Positions 1 to 64,000 of a stretch of 64,000 nucleotides of DNA are shown piece by piece. This stretch comes from Cellulomonas sp. KRMCY2 (GTDB taxonomy: Bacteria > Actinomycetota > Actinomycetes > Actinomycetales > Cellulomonadaceae). The notes under the pieces are model-generated. The model was not told the DNA's origin, made no database searches, and was given only the letters and a program-made list of their open reading frames with translations. Made by a program: the position numbers and the translations under genes. The DNA lies in assembly GCF_000526515.1 (NCBI RefSeq), contig NZ_JAGF01000001.1, positions 3,968,001 to 4,032,000 of the forward strand, given 5' to 3'. Within the stretch, counting starts at the first letter, position 1, and each line of letters starts with the position of its first letter.

Positions 1-267
1 GCGATCCGCACCGAGCTGCGCCGCCGCGGCGTCGTGGCGGTCATCCCCGAGCCACGCGACCAGCAAGGCAACCGCAAGCGCCGCGGGCGCCGCGGTGGAC
101 GACCGGTTACCTACGACCCCGTTCTCTACAAGGGCCGCAACGTCGTCGAACGCGCCTTCTGCCTGCTCAAGCAGTGGCGCGGGCTCGCCACCCGCTACGA
201 CAAGCACGCCATCAACTACCGCGGCGCCGTCATCCTGGCCGCCATCCTCACCTGGCTACGCACGTAG
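1..267 (+). CDS. IS5-like transposase, C-terminal fragment (cut by window edge)
   Basis: The frame is open from base 1 to the TAG at 265-267 (88 codons), so the N-terminus lies outside the window. The residues VVERAFCLLKQWRG followed by ATRYDK match the C-terminal DDE block of IS5-group transposases, where the E of VER is the third catalytic acidic residue. The preceding stretch is Arg/Gly-rich, as is usual just before this block. Such enzymes cut and join the ends of their insertion sequence. The ATG at 34 is only an internal Met. Whether the element is intact or a remnant cannot be told from here. A small lipoprotein gene on the other strand ends 41 bases further on. Confidence 0.85.
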   Translation, partial: AIRTELRRRGVVAVIPEPRDQQGNRKRRGRRGGRPVTYDPVLYKGRNVVERAFCLLKQWRGLATRYDKHAINYRGAVILAAILTWLRT

Positions 268-308
268 ACGCAGAGTCACCTGACGGTGGGCAGCCGTGGT
301 CTGCAGCA

Positions 309-650
309 TCAGTCCGACCGGGTCGTCACGGTGACGGCGCCCCCTGTGAGGGACCGGTCCAGGCAGCCCAAAACCCGGCGGACATCCTCCTCACGCGCCC
401 CACGTGTGAAGGTGGCCGTCGCACTGGAGGCGGGCATGTCGGCGGTCATCAACGCCTCTGCGACGGAGTCGTCCTCGAAACACCCGGCCCACTCGCCCTG
501 CGGGTAGCCGATGCCGACGACCCAGACGTCGTCCTCTCCGGCTTCCGGTATCTCCGCCGGCACCCCCGCCGCGCATCCAGCAAGGAGCGCCACCACAACC
601 ATCAGCGGGAGTCCGCCCGCAGCGGCGACCTGCCGACGTCTGGCACGCAT
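309..650 (-). CDS. Small secreted lipoprotein of unknown function
   Basis: This is a 113-residue protein with an Arg-rich N-terminus, a hydrophobic core and a lipobox LLAGC, with the acylated cysteine at residue 26. It should be exported and anchored to the outer face of the membrane, using Lgt (encoded in this window) and signal peptidase II. The remaining ~87 residues hold two cysteines (in AGCFEDD and VLGCLD) that could form a disulfide; no known domain is recognised. A GGGAGG ribosome binding site lies 5 bases before the ATG. Its end abuts the IS fragment, which could have disturbed downstream DNA. Function is unknown. Confidence 0.72.
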   Translation of the reverse strand: MRARRRQVAAAGGLPLMVVVALLAGCAAGVPAEIPEAGEDDVWVVGIGYPQGEWAGCFEDDSVAEALMTADMPASSATATFTRGAREEDVRRVLGCLDRSLTGGAVTVTTRSD

Positions 651-794
651 ACCTACCTCCCGCCCTCACAGCATCCATGTTGTCGAACGCCGTCCGCTTG
701 CAGCTACGCCACGCCGCACTTGGGAGACACGTCCTAGCCCGCCGAGCGGCTGCGGTCCGGGGATCGGCCAGGCCGCACCAGGGCCGACGTCCGG

Positions 795-1460
795 TCAGTT
801 CTTGACCTCGACGCCACCCATGATCGCCGTGATGTTGACCACGAGAACCGGGGCGTTGGGATCGGCCGGCACGACGGTCTTGTCCTCCCAGCCGCCGAGC
901 ACGGGCAGCCCGCCGGCCTGGACCCGCCAGGTCGGCGGCACCTTGATCTCGACGCCACCCCAGAAGACGAAGACCGAGACCTCCGCATGCTCGACGATGT
1001 CGGCCTGGCGCAGGTCCACGTCGATGCCGCCCATGATCGCGCTGAGGCTCCCGCCCCGGAAGTCCTGCGACGTCGTCCGGCGCTCGGACCCCCACCACAT
1101 CACCGCGGAGTTGATCATCTGCTCGTCGGTCCCGTGCGAGCCGAACCGGGTGATCAACGACAGACCGACCAGGATGATCGCGACGGGCCACAGGAGCTCC
1201 CAGACGTCGACCTCGACCAGGCCGAGGTTCGAGAGCATGAGGAAGGTCCCGACGGCGATCACCCCGACCGGACCGATCCACGCTCTCGGGGTGCCCAGCA
1301 GAGACGTGAAGCCGACCACGATGATCGCCATCGGCCACCAGGTGCCGAGGATCTCGCCGAGGCTCACGTCGACGATGTCGAGGGCCCCCAGCAGCGCGGC
1401 GACCCCGACCGCGACGATGAGGATGCCGAGGACGACCTGCTGCAGCGGGCGACGGTTCAT
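795..1460 (-). CDS. LiaF-like membrane protein (LiaI-LiaF-like TM region plus C-terminal beta domain)
   Basis: The start is taken at the ATG at 1458-1460 (MNRRPLQQ), giving 221 residues; a longer frame to 1544 would run into the divergent gene. Residues 8-105 form about four membrane segments. The rest is a Gly-rich beta-type domain with two similar motifs, SAIMGGIDVD and TAIMGGVEVK, typical of the LiaF/DUF5668 family whose relatives sense or modulate cell-envelope stress. A TAGCGT box lies 7 bases upstream of the ATG (1473-1468), so the mRNA is probably leaderless. No LiaRS kinase/regulator pair is adjacent, so a role in envelope stress is inference. Confidence 0.7.
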   Translation of the reverse strand: MNRRPLQQVVLGILIVAVGVAALLGALDIVDVSLGEILGTWWPMAIIVVGFTSLLGTPRAWIGPVGVIAVGTFLMLSNLGLVEVDVWELLWPVAIILVGLSLITRFGSHGTDEQMINSAVMWWGSERRTTSQDFRGGSLSAIMGGIDVDLRQADIVEHAEVSVFVFWGGVEIKVPPTWRVQAGGLPVLGGWEDKTVVPADPNAPVLVVNITAIMGGVEVKN

Positions 1461-1525
1461 GGTTGACACGCTAGAGCAGGGGCGCTGCCCTGTGGGGGCG
1501 GCGCACGGCTCCATAGACTCGTCGC
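1461..1525. promoter_or_regulatory. Divergent leaderless promoter region, LiaF-like / patatin genes
   Basis: This 65-base gap holds both promoters. On the minus strand TAGCGT (1473-1468) precedes the ATG at 1460 by 7 bases. On the plus strand TAGACT (1514-1519) precedes the GTG at 1526 by 6 bases. Neither gene has a Shine-Dalgarno sequence, so transcription should start at or within a base or two of the start codon. No good -35 hexamer is visible. Confidence 0.6.
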
Positions 1526-2389
1526 GTGACGAGCCCACGTCCACCGACCCGGACCGGCGGTACCGGGCCGGTCGCCTTCGTCCTCGGTGGCGGAGGTGTG
1601 CTCGGCGCCGCGGAGGTCGGCATGGTGCGCGCCCTGCTCGTGGCGGGCATCCGGCCGGACATCGTGGTCGGCACGTCCGTCGGGGCGATCAACGGTGCGA
1701 TGGTCGCGGCCGATCCCACCGTTCGGGTCACCGACCGGCTGGCTCGCCTGTGGTCCTCGCACAAGGCGCGCGAGGTCTACAGCGACACCGTGACGCGGCA
1801 GGTGCACCGGTTCGCGTCCCGCAGCCACCTGCTCTCCTCCGACCCGTTGCGCCGACTCCTCGAGCACTCGCTCGGTGGGAAGACCGACTTCGCCGACCTC
1901 GTCGTGCCGTTCCGGTGCTGCGCGGCGAGCATCGAGCGGGCCGCTGAGCACTGGTTCAGCGAGGGCCCGTTGGTCGACGCGGTGCTCGCATCGGCCGCAG
2001 TCCCCGGTCTGCTGCCGCCCGTCCGGATCGGCGACGAGCACTTCCTCGACGGTGGTCTGGTCAACTCGATCCCGATCAGCGAGGCCGTCGCGTGCGGGGC
2101 GACGACGATCTGGGTGCTGCACGTCGGCCGGCTCGAGCGACCGCTGACCCCGCCGCGCCGCGCCGTCGAGGTCGCCCAGGTCGCCTTCGAGGTCGCCCGT
2201 CGGCACCGCTTCGCCCGGGACGTCGCGTCGCTGCCGGACGGGATCGAGCTGCACGTCCTGCCGACCGGCGGCGGTCGCCCCGGCGACGACAAGGCCTGGG
2301 CCGTGCCCACCATGAAGGACGTCCGCGTGCGGATGACCCGCGCCTACGTGGCCTCGCGTGAGTACCTGGCGACGGCAGCGGTGCCCTGA
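1526..2389 (+). CDS. Patatin-like phospholipase family protein (RssA type)
   Basis: 287 residues, GTG start. The glycine-rich oxyanion loop GGGGV is at residues 21-25, the nucleophile Ser51 sits in GTSVG, and the second member of the Ser-Asp dyad is Asp175 in FLDGG. All catalytic elements of bacterial patatin-like lipases, which hydrolyse acyl esters of phospholipids, are therefore present. There is no signal peptide, so it should act at the cytoplasmic face. Its stop overlaps the start of the acyltransferase gene by one base (TGATG), implying translational coupling and perhaps a deacylation-reacylation role in lipid remodelling; the substrate is not known. Confidence 0.88.
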   Translation: MTSPRPPTRTGGTGPVAFVLGGGGVLGAAEVGMVRALLVAGIRPDIVVGTSVGAINGAMVAADPTVRVTDRLARLWSSHKAREVYSDTVTRQVHRFASRSHLLSSDPLRRLLEHSLGGKTDFADLVVPFRCCAASIERAAEHWFSEGPLVDAVLASAAVPGLLPPVRIGDEHFLDGGLVNSIPISEAVACGATTIWVLHVGRLERPLTPPRRAVEVAQVAFEVARRHRFARDVASLPDGIELHVLPTGGGRPGDDKAWAVPTMKDVRVRMTRAYVASREYLATAAVP

Positions 2390-3432
2390 TGCCACTGCCT
2401 CCGTTGTGGATCCGCCGCCTGGTCAGCGGCCCGCTGCTCGTCCTGCTCACCGCGCTGCTCGTGGCGACCCTGCCGCTCTGGCTGATCATCGCGGCGGCGG
2501 CCTCGCCCCTCGTCAAGGGCTGGCTCCGGCCGCTCCGGCTGGTGTGGATGTGCACGGTGTACCTGGTCTGGGACGCCACCGCCCTGGTCGCCCTCTTCGT
2601 GCTCTGGGTCGCCTCCGGACTCGGTCGGCAGATCCACACGAGCCGGTTCATCCGGGCCCACTACCTGTTGACCGGCTGGTTCCTGCGGGTCCTGTTCCAC
2701 CAGGTGCGCTGGGCAGTGAAGCTCCGCATCGACGTCGTCGGGGAGCTGCTCGACTCCGCCGCACCCGACCGCCCGGTGATCGTCGCGAGCTGGCACGCCG
2801 GCCCGGGCGACTCGTTCGTCCTCATCCACGCCCTGATCAACTGGTTCGCGCGGGAACCGCGGATCGTCCTCAAGTCGACGCTGCAGTGGGACCCGGCGGT
2901 CGACGTGATGCTCAACCGGCCGCCGAACACCTTCATCGCCCCGGCGACGCCATGGTCACGCAGCAGGCCGCGCGCCGTACGCCCGTGGAGCCACGAGGTG
3001 GCAGCCCTCGCCGCCGGCCTCGACGGCAACGACGCCCTGGTCATCTTCCCGGAGGGCGGCAACTTCTCCCCGCACCGCCGGCGCCGGGCCATCGAACGGC
3101 TGCGCGCCGCAGGTCTGCACCGGATGGCGGACCGCGCGGAGGCGATGCGGCACGTCATCGCGCCCCGTCCCGGTGGGCTGCTCGCAGCGATCGACGCCGC
3201 CCCCGACGCCGGTGTGGTCTTCATCGCGCACACCGGGCTCGAGCGGATGGTCACCGTCGGCGACGTGTGGCGTGAGCTCCCGATGGACAAGCGCATCGTC
3301 ATGCGGCACTGGTTCGTCCCGCCGCAGGAGATCCCGACCGACCGGGAGGAGCGGATCGAGTGGCTCTACGAGTGGTGGGCCCGGATCGACGCGTGGATCG
3401 GCGAGAACCAGCCGATCGACGTCGGCCGGTGA
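2389..3432 (+). CDS. Membrane-associated PlsC-like acyltransferase
   Basis: 347 residues. Two hydrophobic segments at about 11-36 and 50-77 anchor the protein. The acyltransferase motif HX4D is present as H136-AGPG-D141, and a second block reads FPEGGNFSPHRR, equivalent to the phosphate-binding FPEG motif of 1-acylglycerol-3-phosphate acyltransferases. Family members transfer acyl chains from acyl-CoA or acyl-ACP to lysophospholipids or related alcohols at the membrane. It is longer than typical PlsC (about 240 residues) because of the N-terminal membrane region. It is coupled to the patatin gene upstream and followed 13 bases later by acylphosphatase. The exact acceptor is unknown. Confidence 0.82.
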   Translation: MPLPPLWIRRLVSGPLLVLLTALLVATLPLWLIIAAAASPLVKGWLRPLRLVWMCTVYLVWDATALVALFVLWVASGLGRQIHTSRFIRAHYLLTGWFLRVLFHQVRWAVKLRIDVVGELLDSAAPDRPVIVASWHAGPGDSFVLIHALINWFAREPRIVLKSTLQWDPAVDVMLNRPPNTFIAPATPWSRSRPRAVRPWSHEVAALAAGLDGNDALVIFPEGGNFSPHRRRRAIERLRAAGLHRMADRAEAMRHVIAPRPGGLLAAIDAAPDAGVVFIAHTGLERMVTVGDVWRELPMDKRIVMRHWFVPPQEIPTDREERIEWLYEWWARIDAWIGENQPIDVGR

Positions 3433-3445
3433 TCGGAGGCGTGCC

Positions 3446-3724
3446 ATGACCGGCGACCGGACCGTCCGGCTCGTCGCCGAGGTACGGGGCCTGGTCCAGG
3501 GAGTCGGATTCCGATGGTGGACCCGGTCCGTCCTGGTGGAGCTGGGTCTGACGGGTTCGGCCACCAACATGTCCGACGGGACCGTGCTGATCGACGCACG
3601 CGGCGATCGGGCGGCGCTCGAGGAGCTGCTGACCCGGCTGCGCAGCGGGCGGGCGCCGGGCAGGGTCACCGACGTCGCCGAGACCTGGGAGGCCCAGGGT
3701 CCCGACCCAGGAGCCGGTGCCTGA
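3446..3724 (+). CDS. acyP: Acylphosphatase
   Basis: 92 residues. The start is the ATG at 3446, chosen because GGAGG (3435-3439) lies 6 bases upstream and because the family is 90-100 residues long. The active-site motif GLVQGVGFR places the phosphate-binding Arg at residue 23 and the water-orienting Asn at residue 41 (SATNMSDG), exactly the family positions. It hydrolyses carboxyl-phosphate bonds such as acyl-phosphates and 1,3-bisphosphoglycerate in the cytosol. It is the last gene of the patatin-acyltransferase-acyP unit and converges on pyk across a strong hairpin. Confidence 0.93.
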   Translation: MTGDRTVRLVAEVRGLVQGVGFRWWTRSVLVELGLTGSATNMSDGTVLIDARGDRAALEELLTRLRSGRAPGRVTDVAETWEAQGPDPGAGA

Positions 3725-3778
3725 TCTCCCGACCGGGTCGGCCGCCGGTCGACCACCAGGACGACCGGCGGGACAAGG

Positions 3779-3808
3779 ACGGGCCCCGGGATGACTCCCG
3801 GGGCCCGT
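3779..3808. terminator. Bidirectional hairpin between acyP and pyk
   Basis: A perfect 12-bp stem (ACGGGCCCCGGG paired with CCCGGGGCCCGT) encloses the 6-base loop ATGACT. It lies between the convergent ends of acyP and pyk. No U-tract follows on either strand, as is common in high-GC actinobacteria, so it would act as a strong hairpin for both directions. Confidence 0.8.
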
Positions 3809-3830
3809 CTCCGACGTCACGACCCTGCTG

Positions 3831-5258
3831 TCAGGGGCGAACCTCGATCTCGGTGCCGATCTTGTGCACCAGGAGCGAGTTGGTCGTCCCGGGGACACCG
3901 ACCGGCGCGCCGAAGACGATCACCACGAGGTCGCCGTCCTCGGCCAGGCCGTTGGCGCGCAGGGTCTGGTCCACCTGGACGACCATCGCGTCGGTGTGCG
4001 GGACCGTCGGCACCTCGTACGTCTGCACACCCCAGGAGAGCGCGAGCATGTTGCGCGTCTGCGGGATGGGCGTGAACGCGAGCAGCGGGATCGAGGACCG
4101 CAGACGCGAGACCCGGCGAGCCGAGTCACCGCTCTGCGTGAAGGTCACCAGGTACTTGACCCCGAGCGTCTCGCCCACCTCGGCCGCGGCACGCGTGATC
4201 GAGCCACCACGCGTCTGCGGGCTCCAGCCGAGGGGCGCCATGCGCTCCCGGCCGTGCTCCTCGGTGTTCTCGATGATCCGCGCCATCGTGCGGACGCACT
4301 CGATCGGGTAGTCGCCGACGCTGGTCTCGCCGGAGAGCATGACCGCGTCCGCACCGTCGAGCACGGCGTTCGCGCAGTCGGAGGCCTCGGCCCGCGTCGG
4401 ACGCGGGCTCGAGATCATCGACTCCAGGACCTGGGTCGCGACGATGACCGGCTTGGCCGACCGACGGGCGAGCTCGATCGCGCGCTTCTGGACGATCGGC
4501 ACCTGCTCGAGCGGCAGCTCGACGCCGAGGTCGCCGCGGGCGACCATGATGCCGTCGAACGCGTCGATGATCTCGACCAGGTTGTCGACACCCTGCGGCT
4601 TCTCGATCTTGGCGATGACCGGGACGACGCGCCCCTCCTCGTCCATGATCCGGCGGACGTCGTCGTAGTCCGCCGCGCTGCGCACGAACGACAGCGCGAT
4701 GATGTCGGCGCCGATCCGCAGCGCCCAGCGGAGGTCGTCCTCGTCCTTGACCGACATCGCCGGCACGTTGACCGCGACACCCGGAAGGTTCAGGCCCTTG
4801 TTGTTCGAGACCGGCCCGGCGACCTCGACCCGGGTGATGACGCGCTCGCCCTCGACCGCGGTGATCCGGACGGCCACCCGGCCGTCGTCGATCAGGATCT
4901 GGTCGCCGACCTTGGCGTCGCCCGGCAGACCCTTGTACGTGGTCGACACGAGCTCCTTGGTGCCCGGGACGTCCTCGGTCGTGATGGTGAAGATGTCGCC
5001 CTCGGCGAGCTCGACCTTCTCCTCGACGAACCGGCCGAGCCGGATCTTGGGGCCCTGCAGGTCGACCAGGACGGCGACGGCGCGGCCGGAGGCCTTCGCC
5101 GCGGCGCGCACGTTGTTGTAGACGGCCTCGTGGACCTTCGTGTCGCCGTGGCTGCGGTTCAGTCGCGCGACGTCCATACCGGCGTCAACGAGCGCCTGGA
5201 TCTGCTCGGGGGACTCCGTGGCGGGTCCGATGGTGCACACAATCTTCGCTCTACGCAT
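3831..5258 (-). CDS. pyk: Pyruvate kinase
   Basis: 475 residues, the usual length for bacterial pyruvate kinase. It converts phosphoenolpyruvate and ADP to pyruvate and ATP in the last step of glycolysis. The N-terminus KIVCTIGPA, substrate-binding ARLNRSHG, catalytic Lys in IAKIEKPQG, metal-binding MVARGDLGVELP and the MLSGETSVGDYP block are all intact, followed by the C-terminal regulatory domain (about 350-475). It stands alone, with its own promoter: TAGGCT at 5270-5265 ends 6 bases before the ATG and there is no ribosome binding site, so the transcript is likely leaderless. Confidence 0.97.
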   Translation of the reverse strand: MRRAKIVCTIGPATESPEQIQALVDAGMDVARLNRSHGDTKVHEAVYNNVRAAAKASGRAVAVLVDLQGPKIRLGRFVEEKVELAEGDIFTITTEDVPGTKELVSTTYKGLPGDAKVGDQILIDDGRVAVRITAVEGERVITRVEVAGPVSNNKGLNLPGVAVNVPAMSVKDEDDLRWALRIGADIIALSFVRSAADYDDVRRIMDEEGRVVPVIAKIEKPQGVDNLVEIIDAFDGIMVARGDLGVELPLEQVPIVQKRAIELARRSAKPVIVATQVLESMISSPRPTRAEASDCANAVLDGADAVMLSGETSVGDYPIECVRTMARIIENTEEHGRERMAPLGWSPQTRGGSITRAAAEVGETLGVKYLVTFTQSGDSARRVSRLRSSIPLLAFTPIPQTRNMLALSWGVQTYEVPTVPHTDAMVVQVDQTLRANGLAEDGDLVVIVFGAPVGVPGTTNSLLVHKIGTEIEVRP

Positions 5259-5270
5259 GTCTCTAGCCTA
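5259..5270 (-). promoter_or_regulatory. -10 box of a leaderless pyk promoter
   Basis: TAGGCT (5270-5265) is followed by the 6 bases AGAGAC and then the pyk ATG. With the usual 6-7 base -10 to start distance, transcription begins at the A of the ATG. The same box and spacing precede mshC at 44903-44908. Confidence 0.6.
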
Positions 5271-5370
5271 TGTCCTTGCTTCTGGGACCTTCCGGCCCGT
5301 CCCTACCTTGTGGCCCCGGTATGGGGCCGGGCACCTTCCTTGCGCACACACGGTGAATCTCACCCGCGGC

Positions 5371-5387
5371 GGGCGGTCGGACCGTCC
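5371..5387 (-). terminator. Possible weak hairpin after gltD
   Basis: GGGCGGT and ACCGTCC can pair as a 7-bp stem with one G-U wobble around a 3-base loop, 18 bases after the gltD stop codon. No U-tract follows. It is the only hairpin candidate in the gltD-pyk gap. Confidence 0.3.
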
Positions 5388-5404
5388 GTCCGCGTCGCCC
5401 TGGG

Positions 5405-6880
5405 TCAGGGACGCATCGCCCTGGTGCTGGGCGCGACCGGCACCGGCAGCTCGGTGCCGCCACGCAGGTATGCGTCGACGCCTGCTGCAGCCGCACGGCC
5501 CTCGGCGATCGCCCACACGACGAGCGACTGCCCGCGTCCGGCGTCCCCGGCCACGAACACACCGGGGACCGAGCTGGCGTAGTCCTCACCGCGGGCGATC
5601 CAGCCCTGCCCGGTCAGGTCCGCCCCGGTCTGCTCGACGAGCGAGTCCGTCTCCGGGCCGATGAAGCCCATGGCGAGCAGGACGAGGTCGACCGGGATCT
5701 CCTGCTCCGAACCCTCGGTCGGCACCAGCCGGCCGTCGGGCAGCTGGGTGGTCGCGGCGAACCGCAGGGCACGCACCTGCCCGGCATCGTCCCCCACCAG
5801 GCTGACGGTCGAGGCGAGATACGTGCGCTCGCCGCCCTCCTCGTGGGAGCTCGTCACCTTGAACAGCATCGGGTAGGTCGGCCACGGCTGGTTCCCGGGC
5901 CGGTCGAGCGGCGGCTGCGGGCCGATCTCCAGACTCGTCACGGACGCCGCCTGCTGCCGCAGCGAGGTGCCGACGCAGTCCGAGCCGGTGTCGCCGCCGC
6001 CGATGACCACCACGTGCTTGCCGGTCGCCAGGACCTGGTCGGGGACGTCGTCGCCGGCCTGGACCTGGTTGGACTGACGCAGGAACGGCACGGCCGGGTA
6101 CACCCCGCCGAGGTCCGCCCCCGGCACCGTGAGACGACGCGGGACGGTCGAGCCGATGGCCACGACCACCGCGTCGTACCGTGCCCGCAGCTCCGTCCAG
6201 GTGATGTCCTTGCCGACCTCGACGCCGGGACGGAAGCGCGTGCCCTCGGCCTCCATCTGTGCGATCCGCCGGTCGATGTGGTGCTTCTCGAGCTTGAAGT
6301 CGGGTACGCCGTAGCGCAGCAGGCCGCCGATGCGGTCCGCGCGCTCGTAGACCGCGACGGTGTGCCCGGCCCGGGTGAGCTGCTGGGCTGCGGCGAGACC
6401 CGCCGGGCCCGAACCGACCACCGCAACCGTGTTCCCGGTCAGGTAGTGCGGCACCTGAGGGGTGACCAGGCCACGCGCGAACGCCTCGTCGGCGATCGAG
6501 ACCTCGATGTTCTTGATCGTGACGGCGGGCTGGTTGATGCCCAGGACGCAGGACGTCTCGCAGGGTGCCGGGCAGATCCGGCCGGTGAACTCCGGGAAGT
6601 TGTTCGTCGCGTGCAGCCGGTCGCTGGCCTCGGCCCACTGGTCGCGCCAGACGAGGTCGTTCCACTCCGGGATGAGGTTGCCCAACGGGCAGCCCTGGTG
6701 GCAGAACGGGATGCCGCAGTCCATGCAGCGCCCGGCCTGGTGGTGCAGCCGGACCAGGTTGGCCTCGGTGCCCTTGAGCTCCTCCTCGACCTCGCGCCAG
6801 TCCATCAGTCGCACCGGGACCGGGCGGCTGGGCGGCAGCTCACGGTCACGGACCTTCAGGAAGCCACGGATGTCAGCCAC
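5405..6880 (-). CDS. gltD: Glutamate synthase (NADPH) small subunit
   Basis: 491 residues from the GTG at 6880, which overlaps the gltB stop by 8 bases and is preceded by GGAGG. It supplies electrons from NADPH to GltB. The N-terminal cysteine clusters ([13 protein letters not shown] near residue 50 and [10 protein letters not shown] near 105) bind 4Fe-4S centres. Two dinucleotide folds follow: FAD at [14 protein letters not shown] and NADPH at [13 protein letters not shown]. The C-terminal [13 protein letters not shown] motif closes the FAD site. Length and domain order are typical. Confidence 0.97.
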
Positions 6881-9800
6881 GGGACACCTCCAGGATGTGG
6901 GCCCACACACCGGGTGCGGACGGGTCGAGGCCCTGCTCCCGCGCGGACGAGAGCGTGCTGAGCATCCGCTCGTACTCGACCGGGACCACGCGGGTGAACC
7001 GGTCCAGCACAGCGGGCAGGTCGGCGAGGAGCTCGGCCGCACGGGGCGAACCGGTCTCCGTGTGGTGGTCGGCGAGCAGCCGCTCGACGATCGCGACGTC
7101 GGCCTGCTCCAGCGGCCTCAGCACCAGCTCGCCGGAGGCCAGGCCGGGCTTGTTGACCGCCTCGGGCCGCAGGTCCAGGACGTACGCCTGCCCGCCGGAC
7201 ATCCCGGCACCGAAGTTGCGGCCGGTCCGGCCCAGCACCAGGACCGTGCCACCGGTCATGTACTCGCACCCGTGGTCACCGACGCCCTCGACGACCAGGG
7301 TCGCGCCCGAGTTGCGGACCGCGAACCGCTCCCCCACGACCCCGCGGAGGTAGATCTCGCCCGACGTCGCACCGTAGCCGACGACGTTGCCGGCGATCAC
7401 GTCCCGGTCGCCGCACAGGACTGCCGCCCGGTCGGGGCGCACGATGACGCGCCCGCCGGACAGCCCCTTGCCGAGGTAGTCGTTCGCGTCCCCGAACAGG
7501 CGCAGGGTGATCCCGCGCGGCAGGAACGCGCCGAGCGACTGCCCGGCCGACCCGGTCAGGGTGACGTCGATCGTGCCGTCGGCGAGGCCTTCGCCGCCGT
7601 ACCGCTTGGTCACCTCGTGGCCGAGCATCGTGCCCACCGTGCGGTTGACGTTGCGTACCGGCAGGGCGATCCGGACCGGCTCGCGCCGCTCGAGGGCGGC
7701 GGCAGAGAGCTCGATGAGCCGGTTGTCCAGGGCCTTGGCCAGGCCGTGGTCCTGAGGTGTGGTGTGCCGGAGCGAGGAACCGGGGACCGGCTCGGGACGA
7801 GCCAGCACCGGGCCGAGGTCGAGACCGACCGCCTTCCAGTGGTCGATCGCCGCGCGGGTGTCGAGCGACTCGACATGGCCGATCGCCTCCTCGATGCTCC
7901 GGAACCCGAGCGAGGCGAGGTACTCGCGCACCTCGGTGGCGATGTACTCGAAGAACGTCTCGACGAACTCCGGCTTGCCGGTGAAGCGCGCCCGGAGCTC
8001 GGGGTTCTGCGTCGCGACTCCCACCGGGCAGGTGTCGAGGTGACAGACCCGCATCATCACGCACCCGCTGACCACGAGCGGGGCGGTCGCGAAGCCGAAC
8101 TCCTCGGCGCCGAGCAGCGCGCCGATCACGACATCCCGGCCGGTCTTGAGCTGACCGTCGACCTGGACCACGATGCGGTCACGCAGGTTGTTGAGCACCA
8201 GCGTCTGCTGAGCCTCGGCCAGGCCGATCTCCCACGGCGTGCCGGCGTGCTTGAGGGAGGTCAGCGGACTGGCGCCCGTCCCGCCGTCGTGCCCGGAGAT
8301 CAGCACGACGTCCGCGTGCGCCTTGGACACACCTGCAGCCACAGTGCCGACACCGAACTCGCTGACCAGCTTGACGTGCACGCGGGCCTCGGGGTTGGCG
8401 TTCTTGAGGTCGTGGATGAGCTGGGCGATGTCCTCGATCGAGTAGATGTCGTGGTGCGGGGGCGGTGAGATCAGCCCGACGCCGGGAGTCGAGTGGCGGG
8501 TCCGCGCGATCCACGGGTACACCTTGCCGCCGGGCAGCTGGCCACCCTCACCGGGCTTGGCCCCCTGCGCCATCTTGATCTGCAGGTCCGTCGCCGAGGT
8601 CAGGTAGTCCGACGTCACACCGAAGCGGCCCGAGGCGATCTGCTTGATCGCGCTGCGTCGCTGCGGGTCGTGCAGGCGTTCCGGGTCCTCGCCGCCCTCA
8701 CCGGTGTTGGACCGGGCGCCCAGCCGGTTCATCGCGATCGCGAGGGTCTCGTGGGCCTCCATCGAGATCGAGCCGTAGGACATCGCGCCGGTGCTGAACC
8801 GCTTGATGATGTCGCCGATCGGCTCGACCTCGTCGAGCGGCACCGGCGGACGGACGCCGTCGGCGAAGGTCATCAGGCCGCGAAGGGTCATCAGCCGCGC
8901 GGCCTGGTCGTCGACGCGTCGGGTGTACTGACGGAAGACGTCGAGCTGGCGGGTCCGGGTCGAGTGCTGCAGCCGGAAGACTGTCTCCGGGTCGAAGAGG
9001 TGCTCGGCACCGTCGCGGCGCCACTGGTACTCACCGCCGACGTTCAGCCGGCGATGCGCCTGCGGGTTCCCACTCGTCGGGTACGCGTCGGCGTGCCGGA
9101 GGGCGACCTCCGCGGCGATGACGTCCAGGCCCACCCCGCCGAGCCGGCTGGTGGTGCCGGTGAAGTACCGGTCCACGACGTCATGGGCCAGACCGAGCGC
9201 CTCGAAGACCTGGGCGCCGCGGTAGGACATGATCGTCGAGATGCCCATCTTGCTCATGATCTTGAGCACGCCCTTGCCGAGAGCCTTGATCAGGTTGGCG
9301 ACGGCCTTCTCCGGGCTGATCTCCCGCAGCGAGCCGTCGCGGGCCAGACCCTCGACGGTCTCCATCGCCAGGTACGGGTTGACGGCGGCCGCACCGAAGC
9401 CGATCAGCAGCGCCACGTGGTGCACCTCGCGGACATCACCGGCCTCCACGACGAGGCTGACCCGGGTCCGGGTGTGCCGCCGCAGCAGGTGGTGGTGCAC
9501 GGCGCTGGCCAGCAGCAACGAAGGGATCGGTGCGGCATCCGCATCCGAGTCCCGGTCGGAGAGCACGATGAAGCTCACGCCGTCGTCGACCGCCTGGTCG
9601 ACCTGCGCGAAGATCTCCTCGAGGCGGGCCTCGAGGGCCTCGTGCCCGCCGTCGACCTTGTACAGCCCGCGCACCGTCATCGAGCTGAAGACCCCGGCGA
9701 GGGCCGGGTCGCGGTCGATCCGGACGATCTTGGCCAGCTGGTCGTTGTCGAGCACCGGGAAGGACAGGACGAGCTTGCGGGCGTGGTCGGGGATGTCGGC

Positions 9801-11435
9801 GAGCAGGTTCGGCTCCGGGCCGATCGCGCCACCGATCGACGTGACCAGCTCCTCGCGGATCGCGTCCAGCGGCGGGTTCGTCACCTGCGCGAACATCTGC
9901 GTGAAGTAGTCGAACAGCAGCCGTGGCCGTGCGGACAGGACGGCGATGGGCGTGTCGGTGCCCATCGCGCCGAGCGGCTCGCCGCCCGTCGAGGCCATCG
10001 GGGTGAGCAGGATCCGCAGCTCCTCCTCGGTGTACCCGAACGCGCGCTGGCGCCGACGGACCGAGGCGGGGCTGTGCTGCACGTGCTCGCGCTCGGGCAG
10101 CTGGTCGAGGAACACGGAGTGGTCGGCGACCCACTGGGCGTACGGACGCTGCGCGGCGAGCTGGGACTTGACCTCGTCGTCCCCGATCACCCGGCCCGCG
10201 CCGGTGTCGACCAGGAACATCTTGCCGGGCTCGAGGCGACCCTTGCGGACCACTGTCGCCGGGTCGAGGTCGAGCACGCCGGTCTCGCTGGCCAGGACGA
10301 CCAGGCCGTCGTCGGTGATCCAGTACCGACCAGGGCGCAGGCCGTTGCGGTCGAGCACGGCACCGATCATCGTCCCGTCGGTGAACGCCAGGGCGGCAGG
10401 CCCGTCCCACGGCTCCATCAGGCTCGCGTGGTACTCGTAGAACGCGCGGCGGTCCGGGTCCATCTCGCCGTGGTTCTCCCACGCCTCGGGGATCATCATC
10501 AGCACGGCGTGCGGGAGGGTCCGGCCGGCCAGGTGCAGGAGCTCGAGCACCTCGTCGAAGGTGCCCGAGTCGCTGCTGCCGGGGCTGCAGACCGGCAGCA
10601 GAGGATCGAGGTCGCCGAGCAGGTCGCTGGACAACGTGCTCTGACGCGCCGCCATCCAGTTCCGGTTGCCCCGGACCGTGTTGATCTCGCCGTTGTGCGC
10701 GACCATCCGGAACGGCTGGGCCAGCGGCCAGGACGGGAACGTGTTCGTCGAGAAGCGCGAGTGCACCAGCGCGAGCTCGGAGGCGTACCGCGGGTCGGAC
10801 AGGTCCGGGAAGAACGGCTCGAGCTGAGCGGTGGTCAGCATGCCCTTGTAGGTCAAGGTCCGTGCCGAGAAGGACGCGAAGTACACGCCGAGCTCGTGCT
10901 CCGCCCGCTTGCGCACCCGGAACGCCTTGCGGTCCAGGTCGATGCCGGCCAGGGCGCGCCGGGGGTCTGCCACCACCAGGTGGCGGAAGACGGGCATGCT
11001 CGCCCGTGCCGTCGGCCCGACCAGGTCGACGGTCACCGGGACGTCCCGCCAGGCGAGGACCTCGAGGCCCTCGTCGATCACCAGCTTCTCGATGCCGACG
11101 ACGGCACTGTGCAGCGCGTCCTCGTCGGTCGGCAGGAAGGCGAGCCCGATCGCGTAGTGGCCCGCTGCCGGCAGCTCCGCGTCGACGACGTCGCGCAGGA
11201 AGGCATCGGGGATCTGGGTGAGGATGCCGGCGCCGTCACCGCTGTTCGTCTCGGCACCGACGGCGCCACGGTGGTCGAGGTTCAGCAGGGCGGTCAGACC
11301 CGCATCGACGATGTCGCGCCCGGGCGTCCCGCGCAGGGTCGCCACGAACGCGACCCCGCACGCGTCGTGCTCAGCTGCGGGGTCGTACAGACCCTGCGCC
11401 GCGGGCACAGTCGTGTGATGGAGAGCCCGGCTCAT
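6873..11435 (-). CDS. gltB: Glutamate synthase large subunit
   Basis: 1520 residues. It converts glutamine and 2-oxoglutarate to two glutamates with GltD. The ATG at 11435 leaves a short propeptide before the N-terminal nucleophile Cys in [11 protein letters not shown]; longer upstream frames lack this pattern. The domains in order are class II amidotransferase (about 25-430), central domain, FMN-binding synthase domain with the 3Fe-4S cysteines in CHLDTCPVG, and a C-terminal glycine-rich beta-helix (from about 1270). Spacing to gltD is negative, so the two form one operon. The 166-base gap upstream, behind lgt, should hold its promoter and contains an inverted repeat at 11556-11572. Confidence 0.97.
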
Positions 11436-11555
11436 AGATACCGTCCTCGCTGAGCCCCGAGCGCGCTCGGGGACGTGGTCAGGGGGGACCCGGGACGCCG
11501 TCGGCCCAAGCGTGGTGACGATACTCGCAGCACCGCAGCGAACCCTCGTTGTGAT

Positions 11556-11572
11556 GCGTGAACTTCTCACGC
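11556..11572. promoter_or_regulatory. Inverted repeat upstream of gltB
   Basis: GCGTGA and TCACGC form a perfect 6-bp dyad around a 5-base spacer. It lies 121 bases before the gltB start and 30 bases past the lgt start-distal end (lgt stops at 11602). It could be a regulator site for glutamate synthase; it does not match the GlnR consensus well, so the binding protein is unknown. Confidence 0.35.
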
Positions 11573-11601
11573 GATTCACCGGTGCCTGCCCGTCCGTCGC
11601 C

Positions 11602-12495
11602 TCAGCTCGGCTCCGGGACCTCGGAGTCCTGGTCGGCCGTAGTCCGTAGCTGCAACGTGGTCTCGCGCCCGGGGTGGCGACGTCCGACCAGGATGAAGGC
11701 TATCAGCGCACCGAGTCCGACAACGATGGAGGTCCAGACGTTGAGTCGCAGGCCGAGCACGGTCTCGGCGGGGTCGATGCGCAGGAGCTCGATCCACAGC
11801 CGCCCGACCGTGTACATCAGGACGTAGGCGAAGAACACCCTTCCGTGCCCCAGGCGGTACCTGCGGTCGAGCCAGATCAGGAGCGCAGCGGCGGCGAGGT
11901 TCCAGACCATCTCGTACAGGAACGTGGGATGGAAGAGCGTCTCCGGCGCGAACCCGTCGGGGAAGGTCGGGCTCTGCGGGTCGATCCGCAGCCCCCACGG
12001 CAGGGTCGTCGGTCCGCCGAAGAGCTCCTGGTTGAACCAGTTGCCGATCCGGCCGATCGCCTGGGCCACGAGCAGACCCGGCGCCACCGCATCGGCGAAC
12101 GGTGCGAACCTGACGCCCATCCGACGGGTGCCGATCCAGGCCCCGACGGCGCCGAGCGCGATCGCCCCCCAGATACCGAGGCCGCCCTCCCAGATCGCGA
12201 AGGCCTTCATCGGGTCCCCGTCGGGTCCCCAGTACGCGTCGGGCGAGGAGATGACGTGGTAGATCCGACCGCCGACGATGCCGAACGGCACGGCCCAGAA
12301 GACGATCTCCAGGACGGTGTCCCCGTCTCCCCCACGCTCGATCCAGCGCCGCGTGGTCATCCACAGGGCCACGACGATGCCGGCGAGGATGGCGAGGGCG
12401 TAGGCCCGGATCGGGAACGGTCCGACGTACCAGGTGTGCTGCGAGGGGCTGGGGATCTCGGCGGGCAGCAGCCCGATCAGCGCCGCCGCCCTCAT
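11602..12495 (-). CDS. lgt: Prolipoprotein diacylglyceryl transferase
   Basis: 297 residues with about seven membrane segments. It transfers diacylglycerol from phosphatidylglycerol to the lipobox cysteine of prolipoproteins at the cytoplasmic membrane. The Lgt signature is clear: [13 protein letters not shown], with the earlier essential block GGRIYHV and the C-terminal [10 protein letters not shown]. The ATG at 12495 overlaps the trpA TGA (ATGA), so it is translationally coupled to the trp operon. This trpA-lgt linkage is common in actinobacteria. At least four lipoprotein substrates are encoded in this window. Confidence 0.96.
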
Positions 12496-13313
12496 CGCTG
12501 CACTCCCCGGACGCCGGCGGCGAGCTCGCCGACGACCTCGGTGAGGGCCGCGAGGCCCGCGGCGGGCGTCGCGCCGTCGACCAGCGGCCGGACGAACGCG
12601 CTGCCGACGATCACGCCGTCGGCGTAGGCGGCGACCTGCGCGGCCTGCGCGCCGGTGCTGACCCCGAGGCCGACGCATACCCGCTCGGCGCCGGCCCGGC
12701 GGGTGTCCGCCACGAGCTGCTCGGCGTGCGAGCCGACGACGGCGCGGGTCCCGGTCACGCCCATGGTCGAGGCGGCGTAGACGAAGCCCCGGCTGGCCCG
12801 GGCGGTCAGCGCCAGGCGTTCGGCCGTCGAGCTCGGAGCCACCAGGAAGACGCGGTCGAGGCCGTACCGGTCGGAGGCGTCGATCCACTCGGCGGCCTCG
12901 TCCGGGATCAGGTCGGGCGTGATCATGCCTGCACCGCCGGCTGCGGCAAGGTCCCGCGCGAAGGCGTCGATCCCGTAGTGCAGCACCGGGTTGAAGTAGC
13001 TCATCACCAGCACCGGCACACCTGTGGCGGCAACGGTCTCCGCGGCGCGCAGGGTGTCCCGGACACGGACCCCGCCGGCCAGCGCGCGTTCGACCGCGTA
13101 CTGGATCAGCGGGCCGTCCATGACCGGGTCCGAGTACGGCAGGCCGAGCTCGACGATGTCGACCCCGGCATCGACCATGGCGCGAGCGGCCTCGATCGAG
13201 CCGTGGACATCGGGGAAGCCGACCGGCAGGTAGCCGACCAGCGCTGCCCGGCCCTCGGCCCGGATCTCGGCGAGACGGCCGGCGGTCCGGCTGGCGACCT
13301 GGGGCGCTGTCAC
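12492..13313 (-). CDS. trpA: Tryptophan synthase alpha subunit
   Basis: 273 residues from a GTG at 13313 that overlaps the trpB stop (GTGA). It cleaves indole-3-glycerol phosphate to indole and glyceraldehyde-3-phosphate, passing indole to TrpB. The catalytic acids are Glu55 ([12 protein letters not shown]) and Asp66 (VMDGP), spaced 11 residues apart as in the Salmonella enzyme (49 and 60). The phosphate-binding VIVGSAFV block is near the C-terminus. It lies between trpB and lgt in a coupled string. Confidence 0.97.
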
Positions 13314-14659
13314 GTGGCTCCTTCGTCGAGCAGAGCGAACCACGCGGCGGCGGTCTCCACGTCCTTGTCGCCCCGACCGCTCAGGTTCACCAGGATCACG
13401 GTGTCCGGACGGCCCTGCGCGACGGCCTCGTTGCCCAGCTGCATCGCACCGGCCAGGGCGTGTGCCGACTCGATCGCCGGGATGATGCCCTCCGTCCGGC
13501 ACAGCAGCCGGAAGGCCTCCATCGCCTCGGCGTCGGTGATCGGGCGGTACTCGGCCCGGCCGATCGACGCGAGCCAGGAGTGCTCAGGTCCGACGCCCGG
13601 GTAGTCGAGACCGGCCGAGATCGAGTGGCTCTCGACCGTCTGGCCGTCCTCGTCCTGCAGGAGGTAGGAGCGCGCACCGTGCAGCACGCCGGGAGCTCCG
13701 CCGCTGATGGTGGCCGCATGCCGACCCGTCTCGACGCCGTCGCCGCCGGCCTCGAGACCCACGAGGCGGACCCCGACGTCGTCGAGGAAGGCGTGGAAGA
13801 TGCCGATCGCGTTCGAGCCGCCACCGACGCACGCCGCGACGATGTCGGGCAGGCGACCGGTGAGGTCCAGCACCTGCTGACGCGCCTCGACCCCGATGAT
13901 GCGCTGCAGGTCGCGAACCATCGCCGGGAACGGGTGCGGTCCGGCGACGGTGCCGAAGACGTAGTTGGTGGTCTCGACATTGGTGACCCAGTCGCGCAGG
14001 GCTTCGTTGATCGCGTCCTTGAGCGTCCGGGAGCCTGTCGTCACGGGCACCACCTCGGCGCCGAGCAGTCGCATCCGCGCCACGTTCAGCGCCTGACGTC
14101 GGGTGTCCTCCTCGCCCATGTAGATCACGCACTCGAGGTCGAAGAGGGCCGCCGCCGTGGCTGTCGCCACGCCGTGCTGACCGGCGCCGGTCTCCGCGAT
14201 CACGCGCTTCTTGCCGAGCCGCTTGGTCAGCAGCGCCTGGCCGAGGACGTTGTTGATCTTGTGCGAGCCGGTGTGGTTGAGGTCCTCGCGCTTGAGGATG
14301 ACGCGCACCCCGCCGCAGTGCGCCGCGAACCGCGGGATCTCGGTGATGATGCTCGGGCGCCCGGTGTAGGTCCGGTGCAGACGTGCCAGCTCCTCGCCGA
14401 AGGCGGGGTCGGCCTTGGCCTTGGTGTACTCGGCGTCGAGCTCGTCGAGCGCCTCGATCAGCGCCTCGGGAACGAATCGCCCGCCGAACTCGCCGAAGTA
14501 CGGCCCGAACCCTGCCGCAATCGTCGTCGGACCTGGCTGCCCGGTCGGCTGCTCGGTCGGCTGCTCGGTCGGTGGCTCGGTCGGTGGCTCCGACGGCTGG
14601 GCGGCCGGCCCGGTGTCGGAGGCGTCCGGCTTCGTGGCGCCGTCGTCCGGAGCCGTCAC
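13310..14659 (-). CDS. trpB: Tryptophan synthase beta subunit with low-complexity N-terminal extension
   Basis: 449 residues from the GTG at 14659, which overlaps the trpC stop in the same GTGA fashion as trpA. TrpB condenses indole with serine to tryptophan using PLP; the PLP lysine is in [10 protein letters not shown] and the phosphate loop is GGGSNAIG. The conserved enzyme begins only at about residue 50 ([16 protein letters not shown]). The first ~48 residues are Pro/Thr/Glu-rich and contain five near-repeats of a four-residue unit (EPPT/EQPT, residues 24-43), longer than in usual TrpB. A start inside the extension cannot be excluded, but no better ribosome binding site is seen. Confidence 0.95.
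14531..14590 (-). repeat. 12-bp tandem repeat in the trpB leader
   Basis: Five imperfect 12-bp units encode the four-residue repeats [20 protein letters not shown] in the N-terminal extension of TrpB. The reading frame is kept because the unit is a multiple of three. Confidence 0.75.
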
Positions 14660-15468
14660 TGGCGGACCGCCCGCAGTGACGGGTGCGCCCCGGCGGCGAC
14701 GAGGTCGGCGACCGCGCTGCGTGGGTCGCGCCCCGTCACGAGCGACTCCCCGACGAGCACGGCGTCGGCACCGGAGCGCGCGTAGTCCATCACGTCGTGC
14801 GGGCCGCGGACCCCGGACTCGGCGATCCGCACGATCCCGGGCGGGATCAGCGGTGCGAGCCGGGCGAACGTGGTCCGGTCCACCTCGAGGTTCTTGAGGT
14901 TGCGGGCGTTGACCCCGATGCACCGCGCACCGGCATCGACGGCCCGGCCCACCTCGTCGACGTCGTGTACCTCGACCAGAGCGGTCATGCCGAGGGAGTG
15001 CACGCGCTCGACCAACGAGGTCAGGACGGTCTGCTCGAGGGCGGCGACGATGAGGAGCACGAGGTCGGCGCCATGGGCCCGCGCCTCCCACACCTGGTAC
15101 GGCGTGACGATGAAGTCCTTGCGCAGCACCGGGACCTCGACCGCACCCCGGACCGCGTCGAGGTCGGCGAGGCTGCCGTTGAACCGGCGCTGCTCGGTCA
15201 GGACGGAGATGGCACTCGCCCCGCCGGACTCGTACTCGGCGGCCAGGGCCGCCGGGTCGTCGATCGCGGCGAGCGATCCGCGGCTCGGGCTGGAGCGCTT
15301 GACCTCGGCGATCACCGCCACAGCTGTCTCGTCGTGCAGCCGGCTCATGCACTCCTTGGCCTCCGGGAGCCGCGCAGCGCGTTCCTTGACCACCGACAGC
15401 GGCGTCGTGGCCTCCCGTGCTGCGAGGTCGACCCGCACCCCGGCGACGATGTCCTCGAGGACCGTCAC
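14656..15468 (-). CDS. trpC: Indole-3-glycerol phosphate synthase
   Basis: 270 residues. The start is set at the GTG at 15468 ([12 protein letters not shown]) because GGGGAGG (15483-15477) lies 8 bases upstream; a GTG three codons earlier overlaps that site. It closes the indole ring from carboxyphenylaminodeoxyribulose phosphate. Catalytic and substrate residues are visible in [34 protein letters not shown] and IAESGV. The gene stands 120 bases behind the DUF2752 gene; a TACGAT box at 15519-15514 could give it a local promoter. It is monofunctional, with no fused trpF. Confidence 0.95.
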
Positions 15469-15588
15469 GTCGGTCACCTCCCCTGGGCCCACCCCCGCAG
15501 GCCCTCCGTGGCCATCGTAGGGCCGCGGACAATACGCTCCCGCCACGCCCACGTGCTGGGACCGGGCGGACGGAGCCCGGCGCGAGGC

Positions 15589-16041
15589 TCAGCCGCCCGG
15601 CGCGAGCCAGGCGAACGGCGGCAGGTTGCGGACCACGGCGTAGAGCAGAAGGACGGCAAGGGTGACCCACCCCGTCCAGCCCGGTACGCGCACCGGTCCG
15701 GTCCACACCCCGAGGGACCGCAGCAGCCACAGACCCCACGCCGCGACGAGCACGGGCAGACCGAGGACGAGCAGCGGGTTCATCGCCATCGCGCCGGCGA
15801 GGTCGAGATGGGCGAGCTCGTGCACGGCGCGCAGTCCGCCGCAGGCCGGGCAGTACACACCGAAGAGCAGCACCGAGGGGCATACGCCATAGCTACCCGG
15901 CGCATAGGGCGTGCGGACGCCGACGACGACTGTCGCGAGAACCGTGACGGCACCCGTCACGACCGGAGCGACCCACTGTCGACCACGTCCAGGGGACTCC
16001 CTCAGAGTCCCCTGGACGCCGGTCGTCGACGTCGCGGTCAT
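15589..16041 (-). CDS. DUF2752 membrane protein
   Basis: 150 residues with three to four membrane segments. The family hallmark is the motif [18 protein letters not shown], a CxxCGG pair followed by RA and an acidic residue, then [10 protein letters not shown]. The CxxC could bind a metal or be redox-active, but the function of DUF2752 is unknown. It lies 22 bases after the DUF4190 gene and before trpC, a placement often seen in actinobacterial trp clusters, so co-transcription is likely while a role in tryptophan synthesis is not shown. Confidence 0.8.
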
Positions 16042-16063
16042 GATCGGACGAGCCGTCGGCCGG

Positions 16064-16654
16064 TCAGAGGTTGCCCCACTGGTAGGAGTAGTTGAAGCCG
16101 TTGGCCGCGCCCCAGATGATGCCGATGACGGAGAGCCCGATGCCCACCCAGCCGAGGATCATGCCGATGTTCCCCAGGTTGCCGTTGTTGGCCAGGCCCT
16201 GCGCTGCGGCCTTCTTGGAGTTGTTGCCGATGATCACGGCCGGGATCCCGGTGAGGAACCCGCAGCAGACGATGCTGAGGATGCCGAGGACCAGCGCCCA
16301 GGTGCCGAGGTTGTTCTTCTCCGTGCCGCCGCCGTAGCCGTAGGCCGGCGGGCCACCGTAGGCCGGCGGCTGGCCGCCGTAGCCGTAGGCCGGCGGCTGA
16401 GCCCCGTACACCGGCGGCTGAGCCCCGTAGGCCGGCGGCTGCTCGCCGTACACCGGCGGCTGTGCCCCGTAGGCCGGCGGCTGAGCCCCGTACACCGGCG
16501 GCTGTACCCCGTAGGCCGGCGGCTGTGCCCCATAGGCCGGCGGCTGCTCGCCGTACACCGGCGGCTGAGCCCCGTAGGGCGGCGGCGGGCTCCCCGGCAC
16601 CGAGCCTTCGCCGGGCTCCGGTGCGGGGTTCTGCGGGTCGGTCGGAATGCTCAT
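16064..16654 (-). CDS. DUF4190-type membrane protein with PPxYG repeat head
   Basis: 196 residues. Residues 1-110 are a Pro/Tyr/Gly-rich cytoplasmic head with nine perfect-register seven-residue repeats GxQPP(A/V)Y at 28-90. The C-terminal part holds two membrane segments ([20 protein letters not shown] and [19 protein letters not shown]) joined by a Lys/Asn loop, typical of DUF4190. Such proline-rich heads often mediate protein contacts, but the function is unknown. An AGGAG site lies 7 bases before the ATG. The repeat is likely to vary in copy number between strains. Confidence 0.82.
16385..16573 (-). repeat. Nine-unit 21-bp coding tandem repeat
   Basis: Nine 21-bp units encode the seven-residue repeat GAQPPVY / GAQPPAY / GEQPPAY / GVQPPVY in the head of the DUF4190 protein. 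Units differ mainly at the second and sixth codons, and the array fades into related Gly-Tyr-rich sequence at its 3' end. Confidence 0.9.
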
Positions 16655-16706
16655 CAGGTCTCTCCTTGATCGGGACTGCTGTCGACAGACTCGAAGGCGT
16701 GCGGGC

Positions 16707-16979
16707 TCAGCGGTGGTGCGGGCTGTGCGATGGGGCTGGTTGACCGAGACCGAACATCTTCAGCACACGGCCGGTCACGAGCCCCACCAGGATCACGCCG
16801 AGACCGAGCCAGAACACCCACGGCAGCTCTGCGACGACGCCGATCGACGAGACAGTGGCACCGACCACGATGACGGTGACCGTGACCCACGCGGCCGTCG
16901 TGCGGCCATGGTTGCGCGGTGGCGACGCCGCCGGCAGGTGGCTCCGCTCGGCAGATCGGTCCCGGGACGTGTCGCCCAT
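16707..16979 (-). CDS. HGxxPAAW-type small membrane protein
   Basis: 90 residues with two membrane segments (about 30-50 and 55-75) and a His-rich tail (SHSPHHR). The motif [13 protein letters not shown] at the first segment matches the actinobacterial HGxxPAAW family, usually found beside trp genes; function unknown. The ATG at 16979 is preferred over a TTG two codons upstream because GAAAGGG (16995-16989) is 9 bases away from it. A TAGGCT box at 17015-17010 suggests its own promoter with a ~24-base leader. Confidence 0.82.
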
Positions 16980-17092
16980 GCTCAAGTGCCCTTTCGTGAG
17001 GTCGTCCAGAGCCTAGCGAACCCGACCGGACGCGTCGGTCCGCGACCCGCCACCGCGTCCGACACCGTCACGGGCCACCGCGGCCGTCGGGC

Positions 17093-17737
17093 TCAGGTCG
17101 GGTCGCGGCCGTCGCTCAGCGCGTCCCATGCGTCGTGATCGTCCATCGCCGGGCCACCGGGCCCCGGGCTCTCGGCGTGCGCTGCCGGCGTCGACCGCCG
17201 CGGCTCCCCCACGCCCGGCGCCTCGTGCCGCGCACTCGTCGTCCCCCACCGGCCGCACACGACGGCGGTCCGCAGGCCGTGGGCGATCGCCAGAACACCC
17301 AGGACCAGCCCGACCCACGGCGCGACCGTGACGGTGACAGGTCCCGCCAGCTCTGCGACACCGACAGCCTCCTGGGCCGCCGAGAGGGCCACAGCCTGTG
17401 GATCGGCCAGGACGGCGGCGACCGACACCGCGACAAGCACCCCTGCGCCGGCCACGGCTGCCGCAGCGAGCCGACGTCCCACCGTGCCACCGAGCGCGAG
17501 TGCGAGGCCTGCGGCGACCACGACGAGCCCACCGGCACCGGCGCCGGGGGCAGCGACCGTCCCGGTCGCAGTGATCGGGATCGTCGGGTCGACGACGCTC
17601 GACGCCGTGGAACCGACCCACCCGGCGGTCCCGGTCGCGAGCACCCCGATCCCGAGCACGAGCGCGACGAGGACAGCACGCCGTCGCGCGCTCGCGCCGG
17701 GCCGGGCAGGCTCGCCGGGGCGGGACTCCGCCGTCAC
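17093..17737 (-). CDS. Trp biosynthesis-associated membrane protein
   Basis: 214 residues with four membrane segments (about 20-41, 68-90, 91-112, 135-158) and a soluble Pro-rich tail ending DAWDALSDGRDPT. That ending and the position directly after trpE identify the actinobacterial family of trp-operon membrane proteins (TIGR02234/PF09534). The GTG start overlaps the trpE stop (GTGA), so translation is coupled. It has been suggested to assist tryptophan metabolism or transport, but no activity is established. Confidence 0.87.
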   Translation of the reverse strand: MTAESRPGEPARPGASARRRAVLVALVLGIGVLATGTAGWVGSTASSVVDPTIPITATGTVAAPGAGAGGLVVVAAGLALALGGTVGRRLAAAAVAGAGVLVAVSVAAVLADPQAVALSAAQEAVGVAELAGPVTVTVAPWVGLVLGVLAIAHGLRTAVVCGRWGTTSARHEAPGVGEPRRSTPAAHAESPGPGGPAMDDHDAWDALSDGRDPT

Positions 17738-19311
17738 CGCGAGGCCGGTCGCAGGCGGGCCGCGAGCTGCACGGCCCGCACCGCCGCTTCGGCCTTGTTG
17801 CGGGACTCCGCGTACTCGAGGGCCTCGACGGAGTCCGCCACGATGCCGCCACCGGCCTGGACGCTGGCGCGCCCGTCCCGGATCAGAGCCGTGCGGATCG
17901 CGATCGCCATGTCCATGTTCCCCGCGAAGTCGAAGTACCCGACAGTCCCGCCGTAGATGCCTCGACGGGCCGGTTCGAGCTCGTCGATCAGCGCGATCGC
18001 CCGGGGCTTGGGCGCACCGGAGAGGGTCCCGGCGGGGAAGGTGGCCATCAGGGTCTGCACCGCGGTGGCACCCTCCCGCAGTCGGCCGACGACCGTCGAG
18101 CAGATGTGCATGATGTGGCTGAACCGCCGCACCGCCATGAGCTCGACGACCTCGACGGAGGTCGGCACGCAGACCTTGACCAGGTCGTTGCGGGAGAGGT
18201 CCACGAGCATGATGTGCTCGGCCCGCTCCTTGGGGTCGGCGAGCAGCTCCTCGACCAGCTCGGCGTCCTCGAGCGGGGTGGCGCCCCGGGGGCGCGAACC
18301 GGCGATCGGGTAGGTGACCACGCGCCCGTCGGTGACCTTGACCAGCGTCTCCGGGCTCGACCCGACGACCGCGAACTCACGTCCGGCGGCGTCCTGGAGC
18401 GCGAAGCAGTACATGTACGGGCTCGGGTTGATCGTGCGCAGGACGCGGTAGACGTCCAGGGGGTCGGCCGGGCAGTCGAGGTCGAGGCGCTGGGAGAGCA
18501 CGACCTGGAAGACCTCGCCCTCGCGGATGGCCTCCTTGCCCGACCGCACCGCCTGCTCGAACTCCTCGCGCGTGCTGCGGAACTCCAGCTCCGGCTCGGG
18601 CACGTCGACCAGCACGCCCGGCGGCGTTGCGACGGGTTCGGCGAGCTGCGCCTGCATCCGGTCGAGCCGCGCCACCGCATCCGCGTGCGCCTGGTCGACC
18701 CGCTCGTCGGTGTCGTCGAAGTTGATCGCGTTCGCGATCAGCCAGACCGTGCCGTCCACGTGGTCCACCACCGCAAGGTCCGTGGCCAGGCACAAGGTCA
18801 GCTCCGGGACACCGAGCTCTTCCGGCGCCTTGGCCGGCAGCGTCGGCTCCCAGTGCCGGACGATGTCCCAGCCCAGGGCGCCGACCAGGCCGCCGGTCAG
18901 TGGCGGCAGACCGGCGATCGCCGGTGTCCGGAGCGCCTCGAGCGTCGCGCTCAGGACGTCGAGCACATCACCGTCGCGCGGGACGCCGACCGGCACGTCC
19001 CCGAGCCAGGTGGCGTCGCCGTCCCGCACGGTCAGCGTCGCGCGGGACGCGACACCGACGAAGGAGTACCGGGCCCAGGTCCCGTCGACCTCGGCCGACT
19101 CGAGCACGAACGTGCCGGGTCGCCCCTTCGCCAGGGTGCGGTACAGGCCGACCGGCGTGACGTCGTCGGCGAGCAGGCGCCGGACGACCGGGATGACCCG
19201 GCGGTTGCGCGCCAGGTCCCGGAAGGTCCGCACGGTCGGCCAGGTCGCACCCCAGGGCAGGTCGGCCGGCGAGTCCGCCGGGCTCTGCGGCAGCGCGCTG
19301 TCGTCGGTCAT
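17734..19311 (-). CDS. trpE: Anthranilate synthase component I
   Basis: 525 residues, start ATG overlapping the hisI stop (ATGA). It converts chorismate to anthranilate with ammonia from a TrpG amidotransferase, which is not encoded here. The N-terminal block [18 protein letters not shown] is the tryptophan feedback-inhibition (LLES) motif. The C-terminal chorismate-binding domain has [26 protein letters not shown] and [16 protein letters not shown]. This is the first committed gene of the trp string, and no leader peptide with tandem Trp codons is seen before it. Confidence 0.96.
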
Positions 19312-19766
19312 CGCTCCGCCTCCCGCCGCGGCGGCACCGGGACCTGCGACGACACCGGGACCTGCGACGTCGTCGGCGTCACCTGCGGGGCATGCCCGAC
19401 GACGGCGCCGAGGTCCCCGCCCGCCTCGAAGCAGGTGCGCGTCCCGGTGTGGCACGCCACCCCGATCTGGTCGACCTGGACGAGCAGGGCATCACCGTCG
19501 CAGTCGATGCTCACGGCCTTGACGTACTGCGCGTGGCCGGAGGTGTCGCCCTTGCGCCAGTACGCCTGGCGCGACCGGCTCCAGAACGTCACCCGGCCGC
19601 TCGTCAGGGTCCGGCGCAGCGCCTCGTCATCCATCCAGCCGACCATGAGGACCTCACCGGTGCCGTGCTGCTGGACGACGGCGCAGACCAGGCCCGCGGC
19701 GTCGCGCGTGAGCCGGCCGGCGACCGTCGGGTCGAGGCCGGTGTCGGGGATGGATGCATCTGGCAC
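19308..19766 (-). CDS. hisI: Phosphoribosyl-AMP cyclohydrolase
   Basis: 152 residues, GTG start. It opens the purine ring of phosphoribosyl-AMP in histidine synthesis. The metal-binding region [15 protein letters not shown], the motif CHTGTRTCF and the sequence [19 protein letters not shown] are all present. The last ~35 residues are a Val/Pro/Ser-rich tail ([12 protein letters not shown]) not needed by the family and encoded by an internal near-repeat. No phosphoribosyl-ATP pyrophosphatase (HisE) domain is fused. The gene heads the trp string and is separated from hisF by the ABC exporter genes. Confidence 0.95.
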
Positions 19767-19783
19767 CCGCCGATCCTGCCACG

Positions 19784-19807
19784 CGCCGCCCCGGGCGCGC
19801 GGCGGCG
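19784..19807. terminator. Possible hairpin between ABC exporter and hisI
   Basis: CGCCGCC (19784-19790) pairs with GGCGGCG (19801-19807) across a 10-base loop upstream of hisI and downstream in coordinate of the exporter stop (19873). It may end the exporter transcript before hisI. No U-tract follows. Confidence 0.35.
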
Positions 19808-19872
19808 TCCGTGCACGGCCGCCCGCGGCCCCTGCGTGCCCGGCAGGCGCACCTGGTCCGGCTCGCGCAGGC

Positions 19873-21684
19873 TCAGCGGGTCTGGGCGAGCCACGCGTCG
19901 TGCATCGCGGCGTACGGGCCGTCCTGCGCCAGGAGCGTGCTGTGCCGGCCCACCTGCACGACGTGACCCTCCTCGACCACGACGACCAGATCGGCTGCCT
20001 CGGCGGTGGAGAGCCGGTGCGCGATCGTCAGGGTGCCCCGGCCGGCGGTCAGCTGGTCGAGAGCCCTGGCGATGCGTACCTCGGTCGCCGGGTCCACGGC
20101 ACTGGTCGCCTCGTCCAGGACGAGGTAGTCGGCCGCCGCCAGGTGCGCGCGCGCCAGGGCGACGAGCTGCCGCTCACCGGCGGAGAGCCGCTCGCCACGC
20201 TGACCCACCTCGGTGTCCAGACCGTGCGGCAGGTCCGCGAGCCAGTCCGCCAGACCGAGCTCGGCGAACGCCCGCTCGACCGTCGCGCGGTCCACGTCGT
20301 CGGCCCGGGCACCGTAGGCGACGTTCTCGACGAGCGTCCCGGTGAACAGGAACCCCTCCTGCGGGACCAGGACGACCCGCTGCCGCAGGCTCGACAAGGT
20401 CATGCCACGCAGGTCGACACCGTCGACGAGCACCTGACCGGCGGCCGGGTCGACCAGGCGGGTGACGAGCTTGGCCAGGGTCGTCTTGCCCGAGCCCGTG
20501 GCCCCGACCACGGCGACCTTGGCCCGGGCCGGCAGGTCCAGGTCGACACCCTGCAGCACGAGCGGGCCACCGGGGTACGCGAAGTCGACCCCGCGAAGCT
20601 CCACGTGGGCCGGGCCGCGCGGGGTGTCGACCCCACCGGTCACCGGGTCGGCGACCTCGATCGGCGTGTCGATCACCCCGAGGACCCGACGCCATCCGGC
20701 GATCGCGTTCTGCAGCTCGTTCAGGATCTCGGTGGCCATCTGGACCGGTCCGGTGAACAGCTGGACGAGGAAGAGGAAGGCGAGCAGCCGCCCGACGGTC
20801 ATGCTCCCGCCGATCCCGAGCTGCGTGCCCACCACGACGACAGCGGCCAGCGCTGCGTTCGCGACCAGCACGCCGCTGGAGAACACGGCAGCGACCCGCA
20901 CCTGTGCGCGCACCATCGCGTCGCGGTTCGCCGCCACCGACCGGTCGATCCTGCGCTGGGTGCGTGGCCCGACCCCGTACGCGCGGATCGTCTCGGCGCC
21001 CACGACCGCCTCGGAGATGGCACCGAGCATCGCACCGACCCGCTGCCGCACGAGCCCGTAGGCGGCACTGACCTTCTTCTGCGCAGGTCGGAGCACCAGG
21101 ATCAGCGGGATGAAGCAGGCCCAGACGACGAGCGTGAGCTGCCAGGAGTAGACGGCCATCAGGATCGTGGCGACGCCGATCTGCAGGACCGAGACGAGCA
21201 GCATGATCCCGCCCCACTGCACGAACAGCGAGATCGTGTCGACGTCGCTCGTCACGCGCGAGACGAGGCTGCCGCGCCGCTCGGTGCCCTGCGTGAGGAC
21301 CGAGAGGTCGTGCACCCGCCGGAAGGCCGTGACGCGCAGCTGCGCGAGGCCGGCCTCGCTGCTCCGGAACAGGCGGACGTTGACGAGCGCGGCACAGGCT
21401 CCCGAGATCAGCAGCCCGAGCGCCGCAAGACCGATGAGCCCGAGCACGCGATCGACGCTGGGGCCCTCCGCGGCGAGGATCCCGGTGTCGATGGTCTGCT
21501 GCACCGCGATCGGGACCACGACCCGCCCGCCGGCAGCGACGACCGCGAGCAGCACCGTGACGACCAGTCCGTCGAGCAGCTGGGGTGAGACCTGGACCCC
21601 ACGGCGCAGCGTGGCCAGCGGGCCGAGGGTGCTGGTGCTCTCGAGCCGGACATGGGCGGCTGAGGTCCGCACCTCGGTGCTCAT
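19873..21684 (-). CDS. ABC exporter subunit with canonical ATPase site residues
   Basis: 603 residues: a six-helix membrane domain (about 35-330) followed by a nucleotide-binding domain with Walker [10 protein letters not shown], signature LSAGERQL, Walker [13 protein letters not shown] with the catalytic Glu, and H-loop His in TIAHRLS. Its ATG overlaps the stop of the partner subunit (ATGA), so the two should form a heterodimeric exporter of the multidrug/lipid type. Note that the signature is LSAGE rather than LSGGQ, so the ATP site that uses it may be altered. The substrate is unknown. Confidence 0.9.
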
Positions 21685-23705
21685 GACTCCCCCTCGGGGG
21701 CGACATCGGTCCGGTCGGCTTCCAGCAGGTCGGCATCCGCCGGCTCGACGTCCGCCGGCTCGACGTCCGCCGGCTCGGCGTCGGCCGGATCGGCAGCGAG
21801 GTGGGAGCGCCGCTCGGACTCCTGCTGGTAGGCCGTGGCGAGCTCGCGGTAACCCGGGTCCCGGGCGAGCAGCTCGGCGTGCGTTCCGCGGTCGACGACG
21901 GTTCCACCCTCGAGGTGCACCACCTCGTCGGCCAGCAGCACGGAGGACATCCGGTACGCGACCATCAGGACGGTCGGCCCCTCGGACCCGCCGTCCGACG
22001 ACGTCAGGGCGGCCCGGAAGCCGGTGAGGATCTTCTGCTCGACCCCCGGGTCCACGGCGGACGTCGCGTCGTCGAGCACGAGGAGACGCGGACGCCGCAC
22101 CAGTGCGCGGGCGATCACCAGCCGCTGACGCTGCCCGCCGGACAGGTTCGCGCCACGTTCGCCGAGCGGGGCGTCCAACCCTCCGGGCAGGCCTCGGACC
22201 ACCCGGTCGACCCGTGCCAGGCGCAACGCATCCCAGACGGCGGCGTCGTCGGGCGCCGTGGGGTCGTCCGCGTCGGCCAGCGTCACGTTGCCGCGCACGG
22301 TGTCCTCGAAGACGAAGGCGTGCTGCGGCACGAAGGCGACCTGCGACGTGAGGTCCTGCGACAGCATGTCGCGCAGGTCGACACCGTCGATCAGGACCGC
22401 ACCGGCGCTCGGGTCGCGCAGCCGACTGAGCAACGAGACCAGCGTCGTCTTCCCTGCGCCGGTCACGCCGACGAGCGCCGTCGTGCGGCCGGGCGCGAGC
22501 TCGAGATCGACGTCACGCAGCAGGGTGCGATGGCCGGACGAGTCGTCCACCGTCACCTCGACACCACGCATCTGCACGCGCGCGCCGGCGGCGAGGGCCG
22601 GCACCGGGACCGAGCCCTGCGCCAGCTCGCCACGCGCATCGAGCACCCGGGCGATGCGGTCGTACCCGACCAGGCCACGCGGGAGCTCGCCCAGCACCCA
22701 CCCGAACGCGCGGACCGGGACAGCCATCAGCGTCAGGAGGTAGGCGGCACCGACGATGTCACCGGTCTCGACGGCCCCCGCGGCGACGCGCTGGGTCCCG
22801 ACCAGGAGCACGACGAGGCTGCCGAGGCTCGGCAGCAGGTCGATCACCGGGTCGAAGACCGCGCGCACCTGGCCGACGCGGACGTTGGCCGCGCGCAGCA
22901 GGTCGGTCCGCGCGGCGAACCGCTCCTCCTCGCGGTCCTCGGTGCCGAGGGACTTGACCAGCAGGGCCGCCTCGAAGCTCTCGTGCGCGATGTCGGAGAC
23001 CTCGGCCCGCAGCTGTTGCGCGCGGGTGATCGCCGGCGACATGTAGCGCTGGAAGACGAGGTTCGCGATGACCGCCAGCGGGAGCACGCTGAGCGCGGTC
23101 ACGGCGAGCAGGGAATCGATCCGGAACAGCGCGACCGCGGCGACGACGATCATCACCACGACGCCAAGGGCGAAGGGCAGCGGGTTGAACACACCCGTCG
23201 CAGCCTCGACGTCCGAGTTCGCGTTCGACAGCAGCTGACCGGTCGGGTGGGCCCGGTGCCACGACATCGGCAGCCGCAGGTACTGGCGGGTCACGGCGCG
23301 CCGGTGGGCGGCCTGGATCTCGGCGTAGCCGATGCCCGCGAAGATCCGCCGCCCGGCCACGGCTGCGGCGAGGGTCACGGCGACGCCGAGCAGGACGACA
23401 CCCGCGATCCACAGGTCGCCCCGGGCGTCGAGGTCGCCCGCCAGGGCGGGGACGACGACGCGGTCGGTGATCGCGCCGAGGACCTGGCTCACGGCGACCG
23501 TCATCGCCCCGAACACCGCCGAGAGACCGATCGCCAGGCCGTAGGTGCGTGGCCTCGAGGAGATCCCGCGCCAGATGAGCTGGACCGAGCGGCGGACCGC
23601 ACCCCCGGTCAGCCCGACGGGCGCCCGATCCGGCGGGTCGGTCGGGGTCGCGGTGGCGCCGGGTGTCCCGAGCGGCCGCCCGGGACCGTTCGGTCGCGCG
23701 CGCAC
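21681..23705 (-). CDS. ABC exporter subunit with degenerate ATPase residues
   Basis: 674 residues from a GTG with GGAAGG 6 bases upstream. It has a six-helix membrane domain, then Walker A GVTGAGKTT and a perfect LSGGQRQR signature. Its Walker B reads LLVLDDATSAVD, with Asp replacing the catalytic Glu, and the H-loop His is replaced by Tyr (VAYRMSS). The complementary pattern with the downstream subunit is the hallmark of heterodimeric exporters with one degenerate ATP site. The C-terminus is an acidic tail with repeats of PADVE, encoded by a 15-bp tandem repeat. Confidence 0.9.
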   Translation of the reverse strand: MRARPNGPGRPLGTPGATATPTDPPDRAPVGLTGGAVRRSVQLIWRGISSRPRTYGLAIGLSAVFGAMTVAVSQVLGAITDRVVVPALAGDLDARGDLWIAGVVLLGVAVTLAAAVAGRRIFAGIGYAEIQAAHRRAVTRQYLRLPMSWHRAHPTGQLLSNANSDVEAATGVFNPLPFALGVVVMIVVAAVALFRIDSLLAVTALSVLPLAVIANLVFQRYMSPAITRAQQLRAEVSDIAHESFEAALLVKSLGTEDREEERFAARTDLLRAANVRVGQVRAVFDPVIDLLPSLGSLVVLLVGTQRVAAGAVETGDIVGAAYLLTLMAVPVRAFGWVLGELPRGLVGYDRIARVLDARGELAQGSVPVPALAAGARVQMRGVEVTVDDSSGHRTLLRDVDLELAPGRTTALVGVTGAGKTTLVSLLSRLRDPSAGAVLIDGVDLRDMLSQDLTSQVAFVPQHAFVFEDTVRGNVTLADADDPTAPDDAAVWDALRLARVDRVVRGLPGGLDAPLGERGANLSGGQRQRLVIARALVRRPRLLVLDDATSAVDPGVEQKILTGFRAALTSSDGGSEGPTVLMVAYRMSSVLLADEVVHLEGGTVVDRGTHAELLARDPGYRELATAYQQESERRSHLAADPADAEPADVEPADVEPADADLLEADRTDVAPEGES
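21736..21780 (-). repeat. Three 15-bp repeats encoding an acidic tail
   Basis: Three head-to-tail copies of a 15-bp unit (TCCGCCGGCTCGACG on the plus strand, the third with one change) encode PADVE/PADAE-type repeats near the C-terminus of the ABC exporter subunit. Confidence 0.8.
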
Positions 23706-23763
23706 TGGCGTCCTTCCGTCCTGCGGTGGGGATGGCTCAGCGTCTCACATGTCACGATGGCCC

Positions 23764-24411
23764 ATGCCCTGGCACCCCCTCGAACGCGCCGCCCTCGCCG
23801 ATGCCCTGATCGCCGTCGGCCCCGACGCGCCGACGCTGTGCGAGGGCTGGTCGGCCCGACACCTCGCCGCGCACGTCGTCCTGCGCGAGACGGCGCCCCT
23901 GGTCGGCGCCGGTGTGGTCCTCCCGGCGCTCGCCGAACGGGCCGAGCAGCGGATCCAGGCCCTCGGCGACGGGCAGACCTCGCCGGAGAGCTGGGCGCGG
24001 CTCGTGCAGCGCGTCAGGACGGGTCCGCCGGCCTGGAGCCCGATGCGCTGGGCCGGGGACGCCGTCCAGCTCGTCGAGCTCTTCGTGCACACCGAGGACG
24101 TGCGCCGTGGCGGTGCCGCCGGGTACCAGGTCGCACCCCGCGAGCGTCAGCGCGGGCACGACGACACCCTGTGGCGAGCCCTGAGCCGGACGGCGCGGAT
24201 GCTCTACCGCAGCTGCCCGGTCGGCGTGGTCCTGGCCGACGGCACCGGGCGCGACCTGCGGGTCAGGGCCGCGGTCCCGGGTGACGTCATCGTCCGCGGT
24301 CCGGTCGGGGAGCTGCTGCTGCACGCGTTCGGCCGCTCGGCGGTCGCCCACGTGACCGTGGAGGGCACGACCGAGGCAGTCGCCTCGATGGACGCCTCCC
24401 GGCCTCGCTAG
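23764..24411 (+). CDS. TIGR03085-type protein of the mycothiol-dependent maleylpyruvate isomerase fold
   Basis: 215 residues from the ATG at 23764 (MPWHPLERAAL); an ATG at 23749 is an in-frame alternative. The N-terminal PTLCEGWSARHLAAHVVLRE and the metal-ligand-like LVELFVHTEDVRRG match the actinobacterial family with a DinB/MDMPI four-helix domain, where three His residues bind a metal. A weaker -10 (CACGAT) lies 5 bases upstream, so it may also be leaderless. The organism makes mycothiol (mshC is in the window), so a mycothiol-linked reaction is plausible but not shown. It converges on hisF with a 23-base gap. Confidence 0.8.
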   Translation: MPWHPLERAALADALIAVGPDAPTLCEGWSARHLAAHVVLRETAPLVGAGVVLPALAERAEQRIQALGDGQTSPESWARLVQRVRTGPPAWSPMRWAGDAVQLVELFVHTEDVRRGGAAGYQVAPRERQRGHDDTLWRALSRTARMLYRSCPVGVVLADGTGRDLRVRAAVPGDVIVRGPVGELLLHAFGRSAVAHVTVEGTTEAVASMDASRPR

Positions 24412-24434
24412 CCGGAGCGGGACGCACCTCGAGC

Positions 24435-25205
24435 TCAGCGCACCTCGAAGCCGGCAGCACGCAGGTGGTCCTTGACCTGCCCGATGGTCAGCACCCCGAA
24501 GTGGAAGACGCTGGCCGCGAGAATGGCGTCGGCGCCGGCCCGTGCGGCCTCGACGAAGTGCTCGGCCGTGCCCGCACCGCCGCTGGCGATGAGCGGGACG
24601 CTCACCGCGCGGCGCACCTCGGCGAGCATCTCCAGGTCGAAGCCGGCCGTCGTGCCGTCGGCGTCCATCGAGTTGAGCAGCACCTCACCCGCGCCGAGAG
24701 CCACCGCGCGTTGCGCCCACTCCACGGCGTCGATCCCCGTCCCCTGGCGGCCGCCGTGCGTCGTGACCTCATAGCCGGACGGTGTCGGCGGTCCGTCGAC
24801 CACCCGCCGGGCATCGACCGAGAGGACCAGCACCTGGCTGCCGAAGCGCTCGGCGATCTCGGCGACGAGCCCCGGCCGCGCGATCGCCGCGGTGTTCACT
24901 CCTACCTTGTCCGCGCCCGCCCGCAGCAGTCGGTCGACGTCATCGGTGGAGCGCACGCCGCCGCCGACAGTCAGCGGGACGAAGACGACATCCGCCGTAC
25001 GGCCCACGACGTCGTAGGTCGTCCGCCGGTTGCCGGACGACGCCGAGACGTCGAGGAAGGTGATCTCGTCCGCGCCCTCGGCGTCGTACCGTCGGGCGAG
25101 CTCGACCGGGTCACCGGCGTCGCGCAGGTCGGCGAAGTTGACACCCTTGACGACGCGTCCCGCATCGACGTCGAGGCACGGGATGACTCGGATCGCTGGT
25201 GCCAT
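24435..25205 (-). CDS. hisF: Imidazole glycerol phosphate synthase cyclase subunit
   Basis: 256 residues, the normal HisF size. It forms imidazole-glycerol phosphate and AICAR from PRFAR using ammonia from HisH. The (beta/alpha)8 barrel shows the phosphate sites and catalytic Asp residues: [15 protein letters not shown] near the start and [27 protein letters not shown] and LIASGGAG further on. It starts 5 bases after the FKBP lipoprotein stop, so these two are probably co-transcribed. hisI is 4.7 kb away, split off by the exporter genes. Confidence 0.96.
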
Positions 25206-25210
25206 GGGTC

Positions 25211-26095
25211 TCAGCCGACCGTCGGGCCGCCGCTGGCGGCGAGGATGTCCACCACGAAGACAAGGGTCTCGTCCGCGAGCTCGTTGTCGGTGCCGCCGAA
25301 ACCGAGCCGCGGCGGGATCACCAGGAGGACCTGACTGCCCACCGTCTGCTCGACGAGCCCGACGTCCCAGCCCTCGATCACCGACGCCACGCCGATCGGG
25401 AACGGCGCGGGGAGCTTGCCGTCGCCCCAGCTCGTGTCGAAGGTCGACCCGTCGGACCAGCTCACACCGGTGAACTGCACGGTGATCACCTGACCGGCGG
25501 CGACCTGACGTCCGCTCCCCCGGATCAGCGGCTGGACCACGAGGTCCGTCGGCGGAGCCGTGTCCGGGACCGAGATCGAGGGTTCGCCGTCCGCTCCGAG
25601 CTCGACGACGGGCAGCCCTTCGCGTGGCTCGACCGCCTCACCCTGCGCGCGGGTCGGCAGGATGTCGAAGACGGCGATCGTCGCGGGCCCCGGTCCGTCG
25701 ACCGGTGGCACCAGGTTCAGGATGCGTGAACCCACCGTCTGGCCCTGCAGGGCCGTGAAGATGTCGACCCCGAGGGCCTCCGCGCTGAGCAGGTAGGCCT
25801 TCGGCTCGCTGGAGTACGTCTCCCCAACGACCGACGCGTCCTGACCCGCCTCGGCGTAGAAGTCCACCAGGATCGGCTCGCCCTCCTGGACCGGCGGTCC
25901 GGCGCCCTCCCAGACGACCTCGACCCTCGGCTCGCTGATCACGAACGGGGTCTCGTACTCGAGCAGCGGTGCGACACCTGGCTCGCCCGTCACGACGACC
26001 TCGCCGGTCGGCTCGGGCTCCGCGGTGCATGCGGTGAGGACGGCGGCGACGCCGAGCACGAGCACGGCGATCCCCGTGGCGGCCTGACGGCGCAC
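25211..26095 (-). CDS. FKBP-type peptidyl-prolyl isomerase lipoprotein with two FKBP-like domains
   Basis: 294 residues from a GTG at 26095, with GGGAG a few bases upstream. The signal peptide ends in the lipobox LTAC (Cys23), so the protein is anchored outside the membrane. The C-terminal domain (about 195-290) is a canonical [40 protein letters not shown] and IPPRLGFGG. Residues ~75-175 repeat this layout in degraded form ([25 protein letters not shown]) without the usual active-site aromatics. It should help fold exported proteins. It sits between pafA and hisF. Confidence 0.88.
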
Positions 26096-26242
26096 GGTGC
26101 TCCCTTCGTGGTGCCGGGTCACCGGCGCATCCGACGCTCGCGGGGGGATCCGCGGACGGCTCACTGTACGGGCTGGGCCCGGGTCCTGGCCCGGCAGGAC
26201 CAGGGCATCGACGGGCAGGTCACGTGCCATCGGGACGGATCG

Positions 26243-27604
26243 TCACATCGACTCGAGGAGCCGGTCCACCCGCTCGTCGACGCTGCGGAACGGATCCTTG
26301 CACAGCACGGTGCGCTGGGCCTGGTCGTTGAGCTTCAGGTGCACCCAGTCGACGGTGTAGTCGCGGCGAGCCTCCTGTGCGCGGCGCACGAAGTCACCGC
26401 GAAGCTTGGCCCGGGTCGTCTGGGGCGGTACGGCGGTGGCCTCGAACACGTCGAGGTCGGACACGACGCGCTCGACCATCCCGCGTGCTGCCAGGAGGTT
26501 GTACAGCCCCTCGGACCGGGAGATGTCGTGGTACGCGAGGTCGAGCCTGGCGACCCGGGCGTCGTCCATCGCGATGCCGTGCTTGGCCTGGTACCGCTCG
26601 ATCAGCCGGAGCTTGATCACCCAGTCCAGCTCACGGTCGACCAGGGTCAGGTCGCCGGTGCGCATCGCGCGCAGGCCCCGTTCCCACAGCTCGAGGGTCT
26701 GCTTGATCACCGGGGTGAGCTCGACGCTCGAGGTGACGAAGCCCTGCACGCGCGCCAGGTACTCCTCCTGGATGTCCAGGGCCGTGGCCGTCCTGCCGTT
26801 GGCGAGCTGGACCGGCGCGGAGCCGGTCAGGTCGTGGCTGATCTCCCGGATCGCCCGCATCGGGTTCTCCAGGGTGAGCTCGCGCATCGGGATCCCGGCC
26901 TCGATCATCCGGAGCAGGAGGTCGGTCGCACCGACCTTGAGCAGGGTCGTGGTCTCCGACATCGAGGAGTCCCCGACGATCACGTGCAGCCTGCGGTAGG
27001 ACTCGGCGTCGGCATGCGGCTCGTCGCGGGTGTTGATGATCGGTCGCGACCGGGTGGTCGCGCTCGAGACGGACTCCCAGATGTGGTCGGCCCGCTGGGA
27101 CAGGCAGTACTGCGCCCCGCGGGCCGTGGGCAGCACCTTGCCCGCACCGGTCAGGACCTGGCGCGTGATCAGGAACGGCACCAGGACGTCGGCGAGCCGC
27201 CCGAAGTCCCCCTGGCGCCGCACCAGGTAGTTCTCGTGACAGCCGTAGGAGTTGCCCGCCGAGTCCGTGTTGTTCTTGAACAGGTGGATCGTGCCGGGTA
27301 CGCCCTCGTGCTCGAGCCGCTGCTGGGCGTCGAGGACGAGTCCCTCGAGGATGCGTTCCCCGCCGCGGTCGTGCGCGACGAGCTGGCGGACGTCGTCGCA
27401 CTCGGCTGTGGCGTACTCGGGGTGCGAGCCGACGTCCAGGTACAGGCGGGACCCGTTGCGCAGGAAGACGTTCGACGACCGGCCCCAGGCGACGACCTTG
27501 CGGAACAGGTACCGAGCCACCTCGTCGGCGGAGAGCCCACGACCCTCGTCGACCGCGCAGGTCACGCCGTACTCGGTCTCGATCCCGAAGATCCGCCGGT
27601 CCAT
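26243..27604 (-). CDS. pafA: Pup--protein ligase
   Basis: 453 residues, the usual PafA size. It links the C-terminal glutamate of Pup to substrate lysines through a phosphorylated Pup intermediate. The N-terminal [13 protein letters not shown], the catalytic Asp in [11 protein letters not shown], the nucleotide-binding [19 protein letters not shown] and the Arg-rich NTRDEPHAD are all conserved with glutamine synthetase-like carboxylate-amine ligases. The ATG begins 3 bases after the prcA stop, so it is coupled to the pup-prcB-prcA operon. The pafBC genes that often follow pafA are absent; an FKBP lipoprotein gene follows instead. Confidence 0.97.
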
Positions 27605-27607
27605 CGA

Positions 27608-28318
27608 TCAGGCCTGCTCGTCGCCGACGCGACCGAGCAGCTCGCCGACGGCCGCGGCCGCCAGGCGTCTGAAGGCACGCCGTGGGCGGGTGCGGTCCAG
27701 CACCGCGACCTCGAGCTGGGCAGGGCCGAGCTCCCGTGCCTCGCCCTCCGGCTGCGTCCCGAGCACCCGGACCGCGAGCTGGACGGCGCCGGCCAGATCC
27801 ATCCCCGGACGCCACTGCTCGCCGAGGCGCTCGGCCAGGTGCTCCGCCTGGCCACCCATGACGACATGACCGTGCTCGTCGGCGACGGAGCCGTCGTAGG
27901 ACAGCCGGTAGATCTGGTCGGCGGCAGGCGTGGCACCGACCTCCGCCACGACGAGCTCGACCTCGAGCGGCTTGGACTCCGTGGTGAAGACCGTGCCGAG
28001 GGTCTGGGCGTAGGCGTTGGCCAGACCGCGCGCGTTGACGTCCGCACGGTCGTAGGAGTAGCCGCGCAGATCGGCGTACCGCACACCGGCCACCCGGAGG
28101 TTCTCGAACTCGTTGTACTTGCCGACGGCCGCGAACGCGATCCGGTCGTAGATCTCGGAGATCTTGTGCAGCGAGCGCGACGGGTTCTCGGTGGCGAACG
28201 CGATGCCGTCGTCGTAGGCGAGCACGACCACCGAGCGGCCGCGGGCGATGCCCTTGCGTGCGTAGTCGGCCCGATCCTTCATCAGCTGCTCGGGCGAGAC
28301 GTAGAACGGCATGCTCAT
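27608..28318 (-). CDS. prcA: Proteasome subunit alpha
   Basis: 236 residues. It forms the outer rings of the 20S core, which gate substrate entry and bind ARC. The N-terminal segment [20 protein letters not shown] is the gating tail with the conserved [14 protein letters not shown] block. No N-terminal nucleophile Thr is exposed, as expected for alpha subunits. The start overlaps the prcB stop (ATGA), favouring equal synthesis of the two subunits. The C-terminal ~20 residues are Arg/Ala-rich. Confidence 0.96.
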
Positions 28319-29148
28319 CGCGACTCACCCCCCGGCTTCTCGGTGGCTCTGCGGATCCCCTCGATCTCGGCGGCGACGGCCGCCAGGTCCTCGTCCCGGA
28401 CCCGCAGGTACCCGGCCTCCGTGACGGTCGCCACGACCGGCCAGATCTGGCGCGTGGCATCCGGGCCGCCCGTCGCGGAGTCGTCGTCCGCGGCGTCGAC
28501 GAGGGCGTGCACCGCTGTGTGGACCGCGTCGGTCGCGCTCATCCCCGACCACCACAGCTTCTTCAGCGAGCTCCGTGCGAAGACCGCGCCGGAGCCGACG
28601 GCGTGGTAGTCCATCTCCTCGTACCGGCCGCCGGTGACGTCGTACGAGAAGATCCGCCCGGTCCGGCGTTCGAGGTCGTAGCCACCGAACAACGGCACGA
28701 CGGCCAGCCCTTGCATGGCCAGCCCGAGGCTGCCGCGGATCATCGAGGCGAGCCGGTTGGCCTTGCCGTCGAGCGAGAGCGAGGTCCCCTCGATCTTCTC
28801 GTAGTGCTCGAGCTCGAGCTGGAACAGCCGGACGAGCTCGAGGGCCAGCCCCGCGGTGCCCGCGATGCCCACCGCCGAGTGCCCGTCGGCGGGGAAGACC
28901 TTCTCGATGTGGCGGCTGGCGATCATCGAGCCGGCCGTCGCGCGGCGGTCACCGGCCATCACGATGCCGCCGTCGAAGGCCAGCGCCACGATGGTCGTGG
29001 CGTTCGGCGACTGCGGCACGTCACCGGCGGGCAGCACCCGGCCGGGCGGCAGCAGGGACGGGTCGTGCGATGCGAGGAAGTCGAGGAACGAGGAGGTGCC
29101 GGGTGTCGTGAAGGACCGCGGCAGGCGACCGTGGGTGTCCGGGCTCAT
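28315..29148 (-). CDS. prcB: Proteasome subunit beta
   Basis: 277 residues. A propeptide of 50 residues ends at SPNA, exposing Thr51 of [21 protein letters not shown] as the N-terminal nucleophile after autocleavage. The catalytic Asp and Lys partners lie in GDRRAT and ASRHIEKVF, and the [10 protein letters not shown]-like block [11 protein letters not shown] completes the site. Four stacked rings with PrcA form the 20S core. It starts 6 bases after pup and overlaps prcA. Confidence 0.97.
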
Positions 29149-29154
29149 CGAGGG

Positions 29155-29349
29155 TCACTGACCGCCCTTCTGCACGAACCCGCGCACGAACGACTCCGCG
29201 TTGGACTCCAGCACGTCGTCGATCTCGTCCAGGAGTGCGTCGACCTCGGCGTCCCGCGCCTGGGCCGCGGGCGCGGTCGGGACGGGTTCGGGCAGGTCCG
29301 CAGGCTCGTCGTCCTCGCGTCGGTGCTGGCGCTGGTCCTGACCGGCCAT
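29155..29349 (-). CDS. pup: Prokaryotic ubiquitin-like protein Pup
   Basis: 64 residues, disordered and acidic, ending in GGQ. The C-terminal Gln must be deamidated to Glu by Dop before PafA can ligate it, and dop is present at 35203. The central stretch DAEVDALLDEIDDVLESNAE is the helix that binds the ARC coiled coil. GGGAGG lies 5 bases before the ATG. A TAGGAT box at 29414-29409 is a likely -10, giving a leader of about 55 bases and making pup the first gene of the pup-prcB-prcA-pafA operon. Confidence 0.97.
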   Translation of the reverse strand: MAGQDQRQHRREDDEPADLPEPVPTAPAAQARDAEVDALLDEIDDVLESNAESFVRGFVQKGGQ

Positions 29350-29408
29350 GGTGACCTCCCGGTGCTGCGTCCTGTGCTGCAGGGTGCCGGCGAGCAGCCG
29401 ACTCCTTG

Positions 29409-29471
29409 ATCCTAGGCGGCGAGGGCGACACGAGTCGGCTCAACGGGCGGCTCAACGGGCGGCTCCACGAC
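29409..29471 (-). promoter_or_regulatory. pup operon promoter with upstream 12-bp repeats
   Basis: TAGGAT (29414-29409) is the best -10 box for pup. Upstream lie two exact 12-bp copies of CGGCTCAACGGG (29436-29447 and 29448-29459) and a third degenerate copy (29460-29471). On the minus strand each exact copy carries TTGAGC, but 23 bases separate the nearest one from the -10, too far for a -35. The copies may be regulator sites. Confidence 0.45.
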
Positions 29472-29493
29472 GAGCACCGCTCCGCCATGAGCG

Positions 29494-29530
29494 CAGCAGA
29501 GCCCGGCCGCCGGGCGGCCGGGCTCTGCTG
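29494..29530. terminator. Strong hairpin after the sugar ABC operon
   Basis: A 16-bp stem (CAGCAGAGCCCGGCCG with its complement) surrounds the 5-base loop CCGGG. It lies 52 bases after the stop codon of the sugar-binding protein gene and before the pup promoter, so it insulates the proteasome operon from the sugar operon. No U-tract follows. Confidence 0.85.
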
Positions 29531-29581
29531 TCGTGTCGATCCGTCAGCCAGCTGTCAGGAGGAGGGCGCAGCCCTCACTCC

Positions 29582-30709
29582 TCACTCCTGGGTGAGCGGG
29601 AACAGCGTCGGGTCGTTCTCGTACGACGTGGCGGCGTTCTCCTTGGTGACGATCTGCGGCGGCAGCAGGTAGGCCGGGACGACCTTGACACCGTTGTCAT
29701 AGGACTCGGTGTCGTTGACCTGCGGCTCGACACCCTTGCTCAGGTCGACAGCCATCTGGATGGCCGCGGCGACCAGGGTGCGGGTGTCCTTGTTGATCGT
29801 CGAGTACTGCTCGCCAGCCATGATCGACTTGACCGACTCGACCTCGGAGTCCTGACCGGTCACGATCGGCAGCGTCTTGCCAGCACCCTGGACCGACGTG
29901 ATGATCGCGCGGGCCAGCGTGTCGTTCGGCGAGAGCACGCCGTCGAGCTCGACGTCACCGGAGTACGTGCTGGTGATCAGCGAGTCCATCCGGCTCTGGG
30001 CGTTCTCGGCCTTCCAGCCGGCGGTCGCCGTCTGCATGATCTCCACCTGGCCGGAGCCGACGACGACCTCGCCGGCGTCGATGGCCGGCTGCAGGACGCT
30101 CATCGCGCCGTCGAAGAACACGGCCGAGTTGGCGTCGTCCGAGGAGCCGGAGAACAGCTCGATCGTGTACGGACCCTCGCCCTTGGCTGCCATGCCGTCG
30201 AGCAGGGCCTGGCCCTGGAGCTCGCCGACGTTGAAGTTGTCGTACGCGACGTAGTAGTCGACAGCCTCGGTGTTGAGGATCAGGCGGTCATAGGCGATGA
30301 CGATCGCGCCGGCCTCGCGGGCCGCCTCGACCTGCGTGCTGAGCTGGCCACCGTCGGCAGCACCGATGATGATGACCTTGGCGCCCTTGGTGATCATCGC
30401 CTGGATCTGCGACTGCTGGTCGGCGACCGGGGCGCTCGCACCGGCGTACTGCACGTCGGCCTCGAAGCCGGCGTCCGCCAGGCCGTTGGTGAACAGGTCG
30501 CCCGCAAGCACCCAGTTCTCCGACGTCTTGGACGGCAGGGCGACACCGATGAGGGAGTCGGCCGCGAAGCCGGCCGCCACCTCGGTCTCGGCGGCGGCGC
30601 CGGTGTCCTCGGCCGCCGGCTCCTCCGCACCGTCGCGGGTCGAGCAGGCGGTCAGCGACAGGGCTGCCACCGCGGCGAGCGCGACGGATCGTGTGATGAA
30701 TCTGCGCAT
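29582..30709 (-). CDS. chvE: ChvE-like sugar-binding lipoprotein of a multiple-sugar ABC transporter
   Basis: 375 residues. The signal peptide ends in LTAC with the lipobox Cys22. The mature part is a class I periplasmic-binding fold of the ChvE/XylF type: GVALPSKTSENW, a hinge region, AKVIIIGAADGG, IAYDRLIL and VTGQDSEVESVKSI. The family binds monosaccharides such as xylose, arabinose, galactose or glucose. It is the last gene of the ROK-ATPase-permease-binding-protein set, 86 bases behind the permease, whereas in most such operons it comes first. Ligand not determined. Confidence 0.9.
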   Translation of the reverse strand: MRRFITRSVALAAVAALSLTACSTRDGAEEPAAEDTGAAAETEVAAGFAADSLIGVALPSKTSENWVLAGDLFTNGLADAGFEADVQYAGASAPVADQQSQIQAMITKGAKVIIIGAADGGQLSTQVEAAREAGAIVIAYDRLILNTEAVDYYVAYDNFNVGELQGQALLDGMAAKGEGPYTIELFSGSSDDANSAVFFDGAMSVLQPAIDAGEVVVGSGQVEIMQTATAGWKAENAQSRMDSLITSTYSGDVELDGVLSPNDTLARAIITSVQGAGKTLPIVTGQDSEVESVKSIMAGEQYSTINKDTRTLVAAAIQMAVDLSKGVEPQVNDTESYDNGVKVVPAYLLPPQIVTKENAATSYENDPTLFPLTQE

Positions 30710-30795
30710 GGCGAATCACTACTTCTCTCTGTGTGGTGTTCCGAGCTCAGGACGACCCGGACGGCATCGGCGCCGCCGGATGAGGTGGGGGTGTG

Positions 30796-32076
30796 CTAGG
30801 GCGCGGTCCGCGCCGGTTCCGGGGTCGGCTCGACAGCAGGGTCGGAGCCTCGCGAGAAGGTGCGGGTCAGCATGCCGGTGAGCGACGGCTTGCCCTGCGT
30901 CTTGTTGTAGACGTCCACGGCGACCGCGAGGAGCAGCACGAGGCCCTTGATCATCTGGACCCGGTCGGAGCCGACGCCCATGAGCTGCAGGCCGTTGTTC
31001 AGGACGGCCATGACCAGGCCACCGACCATCGCTCCGGAGACGGTGCCGACGCCGCCCGCGACGGCCGCCCCACCGATGAAGCAGGCCGCGATCGCGTCGA
31101 GCTCCCAGTTGAGCCCGTCCTGCGGGCCGGATGCGGCCGAGCGGGCGACGAAGATCATGCCGGCGAGCGACGCGAGCACCGACATGTTCATCATCACGAG
31201 GAAGTGCACGTGCTTGTTCTTGACACCGGACAAGCGCGCCGCTGCGGCGTTGCCGCCGACGGCGTAGACGTGCCGGCCGAAGATCGTGTTGTCCGTGAGG
31301 TAGGAGTAGACGACCACGAGGACGAGCAGGATCAGGCCGGAGACCGGGAAGCTCGTCCCGACCCGACCGCCCGCGAAGAGCATCGCGGCGTAGACCACGA
31401 CGGCGATGAGCAGCGCGAGCTTGACCCCGCTCACCCAGGCCGGGGCCATCTCGGAGCCCATCTCGCGCTGGACCTTGCGCCTGCGGATCTCGCGGATCAC
31501 CAGCGCGACGGCGATCAGCACGCCGAGCACGAGGGTGAGGTTGTTGTAGCCGGTGTCCGGTCCGACCTCGGGCAGGTACCCCGAGCCGATGACCCGGAAC
31601 TCGGCGGGCACGGGGATCGTCTTGGCGGTGCCGATGAACTGGTTCATGCCGCGGAAGAGCAGCAGGCCGCCCAGTGTGACGATGAAGGCGGGCACGCCCA
31701 CGTACGCGACCCAGAAGCCCTGCCACGCCCCGATCGCGACGCCGATCAGCAGGCCGAGGACGATCGCCAGCGGCCACGGCAGGTCGAAGCTCGCCATCGC
31801 CTTCGCCACGACGATGCCGGCCACGGCGGCGACGGATCCGACCGAGAGGTCGATGTTGCCCAGGATGATGACCATGAGCATGCCGATGGCGAGGATGAGG
31901 ATGTACGAGTACTGGCTCACCAGGGCGATCAGGTTGATCGGGTCGAGCGTGAGCCCGTCCGTCAGGACCTGGAACAGCAGGATGATGCCCACGAGGGTGA
32001 AGATCATCCCGAACTGGCGAGCGTTCGACGTGCCGCCGCCGAACATCTTCTTGAGGTCTGCGATCTGAGTGTTCAT
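30796..32076 (-). CDS. gguB: Sugar ABC transporter permease (GguB/XylH type)
   Basis: 426 residues with about ten membrane segments, the usual size of GguB/MmsB permeases, which carry more sequence than the ~320-residue RbsC type. The family block [21 protein letters not shown] and the EAA-like [26 protein letters not shown] are clear. The ATG overlaps the ATPase stop (ATGA). It forms the translocation pore for sugar brought by the ChvE-like protein. The C-terminal ~25 residues are Pro-rich. Confidence 0.93.
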
Positions 32077-33623
32077 CGGTCCCGGGTCTTCTTCGTCGAG
32101 GTCATGGAACGCATGAGGGATTCGGGGTCTGCGTCAGCGGCGAGCACCTCGTTGGTGATCTCGCCTTCGAAGATCGTGTAGATGCGGTCGGAGATGCCGA
32201 GCAGCTCCGGCAGCTCGGAGGAGATGACGATGACGCCCTTACCGGCGTCGGCGAGCTGCTGGATGATGCCGTAGATCTCGTACTTCGCCCCGACGTCGAT
32301 GCCACGCGTCGGCTCGTCGAGGATCAGCAGGTCGGGCTCGGTGAACATCCACTTCGCCAGGACGACCTTCTGCTGGTTGCCGCCCGAGAGCTTGGAGACG
32401 CCCTCGTCGACGCTCGGCGTCTTGATCCGCAGGCTCCGGCGGTACTGCTCGGAGATGCTGTGCTCCTGGGCCTTGTCGATGACCTGGCCGTGGGAGATCC
32501 GGCTGAGCTTGGCGGAGACGGTCGACCGCTTGATGTCGTCGAGCAGGTTGAGCCCCAGGACCTTGCGGTCCTCCGAGACGTAGGCGAGCCCGTGGTCGAT
32601 CGCCGAGGCGACGTCGCGGAGGTGGATCTCCTCGCCGTCCTTGTAGACCCGCCCGCTGACGAACGTGCCGTAGGAGCGGCCGAAGACGCTCATCGCGAGC
32701 TCGGTTCGGCCGGCGCCCATGAGCCCGGCGAAGCCGACGATCTCACCACGGCGCACTGTGAAGCTGGAGCCCTTGCACACGAACCGCTCGGCGGCCAGCG
32801 GGTGCTGCACCGTCCAGTCACGGACCTCGAAGAAGACCTCGCCGATCTGGGGCGTGTGGTCGGGGAACCGGTTCTCCAGGCTCCGGCCGACCATCCCGCG
32901 GATGATCCGGTCCTCGTTGACCCCGTCCCGAGCCACGTCGAGCGTCTCGACGGTCCGCCCGTCCCGCAGGATCGTGATCGAGTCGGCGATCTGCTCGAGC
33001 TCGTTGAGCTTGTGCGAGATCATGATCGAGGTGATGCCCTTGCCCTTGAGACCGACGATCAGGTCGAGCAGGTGCTGGGAGTCGGCCTTGTTCAGCGCGG
33101 CCGTCGGCTCGTCCAGGATGAGCAGCTTGACCGACTTGCTCAGCGCCTTGGCGATCTCGACGAGCTGCTGCTTGCCGACGCCGATGTGCTTGATCAGGGT
33201 GTCCGGGTCCTCGCTGAGGCCGACCCGTGCGAGCAGCTCGAGGGCGCGCATCTTGGCGGCCTTCCAGTCGATCACCCCGGGCCGGATCGTCGGCTCGTTG
33301 CCGAGGAAGATGTTCTCGGTGATCGAGAGCGTCGGGATGAGCGCGAGCTCCTGGTGGATGATCACGATGCCGGCGGCCTCGCTCGAGCTGATGTCCTTGA
33401 ACCGGGAGACACCACCCTGGTAGACGATGTCGCCCGCGTAGGTCCCGTACGGGTAGACCCCCGAGAGCACCTTCATCAACGTGGACTTGCCCGCGCCGTT
33501 CTCACCGCAGATCGCGTGGATCTCGCCGGCCTTGACGGTCAGCGAGACGTCCGCGAGGGCCTTGACGCCAGGGAACTCCTTCGTGATCGACCGCATCTCG
33601 AGGAGCGTCGGTTCAGCGGACAT
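32073..33623 (-). CDS. gguA: Sugar ABC transporter ATP-binding protein (two ATPase domains)
   Basis: 516 residues holding two nucleotide-binding domains in tandem, as in RbsA/GguA. The first has Walker [10 protein letters not shown], signature-region [14 protein letters not shown] and Walker [12 protein letters not shown]. The second has a degenerate Walker A (GLMGAGRTE), a clear signature [14 protein letters not shown] and Walker [13 protein letters not shown]. It powers the transporter with GguB. A GGGGAG site precedes the ATG by 5 bases. A 25-codon leader ORF overlaps the start, and a 9-bp direct repeat lies upstream. Confidence 0.95.
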
Positions 33624-33690
33624 CTGCGCTCCCCTGACCCCGGGTCCTGCGGCGAGACCTCACGCCGGCCAGCAGCGAGACGGCTTGCAT
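33613..33690 (-). CDS. Candidate 25-residue leader peptide overlapping gguA start
   Basis: An ATG at 33690 has a strong ribosome binding site, GGAGG at 33700-33696 with a 5-base spacer. It opens a 25-codon frame ([20 protein letters not shown]...) whose TGA at 33615-33613 lies 8 bases inside gguA in another frame. The arrangement is that of a translationally coupled leader, so ribosomes finishing here could reload on gguA. The peptide is Arg-rich with no recognised family. It may be chance; no stretch of repeated codons pointing to attenuation is seen. Confidence 0.35.
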
Positions 33691-33769
33691 GGATACCTCC
33701 GGGGGAATGACGTCGTTGTCCGGACCGCTGTGGCCCGAGGCTTCGAAGTCAACCGCGCGGGAGGCTTGG

Positions 33770-33810
33770 CGTCAACTAATGAAGACAACAACTTGGTAAC
33801 AACTTGTGAA
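33770..33810 (-). promoter_or_regulatory. Operator candidate upstream of the gguAB-chvE operon
   Basis: AACAACTTG occurs twice on the plus strand at 33787-33795 and 33798-33806, an exact 9-bp direct repeat at 11-bp spacing, about one helical turn. It sits in an AT-rich island within very GC-rich DNA, next to TTGACG (33775-33770) and with TTGACT at 33753-33748, both -35-like on the minus strand. The adjacent ROK regulator is the natural candidate to bind it. Confidence 0.55.
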
Positions 33811-33868
33811 CGCAAGTGCCCGACGTGCGGCGAGCCGCCCACCGATCCGACCCGGACGACCGCGACAG

Positions 33869-35077
33869 TCAGAGCAGAGCGAGGGCGGCCGGCAGGTCGA
33901 CGTTGCGGATGACGAGCGCAGCGGCACCGAGGGCCTCGGCCCGGTCGCCCAGGGACGAGACCGTGACAGTGGTCCGCTCCCCCGCGAGCGGCATCGCATA
34001 GCGCAGCAGGCCACGCCGGATCGGGTCGAGCAGGATCTCGCCGAGCCCTGCCAGCGGACCACCGACGACGATCAGCTCCGGGTTGACCAGGTTCGCCACC
34101 CCGGCGAGCGCCTTGCCCGCCGCCAGCCCCGCGTCCTCGATCACCCGCAGCGTCGCGGTGTCCCCGGCGAGCGCGTCGCGCACGATGTCATCGGTCGTGA
34201 TCGGCGTGCTCCGCCCTCGGCCGAGCGCGTCGATCATCACCGACGTGGACGCGGCGAGCTCGAGGCAGCCCCGGTTGCCGCACCGGCACAACGGTCCCGA
34301 GTCCGTGATCGGCGAGTGGCCGATCTCGCCGGCCGTACCCGCGTGGCCGTAGTAGGGCGTCCCGCCGATGATCAGCCCACAGCCGATCCCGGTGCCGATC
34401 TTGAGGTACACCATGTCCTCGACACCGGCGTGCGGACCCCATGTGACCTGCGCCAACGCACCGAGATTCGCGTCGTTGTCGATGAAGACCGGCAGGTGGA
34501 GACGATCTTCGATCGCCCGCAGGACGTTGAGGCCGACCCACTGCGGCAGGATCGCCCCTTCGGCGACGGTGCCCGTCCGGCGGTCGATCGGACCCGGGAT
34601 GCCGACACCGACACCCAGGACCGCACGGCGCTCGACACCGTTGTCGGCCAGCAGCATCTCCAGGACGTCCGCAGCAGCCTCGATCCCCGCCTCACCCCGG
34701 TGCCCGAGCGGCAACGGGATCTCGCGCTCGGCGACGACCTGTCGGGCGAGGCTCGCCAGCACGACCCGGACGTGCCGGCGACCGATGTCGATCCCGACCG
34801 CGACCGCACCACGGCCCTCGAGGCGGACCATCACCGCGCGGCGACCTGAGCTCGTGGTCGGCGAGGTCGCGACGTACCCCCCGCGCGCCAGCACCCCGAC
34901 GATGTTCGAGACCGTCGCCTTGGACAGCCCGGTGTGGCGGGAGAGCTCGGCCTGCGTCGACGACCCCCTGGCGATCAGGGTCTCCATCACCCGGCGGACG
35001 TTGCGCCCACGCAGGGCTGTCTGCGAGCCAGGGTTGTGCGCGGGTGGCTCGGGGCCTGATTCCGAAGGGTCAGCCAT
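33869..35077 (-). CDS. ROK family transcriptional regulator
   Basis: 402 residues. An N-terminal winged helix-turn-helix (about 25-85: LIARGSSTQAELSRHTGLSKATVSNIVGVL) is followed by a ROK sugar-kinase-like domain. The zinc motif of the family is intact in GHSPITDSGPLCRCGNRGCLE (split around residues 255-275), and GIDIGRR and GTGIGCGLIIGG mark the nucleotide/sugar fold. XylR/NagC-type ROK proteins repress sugar-uptake operons until a sugar binds. It is followed by gguA-gguB-chvE on the same strand and has its own promoter. Confidence 0.92.
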   Translation of the reverse strand: MADPSESGPEPPAHNPGSQTALRGRNVRRVMETLIARGSSTQAELSRHTGLSKATVSNIVGVLARGGYVATSPTTSSGRRAVMVRLEGRGAVAVGIDIGRRHVRVVLASLARQVVAEREIPLPLGHRGEAGIEAAADVLEMLLADNGVERRAVLGVGVGIPGPIDRRTGTVAEGAILPQWVGLNVLRAIEDRLHLPVFIDNDANLGALAQVTWGPHAGVEDMVYLKIGTGIGCGLIIGGTPYYGHAGTAGEIGHSPITDSGPLCRCGNRGCLELAASTSVMIDALGRGRSTPITTDDIVRDALAGDTATLRVIEDAGLAAGKALAGVANLVNPELIVVGGPLAGLGEILLDPIRRGLLRYAMPLAGERTTVTVSSLGDRAEALGAAALVIRNVDLPAALALL

Positions 35078-35115
35078 GGCTACGAGAATGGCCCCGGAGA
35101 TGTGCTTGAGTCAAG
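35078..35115 (-). promoter_or_regulatory. ROK gene promoter with overlapping palindrome
   Basis: TTGACT (35114-35109), an 18-base spacer and CATTCT (35090-35085) precede the ATG at 35077 by 7 bases, giving a near-leaderless promoter. CTTGAGTCAAG (35105-35115), a perfect 11-base palindrome, overlaps the -35 and would suit autoregulation by the ROK protein. Confidence 0.55.
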
Positions 35116-35202
35116 AACCGAACGCATGCCCCTGCCATCCTGCGATGCTGACTTCACAGAGCGACCCCGCGGCGGTGACGAGGGACCCGTGCCCGCCGAC
35201 AG

Positions 35203-36870
35203 TCACCCGTGCGCGAGACGGGCCACGAGGGTCGCCGCATCAGGGCAGGAGTCGAGCAGCTCGCCGACGTGCTCCTTCGTGCCGCGCCACGGGTCCCGCA
35301 GCGGGATCCGACGCAGCGAGCTGAGCGTAGGGACGTCGAGCACGATCGAGTCCCAGCTCGCCGCACGCACCTGACCCGGGAACCGTCGCACGACAGTGCC
35401 GCGGAAGTACGCCCTGGTGTCAGTCGGTGGCTCGCCCACAGCCCGCTCGACCTCCTCGTCGGTGGTCAGACGCTCCACCGCACCTGCGGCCACGAGGCGG
35501 TGGTAGAGCCCGCGTTCGGGCCGGACGTCCGACCACTGGATGTCCATCGCGGCCAGGCGGGGGTTGTCCCACGCGAGCCGGTCGCGCGTACGCATGCCGT
35601 CGAGCAGGCGCAGCTTGGCGACCCACTCGACCTCGCGCGCACAGCCGGCCGGGTCGACCGCGAGCCGCTCGAGCACCGAGGACCAGCGGTCCAGCACGTC
35701 GGCGGTGGCCCCGTCCGGCCCGCCGCCGTCCGCACCCTGCGCGAGCGCGGCCCGGATCGCCAGCAGGTAGGCCCGCTGGATCTCGATCGCGGTGAGCCGG
35801 CGGCCGTCGGCGAGCTCGAGCCGTTCGGTCAGGGTCAGGTCCCGGCTGACCTGGTGCACGGCGCCCACCGGGTCGGCGAGGCGGAGGCCCGCGACCTCCG
35901 CGAGGACCTCCGGTCGACGCAGACCGGTCTCGATCAGCCACAGCACCAGCGACGTCGTGCCCACCCGGAGGTAGGTCGCGACCTCGAGCAGGGTCGCGTC
36001 ACCGAGGATCAGGTGCAGCCGTCGCCACCGGGTGCGGTCGGCGTGCGGCTCGTCCCTCGTGTTGACGATCGGCCGGCGCAGCGTCGTCTCGAGCCCGACC
36101 TCGGCCTCGATGTAGTCGGCCCGCTGGGACAGCTGGTAGCCGACGCCCTGGCCGGTCTGACCGAGCCCCACGCGCCCGGCCCCGGTGAAGACCTGGCGGG
36201 TCACCAGGAACGGTGTCAGGGCCGCGACGAGGTCACCGAACGGGACGTCGCGGGTCACGAGGTAGTTCTCGTGCGTCCCGTAGGACGCCCCCTTGCCGTC
36301 CACGTTGTTCTTGTAGAGCACGACGTCGGGCATCGCGGGGTTGCCGATCAGCGAGCGCACCGCCCGGAGCATCACGAGCTCACCCGCCTTGTCCCACAGC
36401 ACGGCGTCGAGCGGGTTGGTGACCTCAGGTGAGGAGTACTCGGGATGCGCGTGGTCGACGTACAGGCGGGCGCCGTTGGTCAGGATCGTCGTCGCGGCGC
36501 CGGGATCGTCGTACTCGTCGATGACCGGACGGTCCATGACAGCGGTCTCCAGGCGGCGCTGGCGGTCGGGGTCGACGTCCGACGCGCCGACCGGGGTCGA
36601 CGGCGGTCCGGGCGGCGCGGCCGTCGTCGGGTCGTCCGTGAGCAACGAGGGGTGCGCCGACGCGCGCTGCAGCCGGAAGCCGCGGGCGTCGGCCAGCGGG
36701 TCCTCGTCGGCGTAGTCCCAGCGTGCCCGGTAACCCGGAACGTCCGGCGAGGTCGCGACGGCGTAGGCCGCGACGACATGGCTCGACAGCAGCATCGGGT
36801 TGGCCTGCGGGCGGCCCGGCTGGACGATGCCGTACTCGGTCTCGATCCCCATCACCCGGCGCACGCTCAC
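35203..36870 (-). CDS. dop: Pup deamidase/depupylase
   Basis: 555 residues, GTG start. Dop converts the C-terminal Gln of Pup to Glu and also removes Pup from substrates. The N-terminus RRVMGIETEYGI, the catalytic Asp in LYVDHAHPEYSSPEV, the ATP-site KNNVDGKGASYGTHENYL and NTRDEPHAD mark the family. It differs from PafA by the Dop-loop after the first strand, which here (about residues 50-115) is enlarged and Pro/Asp-rich; Dop is usually about 500 residues. TAGCCT (36882-36877) lies 6 bases before the GTG, so dop is probably expressed from its own leaderless promoter as well as by readthrough from arc. Confidence 0.95.
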   Translation of the reverse strand: MSVRRVMGIETEYGIVQPGRPQANPMLLSSHVVAAYAVATSPDVPGYRARWDYADEDPLADARGFRLQRASAHPSLLTDDPTTAAPPGPPSTPVGASDVDPDRQRRLETAVMDRPVIDEYDDPGAATTILTNGARLYVDHAHPEYSSPEVTNPLDAVLWDKAGELVMLRAVRSLIGNPAMPDVVLYKNNVDGKGASYGTHENYLVTRDVPFGDLVAALTPFLVTRQVFTGAGRVGLGQTGQGVGYQLSQRADYIEAEVGLETTLRRPIVNTRDEPHADRTRWRRLHLILGDATLLEVATYLRVGTTSLVLWLIETGLRRPEVLAEVAGLRLADPVGAVHQVSRDLTLTERLELADGRRLTAIEIQRAYLLAIRAALAQGADGGGPDGATADVLDRWSSVLERLAVDPAGCAREVEWVAKLRLLDGMRTRDRLAWDNPRLAAMDIQWSDVRPERGLYHRLVAAGAVERLTTDEEVERAVGEPPTDTRAYFRGTVVRRFPGQVRAASWDSIVLDVPTLSSLRRIPLRDPWRGTKEHVGELLDSCPDAATLVARLAHG

Positions 36871-36882
36871 CCGGCCAGGCTA
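36871..36882 (-). promoter_or_regulatory. -10 box of a leaderless dop promoter
   Basis: TAGCCT (36882-36877) is separated from the dop GTG by the 6 bases GGCCGG. It lies in the 22-base gap between arc and dop, and no Shine-Dalgarno sequence is present. Confidence 0.55.
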
Positions 36883-36892
36883 TCGCCGGAGC

Positions 36893-38536
36893 TCAGAGGT
36901 ACTGACCGGTCGGCGTGACGGTCTCGATCGTGCGGCCGCTCTCCTTGCCGCTCTTGCCCTGCACGATCGTCCGGATGAACACGATCCGCTCACCCTTCTT
37001 GCCGGAGATGCGCGCCCAGTCGTCCGGGTTCGTGGTGTTGGGCAGGTCCTCGTTCTCCTTGAACTCGTCGACGCACGCCGTGAGCAGGTGCTCGACCCGG
37101 ATGCCCCGCTGACCGGTGGCGAGGAACGCCTTGATCGCGGACTTCTTCGCACGGTCGACGATGTTCTGGATCATCGCGCCGGAGCTGAAGTCCTTGAAGT
37201 ACAGGACCTCCTTGTCACCGGACGCGTACGTGACCTCGAGGAACTCGTTCTCCGACGACTCGGCGTACATCCGCTCCACGACGGACTGGATCATCGCCTC
37301 GACCGTCGCGAGCGCCTCGTCGCCGTGCTCAGCGAGGTCCTCGGCGTGCAGCGGGAGCCCAGCGGTCAGGTACTTGGCGAAGATCTCGCGCGCCGCCTCG
37401 GCATCCGGCCGCTCGATCTTGATCTTCACGTCGAGGCGCCCGGGGCGCAGGATCGCCGGGTCGATCATGTCCTCGCGGTTGGACGCACCGATCACGATGA
37501 CGTTGTCGAGCCGCTCGACGCCGTCGATCTCCGAGAGCAGCTGCGGCACGATCGTGGTCTCGACGTCGCTCGAGATGCCGGTGCCGCGGGTCCGGAACAG
37601 CGACTCCATCTCGTCGAAGAACACGACGACGGGGGTGCCCTGGGACGCCTTCTCCCGGGCCCGGGCGAAGATCAGCCGGATGTGCCGCTCGGTCTCCCCC
37701 ACGTACTTGTTGAGCAGCTCGGGGCCCTTGACGTTGAGGAAGTAGCTCTTGCCCGCCACACCGTCCGCGCCCATGCCCCTGGTCTCGGCGAGCGATCGCG
37801 CGACAGCCTTCGCGATGAGCGTCTTGCCGCAGCCGGGCGGACCGTAGAGCAGGACACCCTTGGGCGGTCGCAGGCCGTGCTCACGGTAGAGCTCGGGGTG
37901 CAGGAAGGGGAGCTCGACGGCGTCCCGGATCTGCTCGATCTGCGGACCGAGGCCACCGATGTCGGAGTAGTCGATGTCGGGGACCTCCTCGAGCACCAGC
38001 TCCTCGACCTCCGACCGCGGGATCCGCTCGAAGACGAAGCCGGTACGGGACTCGACGGTGAGCGCGTCCCCGACCCGCACCGTCGCGTCCAGCAGAGGCC
38101 CGGCCAGACGCACCACCCGCTCCTCGTCGGCGCGGCCGACGACCAGGGCGCGATCCGCGCCGAGCAGCTCCTTGACGGTGACGATCTCGCCGACCGCCTC
38201 GTAGTGACCTGCCTCGACGACGGTCAGCGACTCGTTGAGACGGACCTCCTGACCGGGGCGCAGGGCGGCGACGTCGACGCTCGGCGACGCCTGGACCTGC
38301 ATCTTCCGGCCGGACGCGAAGATCTCGACCGAGCCGTCGGGCCGCGCGGTCAGGAAGGTCGCGAAGGTCGCGGGGGGCTTGCCGAGGTCCTCGAGCTGCT
38401 GCTGAAGCTCGACGATCCGGTCGCGTGCCAGGCGCAGAGCTTCCGCGAGCCGCTCGTTCTTGGCGGCGAGCGCGGCAGCCTGTCGGGCTGCGTCACCCGC
38501 CTGCCGCGCGAGCTCGTGCTCCGGTGTCTGGGTCAT
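36893..38536 (-). CDS. arc: Proteasome-associated AAA ATPase ARC/Mpa
   Basis: 547 residues. It recognises pupylated proteins, unfolds them and feeds them to the 20S core. The N-terminal coiled coil (about 10-70, rich in Ala/Leu/Glu heptads) binds Pup. Interdomain OB folds follow (about 75-220). The AAA domain has Walker [16 protein letters not shown], Walker [13 protein letters not shown] and the SRH arginines. The C-terminus ends in GQYL, the tail that docks into PrcA pockets. GGGAGG lies just before the ATG, and TAGTGT near 38572 may be its -10 box. Confidence 0.97.
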
Positions 38537-38584
38537 CGTGCCTCCCGGTGCATCGCTGGGACACCTACGACACTAGGCGCATGG

Positions 38585-39724
38585 TCAGGCCGGCGCTGGG
38601 CCGTCCACGGAGTGTCCGTCGGCGATCGACGAGCGTGCGGCGGTCCCGGCCGGTGCGTCCGGCGCACCCGGAACGCCGGTGGGCGGGCCGGCCTCGTCGG
38701 GCGCCGCACCGAGGTCCCGCCGCACGCGACGGACCTTCTTGTCCGAGACGGCGCGCTCGCCGAGGTCCTCGGGCGTCCAGGCCCCCTCATCGACCGGGTA
38801 CCCCTTCGACGGTCGACGGCGCCGTACGGGCGCGGCGATGCCGGTCGCCATCCGGCGCGTGGTCAGCAGGAAGCCGGTGTGACCGACCATGCGGTGCTCG
38901 GGGCGTACGGCAAGGCCCTCGAGGTGCCAGCCTCGCACCAGGGACTCCCACGCCTGCGGCTCGGTGAAGCGGCCGTCGTCGCGCACGTCCTCGGCGAGCC
39001 TGGAGAGCTGTGTGGTGGTCGCGACGTAGACGATGAGCACCCCACCCGGGCTCAACGCCTCGGCGACGGCCTCGAGGTTCTCCCACGGGGCGAGCATGTC
39101 CAGGACGACCCGGTCGACGCTGCCGGCCGGCGCGACGACCGGCAGCACGTCGCTCAGATCCCCGACGCTCAGCGTCCAGGCCGGGTGCGGACCGCCGAAG
39201 AAGCCCTCGACGTTGGCTCGGGCGATCGCCGCGAAGTCCTCGCGGCGCTCGATGGAGTGCACCGAGCCGGCGTCGCCCACCGCGCGCAGCAGCGACATGG
39301 TCAGCGCGCCGGAGCCGACCCCTGCCTCGACCACCCGCGCACCGGGGTAGATGTCCGCCATGGCGACGATCTGCCCGGCGTCCTTCGGGTAGACGACGGC
39401 CGCCCCACGCGGCATCGACAGCACGTAGTCCGCAAGCAGGGGCCGCACGGCGAGGAACTCGATGCCGCCCGTGTTGGTGACGACGGAGCCCTCTGGTGCG
39501 CCGATCAGGTCGTCGTGCCGGAAGTAGCCCTTGTGCGTGTGGAAGGTCGCACCGGTTGCGAGCGTGATCGTGTGCAGGCGCCCTCGCGGATCGGTCAGCT
39601 GGACCCGGTCACCGACCTGCAGCGGGCCGCGTCGGAGCGCCGCACCGGTCGGTCCGGGGTCCTGCTCGGTGGCTGCCGGGAGCGCTGCCGTCGGGACGTC
39701 GGGGTCGCGCGGGGCACTGGTCAC
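38585..39724 (-). CDS. trmI: tRNA (adenine-58-N1)-methyltransferase
   Basis: 379 residues from the GTG at 39724. It methylates N1 of A58 in the T-loop of tRNAs using SAM. The N-terminal beta domain (LQVGDRVQLTDPRGRLHTITL, TFHTHKGYFRHDDLIG) and the Rossmann domain with VVEAGVGSGALTMSLLRAVG and DMLAPWENLEAV are typical of actinobacterial TrmI. About 70 Pro/Ala-rich residues extend the C-terminus (usual length about 280). Linkage with arc and a RecB-like nuclease is standard for actinobacterial proteasome loci. Confidence 0.93.
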   Translation of the reverse strand: MTSAPRDPDVPTAALPAATEQDPGPTGAALRRGPLQVGDRVQLTDPRGRLHTITLATGATFHTHKGYFRHDDLIGAPEGSVVTNTGGIEFLAVRPLLADYVLSMPRGAAVVYPKDAGQIVAMADIYPGARVVEAGVGSGALTMSLLRAVGDAGSVHSIERREDFAAIARANVEGFFGGPHPAWTLSVGDLSDVLPVVAPAGSVDRVVLDMLAPWENLEAVAEALSPGGVLIVYVATTTQLSRLAEDVRDDGRFTEPQAWESLVRGWHLEGLAVRPEHRMVGHTGFLLTTRRMATGIAAPVRRRRPSKGYPVDEGAWTPEDLGERAVSDKKVRRVRRDLGAAPDEAGPPTGVPGAPDAPAGTAARSSIADGHSVDGPAPA

Positions 39725-39735
39725 GACTGTCGAGT

Positions 39736-40884
39736 CTAGGTGGCGCTCGCCTGCCGGGGTGCCGTGCGGATCGCGGCGATCACATCCTGCGTGCGCAGCA
39801 GACCGACGACCTCCTGGTCGCGGCCCAGGACGACGATGACGGGTGACGTCCGCGCGAGCACCGCCACGACCCGGACGGCCGCGCTGCCGGTCAGGCTCCT
39901 GTCCACGACGGCGCCCGGCTCGAGCGGGACGGCAACGGCGGTCAGCGGGGTCTGCGCGCGGTGCCCGAACGGCACGTCGAGGACCGCTCGCCGGTCGACG
40001 TAGGCCACCGCGCGCCCGTCCCGACCGAGCAGCACGACCTCGTGCCCCTCGTCGCCGAAGGCTGCGAGGTCGGCGAGGGTGTCGGTCGCCGGGATCGCGA
40101 CCGCCGGCCTCATCAGGGTCCGCACCGACAGGCCCTCGACCGCGCGATCCGCCTGACCGGCCCGGATCGCCTCGGTCGCGCCGCTCCAGAGGAACGCACC
40201 GACGACAGCAGCCCACACGATCATGTAGAGATCAGGCCGCGCGCCCCCGAGCAGCGGCCACCCGACCGCCACGACGACGACCCCGAAGGCCATCAGGCGG
40301 CCCAGCCAACCCGCCGCCAGCGTGCCCGACGACCGGCGACCGGTCAGCGACCAGACGACCGCCTCCAGGACGCGGCCGCCGTCGAGCGGCAGACCGGGCA
40401 GGAGGTTGAGCAGGCCGACGAAGCCGTTGGTTGCCGCGACCGACGCCAGCAGCAGGCTGACCAGTGAGCTGCCGGCGACCGCATGCCACGCCGCGAAGGC
40501 CACGCCGCCGATGGCGAGGTTCACCAGCGGCCCGGCCACCGCGATCACCGCGCTGGTCCGCGGGGACAGCTCGGCCGATCCCAGGTGCGTGTGGCCGCCG
40601 AGGATGGTCACCGAGATCTCCTGCACCGCGACGCCACGGCTCCGGGCTGCGAGCGCATGGGCGAGCTCGTGCAGGAAGGTCGAGGCAAAGAGCAGGAGCA
40701 CGGCTGCCCCGGCCACGACGTAGGCCGCCGACGCCCCGGTCGTGGCGCGGATCGACGGGGCGATCAGGAGAACGATCACGACGGCCGACACGGCCCAGCC
40801 CCGGGAGACCACGACCGGGGCGCCGACCGCACGCCCGATCACCCACCCGTTCGGGTGGGGCGCCCCGGTTCCCGTCGCTGCCAC
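39736..40884 (-). CDS. Site-2 protease family intramembrane metalloprotease with CBS domain
   Basis: 382 residues, GTG start. The zinc-binding HELAH is at residues 72-76 in the second membrane segment and the third ligand Asp168 lies in NLLPGLPLDGG. About six membrane segments span 20-230, then a cytoplasmic region (about 250-370) carries a CBS pair, which in related proteases senses nucleotides. It should cut membrane-embedded substrates, target unknown. TAGGGT (40896-40891) lies 6 bases before the GTG, a leaderless arrangement divergent from the nuclease gene. Confidence 0.9.
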   Translation of the reverse strand: MAATGTGAPHPNGWVIGRAVGAPVVVSRGWAVSAVVIVLLIAPSIRATTGASAAYVVAGAAVLLLFASTFLHELAHALAARSRGVAVQEISVTILGGHTHLGSAELSPRTSAVIAVAGPLVNLAIGGVAFAAWHAVAGSSLVSLLLASVAATNGFVGLLNLLPGLPLDGGRVLEAVVWSLTGRRSSGTLAAGWLGRLMAFGVVVVAVGWPLLGGARPDLYMIVWAAVVGAFLWSGATEAIRAGQADRAVEGLSVRTLMRPAVAIPATDTLADLAAFGDEGHEVVLLGRDGRAVAYVDRRAVLDVPFGHRAQTPLTAVAVPLEPGAVVDRSLTGSAAVRVVAVLARTSPVIVVLGRDQEVVGLLRTQDVIAAIRTAPRQASAT

Positions 40885-40931
40885 GCGCCAACCCTACGGT
40901 CGGTGTCGGCAGCACGCCGTACTCTGCAGAC
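40885..40931. promoter_or_regulatory. Divergent leaderless promoters, site-2 protease / RecB-like nuclease
   Basis: The start codons are 47 bases apart. On the minus strand TAGGGT (40896-40891) ends 6 bases before the protease GTG; on the plus strand TACTCT (40920-40925) ends 6 bases before the nuclease GTG. Two promoters this close must share or exclude polymerase, so the two genes may be co-regulated. Confidence 0.6.
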
Positions 40932-41837
40932 GTGCCGAACGACCCCGTGCTGACCACCGAACCCGTCCTGCCGGACGAGGTGGCGCTCGCCGTCGCCGAT
41001 CCGGATGCCTCCCGCCGCGGTCCCGGCCTGTCCCCGTCGCGCGCGAACGACTTCCTGCAGTGCCCGCTGCTGTTCCGGTTCCGCGTGGTCGACCGCCTCC
41101 CCGAGCCGTCGAGCGTCGCGGCCGTCCGCGGGACGCTCGTGCACGCCGTGCTCGAGCGGCTCTTCGACGCCCCGGCCGCCGACCGCACGATCGAGGCCGC
41201 AACAGCCCTGCTCGCGCCGGCCTGGCAGGCCATGGTCGCCGACCGGCCCGAGTGCGCCGACGTCCTGCCCGCGCCGACGGACGTGACCAGCTTCTTCGCC
41301 GACGCCGCAGCCCTGCTGCGGACGTACTTCACGCTCGAGGACCCGACGCGCCTCGAACCGGCGGACCGCGAGATGCACGTGTCCACCGAGCTCGAGGACG
41401 GGCTCCTGCTGCGCGGGATCGTCGACCGGCTGGACGTCGCACCGGACGGCGCGCTCCGCGTCGTCGACTACAAGACCGGCAAGTCCCCCCGGCAGGGCTA
41501 CGAGAGCAGTGCGCTGTTCCAGATGCGCTTCTACGCCGTCGTGCTGGCCCGGCTGCGAGGACGCGTGCCGGCGATGCTGCAGCTCGTCTACCTGGGCGAC
41601 GGCACCGTGCTGCGGCACGTTCCCGATGCGAACGAGATAGCCACGACCGAGAAGCGGATCCGCGCGATCTGGTCCGGCATCCGCGACACCGCCGAGAGCG
41701 GGGACTGGCGCCCCCGGACGAGCCCGCTGTGCGGCTGGTGCGCCCACAAGGCGCTGTGCCCGGCATTCGGCGGCACACCGCCCGAGGTCAGCCCCGAGGC
41801 CGTGGAGGTCAGCCTCGGGGTCCGCCCGCTGCACTGA
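40932..41837 (+). CDS. RecB-family PD-(D/E)XK nuclease with iron-sulfur cysteines
   Basis: 301 residues, GTG start. The nuclease core shows GIVDRLDV followed by RVVDYKTGK, the D...D-x-K catalytic pattern of PD-(D/E)XK enzymes. One cysteine near the N-terminus (FLQCPLLF) and three in CGWCAHKALCP form a Cys4 cluster of the AddB/Cas4 type that binds 4Fe-4S. The family (RecB exonuclease-like, PF12705) is conserved beside actinobacterial arc/trmI. Its substrate is not established. The 3' end overlaps the convergent HAD gene by 29 bases. Confidence 0.9.
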   Translation: MPNDPVLTTEPVLPDEVALAVADPDASRRGPGLSPSRANDFLQCPLLFRFRVVDRLPEPSSVAAVRGTLVHAVLERLFDAPAADRTIEAATALLAPAWQAMVADRPECADVLPAPTDVTSFFADAAALLRTYFTLEDPTRLEPADREMHVSTELEDGLLLRGIVDRLDVAPDGALRVVDYKTGKSPRQGYESSALFQMRFYAVVLARLRGRVPAMLQLVYLGDGTVLRHVPDANEIATTEKRIRAIWSGIRDTAESGDWRPRTSPLCGWCAHKALCPAFGGTPPEVSPEAVEVSLGVRPLH

Positions 41838-42660
41838 CTGTCGCGTCGGCACCGGCGGTCGCGTCGAGAAGGTCGAGCACCTCGCCGGAGGCGATCCGGC
41901 GGAGCTCGCCGAGCCCGATGTCCACGAGCGACGAGACGCGGCTCAGACCGGGCCGGCGCTCGACCGGCACGATGTGCTGGACCCCCAGGGTGCGGGCTCC
42001 CGACGCGAGCGCCGACGCCAGCCCCGGCGGCGAGTCCTCGATCGCGACGCACCGACGGATGTCGACACCGAGCAGCTCGGCGGCGCGCAGGTACGGCTCC
42101 GGATGCGGCTTGGGGTGGGTGATCTCGTCTCCGGTCACCACGGCGTCGAACGCCTCCGGCGGCCCCTGATACAGGACGGCCTGGGCGAAACGCCGGTAGG
42201 ACATGGTCACCAGTGCGCACGGGACCGCTGCCTCGCGCAGCGCAGCGAGGAGCTCGAGGGCTCCTGGTTGCCAGTCCAGGCGCCGCCCGACGGCGGCGAT
42301 CACGCCGTCGACCAGGCGGACGCCGATGGCCTCGATCGGCAGGTCGACGCCGTGATCCTGCAGGATCTGTGCCGCTGCCGGCAGCGGGAGCCCGATCATC
42401 CGTTCGGCGTCCTGTGCGGTCCACCGACCGCCGAACTCCTCGACGAGACCTCGCTCGGCACCCATCCAGCTCGGCTCGGTGTCGACCAGCGTGCCGTCCA
42501 TGTCCCACAGCACGGCGTCGGGCAGCCGGCCCGACGCGACCGGGGCCCGGGGCGCGGACGGCGGGTCGGACGGCGCATCCGAGGGCGTCTCAGACGTCGC
42601 GGCAGAGCCGTGCGCAGCGCCGGCGGGCTCACCGACAGAGGGTTCAGCGGCGTGGGGCAC
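41809..42660 (-). CDS. HAD-family phosphatase with acidic N-terminal extension
   Basis: 283 residues, GTG start. All four HAD motifs are present: WDMDGTLVDTEP (nucleophile Asp and acid Asp), Ser in LVTMSYRRF, Lys in HPKPHPEPY and acidic IEDSPPG. A helical cap lies between motifs I and II, typical of beta-phosphoglucomutase/phosphatase-like enzymes; the substrate is unknown. The first ~45 residues are a Ser/Pro/Ala-rich extension before the conserved core. TAGACT (42672-42667) is 6 bases before the GTG. Confidence 0.88.
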   Translation of the reverse strand: MPHAAEPSVGEPAGAAHGSAATSETPSDAPSDPPSAPRAPVASGRLPDAVLWDMDGTLVDTEPSWMGAERGLVEEFGGRWTAQDAERMIGLPLPAAAQILQDHGVDLPIEAIGVRLVDGVIAAVGRRLDWQPGALELLAALREAAVPCALVTMSYRRFAQAVLYQGPPEAFDAVVTGDEITHPKPHPEPYLRAAELLGVDIRRCVAIEDSPPGLASALASGARTLGVQHIVPVERRPGLSRVSSLVDIGLGELRRIASGEVLDLLDATAGADATVSAAGGPRG

Positions 42661-42738
42661 CCGCCAAGTCTAGGTCGACCACACCCGCACGCCCGGCGCC
42701 TACGAGGCCACCGACGGTCCTGCGCCTACGCTGGACCC
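42661..42738. promoter_or_regulatory. Divergent leaderless promoters, HAD / PAC2 genes
   Basis: On the minus strand TAGACT (42672-42667) ends 6 bases before the HAD GTG. On the plus strand TACGCT (42727-42732) ends 6 bases before the PAC2 ATG. No Shine-Dalgarno sequence precedes either start. Confidence 0.6.
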
Positions 42739-43602
42739 ATGACCGACGCTCTGTCCGGCACCGGTCCGCTGCGCGGACCCGTCCTGCTCGCGGCCTTCGA
42801 GGGCTGGAACGACGCCGGCTCGGCCGCGACCCAGGCCCTGGTCCACCTGCACGAGGTGTGGGGGGCCGAGCAGGTCGATGAGCTCGACCCCGAGGAGTAC
42901 CACGACTTCCAGGTCAACCGGCCCATGGTCGGTCCGGGCAAGGACGGCCGTCGTGAGATCACCTGGCCCACGACGTCGGTCGCCCTCGCCGGCCGGCCGA
43001 GCACCGGTGAGCACGTGGTGCTCGTGCACGGGATCGAGCCCTCGATGCGCTGGCGCCGGTACAGCTCAGAGCTCCTGGACATCGCCGAACGCCTCGGCGT
43101 CACGACTGTCGTGACCCTCGGTGCGCTCCTGGCCGACGTGCCGCACACGCGCCCCATCCCGGTGACCGCGACCTCGGACGACCCGAGCCTGCAGGCCACG
43201 CTCGGGCTGGACGCCAACACCTACGAGGGCCCGACCGGCATCGTCGGGGTGCTCCAGGCCGAGGCGCAGCGCCGAGGCATGAGCGCCCTGTCGATCTGGA
43301 GCGCGGTACCGCACTACGTCGCACACCCGCCGTCGCCCAAGGCGACGCTCGCGCTCCTGGTCCGGATCGAGGAGCTGCTCGGTGAGGCGGTGCCGCTGGG
43401 CGAGCTGCCCGAGGACTCCGAGGCGTGGCAGCACGGCGTCGACGAGCTGGCCGCCGAGGACGCCGAGATCGCCGAGTACGTCGCCCAGCTCGAAGAGGCG
43501 AAGGACACCGCGGAGCTCCCCGAGGCCACCGGCGAGGCGATCGCGCGCGAGTTCGAGCGCTACCTGCGACGCCGCGACACGGGTCCGGGCGCAGCCACCT
43601 GA
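42739..43602 (+). CDS. PAC2 family protein
   Basis: 287 residues. The N-terminal FEGWNDAGSAATQALVHL and the EPSMRWRRYSSELLDIAERLGV region match the PAC2 (proteasome assembly chaperone 2-like) family, widespread in actinobacteria and archaea. The C-terminal ~70 residues are Glu/Ala-rich and helical. In eukaryotes PAC2 helps assemble proteasome alpha rings; whether the actinobacterial protein does is untested, but its position 4 kb from the proteasome locus makes the link worth noting. It converges on mshC with a 28-base gap. Confidence 0.88.
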   Translation: MTDALSGTGPLRGPVLLAAFEGWNDAGSAATQALVHLHEVWGAEQVDELDPEEYHDFQVNRPMVGPGKDGRREITWPTTSVALAGRPSTGEHVVLVHGIEPSMRWRRYSSELLDIAERLGVTTVVTLGALLADVPHTRPIPVTATSDDPSLQATLGLDANTYEGPTGIVGVLQAEAQRRGMSALSIWSAVPHYVAHPPSPKATLALLVRIEELLGEAVPLGELPEDSEAWQHGVDELAAEDAEIAEYVAQLEEAKDTAELPEATGEAIAREFERYLRRRDTGPGAAT

Positions 43603-43630
43603 CCTCGCCCGCGGAGGCGATGCCCAGACC

Positions 43631-44896
43631 TCAGAGGCGGATGCCCAGCAGCGCGTCGAGCGCACGGGCGACGATCCCCGGGGCGCCCTGCACGTCGCCG
43701 CCGACGCTCAGCGAGGCGTCCGCCCAGGTGTCCATGGCACGCACCGCGGCCGGAGCGTCGAGGTCCTGGGCGAGCGCTGCACGCACTGCTGCGACGGTGC
43801 TCTCGGGGTCGGGACCGCCGTTCCCGGAGACCGCGGCACGCCACCTGGCCAGACGCGCCTGCGCGGTGGCGAGCACCTCGTCGCCCCAGTCCCAGTCGTC
43901 GCGGTAGTGGTGCGCGAGCACCGCGAGCCGGATCGCCATCGGGTCGACGCCCTGGTCACGCAGGGTCGAGACGAGCACGAGGTTGCCCACCGACTTGCTC
44001 ATCTTCTCGCCGCGGAGACCGACCATGCCGGTGTGCATGTGGGCGCGGGCGCCGGCGCCCGCGCCGCCCAGCGCTCTCGCGTGGGCCGTGCTCATCTCGT
44101 GGTGCGGGAAGCACAGGTCGCGACCGCCGCCCTGCAGGTCGAACTCCGCGCCGAGCGCCTGCTGTGCGATCACGGTGCACTCGATGTGCCACCCCGGCCG
44201 CCCGGTGCCGAGCGTGCCACCGTCCCAGGCCGGCTCACCGGGACGCTCCCGGCGCCACAGCGCCGGATCGAGAGGGTCCCGCTTGCCGGCGCGGTCGGGG
44301 TCCCCGCCGCGCTCGGCGAACAGGGCGACGGTCTGGTCGTGGTCGAGGCCCGCGACCGAGCCGAGGTGCGGGTCGATCGAGATGTCGGCATAGACGTCGC
44401 CGACCTCCGGGGTGGATCCACCGGCCCCGGGCTCGAGCGGGACCCGGTACGCGAGACCGCGGTCGAGCAGACCCGCGACGGCGTCGGCTACTCCGGGGAT
44501 CGTCTCGACGGCGCCGAGGTACACGTGCGGGGGCAGGACGGCGAGCGTCGTCATGTCCTGGGCGAACAGCGCGGTCTGCTCGGTCGCCAGCTTCTCCCAG
44601 TCGAGTCCCCGCTGCGCTGCACGCTCGAGCAGCGGGTCGTCGACGTCGGTCACGTTGGACGCGTAGCGCACCTCGAGGCCCGCGTCGATCCAGGCACGGT
44701 GCAGCAGGTCGAAGGCGATGTAGGTGGCCGCGTGGCCCAGGTGCGTCGCGTCGTACGGCGTGATCCCGCACACGTAGAGGGTCGCGATCGGCCCGGCCGC
44801 CGACGGCACGAGCGAACCGGTCGTGGAGTCCCGGACCAGGACCTCCTGTCCACGACCAGGGATCTTCGGGACATGCGGGGCAGGCCAGGTACGCAC
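43631..44896 (-). CDS. mshC: Cysteine--mycothiol precursor ligase
   Basis: 421 residues, GTG start. MshC joins cysteine to GlcN-inositol in an ATP-dependent step of mycothiol synthesis. It derives from cysteinyl-tRNA synthetase: the nucleotide motif is CGITPYDATHLGH (Cys43, His52, His55), zinc ligands include Cys43 and the Cys/His in GWHIECTVI and FPHHE, and the KMSKS loop is GEKMSKSVG. The specific TPYDATHLGH form separates it from CysS. TAGGCT (44908-44903) lies 6 bases before the GTG, the same box and spacing as pyk. Confidence 0.96.
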   Translation of the reverse strand: MRTWPAPHVPKIPGRGQEVLVRDSTTGSLVPSAAGPIATLYVCGITPYDATHLGHAATYIAFDLLHRAWIDAGLEVRYASNVTDVDDPLLERAAQRGLDWEKLATEQTALFAQDMTTLAVLPPHVYLGAVETIPGVADAVAGLLDRGLAYRVPLEPGAGGSTPEVGDVYADISIDPHLGSVAGLDHDQTVALFAERGGDPDRAGKRDPLDPALWRRERPGEPAWDGGTLGTGRPGWHIECTVIAQQALGAEFDLQGGGRDLCFPHHEMSTAHARALGGAGAGARAHMHTGMVGLRGEKMSKSVGNLVLVSTLRDQGVDPMAIRLAVLAHHYRDDWDWGDEVLATAQARLARWRAAVSGNGGPDPESTVAAVRAALAQDLDAPAAVRAMDTWADASLSVGGDVQGAPGIVARALDALLGIRL

Positions 44897-44908
44897 CTGC
44901 GCAGCCTA
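44897..44908 (-). promoter_or_regulatory. -10 box of a leaderless mshC promoter
   Basis: TAGGCT (44908-44903) is followed by GCGCAG and the mshC GTG, so transcription should begin at the start codon. Confidence 0.6.
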
Positions 44909-44993
44909 TCGGCGCGCGGTGCACCGGCACGCCGTCCCGCGTGGTGGGCCTGATCGTGCGCCGCCGCGGTCACGCTTGGGCCACACTGCTGAC

Positions 44994-45956
44994 GTGGAAC
45001 AGCTGAGCGGTGCGACGACGTGGCTGCACTCCCCCGCCGGCTGGCGGGAGGCCCCGCCCGGTGCGCGCCAGGCCGGCGAGGTCATCTGGGTGCGCGCGAC
45101 CGACCGGGCGGACTTCGCCGAGCTCGCTCCGCAGCTCGGCCTGCCCGTCGACGTGGTGCGCGACGCCGGGACGCACGGTCCCAGCGGACGGCACCACCGG
45201 CCGCACGTCGAGCACCTCGAGGGCGGGGTCTTCCTGACCGCGCCGACGATCATCTTCCGCGACTCGACCACCGACGTGCTCACCGGCGAGGTGACCTGCC
45301 TGGTGCTCGACGGCGTCGTCCTGACCGCCGAGACCGGAACAGCCGGGATCCTCGACCTGGTCGCCGAGCGGCTGACCGAGCCGACGACCACCGACCGACT
45401 GTCCGCCGGGGTGCTCTCCGCCCTGCTCTCCGCACTGGTGATGACGGCCTCCGACGTCGAGCTCGCTCTCGGCGAGGAGGTGGAGGAGCTCGAGAAGGCA
45501 GTCTTCTCACCGGGCCACACGACGCCCGTCGAGCGGATCTACGCCCTCAAGCGCGAGATCGCCGAGGCCCGCCGAGCCCTCGTGCCGCTCGGCACGGAGC
45601 TTCCCGAGCTGGTCTCGGACCCCGACGACCATGCGTCGGCCGACGCCTGGGTCCGCCGCCTGTCGACCGCCGTCGACCGGCTCGACGGTCGGCTCGACGC
45701 CCATGACGACCTGTTGGCGGACATGCTCTCCGCACACCTCGCGCTGGTCTCCGTGCGCCAGAACGACGACGTGCGCAGGATCTCCGCGTGGGCGGCGATC
45801 CTCGCCGCCCCGACCCTGATCGCCAGCGTCTACGGCATGAACTTCCAGAACATGCCGGAGCTCGGCTGGCCGTGGGCCTACCCGCTCGTGGTCGGTCTGA
45901 TGGCAGCGATGTGCGTGGCCCTGCACCGGCTGTTCACCCGCTCCGGCTGGCTCTGA
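44994..45956 (+). CDS. corA: CorA-family magnesium/divalent cation transporter
   Basis: 320 residues from the GTG at 44994. A large N-terminal cytoplasmic domain (about 1-255) with a long helix rich in Glu/Asp/Arg leads to two C-terminal membrane segments. The defining GMN motif is at residues 281-283 (YGMNFQNMPEL), between them. CorA pentamers admit Mg2+ or, in relatives, Zn2+ or Co2+. The start is chosen near the family N-terminus; a longer frame reaches back into mshC. It is divergent from mshC and convergent with uppP. Confidence 0.93.
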   Translation: MEQLSGATTWLHSPAGWREAPPGARQAGEVIWVRATDRADFAELAPQLGLPVDVVRDAGTHGPSGRHHRPHVEHLEGGVFLTAPTIIFRDSTTDVLTGEVTCLVLDGVVLTAETGTAGILDLVAERLTEPTTTDRLSAGVLSALLSALVMTASDVELALGEEVEELEKAVFSPGHTTPVERIYALKREIAEARRALVPLGTELPELVSDPDDHASADAWVRRLSTAVDRLDGRLDAHDDLLADMLSAHLALVSVRQNDDVRRISAWAAILAAPTLIASVYGMNFQNMPELGWPWAYPLVVGLMAAMCVALHRLFTRSGWL

Positions 45957-45980
45957 CCGCCCGACGCCGGATGACAGACG

Positions 45981-46877
45981 TCAGGTGGCCGCGCCGGCCG
46001 CCACGCCGTCGACGGCACCCATCGGCTCGAGGACCCCGACGACCAGCAGCAGCACGACGACGACAGCCAGCGCGATCCGGTAGACCACGAACGGCTGGTA
46101 GCTGTACGTGGAGACGATCTTCAGGAAGACGATGATCACCAGGTAGCCGACGACGAAGGCGATCACGGTCGCGAGGACTGTCACGCCGAGGCTCGGCGTC
46201 CCGGGCTCACCGAAGTCGCCGACGCTGGTCACCAGCTGCTGCAGGCCGGAGCCCAGCACCGCCGGGATCGCGAGCAGGAACGAGTACCGTGCCGCCGCCT
46301 CGCGGGTGTAGCCCATGAGCAGGCCCGCGGTGATCGTCCCGCCCGACCTGGACACGCCGGGGATCAGGGCGAGCGCCTGCGCGAAGCCGAACAGGACGGC
46401 GTGCCGCAGGTCGAGCTCGGCGAGCGTCCTGCGCTTGGCGCCGACGCGGTCGGCCCAGCCGAGGACCAGCGCGAAGGACGCCAGGGTCAGGACGATCAGG
46501 TACAGGTTGCGGAACGGCCCCTTGATCGAGTCCTCGAACAGCAGCCCGAGGACGACGATCGGCACCGAGCCGAGGGCGATCCACCAGCCCATCCGGGCAT
46601 CCGGGTCGGCCGAACCCATCCGCGCACGCCAGTCGGGTCCGTCCAGGCCCCGGACGGCACGCCACCACGCGACGCAGATCCGGGCGATGTCGCGCCGGAA
46701 GTAGAGCAGGACGGCGCTCTCGGTCCCGATCTGCGTGATGGCCGTGAACGCCGCGCCGGGGTCCACCCCGGAGGACAACAGCTCGCCGACGATCCGCAGG
46801 TGCGCGCTCGACGAGATCGGGAGGAACTCGGTGAGCCCCTGGACAAGACCGAGGACGGCCGCTTCCCACCATGTCAT
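45981..46877 (-). CDS. uppP: Undecaprenyl-diphosphatase
   Basis: 298 residues from the ATG at 46877; a TTG three codons upstream is less likely. It recycles the undecaprenyl carrier for peptidoglycan synthesis by removing a phosphate. About eight membrane segments are present. The active-site motifs [16 protein letters not shown] and [13 protein letters not shown], with the Glu, Ser and Arg of the family, are intact. A TAGCGT box lies 8 bases before the ATG. Loss or change of this enzyme influences bacitracin tolerance in other bacteria. Confidence 0.94.
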
Positions 46878-46894
46878 GACGCGCAACGCTACCG

Positions 46895-46989
46895 GTCACA
46901 TTGCCGGTTGCCTGCCGCTTGCCTGCCGCTTGCCGGCGGATCACGTGCCGATCGCGTGCCGGTCGCGGGCCGGTCCTGTGCCGTAGCCT
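46895..46989 (+). promoter_or_regulatory. Eight-unit 11-bp phased array ending at a -10 box
   Basis: The gap between divergent uppP (start 46877) and the aldo/keto reductase (start 46998) is filled by eight consecutive 11-bp units (46895-46982). Seven end in GCC; the fourth ends in GCG. Examples are GCTTGCCTGCC, GATCGCGTGCC and GGTCCTGTGCC. The array ends one base before TAGCCT (46984-46989), a -10 box 8 bases from the reductase ATG. The 11-bp period places the units on one face of the helix. Confidence 0.6.
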
Positions 46990-46997
46990 GCACAGCC

Positions 46998-47957
46998 ATG
47001 GAGGAACGACAGCTCGGCGGGACAGGACTGCGCGTCTCGGCACTGGGGCTCGGCACGCTCACGTGGAGCCGGGACACCGATGAGCACGAGGCGGCCGAGC
47101 AGCTGCACGACTTCGTCGACGCCGGCGGGACGCTCCTGGACACCGCCGCCTCGTACGCGGACGGTGCCGCGGAGGAGCTGGTCGGCTCGCTGCTCGGCCC
47201 GGTGGTCGCGCGCGACGACGTCGTGCTGTGCACCAAGGGTGGGGTGCGCCGGACGCGGGACGGCGGAGTCGTCGACGCCTCACGCGGCGCACTGCTGAGC
47301 TCGCTCGACGAGTCGCTGCGCCGGCTGCGAACCGATCACGTCGACATCTGGCTGGTCCAGTCCCCCGACCCGCGCACGCCCCTCGAGGAGACCGTCGGAG
47401 CGCTGCGGCACGCGCTCGACTCCGGCCGGACGCGCTACGTCGGCCTGTCGAACCACCCGGGGTGGCAGACCGCCCGCGCGGCGTCGCTGCTCGGACCGGA
47501 CCACCGCCTCGCGGCCGTCGAGGTCGAGTACTCGCTGCTCCAGCGCGGGATCGAGCGCGAGGTCGTCCCGGCGGCGGCCGACCTCGGGATCGGCCTGCTG
47601 GCTTGGTCGCCGCTCGGACGTGGCGTGCTGACCGGCAAGTACCGGCGCACGGTCCCGGCGGACTCCAGGGCGGCGTCCGCGCACCTGGCAGGGTTCGTCG
47701 AGCCGTACCTGGGCAAGGAGGCCGCCGGGATCGTCGAGGCGCTCGCGACGGCCGCGGAGGGCCTGGGCTGCAGTCCGCTCGAGCTGGCCCTGGCCTGGGT
47801 TCTGGGACGACCGCAGGTCAGCTCTGCGATCGTCGGCGCCCGGACGGCTCACCAGCTGCGCGCGGCCCTCGAGGTCGACATCCTGCTGCCCGCCGCTATC
47901 GAGGAGGCGCTCGACGAGGTCAGCGCCCCGGCCTTCGGGTACCCCGAGCGACGCTGA
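46998..47957 (+). CDS. Aldo/keto reductase
   Basis: 319 residues, ATG at 46998. It is an NADPH-dependent oxidoreductase of the AKR superfamily with a (beta/alpha)8 barrel. The catalytic tetrad can be read as Asp in LLDTAASYADG, Tyr in the same block, Lys in LCTKGGVRR and the usual His replaced by Gln in IWLVQSPDP. Replacement of His is known in several AKR families. The substrate cannot be inferred. No partner genes are adjacent; the upstream gap carries the 11-bp array. Confidence 0.9.
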   Translation: MEERQLGGTGLRVSALGLGTLTWSRDTDEHEAAEQLHDFVDAGGTLLDTAASYADGAAEELVGSLLGPVVARDDVVLCTKGGVRRTRDGGVVDASRGALLSSLDESLRRLRTDHVDIWLVQSPDPRTPLEETVGALRHALDSGRTRYVGLSNHPGWQTARAASLLGPDHRLAAVEVEYSLLQRGIEREVVPAAADLGIGLLAWSPLGRGVLTGKYRRTVPADSRAASAHLAGFVEPYLGKEAAGIVEALATAAEGLGCSPLELALAWVLGRPQVSSAIVGARTAHQLRAALEVDILLPAAIEEALDEVSAPAFGYPERR

Positions 47958-47983
47958 GCGGGCGGGCCTGGTTCCTGCGGGGG

Positions 47984-48043
47984 GTCGGTTCGCGTCGGGG
48001 GCTCAGTTCGCGCGGGGCTCAGTTCCCGCCGGGCGCTCAGTTC
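47984..48043. repeat. Four degenerate 16-18-bp repeats spanning a stop codon
   Basis: Units of the form CTCAGTTC(C/G)CGC(C/G)GG begin at 48002, 48018 and 48036, with a decayed copy at 47984. On the minus strand each reads GGGAACTGAG or similar. The copy at 48036 contains the TGA of the acidic-protein gene, so the last codons plus the stop have been duplicated into the downstream spacer. Confidence 0.6.
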
Positions 48044-48348
48044 CCGCCGATGTCGAGCTCGGTGCCGTCGAGCAGGTCGTCCTCCATGTCGTCGAGATCG
48101 TCCTCATCGACGTCGTCCTCATCGGAGTCGTCGTCGTCATCCGTCTCGTCGTCGGCGAGGTAGAACGGGAGCGTCTCGCCGTACACGCGGACCAGGGCGT
48201 CGTCGTACGCCTCGAAGGCGTCAGCGAGCACGTCGTACGCGTCGTCGACGGCCGGGTCCTCGTCGCCGCGCCGTGAGCTGACGGCGTGGAAGTGCGCCTC
48301 GAGAGCGGCAAGAAGTCGGTCGAGCGCGGCACGCGGATCATCGGTCAT
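48037..48348 (-). CDS. Small acidic protein of unknown function
   Basis: 103 residues from the ATG at 48348. The first half is helical (RAALDRLLAALEAHFHAV, then DDAYDVLADAFEAYDDALVRVYGETLPFYL). The second half is extremely acidic, a run of Asp/Glu with few other residues from about residue 66 to the C-terminus. Similar short proteins are often named primosomal or hypothetical in actinobacteria; no function is assigned here. TACCGT (48360-48355) is 6 bases before the ATG, so a leaderless mRNA is likely. It is divergent from the DUF5703 gene. Confidence 0.7.
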   Translation of the reverse strand: MTDDPRAALDRLLAALEAHFHAVSSRRGDEDPAVDDAYDVLADAFEAYDDALVRVYGETLPFYLADDETDDDDDSDEDDVDEDDLDDMEDDLLDGTELDIGGN

Positions 48349-48419
48349 GCCCCGACGGTAGCGCCACGGCGTGCACAATGGCACTCGATCGATCTGACCC
48401 GGGCACGGAGGTAGGGACA

Positions 48420-48656
48420 TTGGGCGAGAGCGCGACGATGCGGCAGGTCCGCGACGGCTGGCGAACGCAGGGCGGGCAGTACGAGTACCGCGTCCTGACG
48501 ATCGGGCACACCACGAGCCGCAGCGACGCCCGGCGCCTGCTGACCGAGGAGGCCGAGTACGGCCGGTGGGAGCTGGCCAGGAGCCGGCTCTACGCCGGCG
48601 GCGAGCGCAAGGTCTGGCTTCGCCGCAAGATCATCCGCGTCCGCAGCACCCTCTAG
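48420..48656 (+). CDS. DUF5703 family protein
   Basis: 78 residues from a TTG at 48420, chosen because GGAGG (48407-48411) is 8 bases upstream; an ATG at 48378 would place the ribosome site inside the gene. The core reads YEYRVLTIGHTTSRSDARRLLTEEAEYG, then WELARSRLYAGGERKVWLRRKIIRV, matching the actinobacterial DUF5703 family, which usually sits beside an M20 peptidase gene, as here. It is basic at the C-terminus and soluble. Function unknown. Confidence 0.82.
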   Translation: MGESATMRQVRDGWRTQGGQYEYRVLTIGHTTSRSDARRLLTEEAEYGRWELARSRLYAGGERKVWLRRKIIRVRSTL

Positions 48657-48744
48657 ACCACACCTGGACCACCGTTCCCCCGCGGCCCTCAGCCCTGCGA
48701 GCTGCCGGGTGGGGTCACCCGTCCGACACGCCCGACCGGGTGGG

Positions 48745-50127
48745 TCAGCAGGTCGCGAGAAGGCGGTCGAGGACGCGGACACCGAACTTCAGGGACTCCA
48801 CCGGCACGCGTTCGTCGACGCCGTGGAACATCGCGGAGAAGTCGAGCGAGGTGGGCAGCTGCAGCGGGGCGAACCCGTAGCCGGTGATCCCGAGCCGCGA
48901 GAGCGACTTGTTGTCGGTGCCGCCGGACAGCGTGTACGGCAGGACGGTCGCCCCTGGGTCCTCCGCCTGCAGGGAGGCGACCATGGCGTCGACCAGCCGG
49001 CCCGCGAAGGGCACCTCGAGCGCGACGTCGCGATGGATCTCCTCGACCCGCACGTGCTCGCCGGCCAGCGCGGCGATCGTGGCCCGGGCGGCGGCCTCGT
49101 GACCCGGCAGGAAGCGCGTGTCGATCACTGCCTGCGCGCTGCCGGGGATCACGTTGGCCTTGTAGCCGGCGTCGAGCTGGGTCGGGTTGGCGGTGTTGCG
49201 CGTCGTCGCGCCGACGAACCGGGCGGCCGGGCCGAGGGCGTCGACAAGTCGATCCACACCGTCCGGGTCCTGCGGGTCGAAGGGCAGGCCGGTGAGGTCC
49301 GCGACGCCCTGCAGCAGCGCGTGGACTGTCGGGGTCAGCTGGAGCGGCCAGGGGTGGTTGCCGATCCGGGCCACGGCGGCCGCGAGCATCGTCACCGCGT
49401 TGTCCGGGTTGACCTGGGAGCCGTGCCCGGCGCGCCCGTCGGCCACCAGGCGCAGCCAGCCGATGCCCTTCTCGGCGGTCTGCAGCAGGTAGGCCCGGTG
49501 CGGGGCGCCGCCCGGCACCCCGATCTCCACCGAGAACCCGCCGACCTCGCTGATCGCCTCGGTGGCGCCCTCGAACAGGTCCGGCCGCCGGTCGACCGCG
49601 TACCGCGCGCCGTAGACGCCGCCCGCCTCCTCGTCGGCGAACAGCGCGACGACGACGTCCCGCGCGGGCCGCCGGCCCTCACGAGCCATCTGACGCACGA
49701 CCGCCAGGATCATCGCGTCCATGTCCTTCATGTCCACGGCCCCGCGGCCCCACAGCAGGCCGTCGCGCTCCTCACCCCCGAACGGGTCGACGCTCCAGTC
49801 GGCCGCGGCGGCGGGGACCACGTCGGTGTGTCCGTGCAGGACGAGCGCACCACGCGTGGGGTCGGTGCCGGGCAGCCGCACGACGACGTTCGCACGCCCC
49901 GGCGCCGACTCGAAGAGCTCCGGGGCGAGGCCGACCTCGGTCAGCGAGGCCATCACGTACTCGGCTGCCGCGCGCTCACCGGGACCGGAGCCGTCGCCGT
50001 AGTTCGAGCTGTCGATCCGCAGGAGGTCCTGGCAGATCGGGCCGACCTCGTCCTGCGCGCTGGGGAGCGCGCCGCCGAGGCGGGGCGAGGGGGTCGACGA
50101 ACCGGGCTCACCGGTGGTGGCGGACAT
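48745..50127 (-). CDS. M20-family metallopeptidase
   Basis: 460 residues from the ATG at 50127. A di-zinc peptidase of the ArgE/DapE/CPG2 group: His100 and Asp102 in VLHGHTDVVP, bridging Asp132 in GAVDMKD, Glu166-Glu167 in FADEEAGG, and a late His in AMFHGVDE. A lid/dimerisation domain lies at about 190-340. Members cleave dipeptides or N-acyl amino acids. TACGGT (50140-50135) lies 7 bases before the ATG. Substrate not known. Confidence 0.9.
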   Translation of the reverse strand: MSATTGEPGSSTPSPRLGGALPSAQDEVGPICQDLLRIDSSNYGDGSGPGERAAAEYVMASLTEVGLAPELFESAPGRANVVVRLPGTDPTRGALVLHGHTDVVPAAAADWSVDPFGGEERDGLLWGRGAVDMKDMDAMILAVVRQMAREGRRPARDVVVALFADEEAGGVYGARYAVDRRPDLFEGATEAISEVGGFSVEIGVPGGAPHRAYLLQTAEKGIGWLRLVADGRAGHGSQVNPDNAVTMLAAAVARIGNHPWPLQLTPTVHALLQGVADLTGLPFDPQDPDGVDRLVDALGPAARFVGATTRNTANPTQLDAGYKANVIPGSAQAVIDTRFLPGHEAAARATIAALAGEHVRVEEIHRDVALEVPFAGRLVDAMVASLQAEDPGATVLPYTLSGGTDNKSLSRLGITGYGFAPLQLPTSLDFSAMFHGVDERVPVESLKFGVRVLDRLLATC

Positions 50128-50188
50128 GCGTGTCACCGTACCTGTCGCGTCGGGCCGGACGGTGGGTACCCGCGTCGGCCCCGACCGC

Positions 50189-52288
50189 TCATCCGGCGAG
50201 CCCCCTGCGGGCCAGCAGCGGGCCGATCTCCGGGTCGCGGCCCCGCAGGTCCCGGAACGCGTCCATGACGTCCATCGAGCCCCCACGGGCGAGCAGCCTG
50301 CTCCGGAACGTCTCGCCGTTCTCCCTGGTCAGGCCGCCGTTCTCGGCGAACCAGCCCACGGTGTCCGCGTCGAGCACCTCCGACCAGATGTAGGAGTAGT
50401 ACGCCGCCGAGTAGCCGCCGCCGAAGGCATGGTTGAAGTAGGTGGTCCGGTAGCGCGGCGGGACAGCGTCCAGCCGCACCCCGGCCGCCTCCAGCGCTGC
50501 GGCCTCGAACGCCTCGACCTGGTCGACGTCGTCGGGCACCTGTCCCGGTGCGAGCCGGTGCCAGGCCTGGTCGAGCAGGGCAGCGGCGAGGTACTCGGTC
50601 GTCGCGAAGCCCTCGTTGTACTGGCGCGAGGCGATCATGGTCTCGACCCAGGCGGCCGGCATCGGCTCACCGGTGAGGTGGTGCACCGCGTACCGCTGGA
50701 GGATCGCCGGGGCCCAGGCCCACATCTCGTTGACCTGCGACGGGTACTCGACGAAGTCCCGTGGCACCTCGGTACCGGACTGCGACGGCAGCCGCACGTC
50801 GGAGAGCAGCCCGTGCAGCGCGTGGCCGAACTCGTGGAACAGGGTCACGACCTCGTCCCAGCTGAGCAGGGTCGGCTCGCCGGCCGGGGGCTTGGGGATG
50901 TTCAGGTTGTTCGTGACGACGGGCCGCTCGCCCAGCAGGTGGCTCTGGTCCACGAGGTTGTTCATCCACGCACCACCGCGCTTGGACTCGCGCGTGTACC
51001 AGTCGGCCAGGAACAGCCCGAGCTCGCTGCCGTCGGCGTCGCGGACCTCGAAGACCCGTACCTCCGGGTGGTAGCCGATCAGGTCGGGGCGCTCGGTGAA
51101 CGTGATCCCGTACAGCTGGTTCGCCGCGGCGAACACGCCCTCGTGCACGACGCGCTCGAGCTCGAGGTAGGGACGCAGCACGGCGTCGTCGAGGGCGTAG
51201 CGCTCCTGGCGGACCCGCTCCGCGTAGAACGGCCAGTCCCAGGCCTCGAGCCGGGCACCCGGCACGTCGGCCTGCAGGGCGCGTTCGAGGTCCGCCGCCT
51301 CCCGACGAGCGTTGGCCGCAGCGGCTGGGGCGAGACGCGCGAGCATGCCGGCGACCGCTGCCGTGGTCTTCGCGGTGGCGTCCTCGGCGACGTAGGCGGC
51401 GTGGTGCTCGTAGCCCAGGAGCTCGGCCCGGCGGGCGCGGAGCCGGGCGAGGTCCAGGACGAGCCGGCGGGTGTCGTGCGGCCCACCCCGACCGCCCCGC
51501 GCCACGGAGGCCTCATGGACGCGCCGTCGGACGTCCCGGCGGGTCAGCGACGCGAGGACCGGCTGCTGGCTGGACAGGGTGAGCTCGATCAGGTGACCGG
51601 CGTCGTGGCCACGGTCGGCCGCGGCCTGCCGGGCCGCCGCGATCGCGTCGGCCGGCAGGCCGTCCAGCTCGGCGACGTCCTCGATCAGCAGCGCCGAGGC
51701 GTTGGTGTCGGCGAGCAGCTCGCGACCGAACGTGGTCTCGAGGGTCGTGATGCGGGCGTTGATCTCGCGCAGCTCCGCCTGGACCTCGTCGGGGGCGACC
51801 ACGCCGGCCCGCAGGACGTCACGGCGCAGCGTGTGCAGCAGCCAGGCCGCGTCGGGCGCCGGCGTGACCTCGCCCGCCCCGACGCGGGCCTGCAGGGCCT
51901 CGAGACGGTCGAACAGCCGGCGGTCGAGGTAGATCGCGTCGTGGTGCTCGGACAGGCGCGGCGCGAGCTGTTCCTCGAGCTCGTCGAGGGCCGGGGTGCT
52001 GTCGGCACTCGTGCGGTTGAAGAAGACCGCCGCGACACGGTGCAGCGTGCGGCCGGCCCGCTCGATCGCGAGCAGGGTGTCGTCCTCGTCCGGCGGCCGG
52101 CTGCTCGCCAGGATCAGCTCGATCTCCGCCCGCTCGATCGCCATCCCCGCCTCGAACGCCGGCAGGTAGTGCTCGTCACGGATCGCGGCGAAGTCGGGCA
52201 GCCCGTAGGGCAGCGCCGAGGCGACCGCGAACGGGTTGCCGGGGTCGAGCCGCTCGGTGGCGGACGTGGCACGGGCTTCGCTCGTCAT
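50189..52288 (-). CDS. M3-family metallopeptidase (peptidyl-dipeptidase Dcp type)
   Basis: 699 residues, close to the usual Dcp/oligopeptidase A size. The zinc motif LFHEFGHALH gives two His ligands and the catalytic Glu, with a downstream Glu in VNEMWAWAP as third ligand. The helical N-terminal region and the C-terminal FNHAFGGGYSAAYYSYIWSEVL block are characteristic. It degrades short peptides in the cytosol, a step downstream of proteasomal or Clp products. Its ATG overlaps the stop of the GNAT gene (ATGA), so it is coupled to it. Confidence 0.93.
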   Translation of the reverse strand: MTSEARATSATERLDPGNPFAVASALPYGLPDFAAIRDEHYLPAFEAGMAIERAEIELILASSRPPDEDDTLLAIERAGRTLHRVAAVFFNRTSADSTPALDELEEQLAPRLSEHHDAIYLDRRLFDRLEALQARVGAGEVTPAPDAAWLLHTLRRDVLRAGVVAPDEVQAELREINARITTLETTFGRELLADTNASALLIEDVAELDGLPADAIAAARQAAADRGHDAGHLIELTLSSQQPVLASLTRRDVRRRVHEASVARGGRGGPHDTRRLVLDLARLRARRAELLGYEHHAAYVAEDATAKTTAAVAGMLARLAPAAAANARREAADLERALQADVPGARLEAWDWPFYAERVRQERYALDDAVLRPYLELERVVHEGVFAAANQLYGITFTERPDLIGYHPEVRVFEVRDADGSELGLFLADWYTRESKRGGAWMNNLVDQSHLLGERPVVTNNLNIPKPPAGEPTLLSWDEVVTLFHEFGHALHGLLSDVRLPSQSGTEVPRDFVEYPSQVNEMWAWAPAILQRYAVHHLTGEPMPAAWVETMIASRQYNEGFATTEYLAAALLDQAWHRLAPGQVPDDVDQVEAFEAAALEAAGVRLDAVPPRYRTTYFNHAFGGGYSAAYYSYIWSEVLDADTVGWFAENGGLTRENGETFRSRLLARGGSMDVMDAFRDLRGRDPEIGPLLARRGLAG

Positions 52289-52887
52289 CGGGCCATCCTC
52301 TCAGGGGCGTCGTGGGGCCACTCCTCGGTGGGCTGCCGGGAGTCGCCGCGCAGGATCGAGCCCACCCACGCGTCGCGGCGGGTGCCGCGCTGCACCCCGT
52401 CCAGACGCCGGGTGCCCTCGAACCGGAAGCCGGTCCGCCAGACGACCCGACGCGACGGCCAGTTGCCGACGAAGGCCATCCAGGAGACCCGCACGAGGTC
52501 CGGTCCCGCCGGGTCGAAGGCGTGGTCGAGCACGCGCCGCACCGCCCGCACGGCCACGCCCCGGCCGCGGGCCCACGGCGCCACCCAGTAGCCGAGCTCT
52601 GCCGATCCGCAGGTCAGGGAGTCCAGCCCGATCATGCCGAGCAGCCCCGCCTCGCTGCGCGACCCGTCCGGGTCGCGCACGGCCCAGGTCAGCCCGCTGC
52701 CCGAGGCCCAGCCGGGCCCGACGACGTGCAGCAGGAAGCCGTCCGCGTCGGCGGCGGTGTAGGGGCTCGGCACCGTCGTCCACGCCTGGATGTCCGGGTC
52801 CTGGCAGGCGCGCGTGATGGCCCCGACGTCGGCCACGGTCGGCACGCTCAGCAGCAGTCCGTCGGTGCGCAGCTCGGTGGGCTCCAT
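52285..52887 (-). CDS. GNAT-family N-acetyltransferase (RimJ/RimL-like)
   Basis: 200 residues from the ATG at 52887. The fold shows LRTDGLLLSVPTVADVGAITRACQDP at the start, ELGYWVAPWARGRGVAVRAVR with the acetyl-CoA pyrophosphate loop (Q/RxxGxG/A variant RGRGVA), and the late NWPSRRVVWRTGFRFEG block common in RimJ-type ribosomal-protein or small-molecule acetyltransferases. The acceptor is unknown. TAGGGT (52900-52895) is 7 bases before the ATG and its TAG is also the stop codon of the diguanylate cyclase gene. Confidence 0.88.
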   Translation of the reverse strand: MEPTELRTDGLLLSVPTVADVGAITRACQDPDIQAWTTVPSPYTAADADGFLLHVVGPGWASGSGLTWAVRDPDGSRSEAGLLGMIGLDSLTCGSAELGYWVAPWARGRGVAVRAVRRVLDHAFDPAGPDLVRVSWMAFVGNWPSRRVVWRTGFRFEGTRRLDGVQRGTRRDAWVGSILRGDSRQPTEEWPHDAPERMAR

Positions 52888-52897
52888 CCGCGCCACC

Positions 52898-54196
52898 CTA
52901 GGCGGTGACGGTGCGCGCGCGCCCGCTCCCTTTTGCCCGGTACATCGCCTCGTCCGCCCGCGCGAGGATCGTCCCGGGGCGGTCGCCGTCGTGATGCTCG
53001 GTGACACCGGCGCTGAAGGTCAGCGAGACAGCCGGCTCGGCGAACTGCGTCTCACGGCACACGACGTGGAGCCGATCGAGCGCGGCGGCGGCCTCGGTGG
53101 CCGTCGTCTCCGGCATCAGGACGACGAACTCCTCACCGCCGCTGCGGCCCACCTGGTCGGGGGCCCGGACGAATCGCGCGAGCAGCTGGGCGAACCCGGC
53201 CAGGGTGGCATCGCCGACCGGGTGCCCGTGCGCGTCGTTGACGGCCTTGAAGTGATCGAGGTCGATGACCGCGACCGAGAGCGGTCGCCCGTACCGCGCA
53301 GCCGTGCGGGTCGCGCGGTCCATCGCCTCCATGATCCCTCGGTGGTTCAGCACCCCGGTCAGCGAGTCGTGGAAGGCCATCTCGGCGAGCGCCTCGTTCG
53401 CCCTGGCGAGGTCGGACTCCAGGGTCTTCCGATCGGTGATGTCCACCGCGAAGGTGACGTTCCGGATCCGACCGTCGGAACCGAGCACACGGCACGCGTC
53501 GGCGAGGATCGTCCGGGCGACCCCGTCCTTGCCGACGACCGTCCACTCGCCGCGGATCTCGGAGCCGCGACCGGTGAACTGGTCGTGCAGGGCGGCCGGC
53601 TGTTCCCGTCCCTCGGGCGGGACCACGAGGGTGAACGACCGACCGAGCAGCTCCTCCGCGGGAAAGCCGTAGAGGCGCTCGTAGGCGGGGTTGACGAGCT
53701 CGACGATACCGTCCTGGGTCGTCATGCAGATGCCCACAGGTGTGGCGTCGACGATCGCCTGAGCCTGGCCCACCGAGGAGAGGCTCAGCCCGCCCGGGGT
53801 GTGGCTCGACGAGACGTCGACGAAGCTCGTCACGAGCCGCACGACGCCGCCGTCGTCGTCGTGCACCGGCAGGACCCCGACGCGCAACCACACGAGCTCG
53901 TCCCCGACGCGGTGGCCCACGACCTGGCCGGTGACCTCCTGGCCGTCGCGGAGGGCCAGCACGTCCGGTCGCTCGTCGTCGGGCAGCACCTGTCCTTCGG
54001 GGTCCAGCAGCTCCCACGCGGCAGGTGAGAGGTCCTGACCGACCAGCGGGCCGCGCGCCAGGAGGCGCTGGGCCGTCGGGTTCGCATACTCGACGCGGCC
54101 GTCCGGCGCCTGGTCGACGACACCGACACCGATGCCGTCCAGGACGCGGCCGTACGCACTGACGCCCGCGGCGGCCGGCCCCCACGGGGGGCTCAT
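52898..54196 (-). CDS. PAS-PAS-GGDEF diguanylate cyclase
   Basis: 432 residues. Two PAS domains (about 14-130 and 145-257) are followed by a GGDEF domain with the active-site GGEEF at 353-357. The product-inhibition I-site RxxD is present as RAPD at 344-347, exactly five residues before GGEEF. No EAL domain is fused, so it should make c-di-GMP rather than degrade it. No membrane segment is seen, so the signal would be cytoplasmic. The ATG overlaps the ald stop (ATGA), coupling a second-messenger enzyme to alanine metabolism. Confidence 0.93.
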   Translation of the reverse strand: MSPPWGPAAAGVSAYGRVLDGIGVGVVDQAPDGRVEYANPTAQRLLARGPLVGQDLSPAAWELLDPEGQVLPDDERPDVLALRDGQEVTGQVVGHRVGDELVWLRVGVLPVHDDDGGVVRLVTSFVDVSSSHTPGGLSLSSVGQAQAIVDATPVGICMTTQDGIVELVNPAYERLYGFPAEELLGRSFTLVVPPEGREQPAALHDQFTGRGSEIRGEWTVVGKDGVARTILADACRVLGSDGRIRNVTFAVDITDRKTLESDLARANEALAEMAFHDSLTGVLNHRGIMEAMDRATRTAARYGRPLSVAVIDLDHFKAVNDAHGHPVGDATLAGFAQLLARFVRAPDQVGRSGGEEFVVLMPETTATEAAAALDRLHVVCRETQFAEPAVSLTFSAGVTEHHDGDRPGTILARADEAMYRAKGSGRARTVTA

Positions 54197-55302
54197 CGCA
54201 GGACCGACGCCGACGGGGTCGCGGCCATGCCGTGGGCGTCGGCGACGCCCTGGTGCAGCAGAGCACCGTCGTGGGTCGCCAGGCCCGCCGCCAGGGCGCG
54301 ATCAGCGGCTGCGGCACCGCGCCAGCCCCGGCTCGCCACGGCGAGCAGGTACGGCAGGGTCACGGCCGTCAGGGCGTGCGTCGCGGTGACCGGCACCGCG
54401 CCGGGCATGTTCGCCACGCAGTAGAACACCGAACCGTGCACCAGGTACGTCGGCTCGGCATGCGTCGTCGCCCGGGTGCCCTCGAAGCAGCCGCCCTGGT
54501 CCACCGCGATGTCGACGAGGACCGAGCCCTGGCGCATCCGTCGCACCATGTCGTCGGTGACGACCTTGGGCGCGCGATTGCCGGGCACGAGCACGGCACC
54601 GATCACGAGGTCGGCACCCAGGACCGCCTGCTCGACCGCGTAGGCGCTCGAGGCGATCGTGCGGACCCGGCCGCCGTAGGCCGCGTCGAGCTCGCGCAGC
54701 CGGGACAGGCTGACGTCGAGGATCGTGACCTCGGCGCGCAACCCCACGGCGATGTCGGCCGCGTGCCGACCGGCCACGCCGCCGCCGATGACGACGACCG
54801 AGGCCGGCTCGACCCCCGGCACACCTCCGGGCAGCAGGCCGCGGCCGCCCTGACTGCGCATCAGGTGGTACGCGCCGACCTGCGTGGCCAGACGTCCGGC
54901 GACCTCGCTCATCGGTGCGAGCAGCGGCAGCGAGCCGTCCGCCAGCTGCACCATCTCGTAGGCGATCGCCGTCGTCCCGGCTGCGAGCAGCGCGTCGGTG
55001 CACGGCCTGCTGGCTGCCAGGTGCAGGTAGGTGAACAGGACCTGGTCCCGGCGCAGCAGCGGGTACTCCTGCGGCATCGGCTCCTTGACCTTGCAGACCA
55101 GGTCGGCGGACCACGCGTGTGCGACGTCGACCGTGTGCGCGCCGGCGGCGACGTAGGCGTCGTCGGCGATCCCCGAGCCCTCGCCTGCCCCGGCCTGGAC
55201 CAGCACCTCGTGACCCGCTGCGACCAGCGCATGGACACCGGCCGGCGTCAGCGCGACCCGGTACTCGTGGTTCTTGACCTCGGTGGGTACACCGACCTTC
55301 AT
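54193..55302 (-). CDS. ald: Alanine dehydrogenase
   Basis: 369 residues. It interconverts L-alanine and pyruvate with NAD+/NADH and ammonia. The N-terminal [18 protein letters not shown] (Arg and Lys for substrate) and the NAD-binding [20 protein letters not shown] are typical, as are [13 protein letters not shown] and [18 protein letters not shown] sits just upstream of the ATG. The 174-base gap behind the MBL gene holds two adjacent inverted repeats and should contain its promoter. It is the first gene of ald-diguanylate cyclase, with GNAT and M3 peptidase behind. Confidence 0.96.
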
Positions 55303-55409
55303 CTCCGCCTCCGCATCGCCGACCGCATCGCCGACCCAGTGAGAATCGCACGTCGGAGCGTGGCGCGACAGACCCTTTCGATTGCCAGATGCACGAGGAT
55401 CTGCGGATT

Positions 55410-55437
55410 CCTAGGGATCTAGGCCGCAAATGTGCGG
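55410..55437. promoter_or_regulatory. Two adjacent inverted repeats upstream of ald
   Basis: CCTAG-GGAT-CTAGG (55410-55423) is followed with no gap by CCGCA-AATG-TGCGG (55424-55437). Each is a 5-bp dyad around 4 bases. They lie 108-135 bases before the ald ATG and 40 bases after the end of the MBL gene, in less GC-rich sequence than its surroundings. They could be operator sites for ald or a weak terminator for the upstream gene. Confidence 0.4.
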
Positions 55438-55476
55438 ACATCGTAGTAGTCGGATCCTCCGGCAGGGCGCTGCCGC

Positions 55477-56865
55477 TCAGCCGATCCGGACGCGCTCGGC
55501 GAGGCGCGGCACGACTGTCGCGAGGTCGAGCTCACGGCGGATCCGCTCCGCCAGAGCACGCGATGCGCGCTCCTCGCCGTGCGTGACGTAGACGGTCTCG
55601 GGTGGCTCGGGCATCTCGGCCAGCCAGGCCAGGAGACCGTCGGCGTCGGCGTGCACGGAGAACTCCTCGTCCGAGACGATCTCGGCGCGCACCGGGACGT
55701 ACCGACCGTGGATCTTGAGCTCGGTCGCGCTGTCGAGCAGGGCACGACCGCGCGTCCCCACCGCCTGGTATCCGGTCAGCACGACGGTGTTGTCCCGGTC
55801 CGGGAGCATGTGCCGCAGGTGATGGACGACCCGCCCACCCGAGGCCATCCCCGACGCCGAGATGATGATGCACGGCCTGCGGGGGCTGTTGAGCTCCATC
55901 GACTCCTCCGGTGTCCGCGCCGCACGCAGGGTCGGGATGTCGACGAGGTCCGGCGAGACGTCCGGTCGCAGCTCCTCGCGCAGGCCCGGGCGTCGGTAGA
56001 CCTCGAGGGCGGCGAGCGCCATCGGGCTGTCGACGTACACCGGTACCAGCGGGACCTGCCCGTCCCGGATGAGGTGCGACAGCGTGTTGAGCACGAGCTC
56101 GGTACGGTCCACCGCGAACGCAGGGATCAGCACCGAGCCACCACGGCGGATGGTGCGACGGATGGCGTCGGCGAGCGCCGCATGGGGCGGGCCCTGCGGA
56201 ACCGGGTGTGCCCGGTCGCCGTAGGTCGACTCGATCACCACGGTGCGCGCCACGGGTGGCGACGAGCGGGGACGCAGGATCGGATGGGTCACGCGGCCGA
56301 GGTCGCCGGAGAAGAGCACCCGATCGCCGCCGGCGTCGACCAGGACGCTGGCGGAGCCGAGCACGTGGCCCGCACGCCGCATGGTGACCCGCACCGCGCC
56401 GCCGAGGTCGGTCGCCTGGTCGAACGCAGCCGTGCGGAACTGCGCGATAGCACGCTCGGCATCGGCAGCCGTGTAGAGCGGCAGCGGCGGGTCGTGCCGC
56501 GACCAGCCCCCGGCACGGGCGAGCTCCGCGTCCCGCTCGTTGAGGTGGGCGCTGTCCCGCAGGACGATCTCGGTGAGCCCCCTGGTGCCCTCGGTCATCC
56601 ACACCGGCCCGGCGAAGCCGTCCCGGACGAGTGCCGGCAGGTAGCCGCAGTGGTCGAGGTGGCAGTGCGTCAGCACCACGTCGTCGATCCCCGCCGGCGG
56701 GACGGGGAACGGCTCCCAGTTGAGCCGGCGCCACTCGCGCTCACCCTGGTACAGCCCGCAGTCGACCAGGACCCGGCGTCCGCCGTGCTCCACGAGGTAC
56801 TTGCTCCCGGTGACCGTACCGGTGGCACCGAGGAAGGTGAGCGTGGTCGGACCGTCGTGGCTCAT
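55477..56865 (-). CDS. Metallo-beta-lactamase/beta-CASP ribonuclease-like protein
   Basis: 462 residues from the ATG at 56865. The zinc motif HxHxDH is THCHLDHCG with His67, His69, Asp71 and His72. A beta-CASP domain follows (about 210-360) with IESTYGDR, IPAFAVDR and the phosphate-binding ISASGMASGGR, and a C-terminal RMMBL region ends with SVHADADGL and VYVTHGE. This is the CPSF73-like layout of RNA-processing nucleases of the YSH1 type. Its role here is presumably RNA maturation or decay, which is inference. Transcribed ahead of ald on the same strand. Confidence 0.92.
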   Translation of the reverse strand: MSHDGPTTLTFLGATGTVTGSKYLVEHGGRRVLVDCGLYQGEREWRRLNWEPFPVPPAGIDDVVLTHCHLDHCGYLPALVRDGFAGPVWMTEGTRGLTEIVLRDSAHLNERDAELARAGGWSRHDPPLPLYTAADAERAIAQFRTAAFDQATDLGGAVRVTMRRAGHVLGSASVLVDAGGDRVLFSGDLGRVTHPILRPRSSPPVARTVVIESTYGDRAHPVPQGPPHAALADAIRRTIRRGGSVLIPAFAVDRTELVLNTLSHLIRDGQVPLVPVYVDSPMALAALEVYRRPGLREELRPDVSPDLVDIPTLRAARTPEESMELNSPRRPCIIISASGMASGGRVVHHLRHMLPDRDNTVVLTGYQAVGTRGRALLDSATELKIHGRYVPVRAEIVSDEEFSVHADADGLLAWLAEMPEPPETVYVTHGEERASRALAERIRRELDLATVVPRLAERVRIG

Positions 56866-56923
56866 GTGATCAGCGTCCCGCTCCCGGTCGCGCGTGACCA
56901 GGGGTGCGGGTTCGGACCTCAGG

Positions 56924-57592
56924 TCAGCGGGCGAGGCCGGCGGTCGCCGTGAGCGGGCCTGCGACGGCCTTCGCCGCGGCGCGCAGCTCACGGGTCACGG
57001 TGAGCAGGATCCTGTTGAAGCTCTCCGGAGCGTGGCTGTTCACGTCGTGCCCGGCACCCGGGACGACGGTGAGCTGGACGCCCGGTCCGGTGGCGAGGCA
57101 TCGGCGTTCGTCGAACCGCAGGATGTCCCGCTCGCCGTTGACCAGCCACACCGGGATCAGCACGCGGCGCAGGTCGGCCAGCACCGAGTAGCCCTTCATC
57201 GCCGCGAGCATGTCCGTCACGACGTGCCACGTGCTGCCCGTGGGGCCGAACATCTGCGACGCCCGCATGGTCAGCGCTCGGTAGGCGCCCAGCGGCTTGC
57301 CGCGCAGCTCGGTCGAGCAGCCGGACAGGACGACGCCGGCAAGCTTGTGCTGGTTCCGTGCGGCGTAGGCCAGCGACGAGTAGCCGCCGAGGGACAGGCC
57401 GACCAGCAGCGGCGGTGTCGCGAAGCGCTCGACGGCTTCGTCGATGGCCTCGAGGGCGCCGGCGAGGGTGAACCGCTCCCCCAGTCGGGTGCCGTGGCCG
57501 GGCAGGTCCAGCGCGAGCGTCTGGTGACCCGATCGGGTCATGACCGCGACCTGGTGGTCCCAGATCGCGGAGGAGGTCCTGGTTCCGTGCAC
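56924..57592 (-). CDS. Alpha/beta hydrolase with uncertain, possibly non-canonical start
   Basis: From the GTG at 57592 the protein is 222 residues, but that Val belongs to the oxyanion motif VIFVHGTRTS, so this start would remove the first beta strand. The frame stays open upstream to a TGA at about 57715 with no ATG, GTG or TTG; an ATC at 57610 and an ATT at 57607 are the only candidates at the expected place, with GGAAGG (57624-57619) 8 or 11 bases upstream. The nucleophile Ser is in GLSLGGYS, with NGERD and GAGHDVNSH completing the triad region. TATGAT at 57717-57712 is a good -10 box. Substrate unknown. Confidence 0.78.
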   Translation of the reverse strand: MHGTRTSSAIWDHQVAVMTRSGHQTLALDLPGHGTRLGERFTLAGALEAIDEAVERFATPPLLVGLSLGGYSSLAYAARNQHKLAGVVLSGCSTELRGKPLGAYRALTMRASQMFGPTGSTWHVVTDMLAAMKGYSVLADLRRVLIPVWLVNGERDILRFDERRCLATGPGVQLTVVPGAGHDVNSHAPESFNRILLTVTRELRAAAKAVAGPLTATAGLAR

Positions 57593-57771
57593 GAAGATGA
57601 CGGGAATGATGGGCGAAGCCTTCCGGGCGATCGCACGCGTGCGCGGATTCGTGGCTGAGAGGTTGATCAGCTCGCTTGCGCGACACCGCGCACTACGAGG
57701 CGCAGATCCGTATCATACGCGCCGCCTCCTGGGAACACCCTGTGACGTCAACCACGTGCCGTCGGTCGGCG

Positions 57772-59526
57772 TCAACGTCCGACGCGCCGGCGGAGCACCC
57801 GGGCCTCCCACGGGCCCAGCGGTCGGAGGGCTCCGGCAGCGTCCGGCGCCGCCCGAGGTCCGGCCGCCGGCGGCGGTCCGTAGTTCGCCAGCGCGACCTC
57901 GGCGTCGTCCCACCGGGTCCGGTCCGGGAGGTCGGGCACCACGACGGCGTCCCCGGAGAGGTTCGCGATCGCCAGCACCTCGGTGTCCTCGAGCGTGCGC
58001 AGCACCACGTAGAGACGGGTGTCCTGCGGCAGGAGCATCGTGAAGGCACCGATGGCCACGGCCGGCTCGGTGTGCCGCAGCGCGATGAGCCGGCGGTAGT
58101 ACTCGAAGACCGATCCCGGCACGCCCACCTGCGCCGCGGCGTTGATCCGGGTGTGGTTCGGGTTGACCGCGAGCCACGGAGTCCCGGCGGTGAACCCGGC
58201 GTTGGGCGTGCCGTCCCACTGGACCGGCGTGCGGGCGTTGTCACGACCCAGCAGGCGCAGGCCGGCGAGGACCTCCTGCGGATCGACCCCCTGCTCGACA
58301 GTCGCCTCCCGGAAGAGCCCGATCGCCTCGACGTCCCGGAAGTCCCCGATCCCGCCGAACGGGAAGTTCGTCATCCCGAGCTCCTCGCCCTGGTAGACGT
58401 ACGGCGTGCCCCGGTGCAGGTGCAGGACCGTGGCGAGCGCTGTCGCGGACTCGTAGCGGAACCGCGCGTCGTCGCCGTACCGCGAGACCAGCCGGGCCTG
58501 GTCGTGGTTGTTCAGAGAGAGGCTGTTCCAGCCGGTCTCGGCCAGACCGCTCTGCCACCGCCCGAACGACGCCTTGAGGTCCCTCAGGTCCAGCGGGCGG
58601 TGGACCCACCGCTCGCGGCCACGGTCCAGCTCGGCGTGCTCGAACTGGAAGATCATGTCGAGCTCCCGGCGGGCCGGATCGGTGAGCAGCACGGCGTCGG
58701 CGACGCTCACCCCGGGCGTCTCGCCGACCGCGAGGCAGACCTGCGGTCTGCCGGCGAAGACGTGCTCGTGCATCTCGCGCAGGTAGCCGTGCAGGCGAGG
58801 GCCGTTGACGTAGAACGGGCTGCCGTCGCCGAGCCGGCCGCCGGGCGGCACCTGGCCGTCCGGGAGGTCCGGGGCCTTGTCGATGACGTTGATGACGTCC
58901 ATCCGGAACCCGTCGACGCCCCGGTCGAGCCACCAGGTCATCATCGTGTGCACGGCGGAGCGCACGGCGGGGTTCGCCCAGTTGAGGTCGGGCTGTCCGG
59001 GCGTGAACAGGTGCAGGTAGTTCTCACCCGTCGACGGGTCGAAGGTCCAGGCCGGACCGCCGAACGCCGAGCCCCAGTTGTTCGGCTCGGCGCCCGGTGC
59101 GCCACCGACGGTCCCCGGGCGTGCTGGTCGCCAGATGTACCAGTCCCGCCGGCGGGAGTCCGCCGCGGAGCGTGAGTCGACGAACCATGCGTGCTCGTCG
59201 GACGTGTGGTTGACGACGAGGTCCATGATCAGCCGTATCCCGCGCGCATGGACCTCGGCGATCAGCTCGTCGAGGTCCGCGAGCGTGCCGAACACCGGGT
59301 CGACGTCCTGGTAGTCCGACACGTCGTAGCCGTTGTCGGCCTGCGGCGACGGGTACACCGGCGAGAGCCACACGACGTCGACCCCGAGCGCGACCAGGTG
59401 GTCGAGACGGCCGATGACGCCGCGCAGGTCACCGATGCCGTCGCCGTCGGAGTCGGCGAACGAACGCGGGTAGATCTGATAGACCACCGCGTCCGTCCAC
59501 CACGGCCGATCCTCCGTCAGGAGCAT
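57772..59526 (-). CDS. GH13 oligo-alpha-glucosidase (subfamily 31-like)
   Basis: 584 residues, no signal peptide, so cytosolic. The (beta/alpha)8 barrel has the catalytic triad Asp210 (GFRMD), Glu269 (AVGET) and Asp342 (LNNHD). VSDYQDVDPVFGTLADLDELI marks oligo-1,6-glucosidase relatives. The residue after the nucleophile is Val211; in this subfamily Val there correlates with alpha-1,6 preference, Thr or Ala with alpha-1,4. It is the last gene of the sugar operon and probably hydrolyses imported isomaltose-type or mixed glucosides. The 50-base gap before it carries an exact 17-bp duplication. Confidence 0.94.
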   Translation of the reverse strand: MLLTEDRPWWTDAVVYQIYPRSFADSDGDGIGDLRGVIGRLDHLVALGVDVVWLSPVYPSPQADNGYDVSDYQDVDPVFGTLADLDELIAEVHARGIRLIMDLVVNHTSDEHAWFVDSRSAADSRRRDWYIWRPARPGTVGGAPGAEPNNWGSAFGGPAWTFDPSTGENYLHLFTPGQPDLNWANPAVRSAVHTMMTWWLDRGVDGFRMDVINVIDKAPDLPDGQVPPGGRLGDGSPFYVNGPRLHGYLREMHEHVFAGRPQVCLAVGETPGVSVADAVLLTDPARRELDMIFQFEHAELDRGRERWVHRPLDLRDLKASFGRWQSGLAETGWNSLSLNNHDQARLVSRYGDDARFRYESATALATVLHLHRGTPYVYQGEELGMTNFPFGGIGDFRDVEAIGLFREATVEQGVDPQEVLAGLRLLGRDNARTPVQWDGTPNAGFTAGTPWLAVNPNHTRINAAAQVGVPGSVFEYYRRLIALRHTEPAVAIGAFTMLLPQDTRLYVVLRTLEDTEVLAIANLSGDAVVVPDLPDRTRWDDAEVALANYGPPPAAGPRAAPDAAGALRPLGPWEARVLRRRVGR

Positions 59527-59530
59527 CGCC

Positions 59531-59564
59531 GCGACCCCGTCATGACCGCGACCCCGTCATGACC
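59531..59564 (-). repeat. Exact 17-bp tandem duplication between GH130 and GH13 genes
   Basis: GCGACCCCGTCATGACC occurs twice head-to-tail (59531-59547 and 59548-59564). It lies between the stop of the GH130 gene and the start of the GH13 gene, so it doubles an ATG and GGGG-containing leader just upstream of the GH13 start. Confidence 0.85.
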
Positions 59565-59576
59565 GCGGGCCCGCCG

Positions 59577-60644
59577 TCACTGCGCGGGCACCCGGTCGAG
59601 GCGCGCGACGCCGATCTTCGCGTCCGCCATGCCGTAGAAGACGAAGACCGTGCCGTCGACCTCCTCGATCGCCGTCGGGAAGACCACGTTGCCCACCGTG
59701 CCGACGAGCTCGTCGTCCGTCTCGGGGGCCAGCAGCGGCTCGGCCGTCCGGGCGATGACGCGCGACGGGTCGTCGGCGTCGAGGATCATCGCGCCGGCCG
59801 CGTAGCGGACCTTGTTGCCGGTCGACCACGGGTCGGTGATCTCGCCGGAGACGCCGTGGTGGATGAGCAGCCACCCCTCGGGTACGCGGATCGGTGCGGG
59901 GCCGGCGCCGACCTTCAGCAGCTCGAACGGGAACTCGGGCAGTGCGAGCAACCGGCTGTCGTGCTGGTGGACCAGGGCGGCCACGTCCTGCTGCACCTGC
60001 TCGGCCGGCGCGTAGGAGATCCACATCCCCGGCCGGTCGTCGGTGATCCCGGCCGGGACGTGGAACCCCTCCCCCGGCCGGATCCAGCCGATGTCCCACG
60101 TCGGGCGGTGGATCATCGCGTAGCAGGGCACGCCGCCCGGCCCGGGCACGACCTCGGGGAAGACGACGATGTCCTTGTTCGAGCAGAGGTTCAGATCGGC
60201 GTCGAGCTCTTCCTGGTACTCGAAGTGGATCGGGCCGAGGCGTCGCCAGGTCCGCAGGTCCGCTGAGACCGCGAGTGCCGATCGCGGGCCGAGCGGGCCG
60301 AAGGCCACGTACGTCATGACGTGCAGCCCGAGGGTCGGGACCCAGGTGACGCGGGGGTCCTCCGTGCCGGAGTGGTCCAGGGCGCGTTCCCAGCCTGCGT
60401 CGGGCGCCAGGACGACGCCCTCCCGCTCGACGCCGATCGGGACCCCGTCCGCCAGGACGACCTTGGCCATCCCGACCCGCGAGACGTTGCCCTCGGCGAC
60501 CAGCCGGGGCAGCAGGTACAGCTGACCGTCCGGTGTCCGCCCGGAGGCAGGGTTGAGGACGCCCTCGACCTCGAGCGGGTTGCCCGGTTCGGGCACCATG
60601 ATCGTGTGAAGGCGCGTGAGTGTGTACGGGACTGTCGAGTTCAT
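59577..60644 (-). CDS. GH130 family glycoside phosphorylase (mannoside type)
   Basis: 355 residues from the ATG at 60644, which overlaps the permease stop by one base. GH130 enzymes phosphorolyse beta-mannosides with phosphate to mannose-1-phosphate, for example mannosyl-glucose or beta-1,4-/1,2-mannobiose; some members are hydrolases. The proton-donor Asp96 lies in GTEDPRVTW, and the five-bladed propeller repeats run through WSTGNKVRYAAGAMI to the C-terminus. The protein is cytosolic. The exact acceptor is not predictable without comparison to characterised members. Its partner genes import the sugar and hydrolyse alpha-glucosides. Confidence 0.88.
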   Translation of the reverse strand: MNSTVPYTLTRLHTIMVPEPGNPLEVEGVLNPASGRTPDGQLYLLPRLVAEGNVSRVGMAKVVLADGVPIGVEREGVVLAPDAGWERALDHSGTEDPRVTWVPTLGLHVMTYVAFGPLGPRSALAVSADLRTWRRLGPIHFEYQEELDADLNLCSNKDIVVFPEVVPGPGGVPCYAMIHRPTWDIGWIRPGEGFHVPAGITDDRPGMWISYAPAEQVQQDVAALVHQHDSRLLALPEFPFELLKVGAGPAPIRVPEGWLLIHHGVSGEITDPWSTGNKVRYAAGAMILDADDPSRVIARTAEPLLAPETDDELVGTVGNVVFPTAIEEVDGTVFVFYGMADAKIGVARLDRVPAQ

Positions 60645-61540
60645 CAACCCTTGACTCCTGATCCGAGATCTGTCGATGTGAAGTGACGCTGGAAGAAGAC
60701 GAACAGGACCACCGCCGGCAGGGCCAGGACGACGGCGCCTGCGAGCGCCACCCCGAAGGGGTTGTCCTGGGCCGCGGCCGCGTTGTCGGTGTAGTTCGCC
60801 AGTGAGACGGCGAGCGGCTGCATGGTCTGCTGCTTGGTGACGAGGAACGGCCACAGGAACTCGTTCCACGGACCGATGAACGTCAGCAGGGTCGCGGTCA
60901 GCAGTGCGGGCCGGACGAGCGGGAGAGCAACCGACCACAGGACGCGGAACTCGCCCGCGCCGTCGATGCGGGCGGCGTTGAACAGGTCCTTCGGGACCTG
61001 GAGGAAGTACGCCCGGAAGATCAGGACGGCCGTCGAGTTGATCGCGAACGGAAGGATCATCCCGAGGTAGGAGTCGGACAGACCGAAGTTGCGCACCGTC
61101 ATGACGTAGAGCGGAACCATGAGGAGCTGGAAGGGCACGGTCTGCACGAGCAGCATCAGGGCGAAGAGCGTGCCCCTGCCCCGGTACCTGAGTGTCGCCA
61201 GGGCGTAGCCGGCGATGACGCCGAACAGCATCGTGCACACGAGCACGCCACCGGTGAAGATCGCCGAGTTGATCAGCGACCGCCCGAGGTTGATCGCACC
61301 GTTGATCGCGTCGTAGTTGGCGAACGAGAGGTTCGACGGCCACGGGATCAAGCCGCCCAGGGTCGCATCCTTCGTCGTCTGGAAGGACGCGACGAGCATG
61401 TAGTAGAAGGGGAAGAGGAACCCGAAGGCTCCGATGACGAGGCACGTGATCTTCGCGATCCGCACCCACAGCGGGATCTTGATCGCCGTCGCCGTCGTCC
61501 GTGCCGCGGTGGTGACGCCGGTGCTCGCGGTGGTGGTCAT
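60644..61540 (-). CDS. Carbohydrate ABC transporter permease (MalG type)
   Basis: 298 residues with six membrane segments; the EAA motif is NAARIDGAGEFRVLWSVALP at about 190-210, which docks the ATPase. It pairs with the MalF-type permease upstream. The two genes are 1 base apart, and its stop overlaps the GH130 start. The operon has no ATPase gene, so an MsmK-type shared ATPase must be encoded elsewhere. Confidence 0.93.
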   Translation of the reverse strand: MTTTASTGVTTAARTTATAIKIPLWVRIAKITCLVIGAFGFLFPFYYMLVASFQTTKDATLGGLIPWPSNLSFANYDAINGAINLGRSLINSAIFTGGVLVCTMLFGVIAGYALATLRYRGRGTLFALMLLVQTVPFQLLMVPLYVMTVRNFGLSDSYLGMILPFAINSTAVLIFRAYFLQVPKDLFNAARIDGAGEFRVLWSVALPLVRPALLTATLLTFIGPWNEFLWPFLVTKQQTMQPLAVSLANYTDNAAAAQDNPFGVALAGAVVLALPAVVLFVFFQRHFTSTDLGSGVKG

Positions 61541-61541
61541 G

Positions 61542-62522
61542 TCAGTCCTCCTCCGTCATGCGGCGTGAGATCCACGCCAGCAGCAGGACGCCGATGACGA
61601 GGAAGATGCCGATCGCCGAGGCGCGGTCGGGGTGGTTCTGCTGGATGGCCTGCTGGTAGATCAGCAGGACCGGGGTGGTCGACGCCCCGTTCGGGCCGCC
61701 GCCGTTGGTCAGCAGGTAGGGCTCGGTGAAGAGGTTCGCACCGGTGATGATCGCCAGCATCGCCACGAGGGACGTCGCGGGCAGCACCCCCGGCCAGGTC
61801 ACGGCCCGGAACGACTGCCACCAGTTGGCGCCGTCGGTCTTGGCTGCCTCGTAGAGCTCCTTCGAGACGTTCTGCAGTGCGGCGAGGTAGAGCAGGATGA
61901 AGAAGCCGAGCTGCTTCCAGGTGACGTACAGCGCGATCATCGGCATCGCCCACGTCGAGTTGGTGAGCCATGACGGGTCGGGAGCCAGGTCACCCAGCAG
62001 GCTGTTGACGACGCCGTTCTCGCTGAACATGAAGAGCCACACGGTCACTGTCGCGACCGAGGCGGTCACGTACGGGACGTAGTAGGCGACCCGGAAGAAG
62101 GTCACGCCCTTGATCGCCGAGTTGAGCGCGGTCGCGAGCAGCAGGGCCAGCGCGATCGTGAGCGGGACGTTGATGACCAGGAAGATGCCGACGTGCTTGA
62201 ACGATGCGATCACGTCGGGGTCCTGCAGGACGCGGGCGAAGTTGTCGAAGCCCACGAACGGTCGGTCCACCTGCGCGTTCGGCGCAGCGAACGAGTACTT
62301 GTGGAACGCGATCCAGGCGCCGAGGCCGAGCGGATAGACGAACACCGCGACGAGGAACAGCGCGTACGGGGCGGACAGCAGCATGCCGATCGGGTCCCGA
62401 CCGGCGAAGCGACTGAGGAGGGACGTGCGGGACGTGCGGGACGTGCGGGACGCCGATCGCGCCCGTGAGGTCGGCGGAACCGACCCCACGGGCGGCGCGG
62501 ACGCCGTGGGCGACGCGCTCAT
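61542..62522 (-). CDS. Carbohydrate ABC transporter permease (MalF type)
   Basis: 326 residues from the ATG at 62522, with GAGGGAT 6 bases upstream. After a Ser/Arg/Thr-rich N-terminal tail (residues 1-40, with repeats SRT SRT SRT) six membrane segments follow, and the EAA motif is YEAAKTDGANWWQSFRAVTWP. It forms the pore with the MalG-type subunit. The tail is encoded by a 9-bp tandem repeat. Confidence 0.93.
   Translation of the reverse strand: MSASPTASAPPVGSVPPTSRARSASRTSRTSRTSLLSRFAGRDPIGMLLSAPYALFLVAVFVYPLGLGAWIAFHKYSFAAPNAQVDRPFVGFDNFARVLQDPDVIASFKHVGIFLVINVPLTIALALLLATALNSAIKGVTFFRVAYYVPYVTASVATVTVWLFMFSENGVVNSLLGDLAPDPSWLTNSTWAMPMIALYVTWKQLGFFILLYLAALQNVSKELYEAAKTDGANWWQSFRAVTWPGVLPATSLVAMLAIITGANLFTEPYLLTNGGGPNGASTTPVLLIYQQAIQQNHPDRASAIGIFLVIGVLLLAWISRRMTEED
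62421..62450 (-). repeat. 9-bp tandem repeat in the MalF-type permease N-terminus
   Basis: Three copies of a 9-bp unit (GGGACGTGC on the plus strand) plus a partial one encode the SRT repeats at residues 25-34 of the permease. Confidence 0.75.
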
Positions 62523-62533
62523 CGTCGTATCCC

Positions 62534-63826
62534 TCAGTCGGTCGCGAGGGAGTTGATCTCGTCGGCCGCGGCCTGCATCGTCTCCGTCGGGTCGCCCGTG
62601 CCGAAGATGATCGCGCTGCTCCACGCATCACGGAAGGTCTGCCAGATCTCCGTCGAGTTCAGCGTGTTGGGCACAGCCACGGTGTGCTGGGCCTGGGCCG
62701 CCCAGGAGGCGAACGCCGGGTTGGCGTCGAAGAACTCGGCGTACGCGGTCGCGACGTCGGCGCGCAGCGGGATCTGGCCGGTCATCTCGAGGAACAGACC
62801 GTCCTGCTCCTCACTGGTGGAGTACTTGAGGAACTCCCACGCGGTGCCCTGGTTCTCGCACGCGGTGTACATGCCGATGTTCTTGGCGTCGTCGAACGTG
62901 TACGTGTCCTCCGGGGACGTGCCCTCGGACGTCGGGACCGGAACGGTCCCCCAGTCGACCTTGCCCTCGTACGAGGCGACAGCCCACGGACCGGCGATGG
63001 CCATGGCCGCGACGCCGTCGGTGAACGAGTCACCGGTGTAGGGCTCCTGGCCGGCGAGCTTCTCGGTGTACATCGTCTGCCAGAACTCCATCGTCGCCAG
63101 GCCGGCCTCGTTCATGAACGTGGCCTCGCCGTCCTCGATGAGCTGGTTGCCCTGGCTCTCCGCAGCGAAGATCGGGTAGAAGTCGAACCAGGACTGGTAG
63201 AACTCGCTCGACGGTGCCGGGTAGATCCCGTAGTCCGCCGCCCCCGAGTCGACGATCGCCTTCGAGGTGCTGATGAAGTCGTCGAAGGTCGCGAGCTCCG
63301 GGTTCTCCGGGTCGAGCCCGGCCTCGGCGAAGACCGCCTTGTTGTAGAAGACGACCACCGGGTTGGCCTTCCAGGGGAGCTGGTAGTAGCCACCGTCGGA
63401 CGACGTGAACTGCGTGGCGCTGTCACCGGAACGAGTCTCGATGTAGCTCGCACCGTCCTCGAACTGCGCGAGGTCGACCAGGCCACCCTGCGCCTGGAAG
63501 TCGGCGACTGCTGCCGGGGCGGTGTTGTAGATGAGGCAGGGGGCGTTGCCGGCCGCAATGGCCGCACCGATGACCTCTTCGGAGGACTTGCCGGCCGGGA
63601 TCTCCTCGGCCGTGACCTTCTCATCAGGGTTCTCGGTGTTCCACGCGGCGACGACCTGCTCCCCCCACGCCACCTCCTGCTCGTTGTTGGAGTACCAGAT
63701 GGTGATCGGGCCGGTGGCGGACAGTGCTCCGTCCTCACCTGCCGGCTCGTCGGCGCCACCGCTGCACGCGGTGAGCGTCAGGGTCGCGGCCAGGCCGACG
63801 ACCAGGTATCCGAGTGGGCGCTTCAT
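62534..63826 (-). CDS. Extracellular sugar-binding lipoprotein
   Basis: 430 residues. The signal peptide ends in LTAC with the lipobox Cys21, so the protein is anchored outside the membrane. The family (MalE/UgpB type) is shown by ITIWYSNNEQEVAWGEQVVAAWN at the N-terminal lobe, AMAIAGPWAVASYEG and the late IPLRADVA region. It delivers sugar to the two permeases 11 bases downstream. The ligand is not known; the GH130 and GH13 genes in the operon suggest a manno- or gluco-oligosaccharide. Confidence 0.92.
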   Translation of the reverse strand: MKRPLGYLVVGLAATLTLTACSGGADEPAGEDGALSATGPITIWYSNNEQEVAWGEQVVAAWNTENPDEKVTAEEIPAGKSSEEVIGAAIAAGNAPCLIYNTAPAAVADFQAQGGLVDLAQFEDGASYIETRSGDSATQFTSSDGGYYQLPWKANPVVVFYNKAVFAEAGLDPENPELATFDDFISTSKAIVDSGAADYGIYPAPSSEFYQSWFDFYPIFAAESQGNQLIEDGEATFMNEAGLATMEFWQTMYTEKLAGQEPYTGDSFTDGVAAMAIAGPWAVASYEGKVDWGTVPVPTSEGTSPEDTYTFDDAKNIGMYTACENQGTAWEFLKYSTSEEQDGLFLEMTGQIPLRADVATAYAEFFDANPAFASWAAQAQHTVAVPNTLNSTEIWQTFRDAWSSAIIFGTGDPTETMQAAADEINSLATD

Positions 63827-63884
63827 TGCGTTCCTGCCTTTGCCTTGTGGTGCTCGGGACTCTTGTGTGAGGGCTTGTGCTCCA

Positions 63885-63899
63885 CGGGAACGGATCCCG
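63885..63899. promoter_or_regulatory. Possible LacI operator upstream of the sugar operon
   Basis: CGGGAACGGATCCCG is a 15-base imperfect dyad (CGGGA and TCCCG arms) with a CG-rich centre, 59 bases before the binding-protein ATG and 7 bases from the end of the LacI gene. LacI-family sites are dyads of this kind, so it is a candidate, not a proof. Confidence 0.35.
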
Positions 63900-63905
63900 C
63901 AGGTT

Positions 63906-64000
63906 CTAGGGCGCCACCGTCGTCGGGGCCGCCGTGGTCGGCGCCACGGTCGTCGACCCGCGGACGACGAGCTCGGCCGGCCCGACGGTGGCCGTCTCGA
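63906..64000 (-). CDS. LacI-family transcriptional regulator, C-terminal end (cut by window edge)
   Basis: On the minus strand the frame runs from the window end to a TAG at 63908-63906. It reads TATVGPAELVVRGSTTVAPT and a Thr/Ala/Pro tail. The sequence AELVVRGST is the characteristic C-terminus of LacI/GalR repressors. It lies 79 bases before the binding-protein gene on the same strand, so it is the natural regulator of the operon. The DNA-binding domain is outside the window, and the Thr-Ala-Pro tail after the core is longer than usual. Confidence 0.85.
   Translation of the reverse strand, partial: ETATVGPAELVVRGSTTVAPTTAAPTTVAP

What the first reader, a model, noticed from the sequence alone, without database searches (positions are those of the whole stretch)
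1461..52900. Many genes share a TANNNT-N6/7-start arrangement typical of leaderless mRNAs
At least eleven genes in this window have a -10-like TANNNT ending 6 or 7 bases before an ATG or GTG and no Shine-Dalgarno sequence: the LiaF-like gene, patatin, pyk, dop, the site-2 protease, RecB-like nuclease, HAD, PAC2, mshC, the acidic protein and the M20 peptidase; GNAT is a further case. The ROK gene has CATTCT at 7 bases. Boxes are TAGGCT (pyk, mshC), TAGACT (patatin, HAD), TACGCT, TACTCT, TAGGGT, TAGCCT, TACCGT, TACGGT and TAGCGT. Three divergent pairs carry such boxes on both strands. Leaderless transcripts are known in actinobacteria, but a run of this density in one window gives a testable start-site rule.
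Basis: partly seen in the sequence, partly recalled or inferred. Interest (0 to 1): 0.72.

Follow-up and report, generated by a model that had tools for sequence, protein, structure and literature searches.

The report
Leaderless gene starts in an actinobacterium
Many genes in this actinobacterium carry a promoter box placed so that the messenger RNA should begin exactly at the start codon; this is a known way of starting genes, here shown to be far above chance, kept through evolution, and sometimes packed so tightly that two opposite genes seem to share one box.

Summary
Observation confirmed. All 12 named genes (11 plus GNAT) carry TANNNT 6 or 7 bases before ATG/GTG; three more (TrmI-like, uppP, aldo/keto reductase) have it at 8. 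Over 864 kb of this 71.5%-GC Actinotalea-like genome, spacing peaks sharply at 6-8: 109 of 746 genes against 8.5 in shuffles; window 15 of 57 against 0.58. Boxed genes mostly lack Shine-Dalgarno cores (11/109 have one, against 297/613) and never have A at -1 (0/109). Boxes persist in orthologues: mshC in 105 of 112 loci across the class. Best reading: sigma70-type -10 elements giving leaderless mRNAs. The class is in print (Zheng 2011, Cortes 2013, Shell 2015), so this is a new member of a known kind; no transcript was measured. Window density is only mildly high (p=0.017, post hoc). The last is the most novel lead.

The parts
1468..1473 (-). TAGCGT box, N7, ATG of LiaF-like gene (795-1460)
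1514..1519 (+). TAGACT box, N6, GTG of patatin-like gene (1526-2389)
5265..5270 (-). TAGGCT box, N6, ATG of pyk (3831-5258); TANNNT at N6/7 in 36 of 61 family loci (own included), GAGGCT or AAGGCT in the other 25
35085..35090 (-). CATTCT, N7, ATG of ROK gene (33869-35077); box-like hexamer with C at the first position
36877..36882 (-). TAGCCT box, N6, GTG of dop (35203-36870); box in 25 of 30 family loci (own included)
39733..39738 (-).
40891..40896 (-). TAGGGT box, N6, GTG of site-2 (M50) protease (39736-40884); divergent from RecB-like, 47 bp between start codons
40920..40925 (+). TACTCT box, N6, GTG of RecB-like PD-(D/E)XK gene (40932-41837)
42667..42672 (-). TAGACT box, N6, GTG of HAD hydrolase (41809-42660); divergent from PAC2, 78 bp between start codons
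42727..42732 (+). TACGCT box, N6, ATG of PAC2 gene (42739-43602); box in 24 of 30 family loci (own included)
44903..44908 (-). TAGGCT box, N6, GTG of mshC (43631-44896); box in 105 of 112 loci across the class (own included)
44982..44987 (+). CACACT, N6, GTG of CorA-like gene (44994-45956); box-like hexamer with C at the first position, CACACT or CAGACT seen near the start in four relatives
   Evidence: there mislabelled ROK
46886..46891 (-).
46984..46989 (+).
48355..48360 (-). TACCGT box, N6, ATG of acidic 103-aa protein (48037-48348)
50135..50140 (-). TACGGT box, N7, ATG of M20 peptidase (48745-50127); box in 25 of 30 family loci (own included)
52895..52900 (-). TAGGGT box, N7, ATG of GNAT gene (52285-52887)

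Best explanation
The boxes are sigma70-type (principal sigma factor) -10 elements. RNA polymerase starts 7-9 bases after the box, on the A or G of the start codon, so the mRNA has no leader; ribosomes then begin at the 5'-terminal ATG or GTG without a Shine-Dalgarno sequence. Shown here: the box, its spacing, its excess over chance, its partner features and its conservation. Inferred: the actual transcript end, the sigma factor and the mode of translation. About 13-14% of genes use the strict box after background is taken off; some 4% more probably use the same element with C or G in the first place.
For: Spacing: at starts called from coding potential alone (722 genes), TANNNT stands 42, 14 and 8 times at N6, N7, N8, 0 or 1 times at every other spacing from N0 to N20, and at most 4 times from N21 to N49. 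Candidate starts: 109 of 746 genes at N6-8; nine other three-spacing bins 6-16; reversed pattern 18, complement 12; shuffles mean 8.5, maximum 15 of 100. Prediction: of 77 TANNNT-N6-[AG]TG in 864 kb, 64 lie at a gene's candidate start. Whole genome: TANNNT-N6-ATG 205 against 92 for the reversed pattern. Shine-Dalgarno core 11/109 against 297/613, p=1.7e-15. Base -1: A 0/109 against 47/613, C 72/109 against 278/613; a preferred -1 cytosine is mentioned for mycobacterial leaderless genes (Shell 2015, passage read). G at -5 in 64% of the 64 N6 genes, fitting the sigma discriminator (recalled). Conservation: mshC 105/112 class loci, pyk 26/29 further class loci, uppP 29/30, dop 25/30, M20 25/30, PAC2 24/30 family loci. 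Box positions 2 and 6 matter and position 1 is tolerant, as expected of the -11A and -7T of a -10 element, the best conserved promoter bases (Middlemiss 2023, passage read).
Against: No RNA data. No clear -35 is visible by eye in the base table, as also reported for M. tuberculosis (Cortes 2013, passage read). 12 of 109 boxed genes sit within 20 bp downstream of a same-strand gene, where an upstream transcript could also reach them. Five of the seven mshC misses have the box at N9 or N10, which would leave a leader of about 2-4 bases. pyk lacks the strict box in 25 of 61 family loci. Loci tested were the best-scoring matches, and starts there could vary by 6 to 30 codons around the aligned one.
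Confidence: 0.93

Rival explanations
1. Composition and gene-start artefact: TA-containing hexamers near starts are expected in intergenic DNA, and choosing among several candidate starts makes hits.
For: Candidate starts were allowed to vary (mean 2.5 per gene), which raises chance hits.
Against: The peak is present at starts called without the motif, is three bases wide, is absent for reversed and complement patterns, and exceeds every shuffle.
Confidence: 0.02
2. The boxes are -10 elements of promoters whose transcripts have very short leaders (1-4 bases) in many genes rather than truly leaderless ones.
For: Spacing varies from 6 to 8, and is N9-N10 in five mshC orthologues; start-site choice varies by a few bases in bacteria (recalled).
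Against: N5 and N9 are nearly empty in the genome (5 and 2 genes against 64, 27 and 18 at N6, N7, N8); A is never at -1 and C is favoured there, as for a start site at the codon.
Confidence: 0.05
3. The box region works mainly in translation, as an AGG-type ribosome-binding core inside TAGG boxes.
For: G is common at box positions 3 and 4; in pyk 25 of 61 family loci carry GAGG or AAGG at the box position, within the distance range where this genome's Shine-Dalgarno cores lie.
Against: T at position 6 is required with no translational reason; boxes such as TACGCT, TATCGT, TACTCT have no AGG, and orthologues of one gene differ in positions 3-5.
Confidence: 0.03
4. For pyk only: a single T to G change at the first box base turned a leaderless promoter into a leadered, Shine-Dalgarno-led gene in several lineages.
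For: 36 TANNNT loci against 25 GAGGCT or AAGGCT loci of 61, uniform within each genus code when searches are read together. On a pyk tree the label needs 6 changes, at least 3 forced by well supported branches (31 of the 61 rows hold only 300 bases). 26 of 29 class loci from other families have the strict box.
Against: The 25 loci keep A2, T6 and an N6 or N7 spacing, and 24 of 25 the GGAGA stretch, more than a Shine-Dalgarno needs; GANNNT at N6 is itself enriched at starts without a Shine-Dalgarno core (14 against a mean of 2.8 at other spacings), so GAGGCT may still be a working -10. No TANNNT lies within 50 bases upstream in those 25 loci, but other promoters cannot be excluded. A hairpin upstream is common there but no consensus fold was recovered.
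Confidence: 0.3

Closest known systems
TA-led (leaderless) genes of Actinobacteria and Deinococcus-Thermus, Zheng et al. 2011, PMC3160421 (abstract, passages, section 9 read)
   Same: TANNNT about 12 bp upstream of the start codon; Actinobacteria average 19.2% of genes, range 2.3-29.8%
   Different: Nothing in kind; this genome is a further case. They report turnover between SD-like and TA-like signals in orthologues statistically; class-wide retention at one gene, as for mshC here, was not seen in the parts read
Leaderless transcriptomes of M. tuberculosis and M. smegmatis, Cortes 2013 PMC3898074 and Shell 2015 PMC4633059 (passages read)
   Same: TANNNT without a conserved -35, ATG or GTG at +1, -1 C preferred; Cortes also notes closely juxtaposed divergent promoters
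   Different: Those are measured; here sequence only, in Actinotalea and its family
Streptomyces avermitilis transcript boundaries, PMC8780764 (passages read)
   Same: TANNNT -10 element; 22.2% of mRNAs with a 5' UTR under 9 nt
   Different: Measured; other genus; ATG preferred there, while ATG and GTG are near equal here (58 and 51)
-10 motif adjacent to ORFs in Deinococcus-Thermus, Zhong 2025, PMC12340547 (outline and passages read)
   Same: Same element and placement, conserved in homologues
   Different: Other phylum; tested there by mutation
Bidirectional promoters, Middlemiss 2023, PMC10268837 (passages read)
   Same: Divergent starts 7-25 bp apart through a nearly symmetrical -10
   Different: Usual distance there is 18 bp with -7 and -11 coinciding; here about 23-27 bp with the -12/-11 TA shared or the boxes abutting, and both predicted starts are also start codons; the word leaderless does not occur in that paper

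Membership tests
Leaderless (TA-led) genes | -10-like TANNNT at a fixed short distance before the start codon, above chance | tested here: met
Leaderless (TA-led) genes | Start codon ATG or GTG | tested here: met
   At freely called starts (TTG allowed) all 65 genes with a box at N5-8 were ATG or GTG; 58 ATG and 51 GTG of 109 in the candidate set, from which TTG was left out
Leaderless (TA-led) genes | No Shine-Dalgarno sequence | tested here: met
   11/109 with a core against 297/613; met for most, not each
Leaderless (TA-led) genes | Transcript 5' end on the start codon | not testable with these tools
   only indirect: -1 base and spacing
Leaderless (TA-led) genes | Translation from the 5'-terminal codon | not testable with these tools
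   needs ribosome profiling or N-terminal proteomics
Bidirectional promoters (fused divergent starts) | Divergent -10 elements sharing bases, more often than chance | tested here: met
   N6/N6 form 93 against 36 for the reversed pattern in 101 genomes; N7/N6 form 150 against 97, both strands; both summed by hand from the tables
Bidirectional promoters (fused divergent starts) | A real gene on each side | tested here: inconclusive
   16 of 60 loci examined have coding frames on both sides, 37 on one, 7 on none (score model trained on this genome only); orthologous pairs confirm some
Bidirectional promoters (fused divergent starts) | Transcription in both directions | not testable with these tools
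   no RNA data

The most novel reading that the evidence does not exclude
Fused divergent leaderless starts: two opposite genes begin 22-26 bp apart, and the whole region between their start codons is two -10 boxes that share one TA (or abut) plus two short discriminators, so one piece of about 28 bp is both promoters and both translation starts. In this genome it occurs at G000:C1:2245917-2245944 (Pyr_redox_2 reductase // DUF3017-like membrane protein). RNA polymerase could bind in one direction at a time, coupling the two genes by exclusion.
Probability: 0.45. Interest if true: 0.68.

Novelty: new member of a known kind. Interest (0 to 1): 0.42.

Why it matters
The box is a cheap start-codon predictor in this genome: 64 of 77 TANNNT-N6-[AG]TG sites in the sample fall on a gene's candidate start, while a caller using coding potential alone chose another start for 6 of the window's 15 boxed genes. 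Class-wide retention at mshC suggests that leaderless initiation can be a long-kept property of a gene and not only of a genome. The fused divergent starts, if transcribed both ways, would be a very small two-gene control region and a clean system for testing polymerase exclusion.

Tried and rejected
Rejected: that the window is a special cluster (15/57 against 94/689; 20-kb stretches range from 0 to 6 boxed genes). Rejected: that TANNNT-N6-8-[AG]TG is avoided away from gene starts (13, 19 and 10 at N6, N7, N8 against 10-25 at other spacings). Rejected: that both-boxed divergent pairs are more common than independent boxes predict (9 seen, 6.9 expected of 105 pairs); only short gaps are enriched. 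Rejected: a general GAGG-with-T6 hybrid element (T at position 6 in 7 of 53 GAGG cases, background 11%). My first reading of pyk as a clean switch from leaderless to Shine-Dalgarno was weakened. The upstream pyk hairpin gave no consensus fold and its excess over shuffles is not clear (z below -2 in 10/25 against 8/36). Results that do not fit as well: HAD/PAC2 was found with both genes in 29 loci, both boxed in 18 (in one of these, L043, the two starts are 2343 bp apart); in 11 the HAD box was not found (two of the 11, L051 and L289, are one genome). In one search I labelled the CorA gene (44994+) as ROK; one search corrects it.

Limits of counts. mshC: of 118 class genomes I examined one locus each in 112; the other 6 had only cysS-like matches or, in one, a C-terminal fragment. 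One search examined the 30 best-scoring matches of 41 family genomes for dop, PAC2, uppP and M20 (own included), and for pyk the 29 best of the other class genomes with a match (106 of 118 with a match, own included). In one search starts could lie up to 40 codons from the aligned one and were chosen for having a box. L051 and L318 are one genome, so the 34 uppP/aldo-keto loci are 33 genomes. One search read the 60 loci returned (30 each), not every hit. The control counts fall largely in a few genomes (G132, G134, G155, G162, G121 hold 13 of 36 and 41 of 97); they are included.

Paper searches: (all ten used). One search (leaderless, bidirectional, overlapping promoters, head-to-head, start codons; four of five terms) found no paper; this is a narrow search of open papers only. 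StartLink (PMC9581028) was seen in passages.
Full report
What was checked. The window is bases 3,968,001-4,032,000 of a 4.5-Mb single-contig genome, 71.5% GC. The mshC protein finds 12 records named Actinotalea or Cellulomonas at 77-83% identity, so the organism is Actinotalea or near it. Pfam confirms the gene names except for the acidic protein, which has no match; NCBIfam confirms mshC, dop and pyk.

Is it more than chance? Genes were called by coding potential alone in the window plus 40 stretches of 20 kb (864 kb, 746 genes). At the called starts TANNNT stands at N6, N7 and N8 in 42, 14 and 8 of 722 genes, 0 or 1 times at every other spacing from N0 to N20, and at most 4 times from N21 to N49. 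Allowing near-equal candidate starts gives 109 of 746 genes, against 6-16 for nine other groups of three spacings, 18 for the reversed and 12 for the complementary pattern, and 8.5 on average in 100 dinucleotide shuffles (maximum 15). For the window alone it is 15 of 57 against 0.58 (maximum 4 of 1000 shuffles); at the single best start only, 9 of 56. Whole-genome counts agree: 205 TANNNT-N6-ATG against 92 for the reversed pattern. The window is about twice as rich as the rest (15/57 against 94/689, p=0.017), but it was noticed for that, so this is weak.

What it is. Boxed genes mostly lack a Shine-Dalgarno core (11/109 have one, against 297/613); the base before the start codon is never A and mostly C; G prevails two bases after the box in N6 genes; no -35 stands out by eye. 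All this fits a sigma70-type -10 element whose start site is the start codon. Relaxing the box one position at a time shows which bases count: in the 613 non-boxed genes CANNNT and GANNNT peak at N6 (18 against a mean of 3.6, and 19 against 5.7, over the other 25 spacings), AANNNT hardly (4), while T[not A]NNNT and TANNN[not T] show no peak there. So A at position 2 and T at position 6 are the core, as for a -10 element, and the first T can probably be C or G; CATTCT before ROK and CACACT before CorA fit this. Adding these gives roughly 17% of genes, my estimate, near the 19.2% average that Zheng et al. report for Actinobacteria (PMC3160421, table passage).

Conservation. In relatives the box is the clearest conserved block before the start. 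mshC has it at N6-8 in 105 of 112 loci spread over the class, at 44-68% identity in the relatives' rows printed; start codon and spacing change, the box stays; of the 7 misses, 5 have it at N9-N10. pyk has it in 26 of 29 class loci and 36 of 61 family loci; the other 25 have GAGGCT or AAGGCT at the same place. On a pyk tree this label changes 6 times, at least 3 on well supported branches (half of the rows are short). Since A2, T6 and the spacing stay, and GANNNT at N6 is itself enriched, these are more likely tolerated -10 variants than true switches to Shine-Dalgarno starts, but mapping of 5' ends must decide. uppP 29/30, dop 25/30, M20 25/30, PAC2 24/30 (own included, best-scoring loci only); by eye some M20 misses look Shine-Dalgarno-led or lie right behind an upstream stop codon (L363, L372, L374).

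Divergent pairs. The three pairs of the finding are real and a fourth (uppP / aldo-keto reductase) was missed. In the sample, genes of divergent pairs with 80 bp or less between starts are boxed in 17 of 32 cases, against 37 of 178 for wider gaps (p=3e-4): leaderless starts allow short control regions. In relatives, site-2 protease/RecB-like pairs lie 48-124 bp apart with both boxes in 8 of 8 loci holding both genes; uppP/aldo-keto reductase has both boxes in 33 of 34 loci (32 of 33 genomes); HAD/PAC2 has both in only 18 of 29, with the HAD box missing in 11. At the extreme, L330 and L332 have 25 bp between the start codons and boxes sharing TA, and L343 has 26 bp with abutting boxes; the boxed starts match the aligned N-termini exactly on both sides. 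In L312 PAC2 and HAD are 24 bp apart, but the HAD start there is less sure (offset 31 codons from the window's longer N-terminus). A search of 101 family genomes for the shared-TA form with N6 on both sides gave 93 against 36 for the reversed pattern, and with N7/N6 150 against 97 (both summed by hand). Of 60 such loci read, 16 have coding frames on both sides, 37 on one, 7 on none, so most single hits are not gene pairs. One true case is in this genome (L378, Pyr_redox_2 reductase // DUF3017-like protein, the latter below Pfam's cut-off) and is kept in three other of the eight genus genomes searched (L377, L380, L411; 69-74% and 53-67% identity). A different gene pair shows the same form in another genus (L395, L397, L398, L434), which suggests a separate origin.

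Verdict. The observation and its reading hold. The phenomenon is known in actinobacteria (Zheng 2011, Cortes 2013, Shell 2015) and in Deinococcus-Thermus (Zhong 2025), so it is a new member of a known kind. The fused divergent leaderless starts are the part worth following; I found no paper on them in the searches listed, which cover open papers only.

Noticed in passing
window 48371-48384 (-), between the acidic protein (48037-48348 -) and a DUF5703 gene (48438-48656 +): GTGCCATTGTGCAC (GTGC-N6-GCAC) upstream of the acidic protein's -10 box is exact in 7 of the 9 relatives aligned and has one change in the other 2; the exact 14-mer occurs once in the whole genome, with one more site at one mismatch. 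It looks like a local operator or part of a divergent promoter, not a regulon.
   Followed up: partly
L378 1501-1528 (G000:C1:2245917-2245944): 22 bp between two divergent GTG start codons, with -10 boxes sharing TA; reductase // DUF3017-like pair, kept in three other genus genomes; a fourth, G149, matches by pattern only.
   Followed up: partly
L381, L383, L384, L391, L419, L429: A palindrome ACTCTAGAGT recurs at one-sided boxed starts in several genera of the family; it may be an operator over a leaderless promoter.
   Followed up: no
the 25 pyk loci without TANNNT: A GC-rich hairpin about 20-45 bases before the start codon is common and differs in sequence between loci; no consensus fold was recovered.
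   Followed up: partly
window 46877 (-) and relatives L317-L346: uppP shows N8 spacing, often with TC just before GTG or ATG, in 22 of 30 family loci, while dop, PAC2 and M20 show N6 or N7: spacing seems gene-specific.
   Followed up: no
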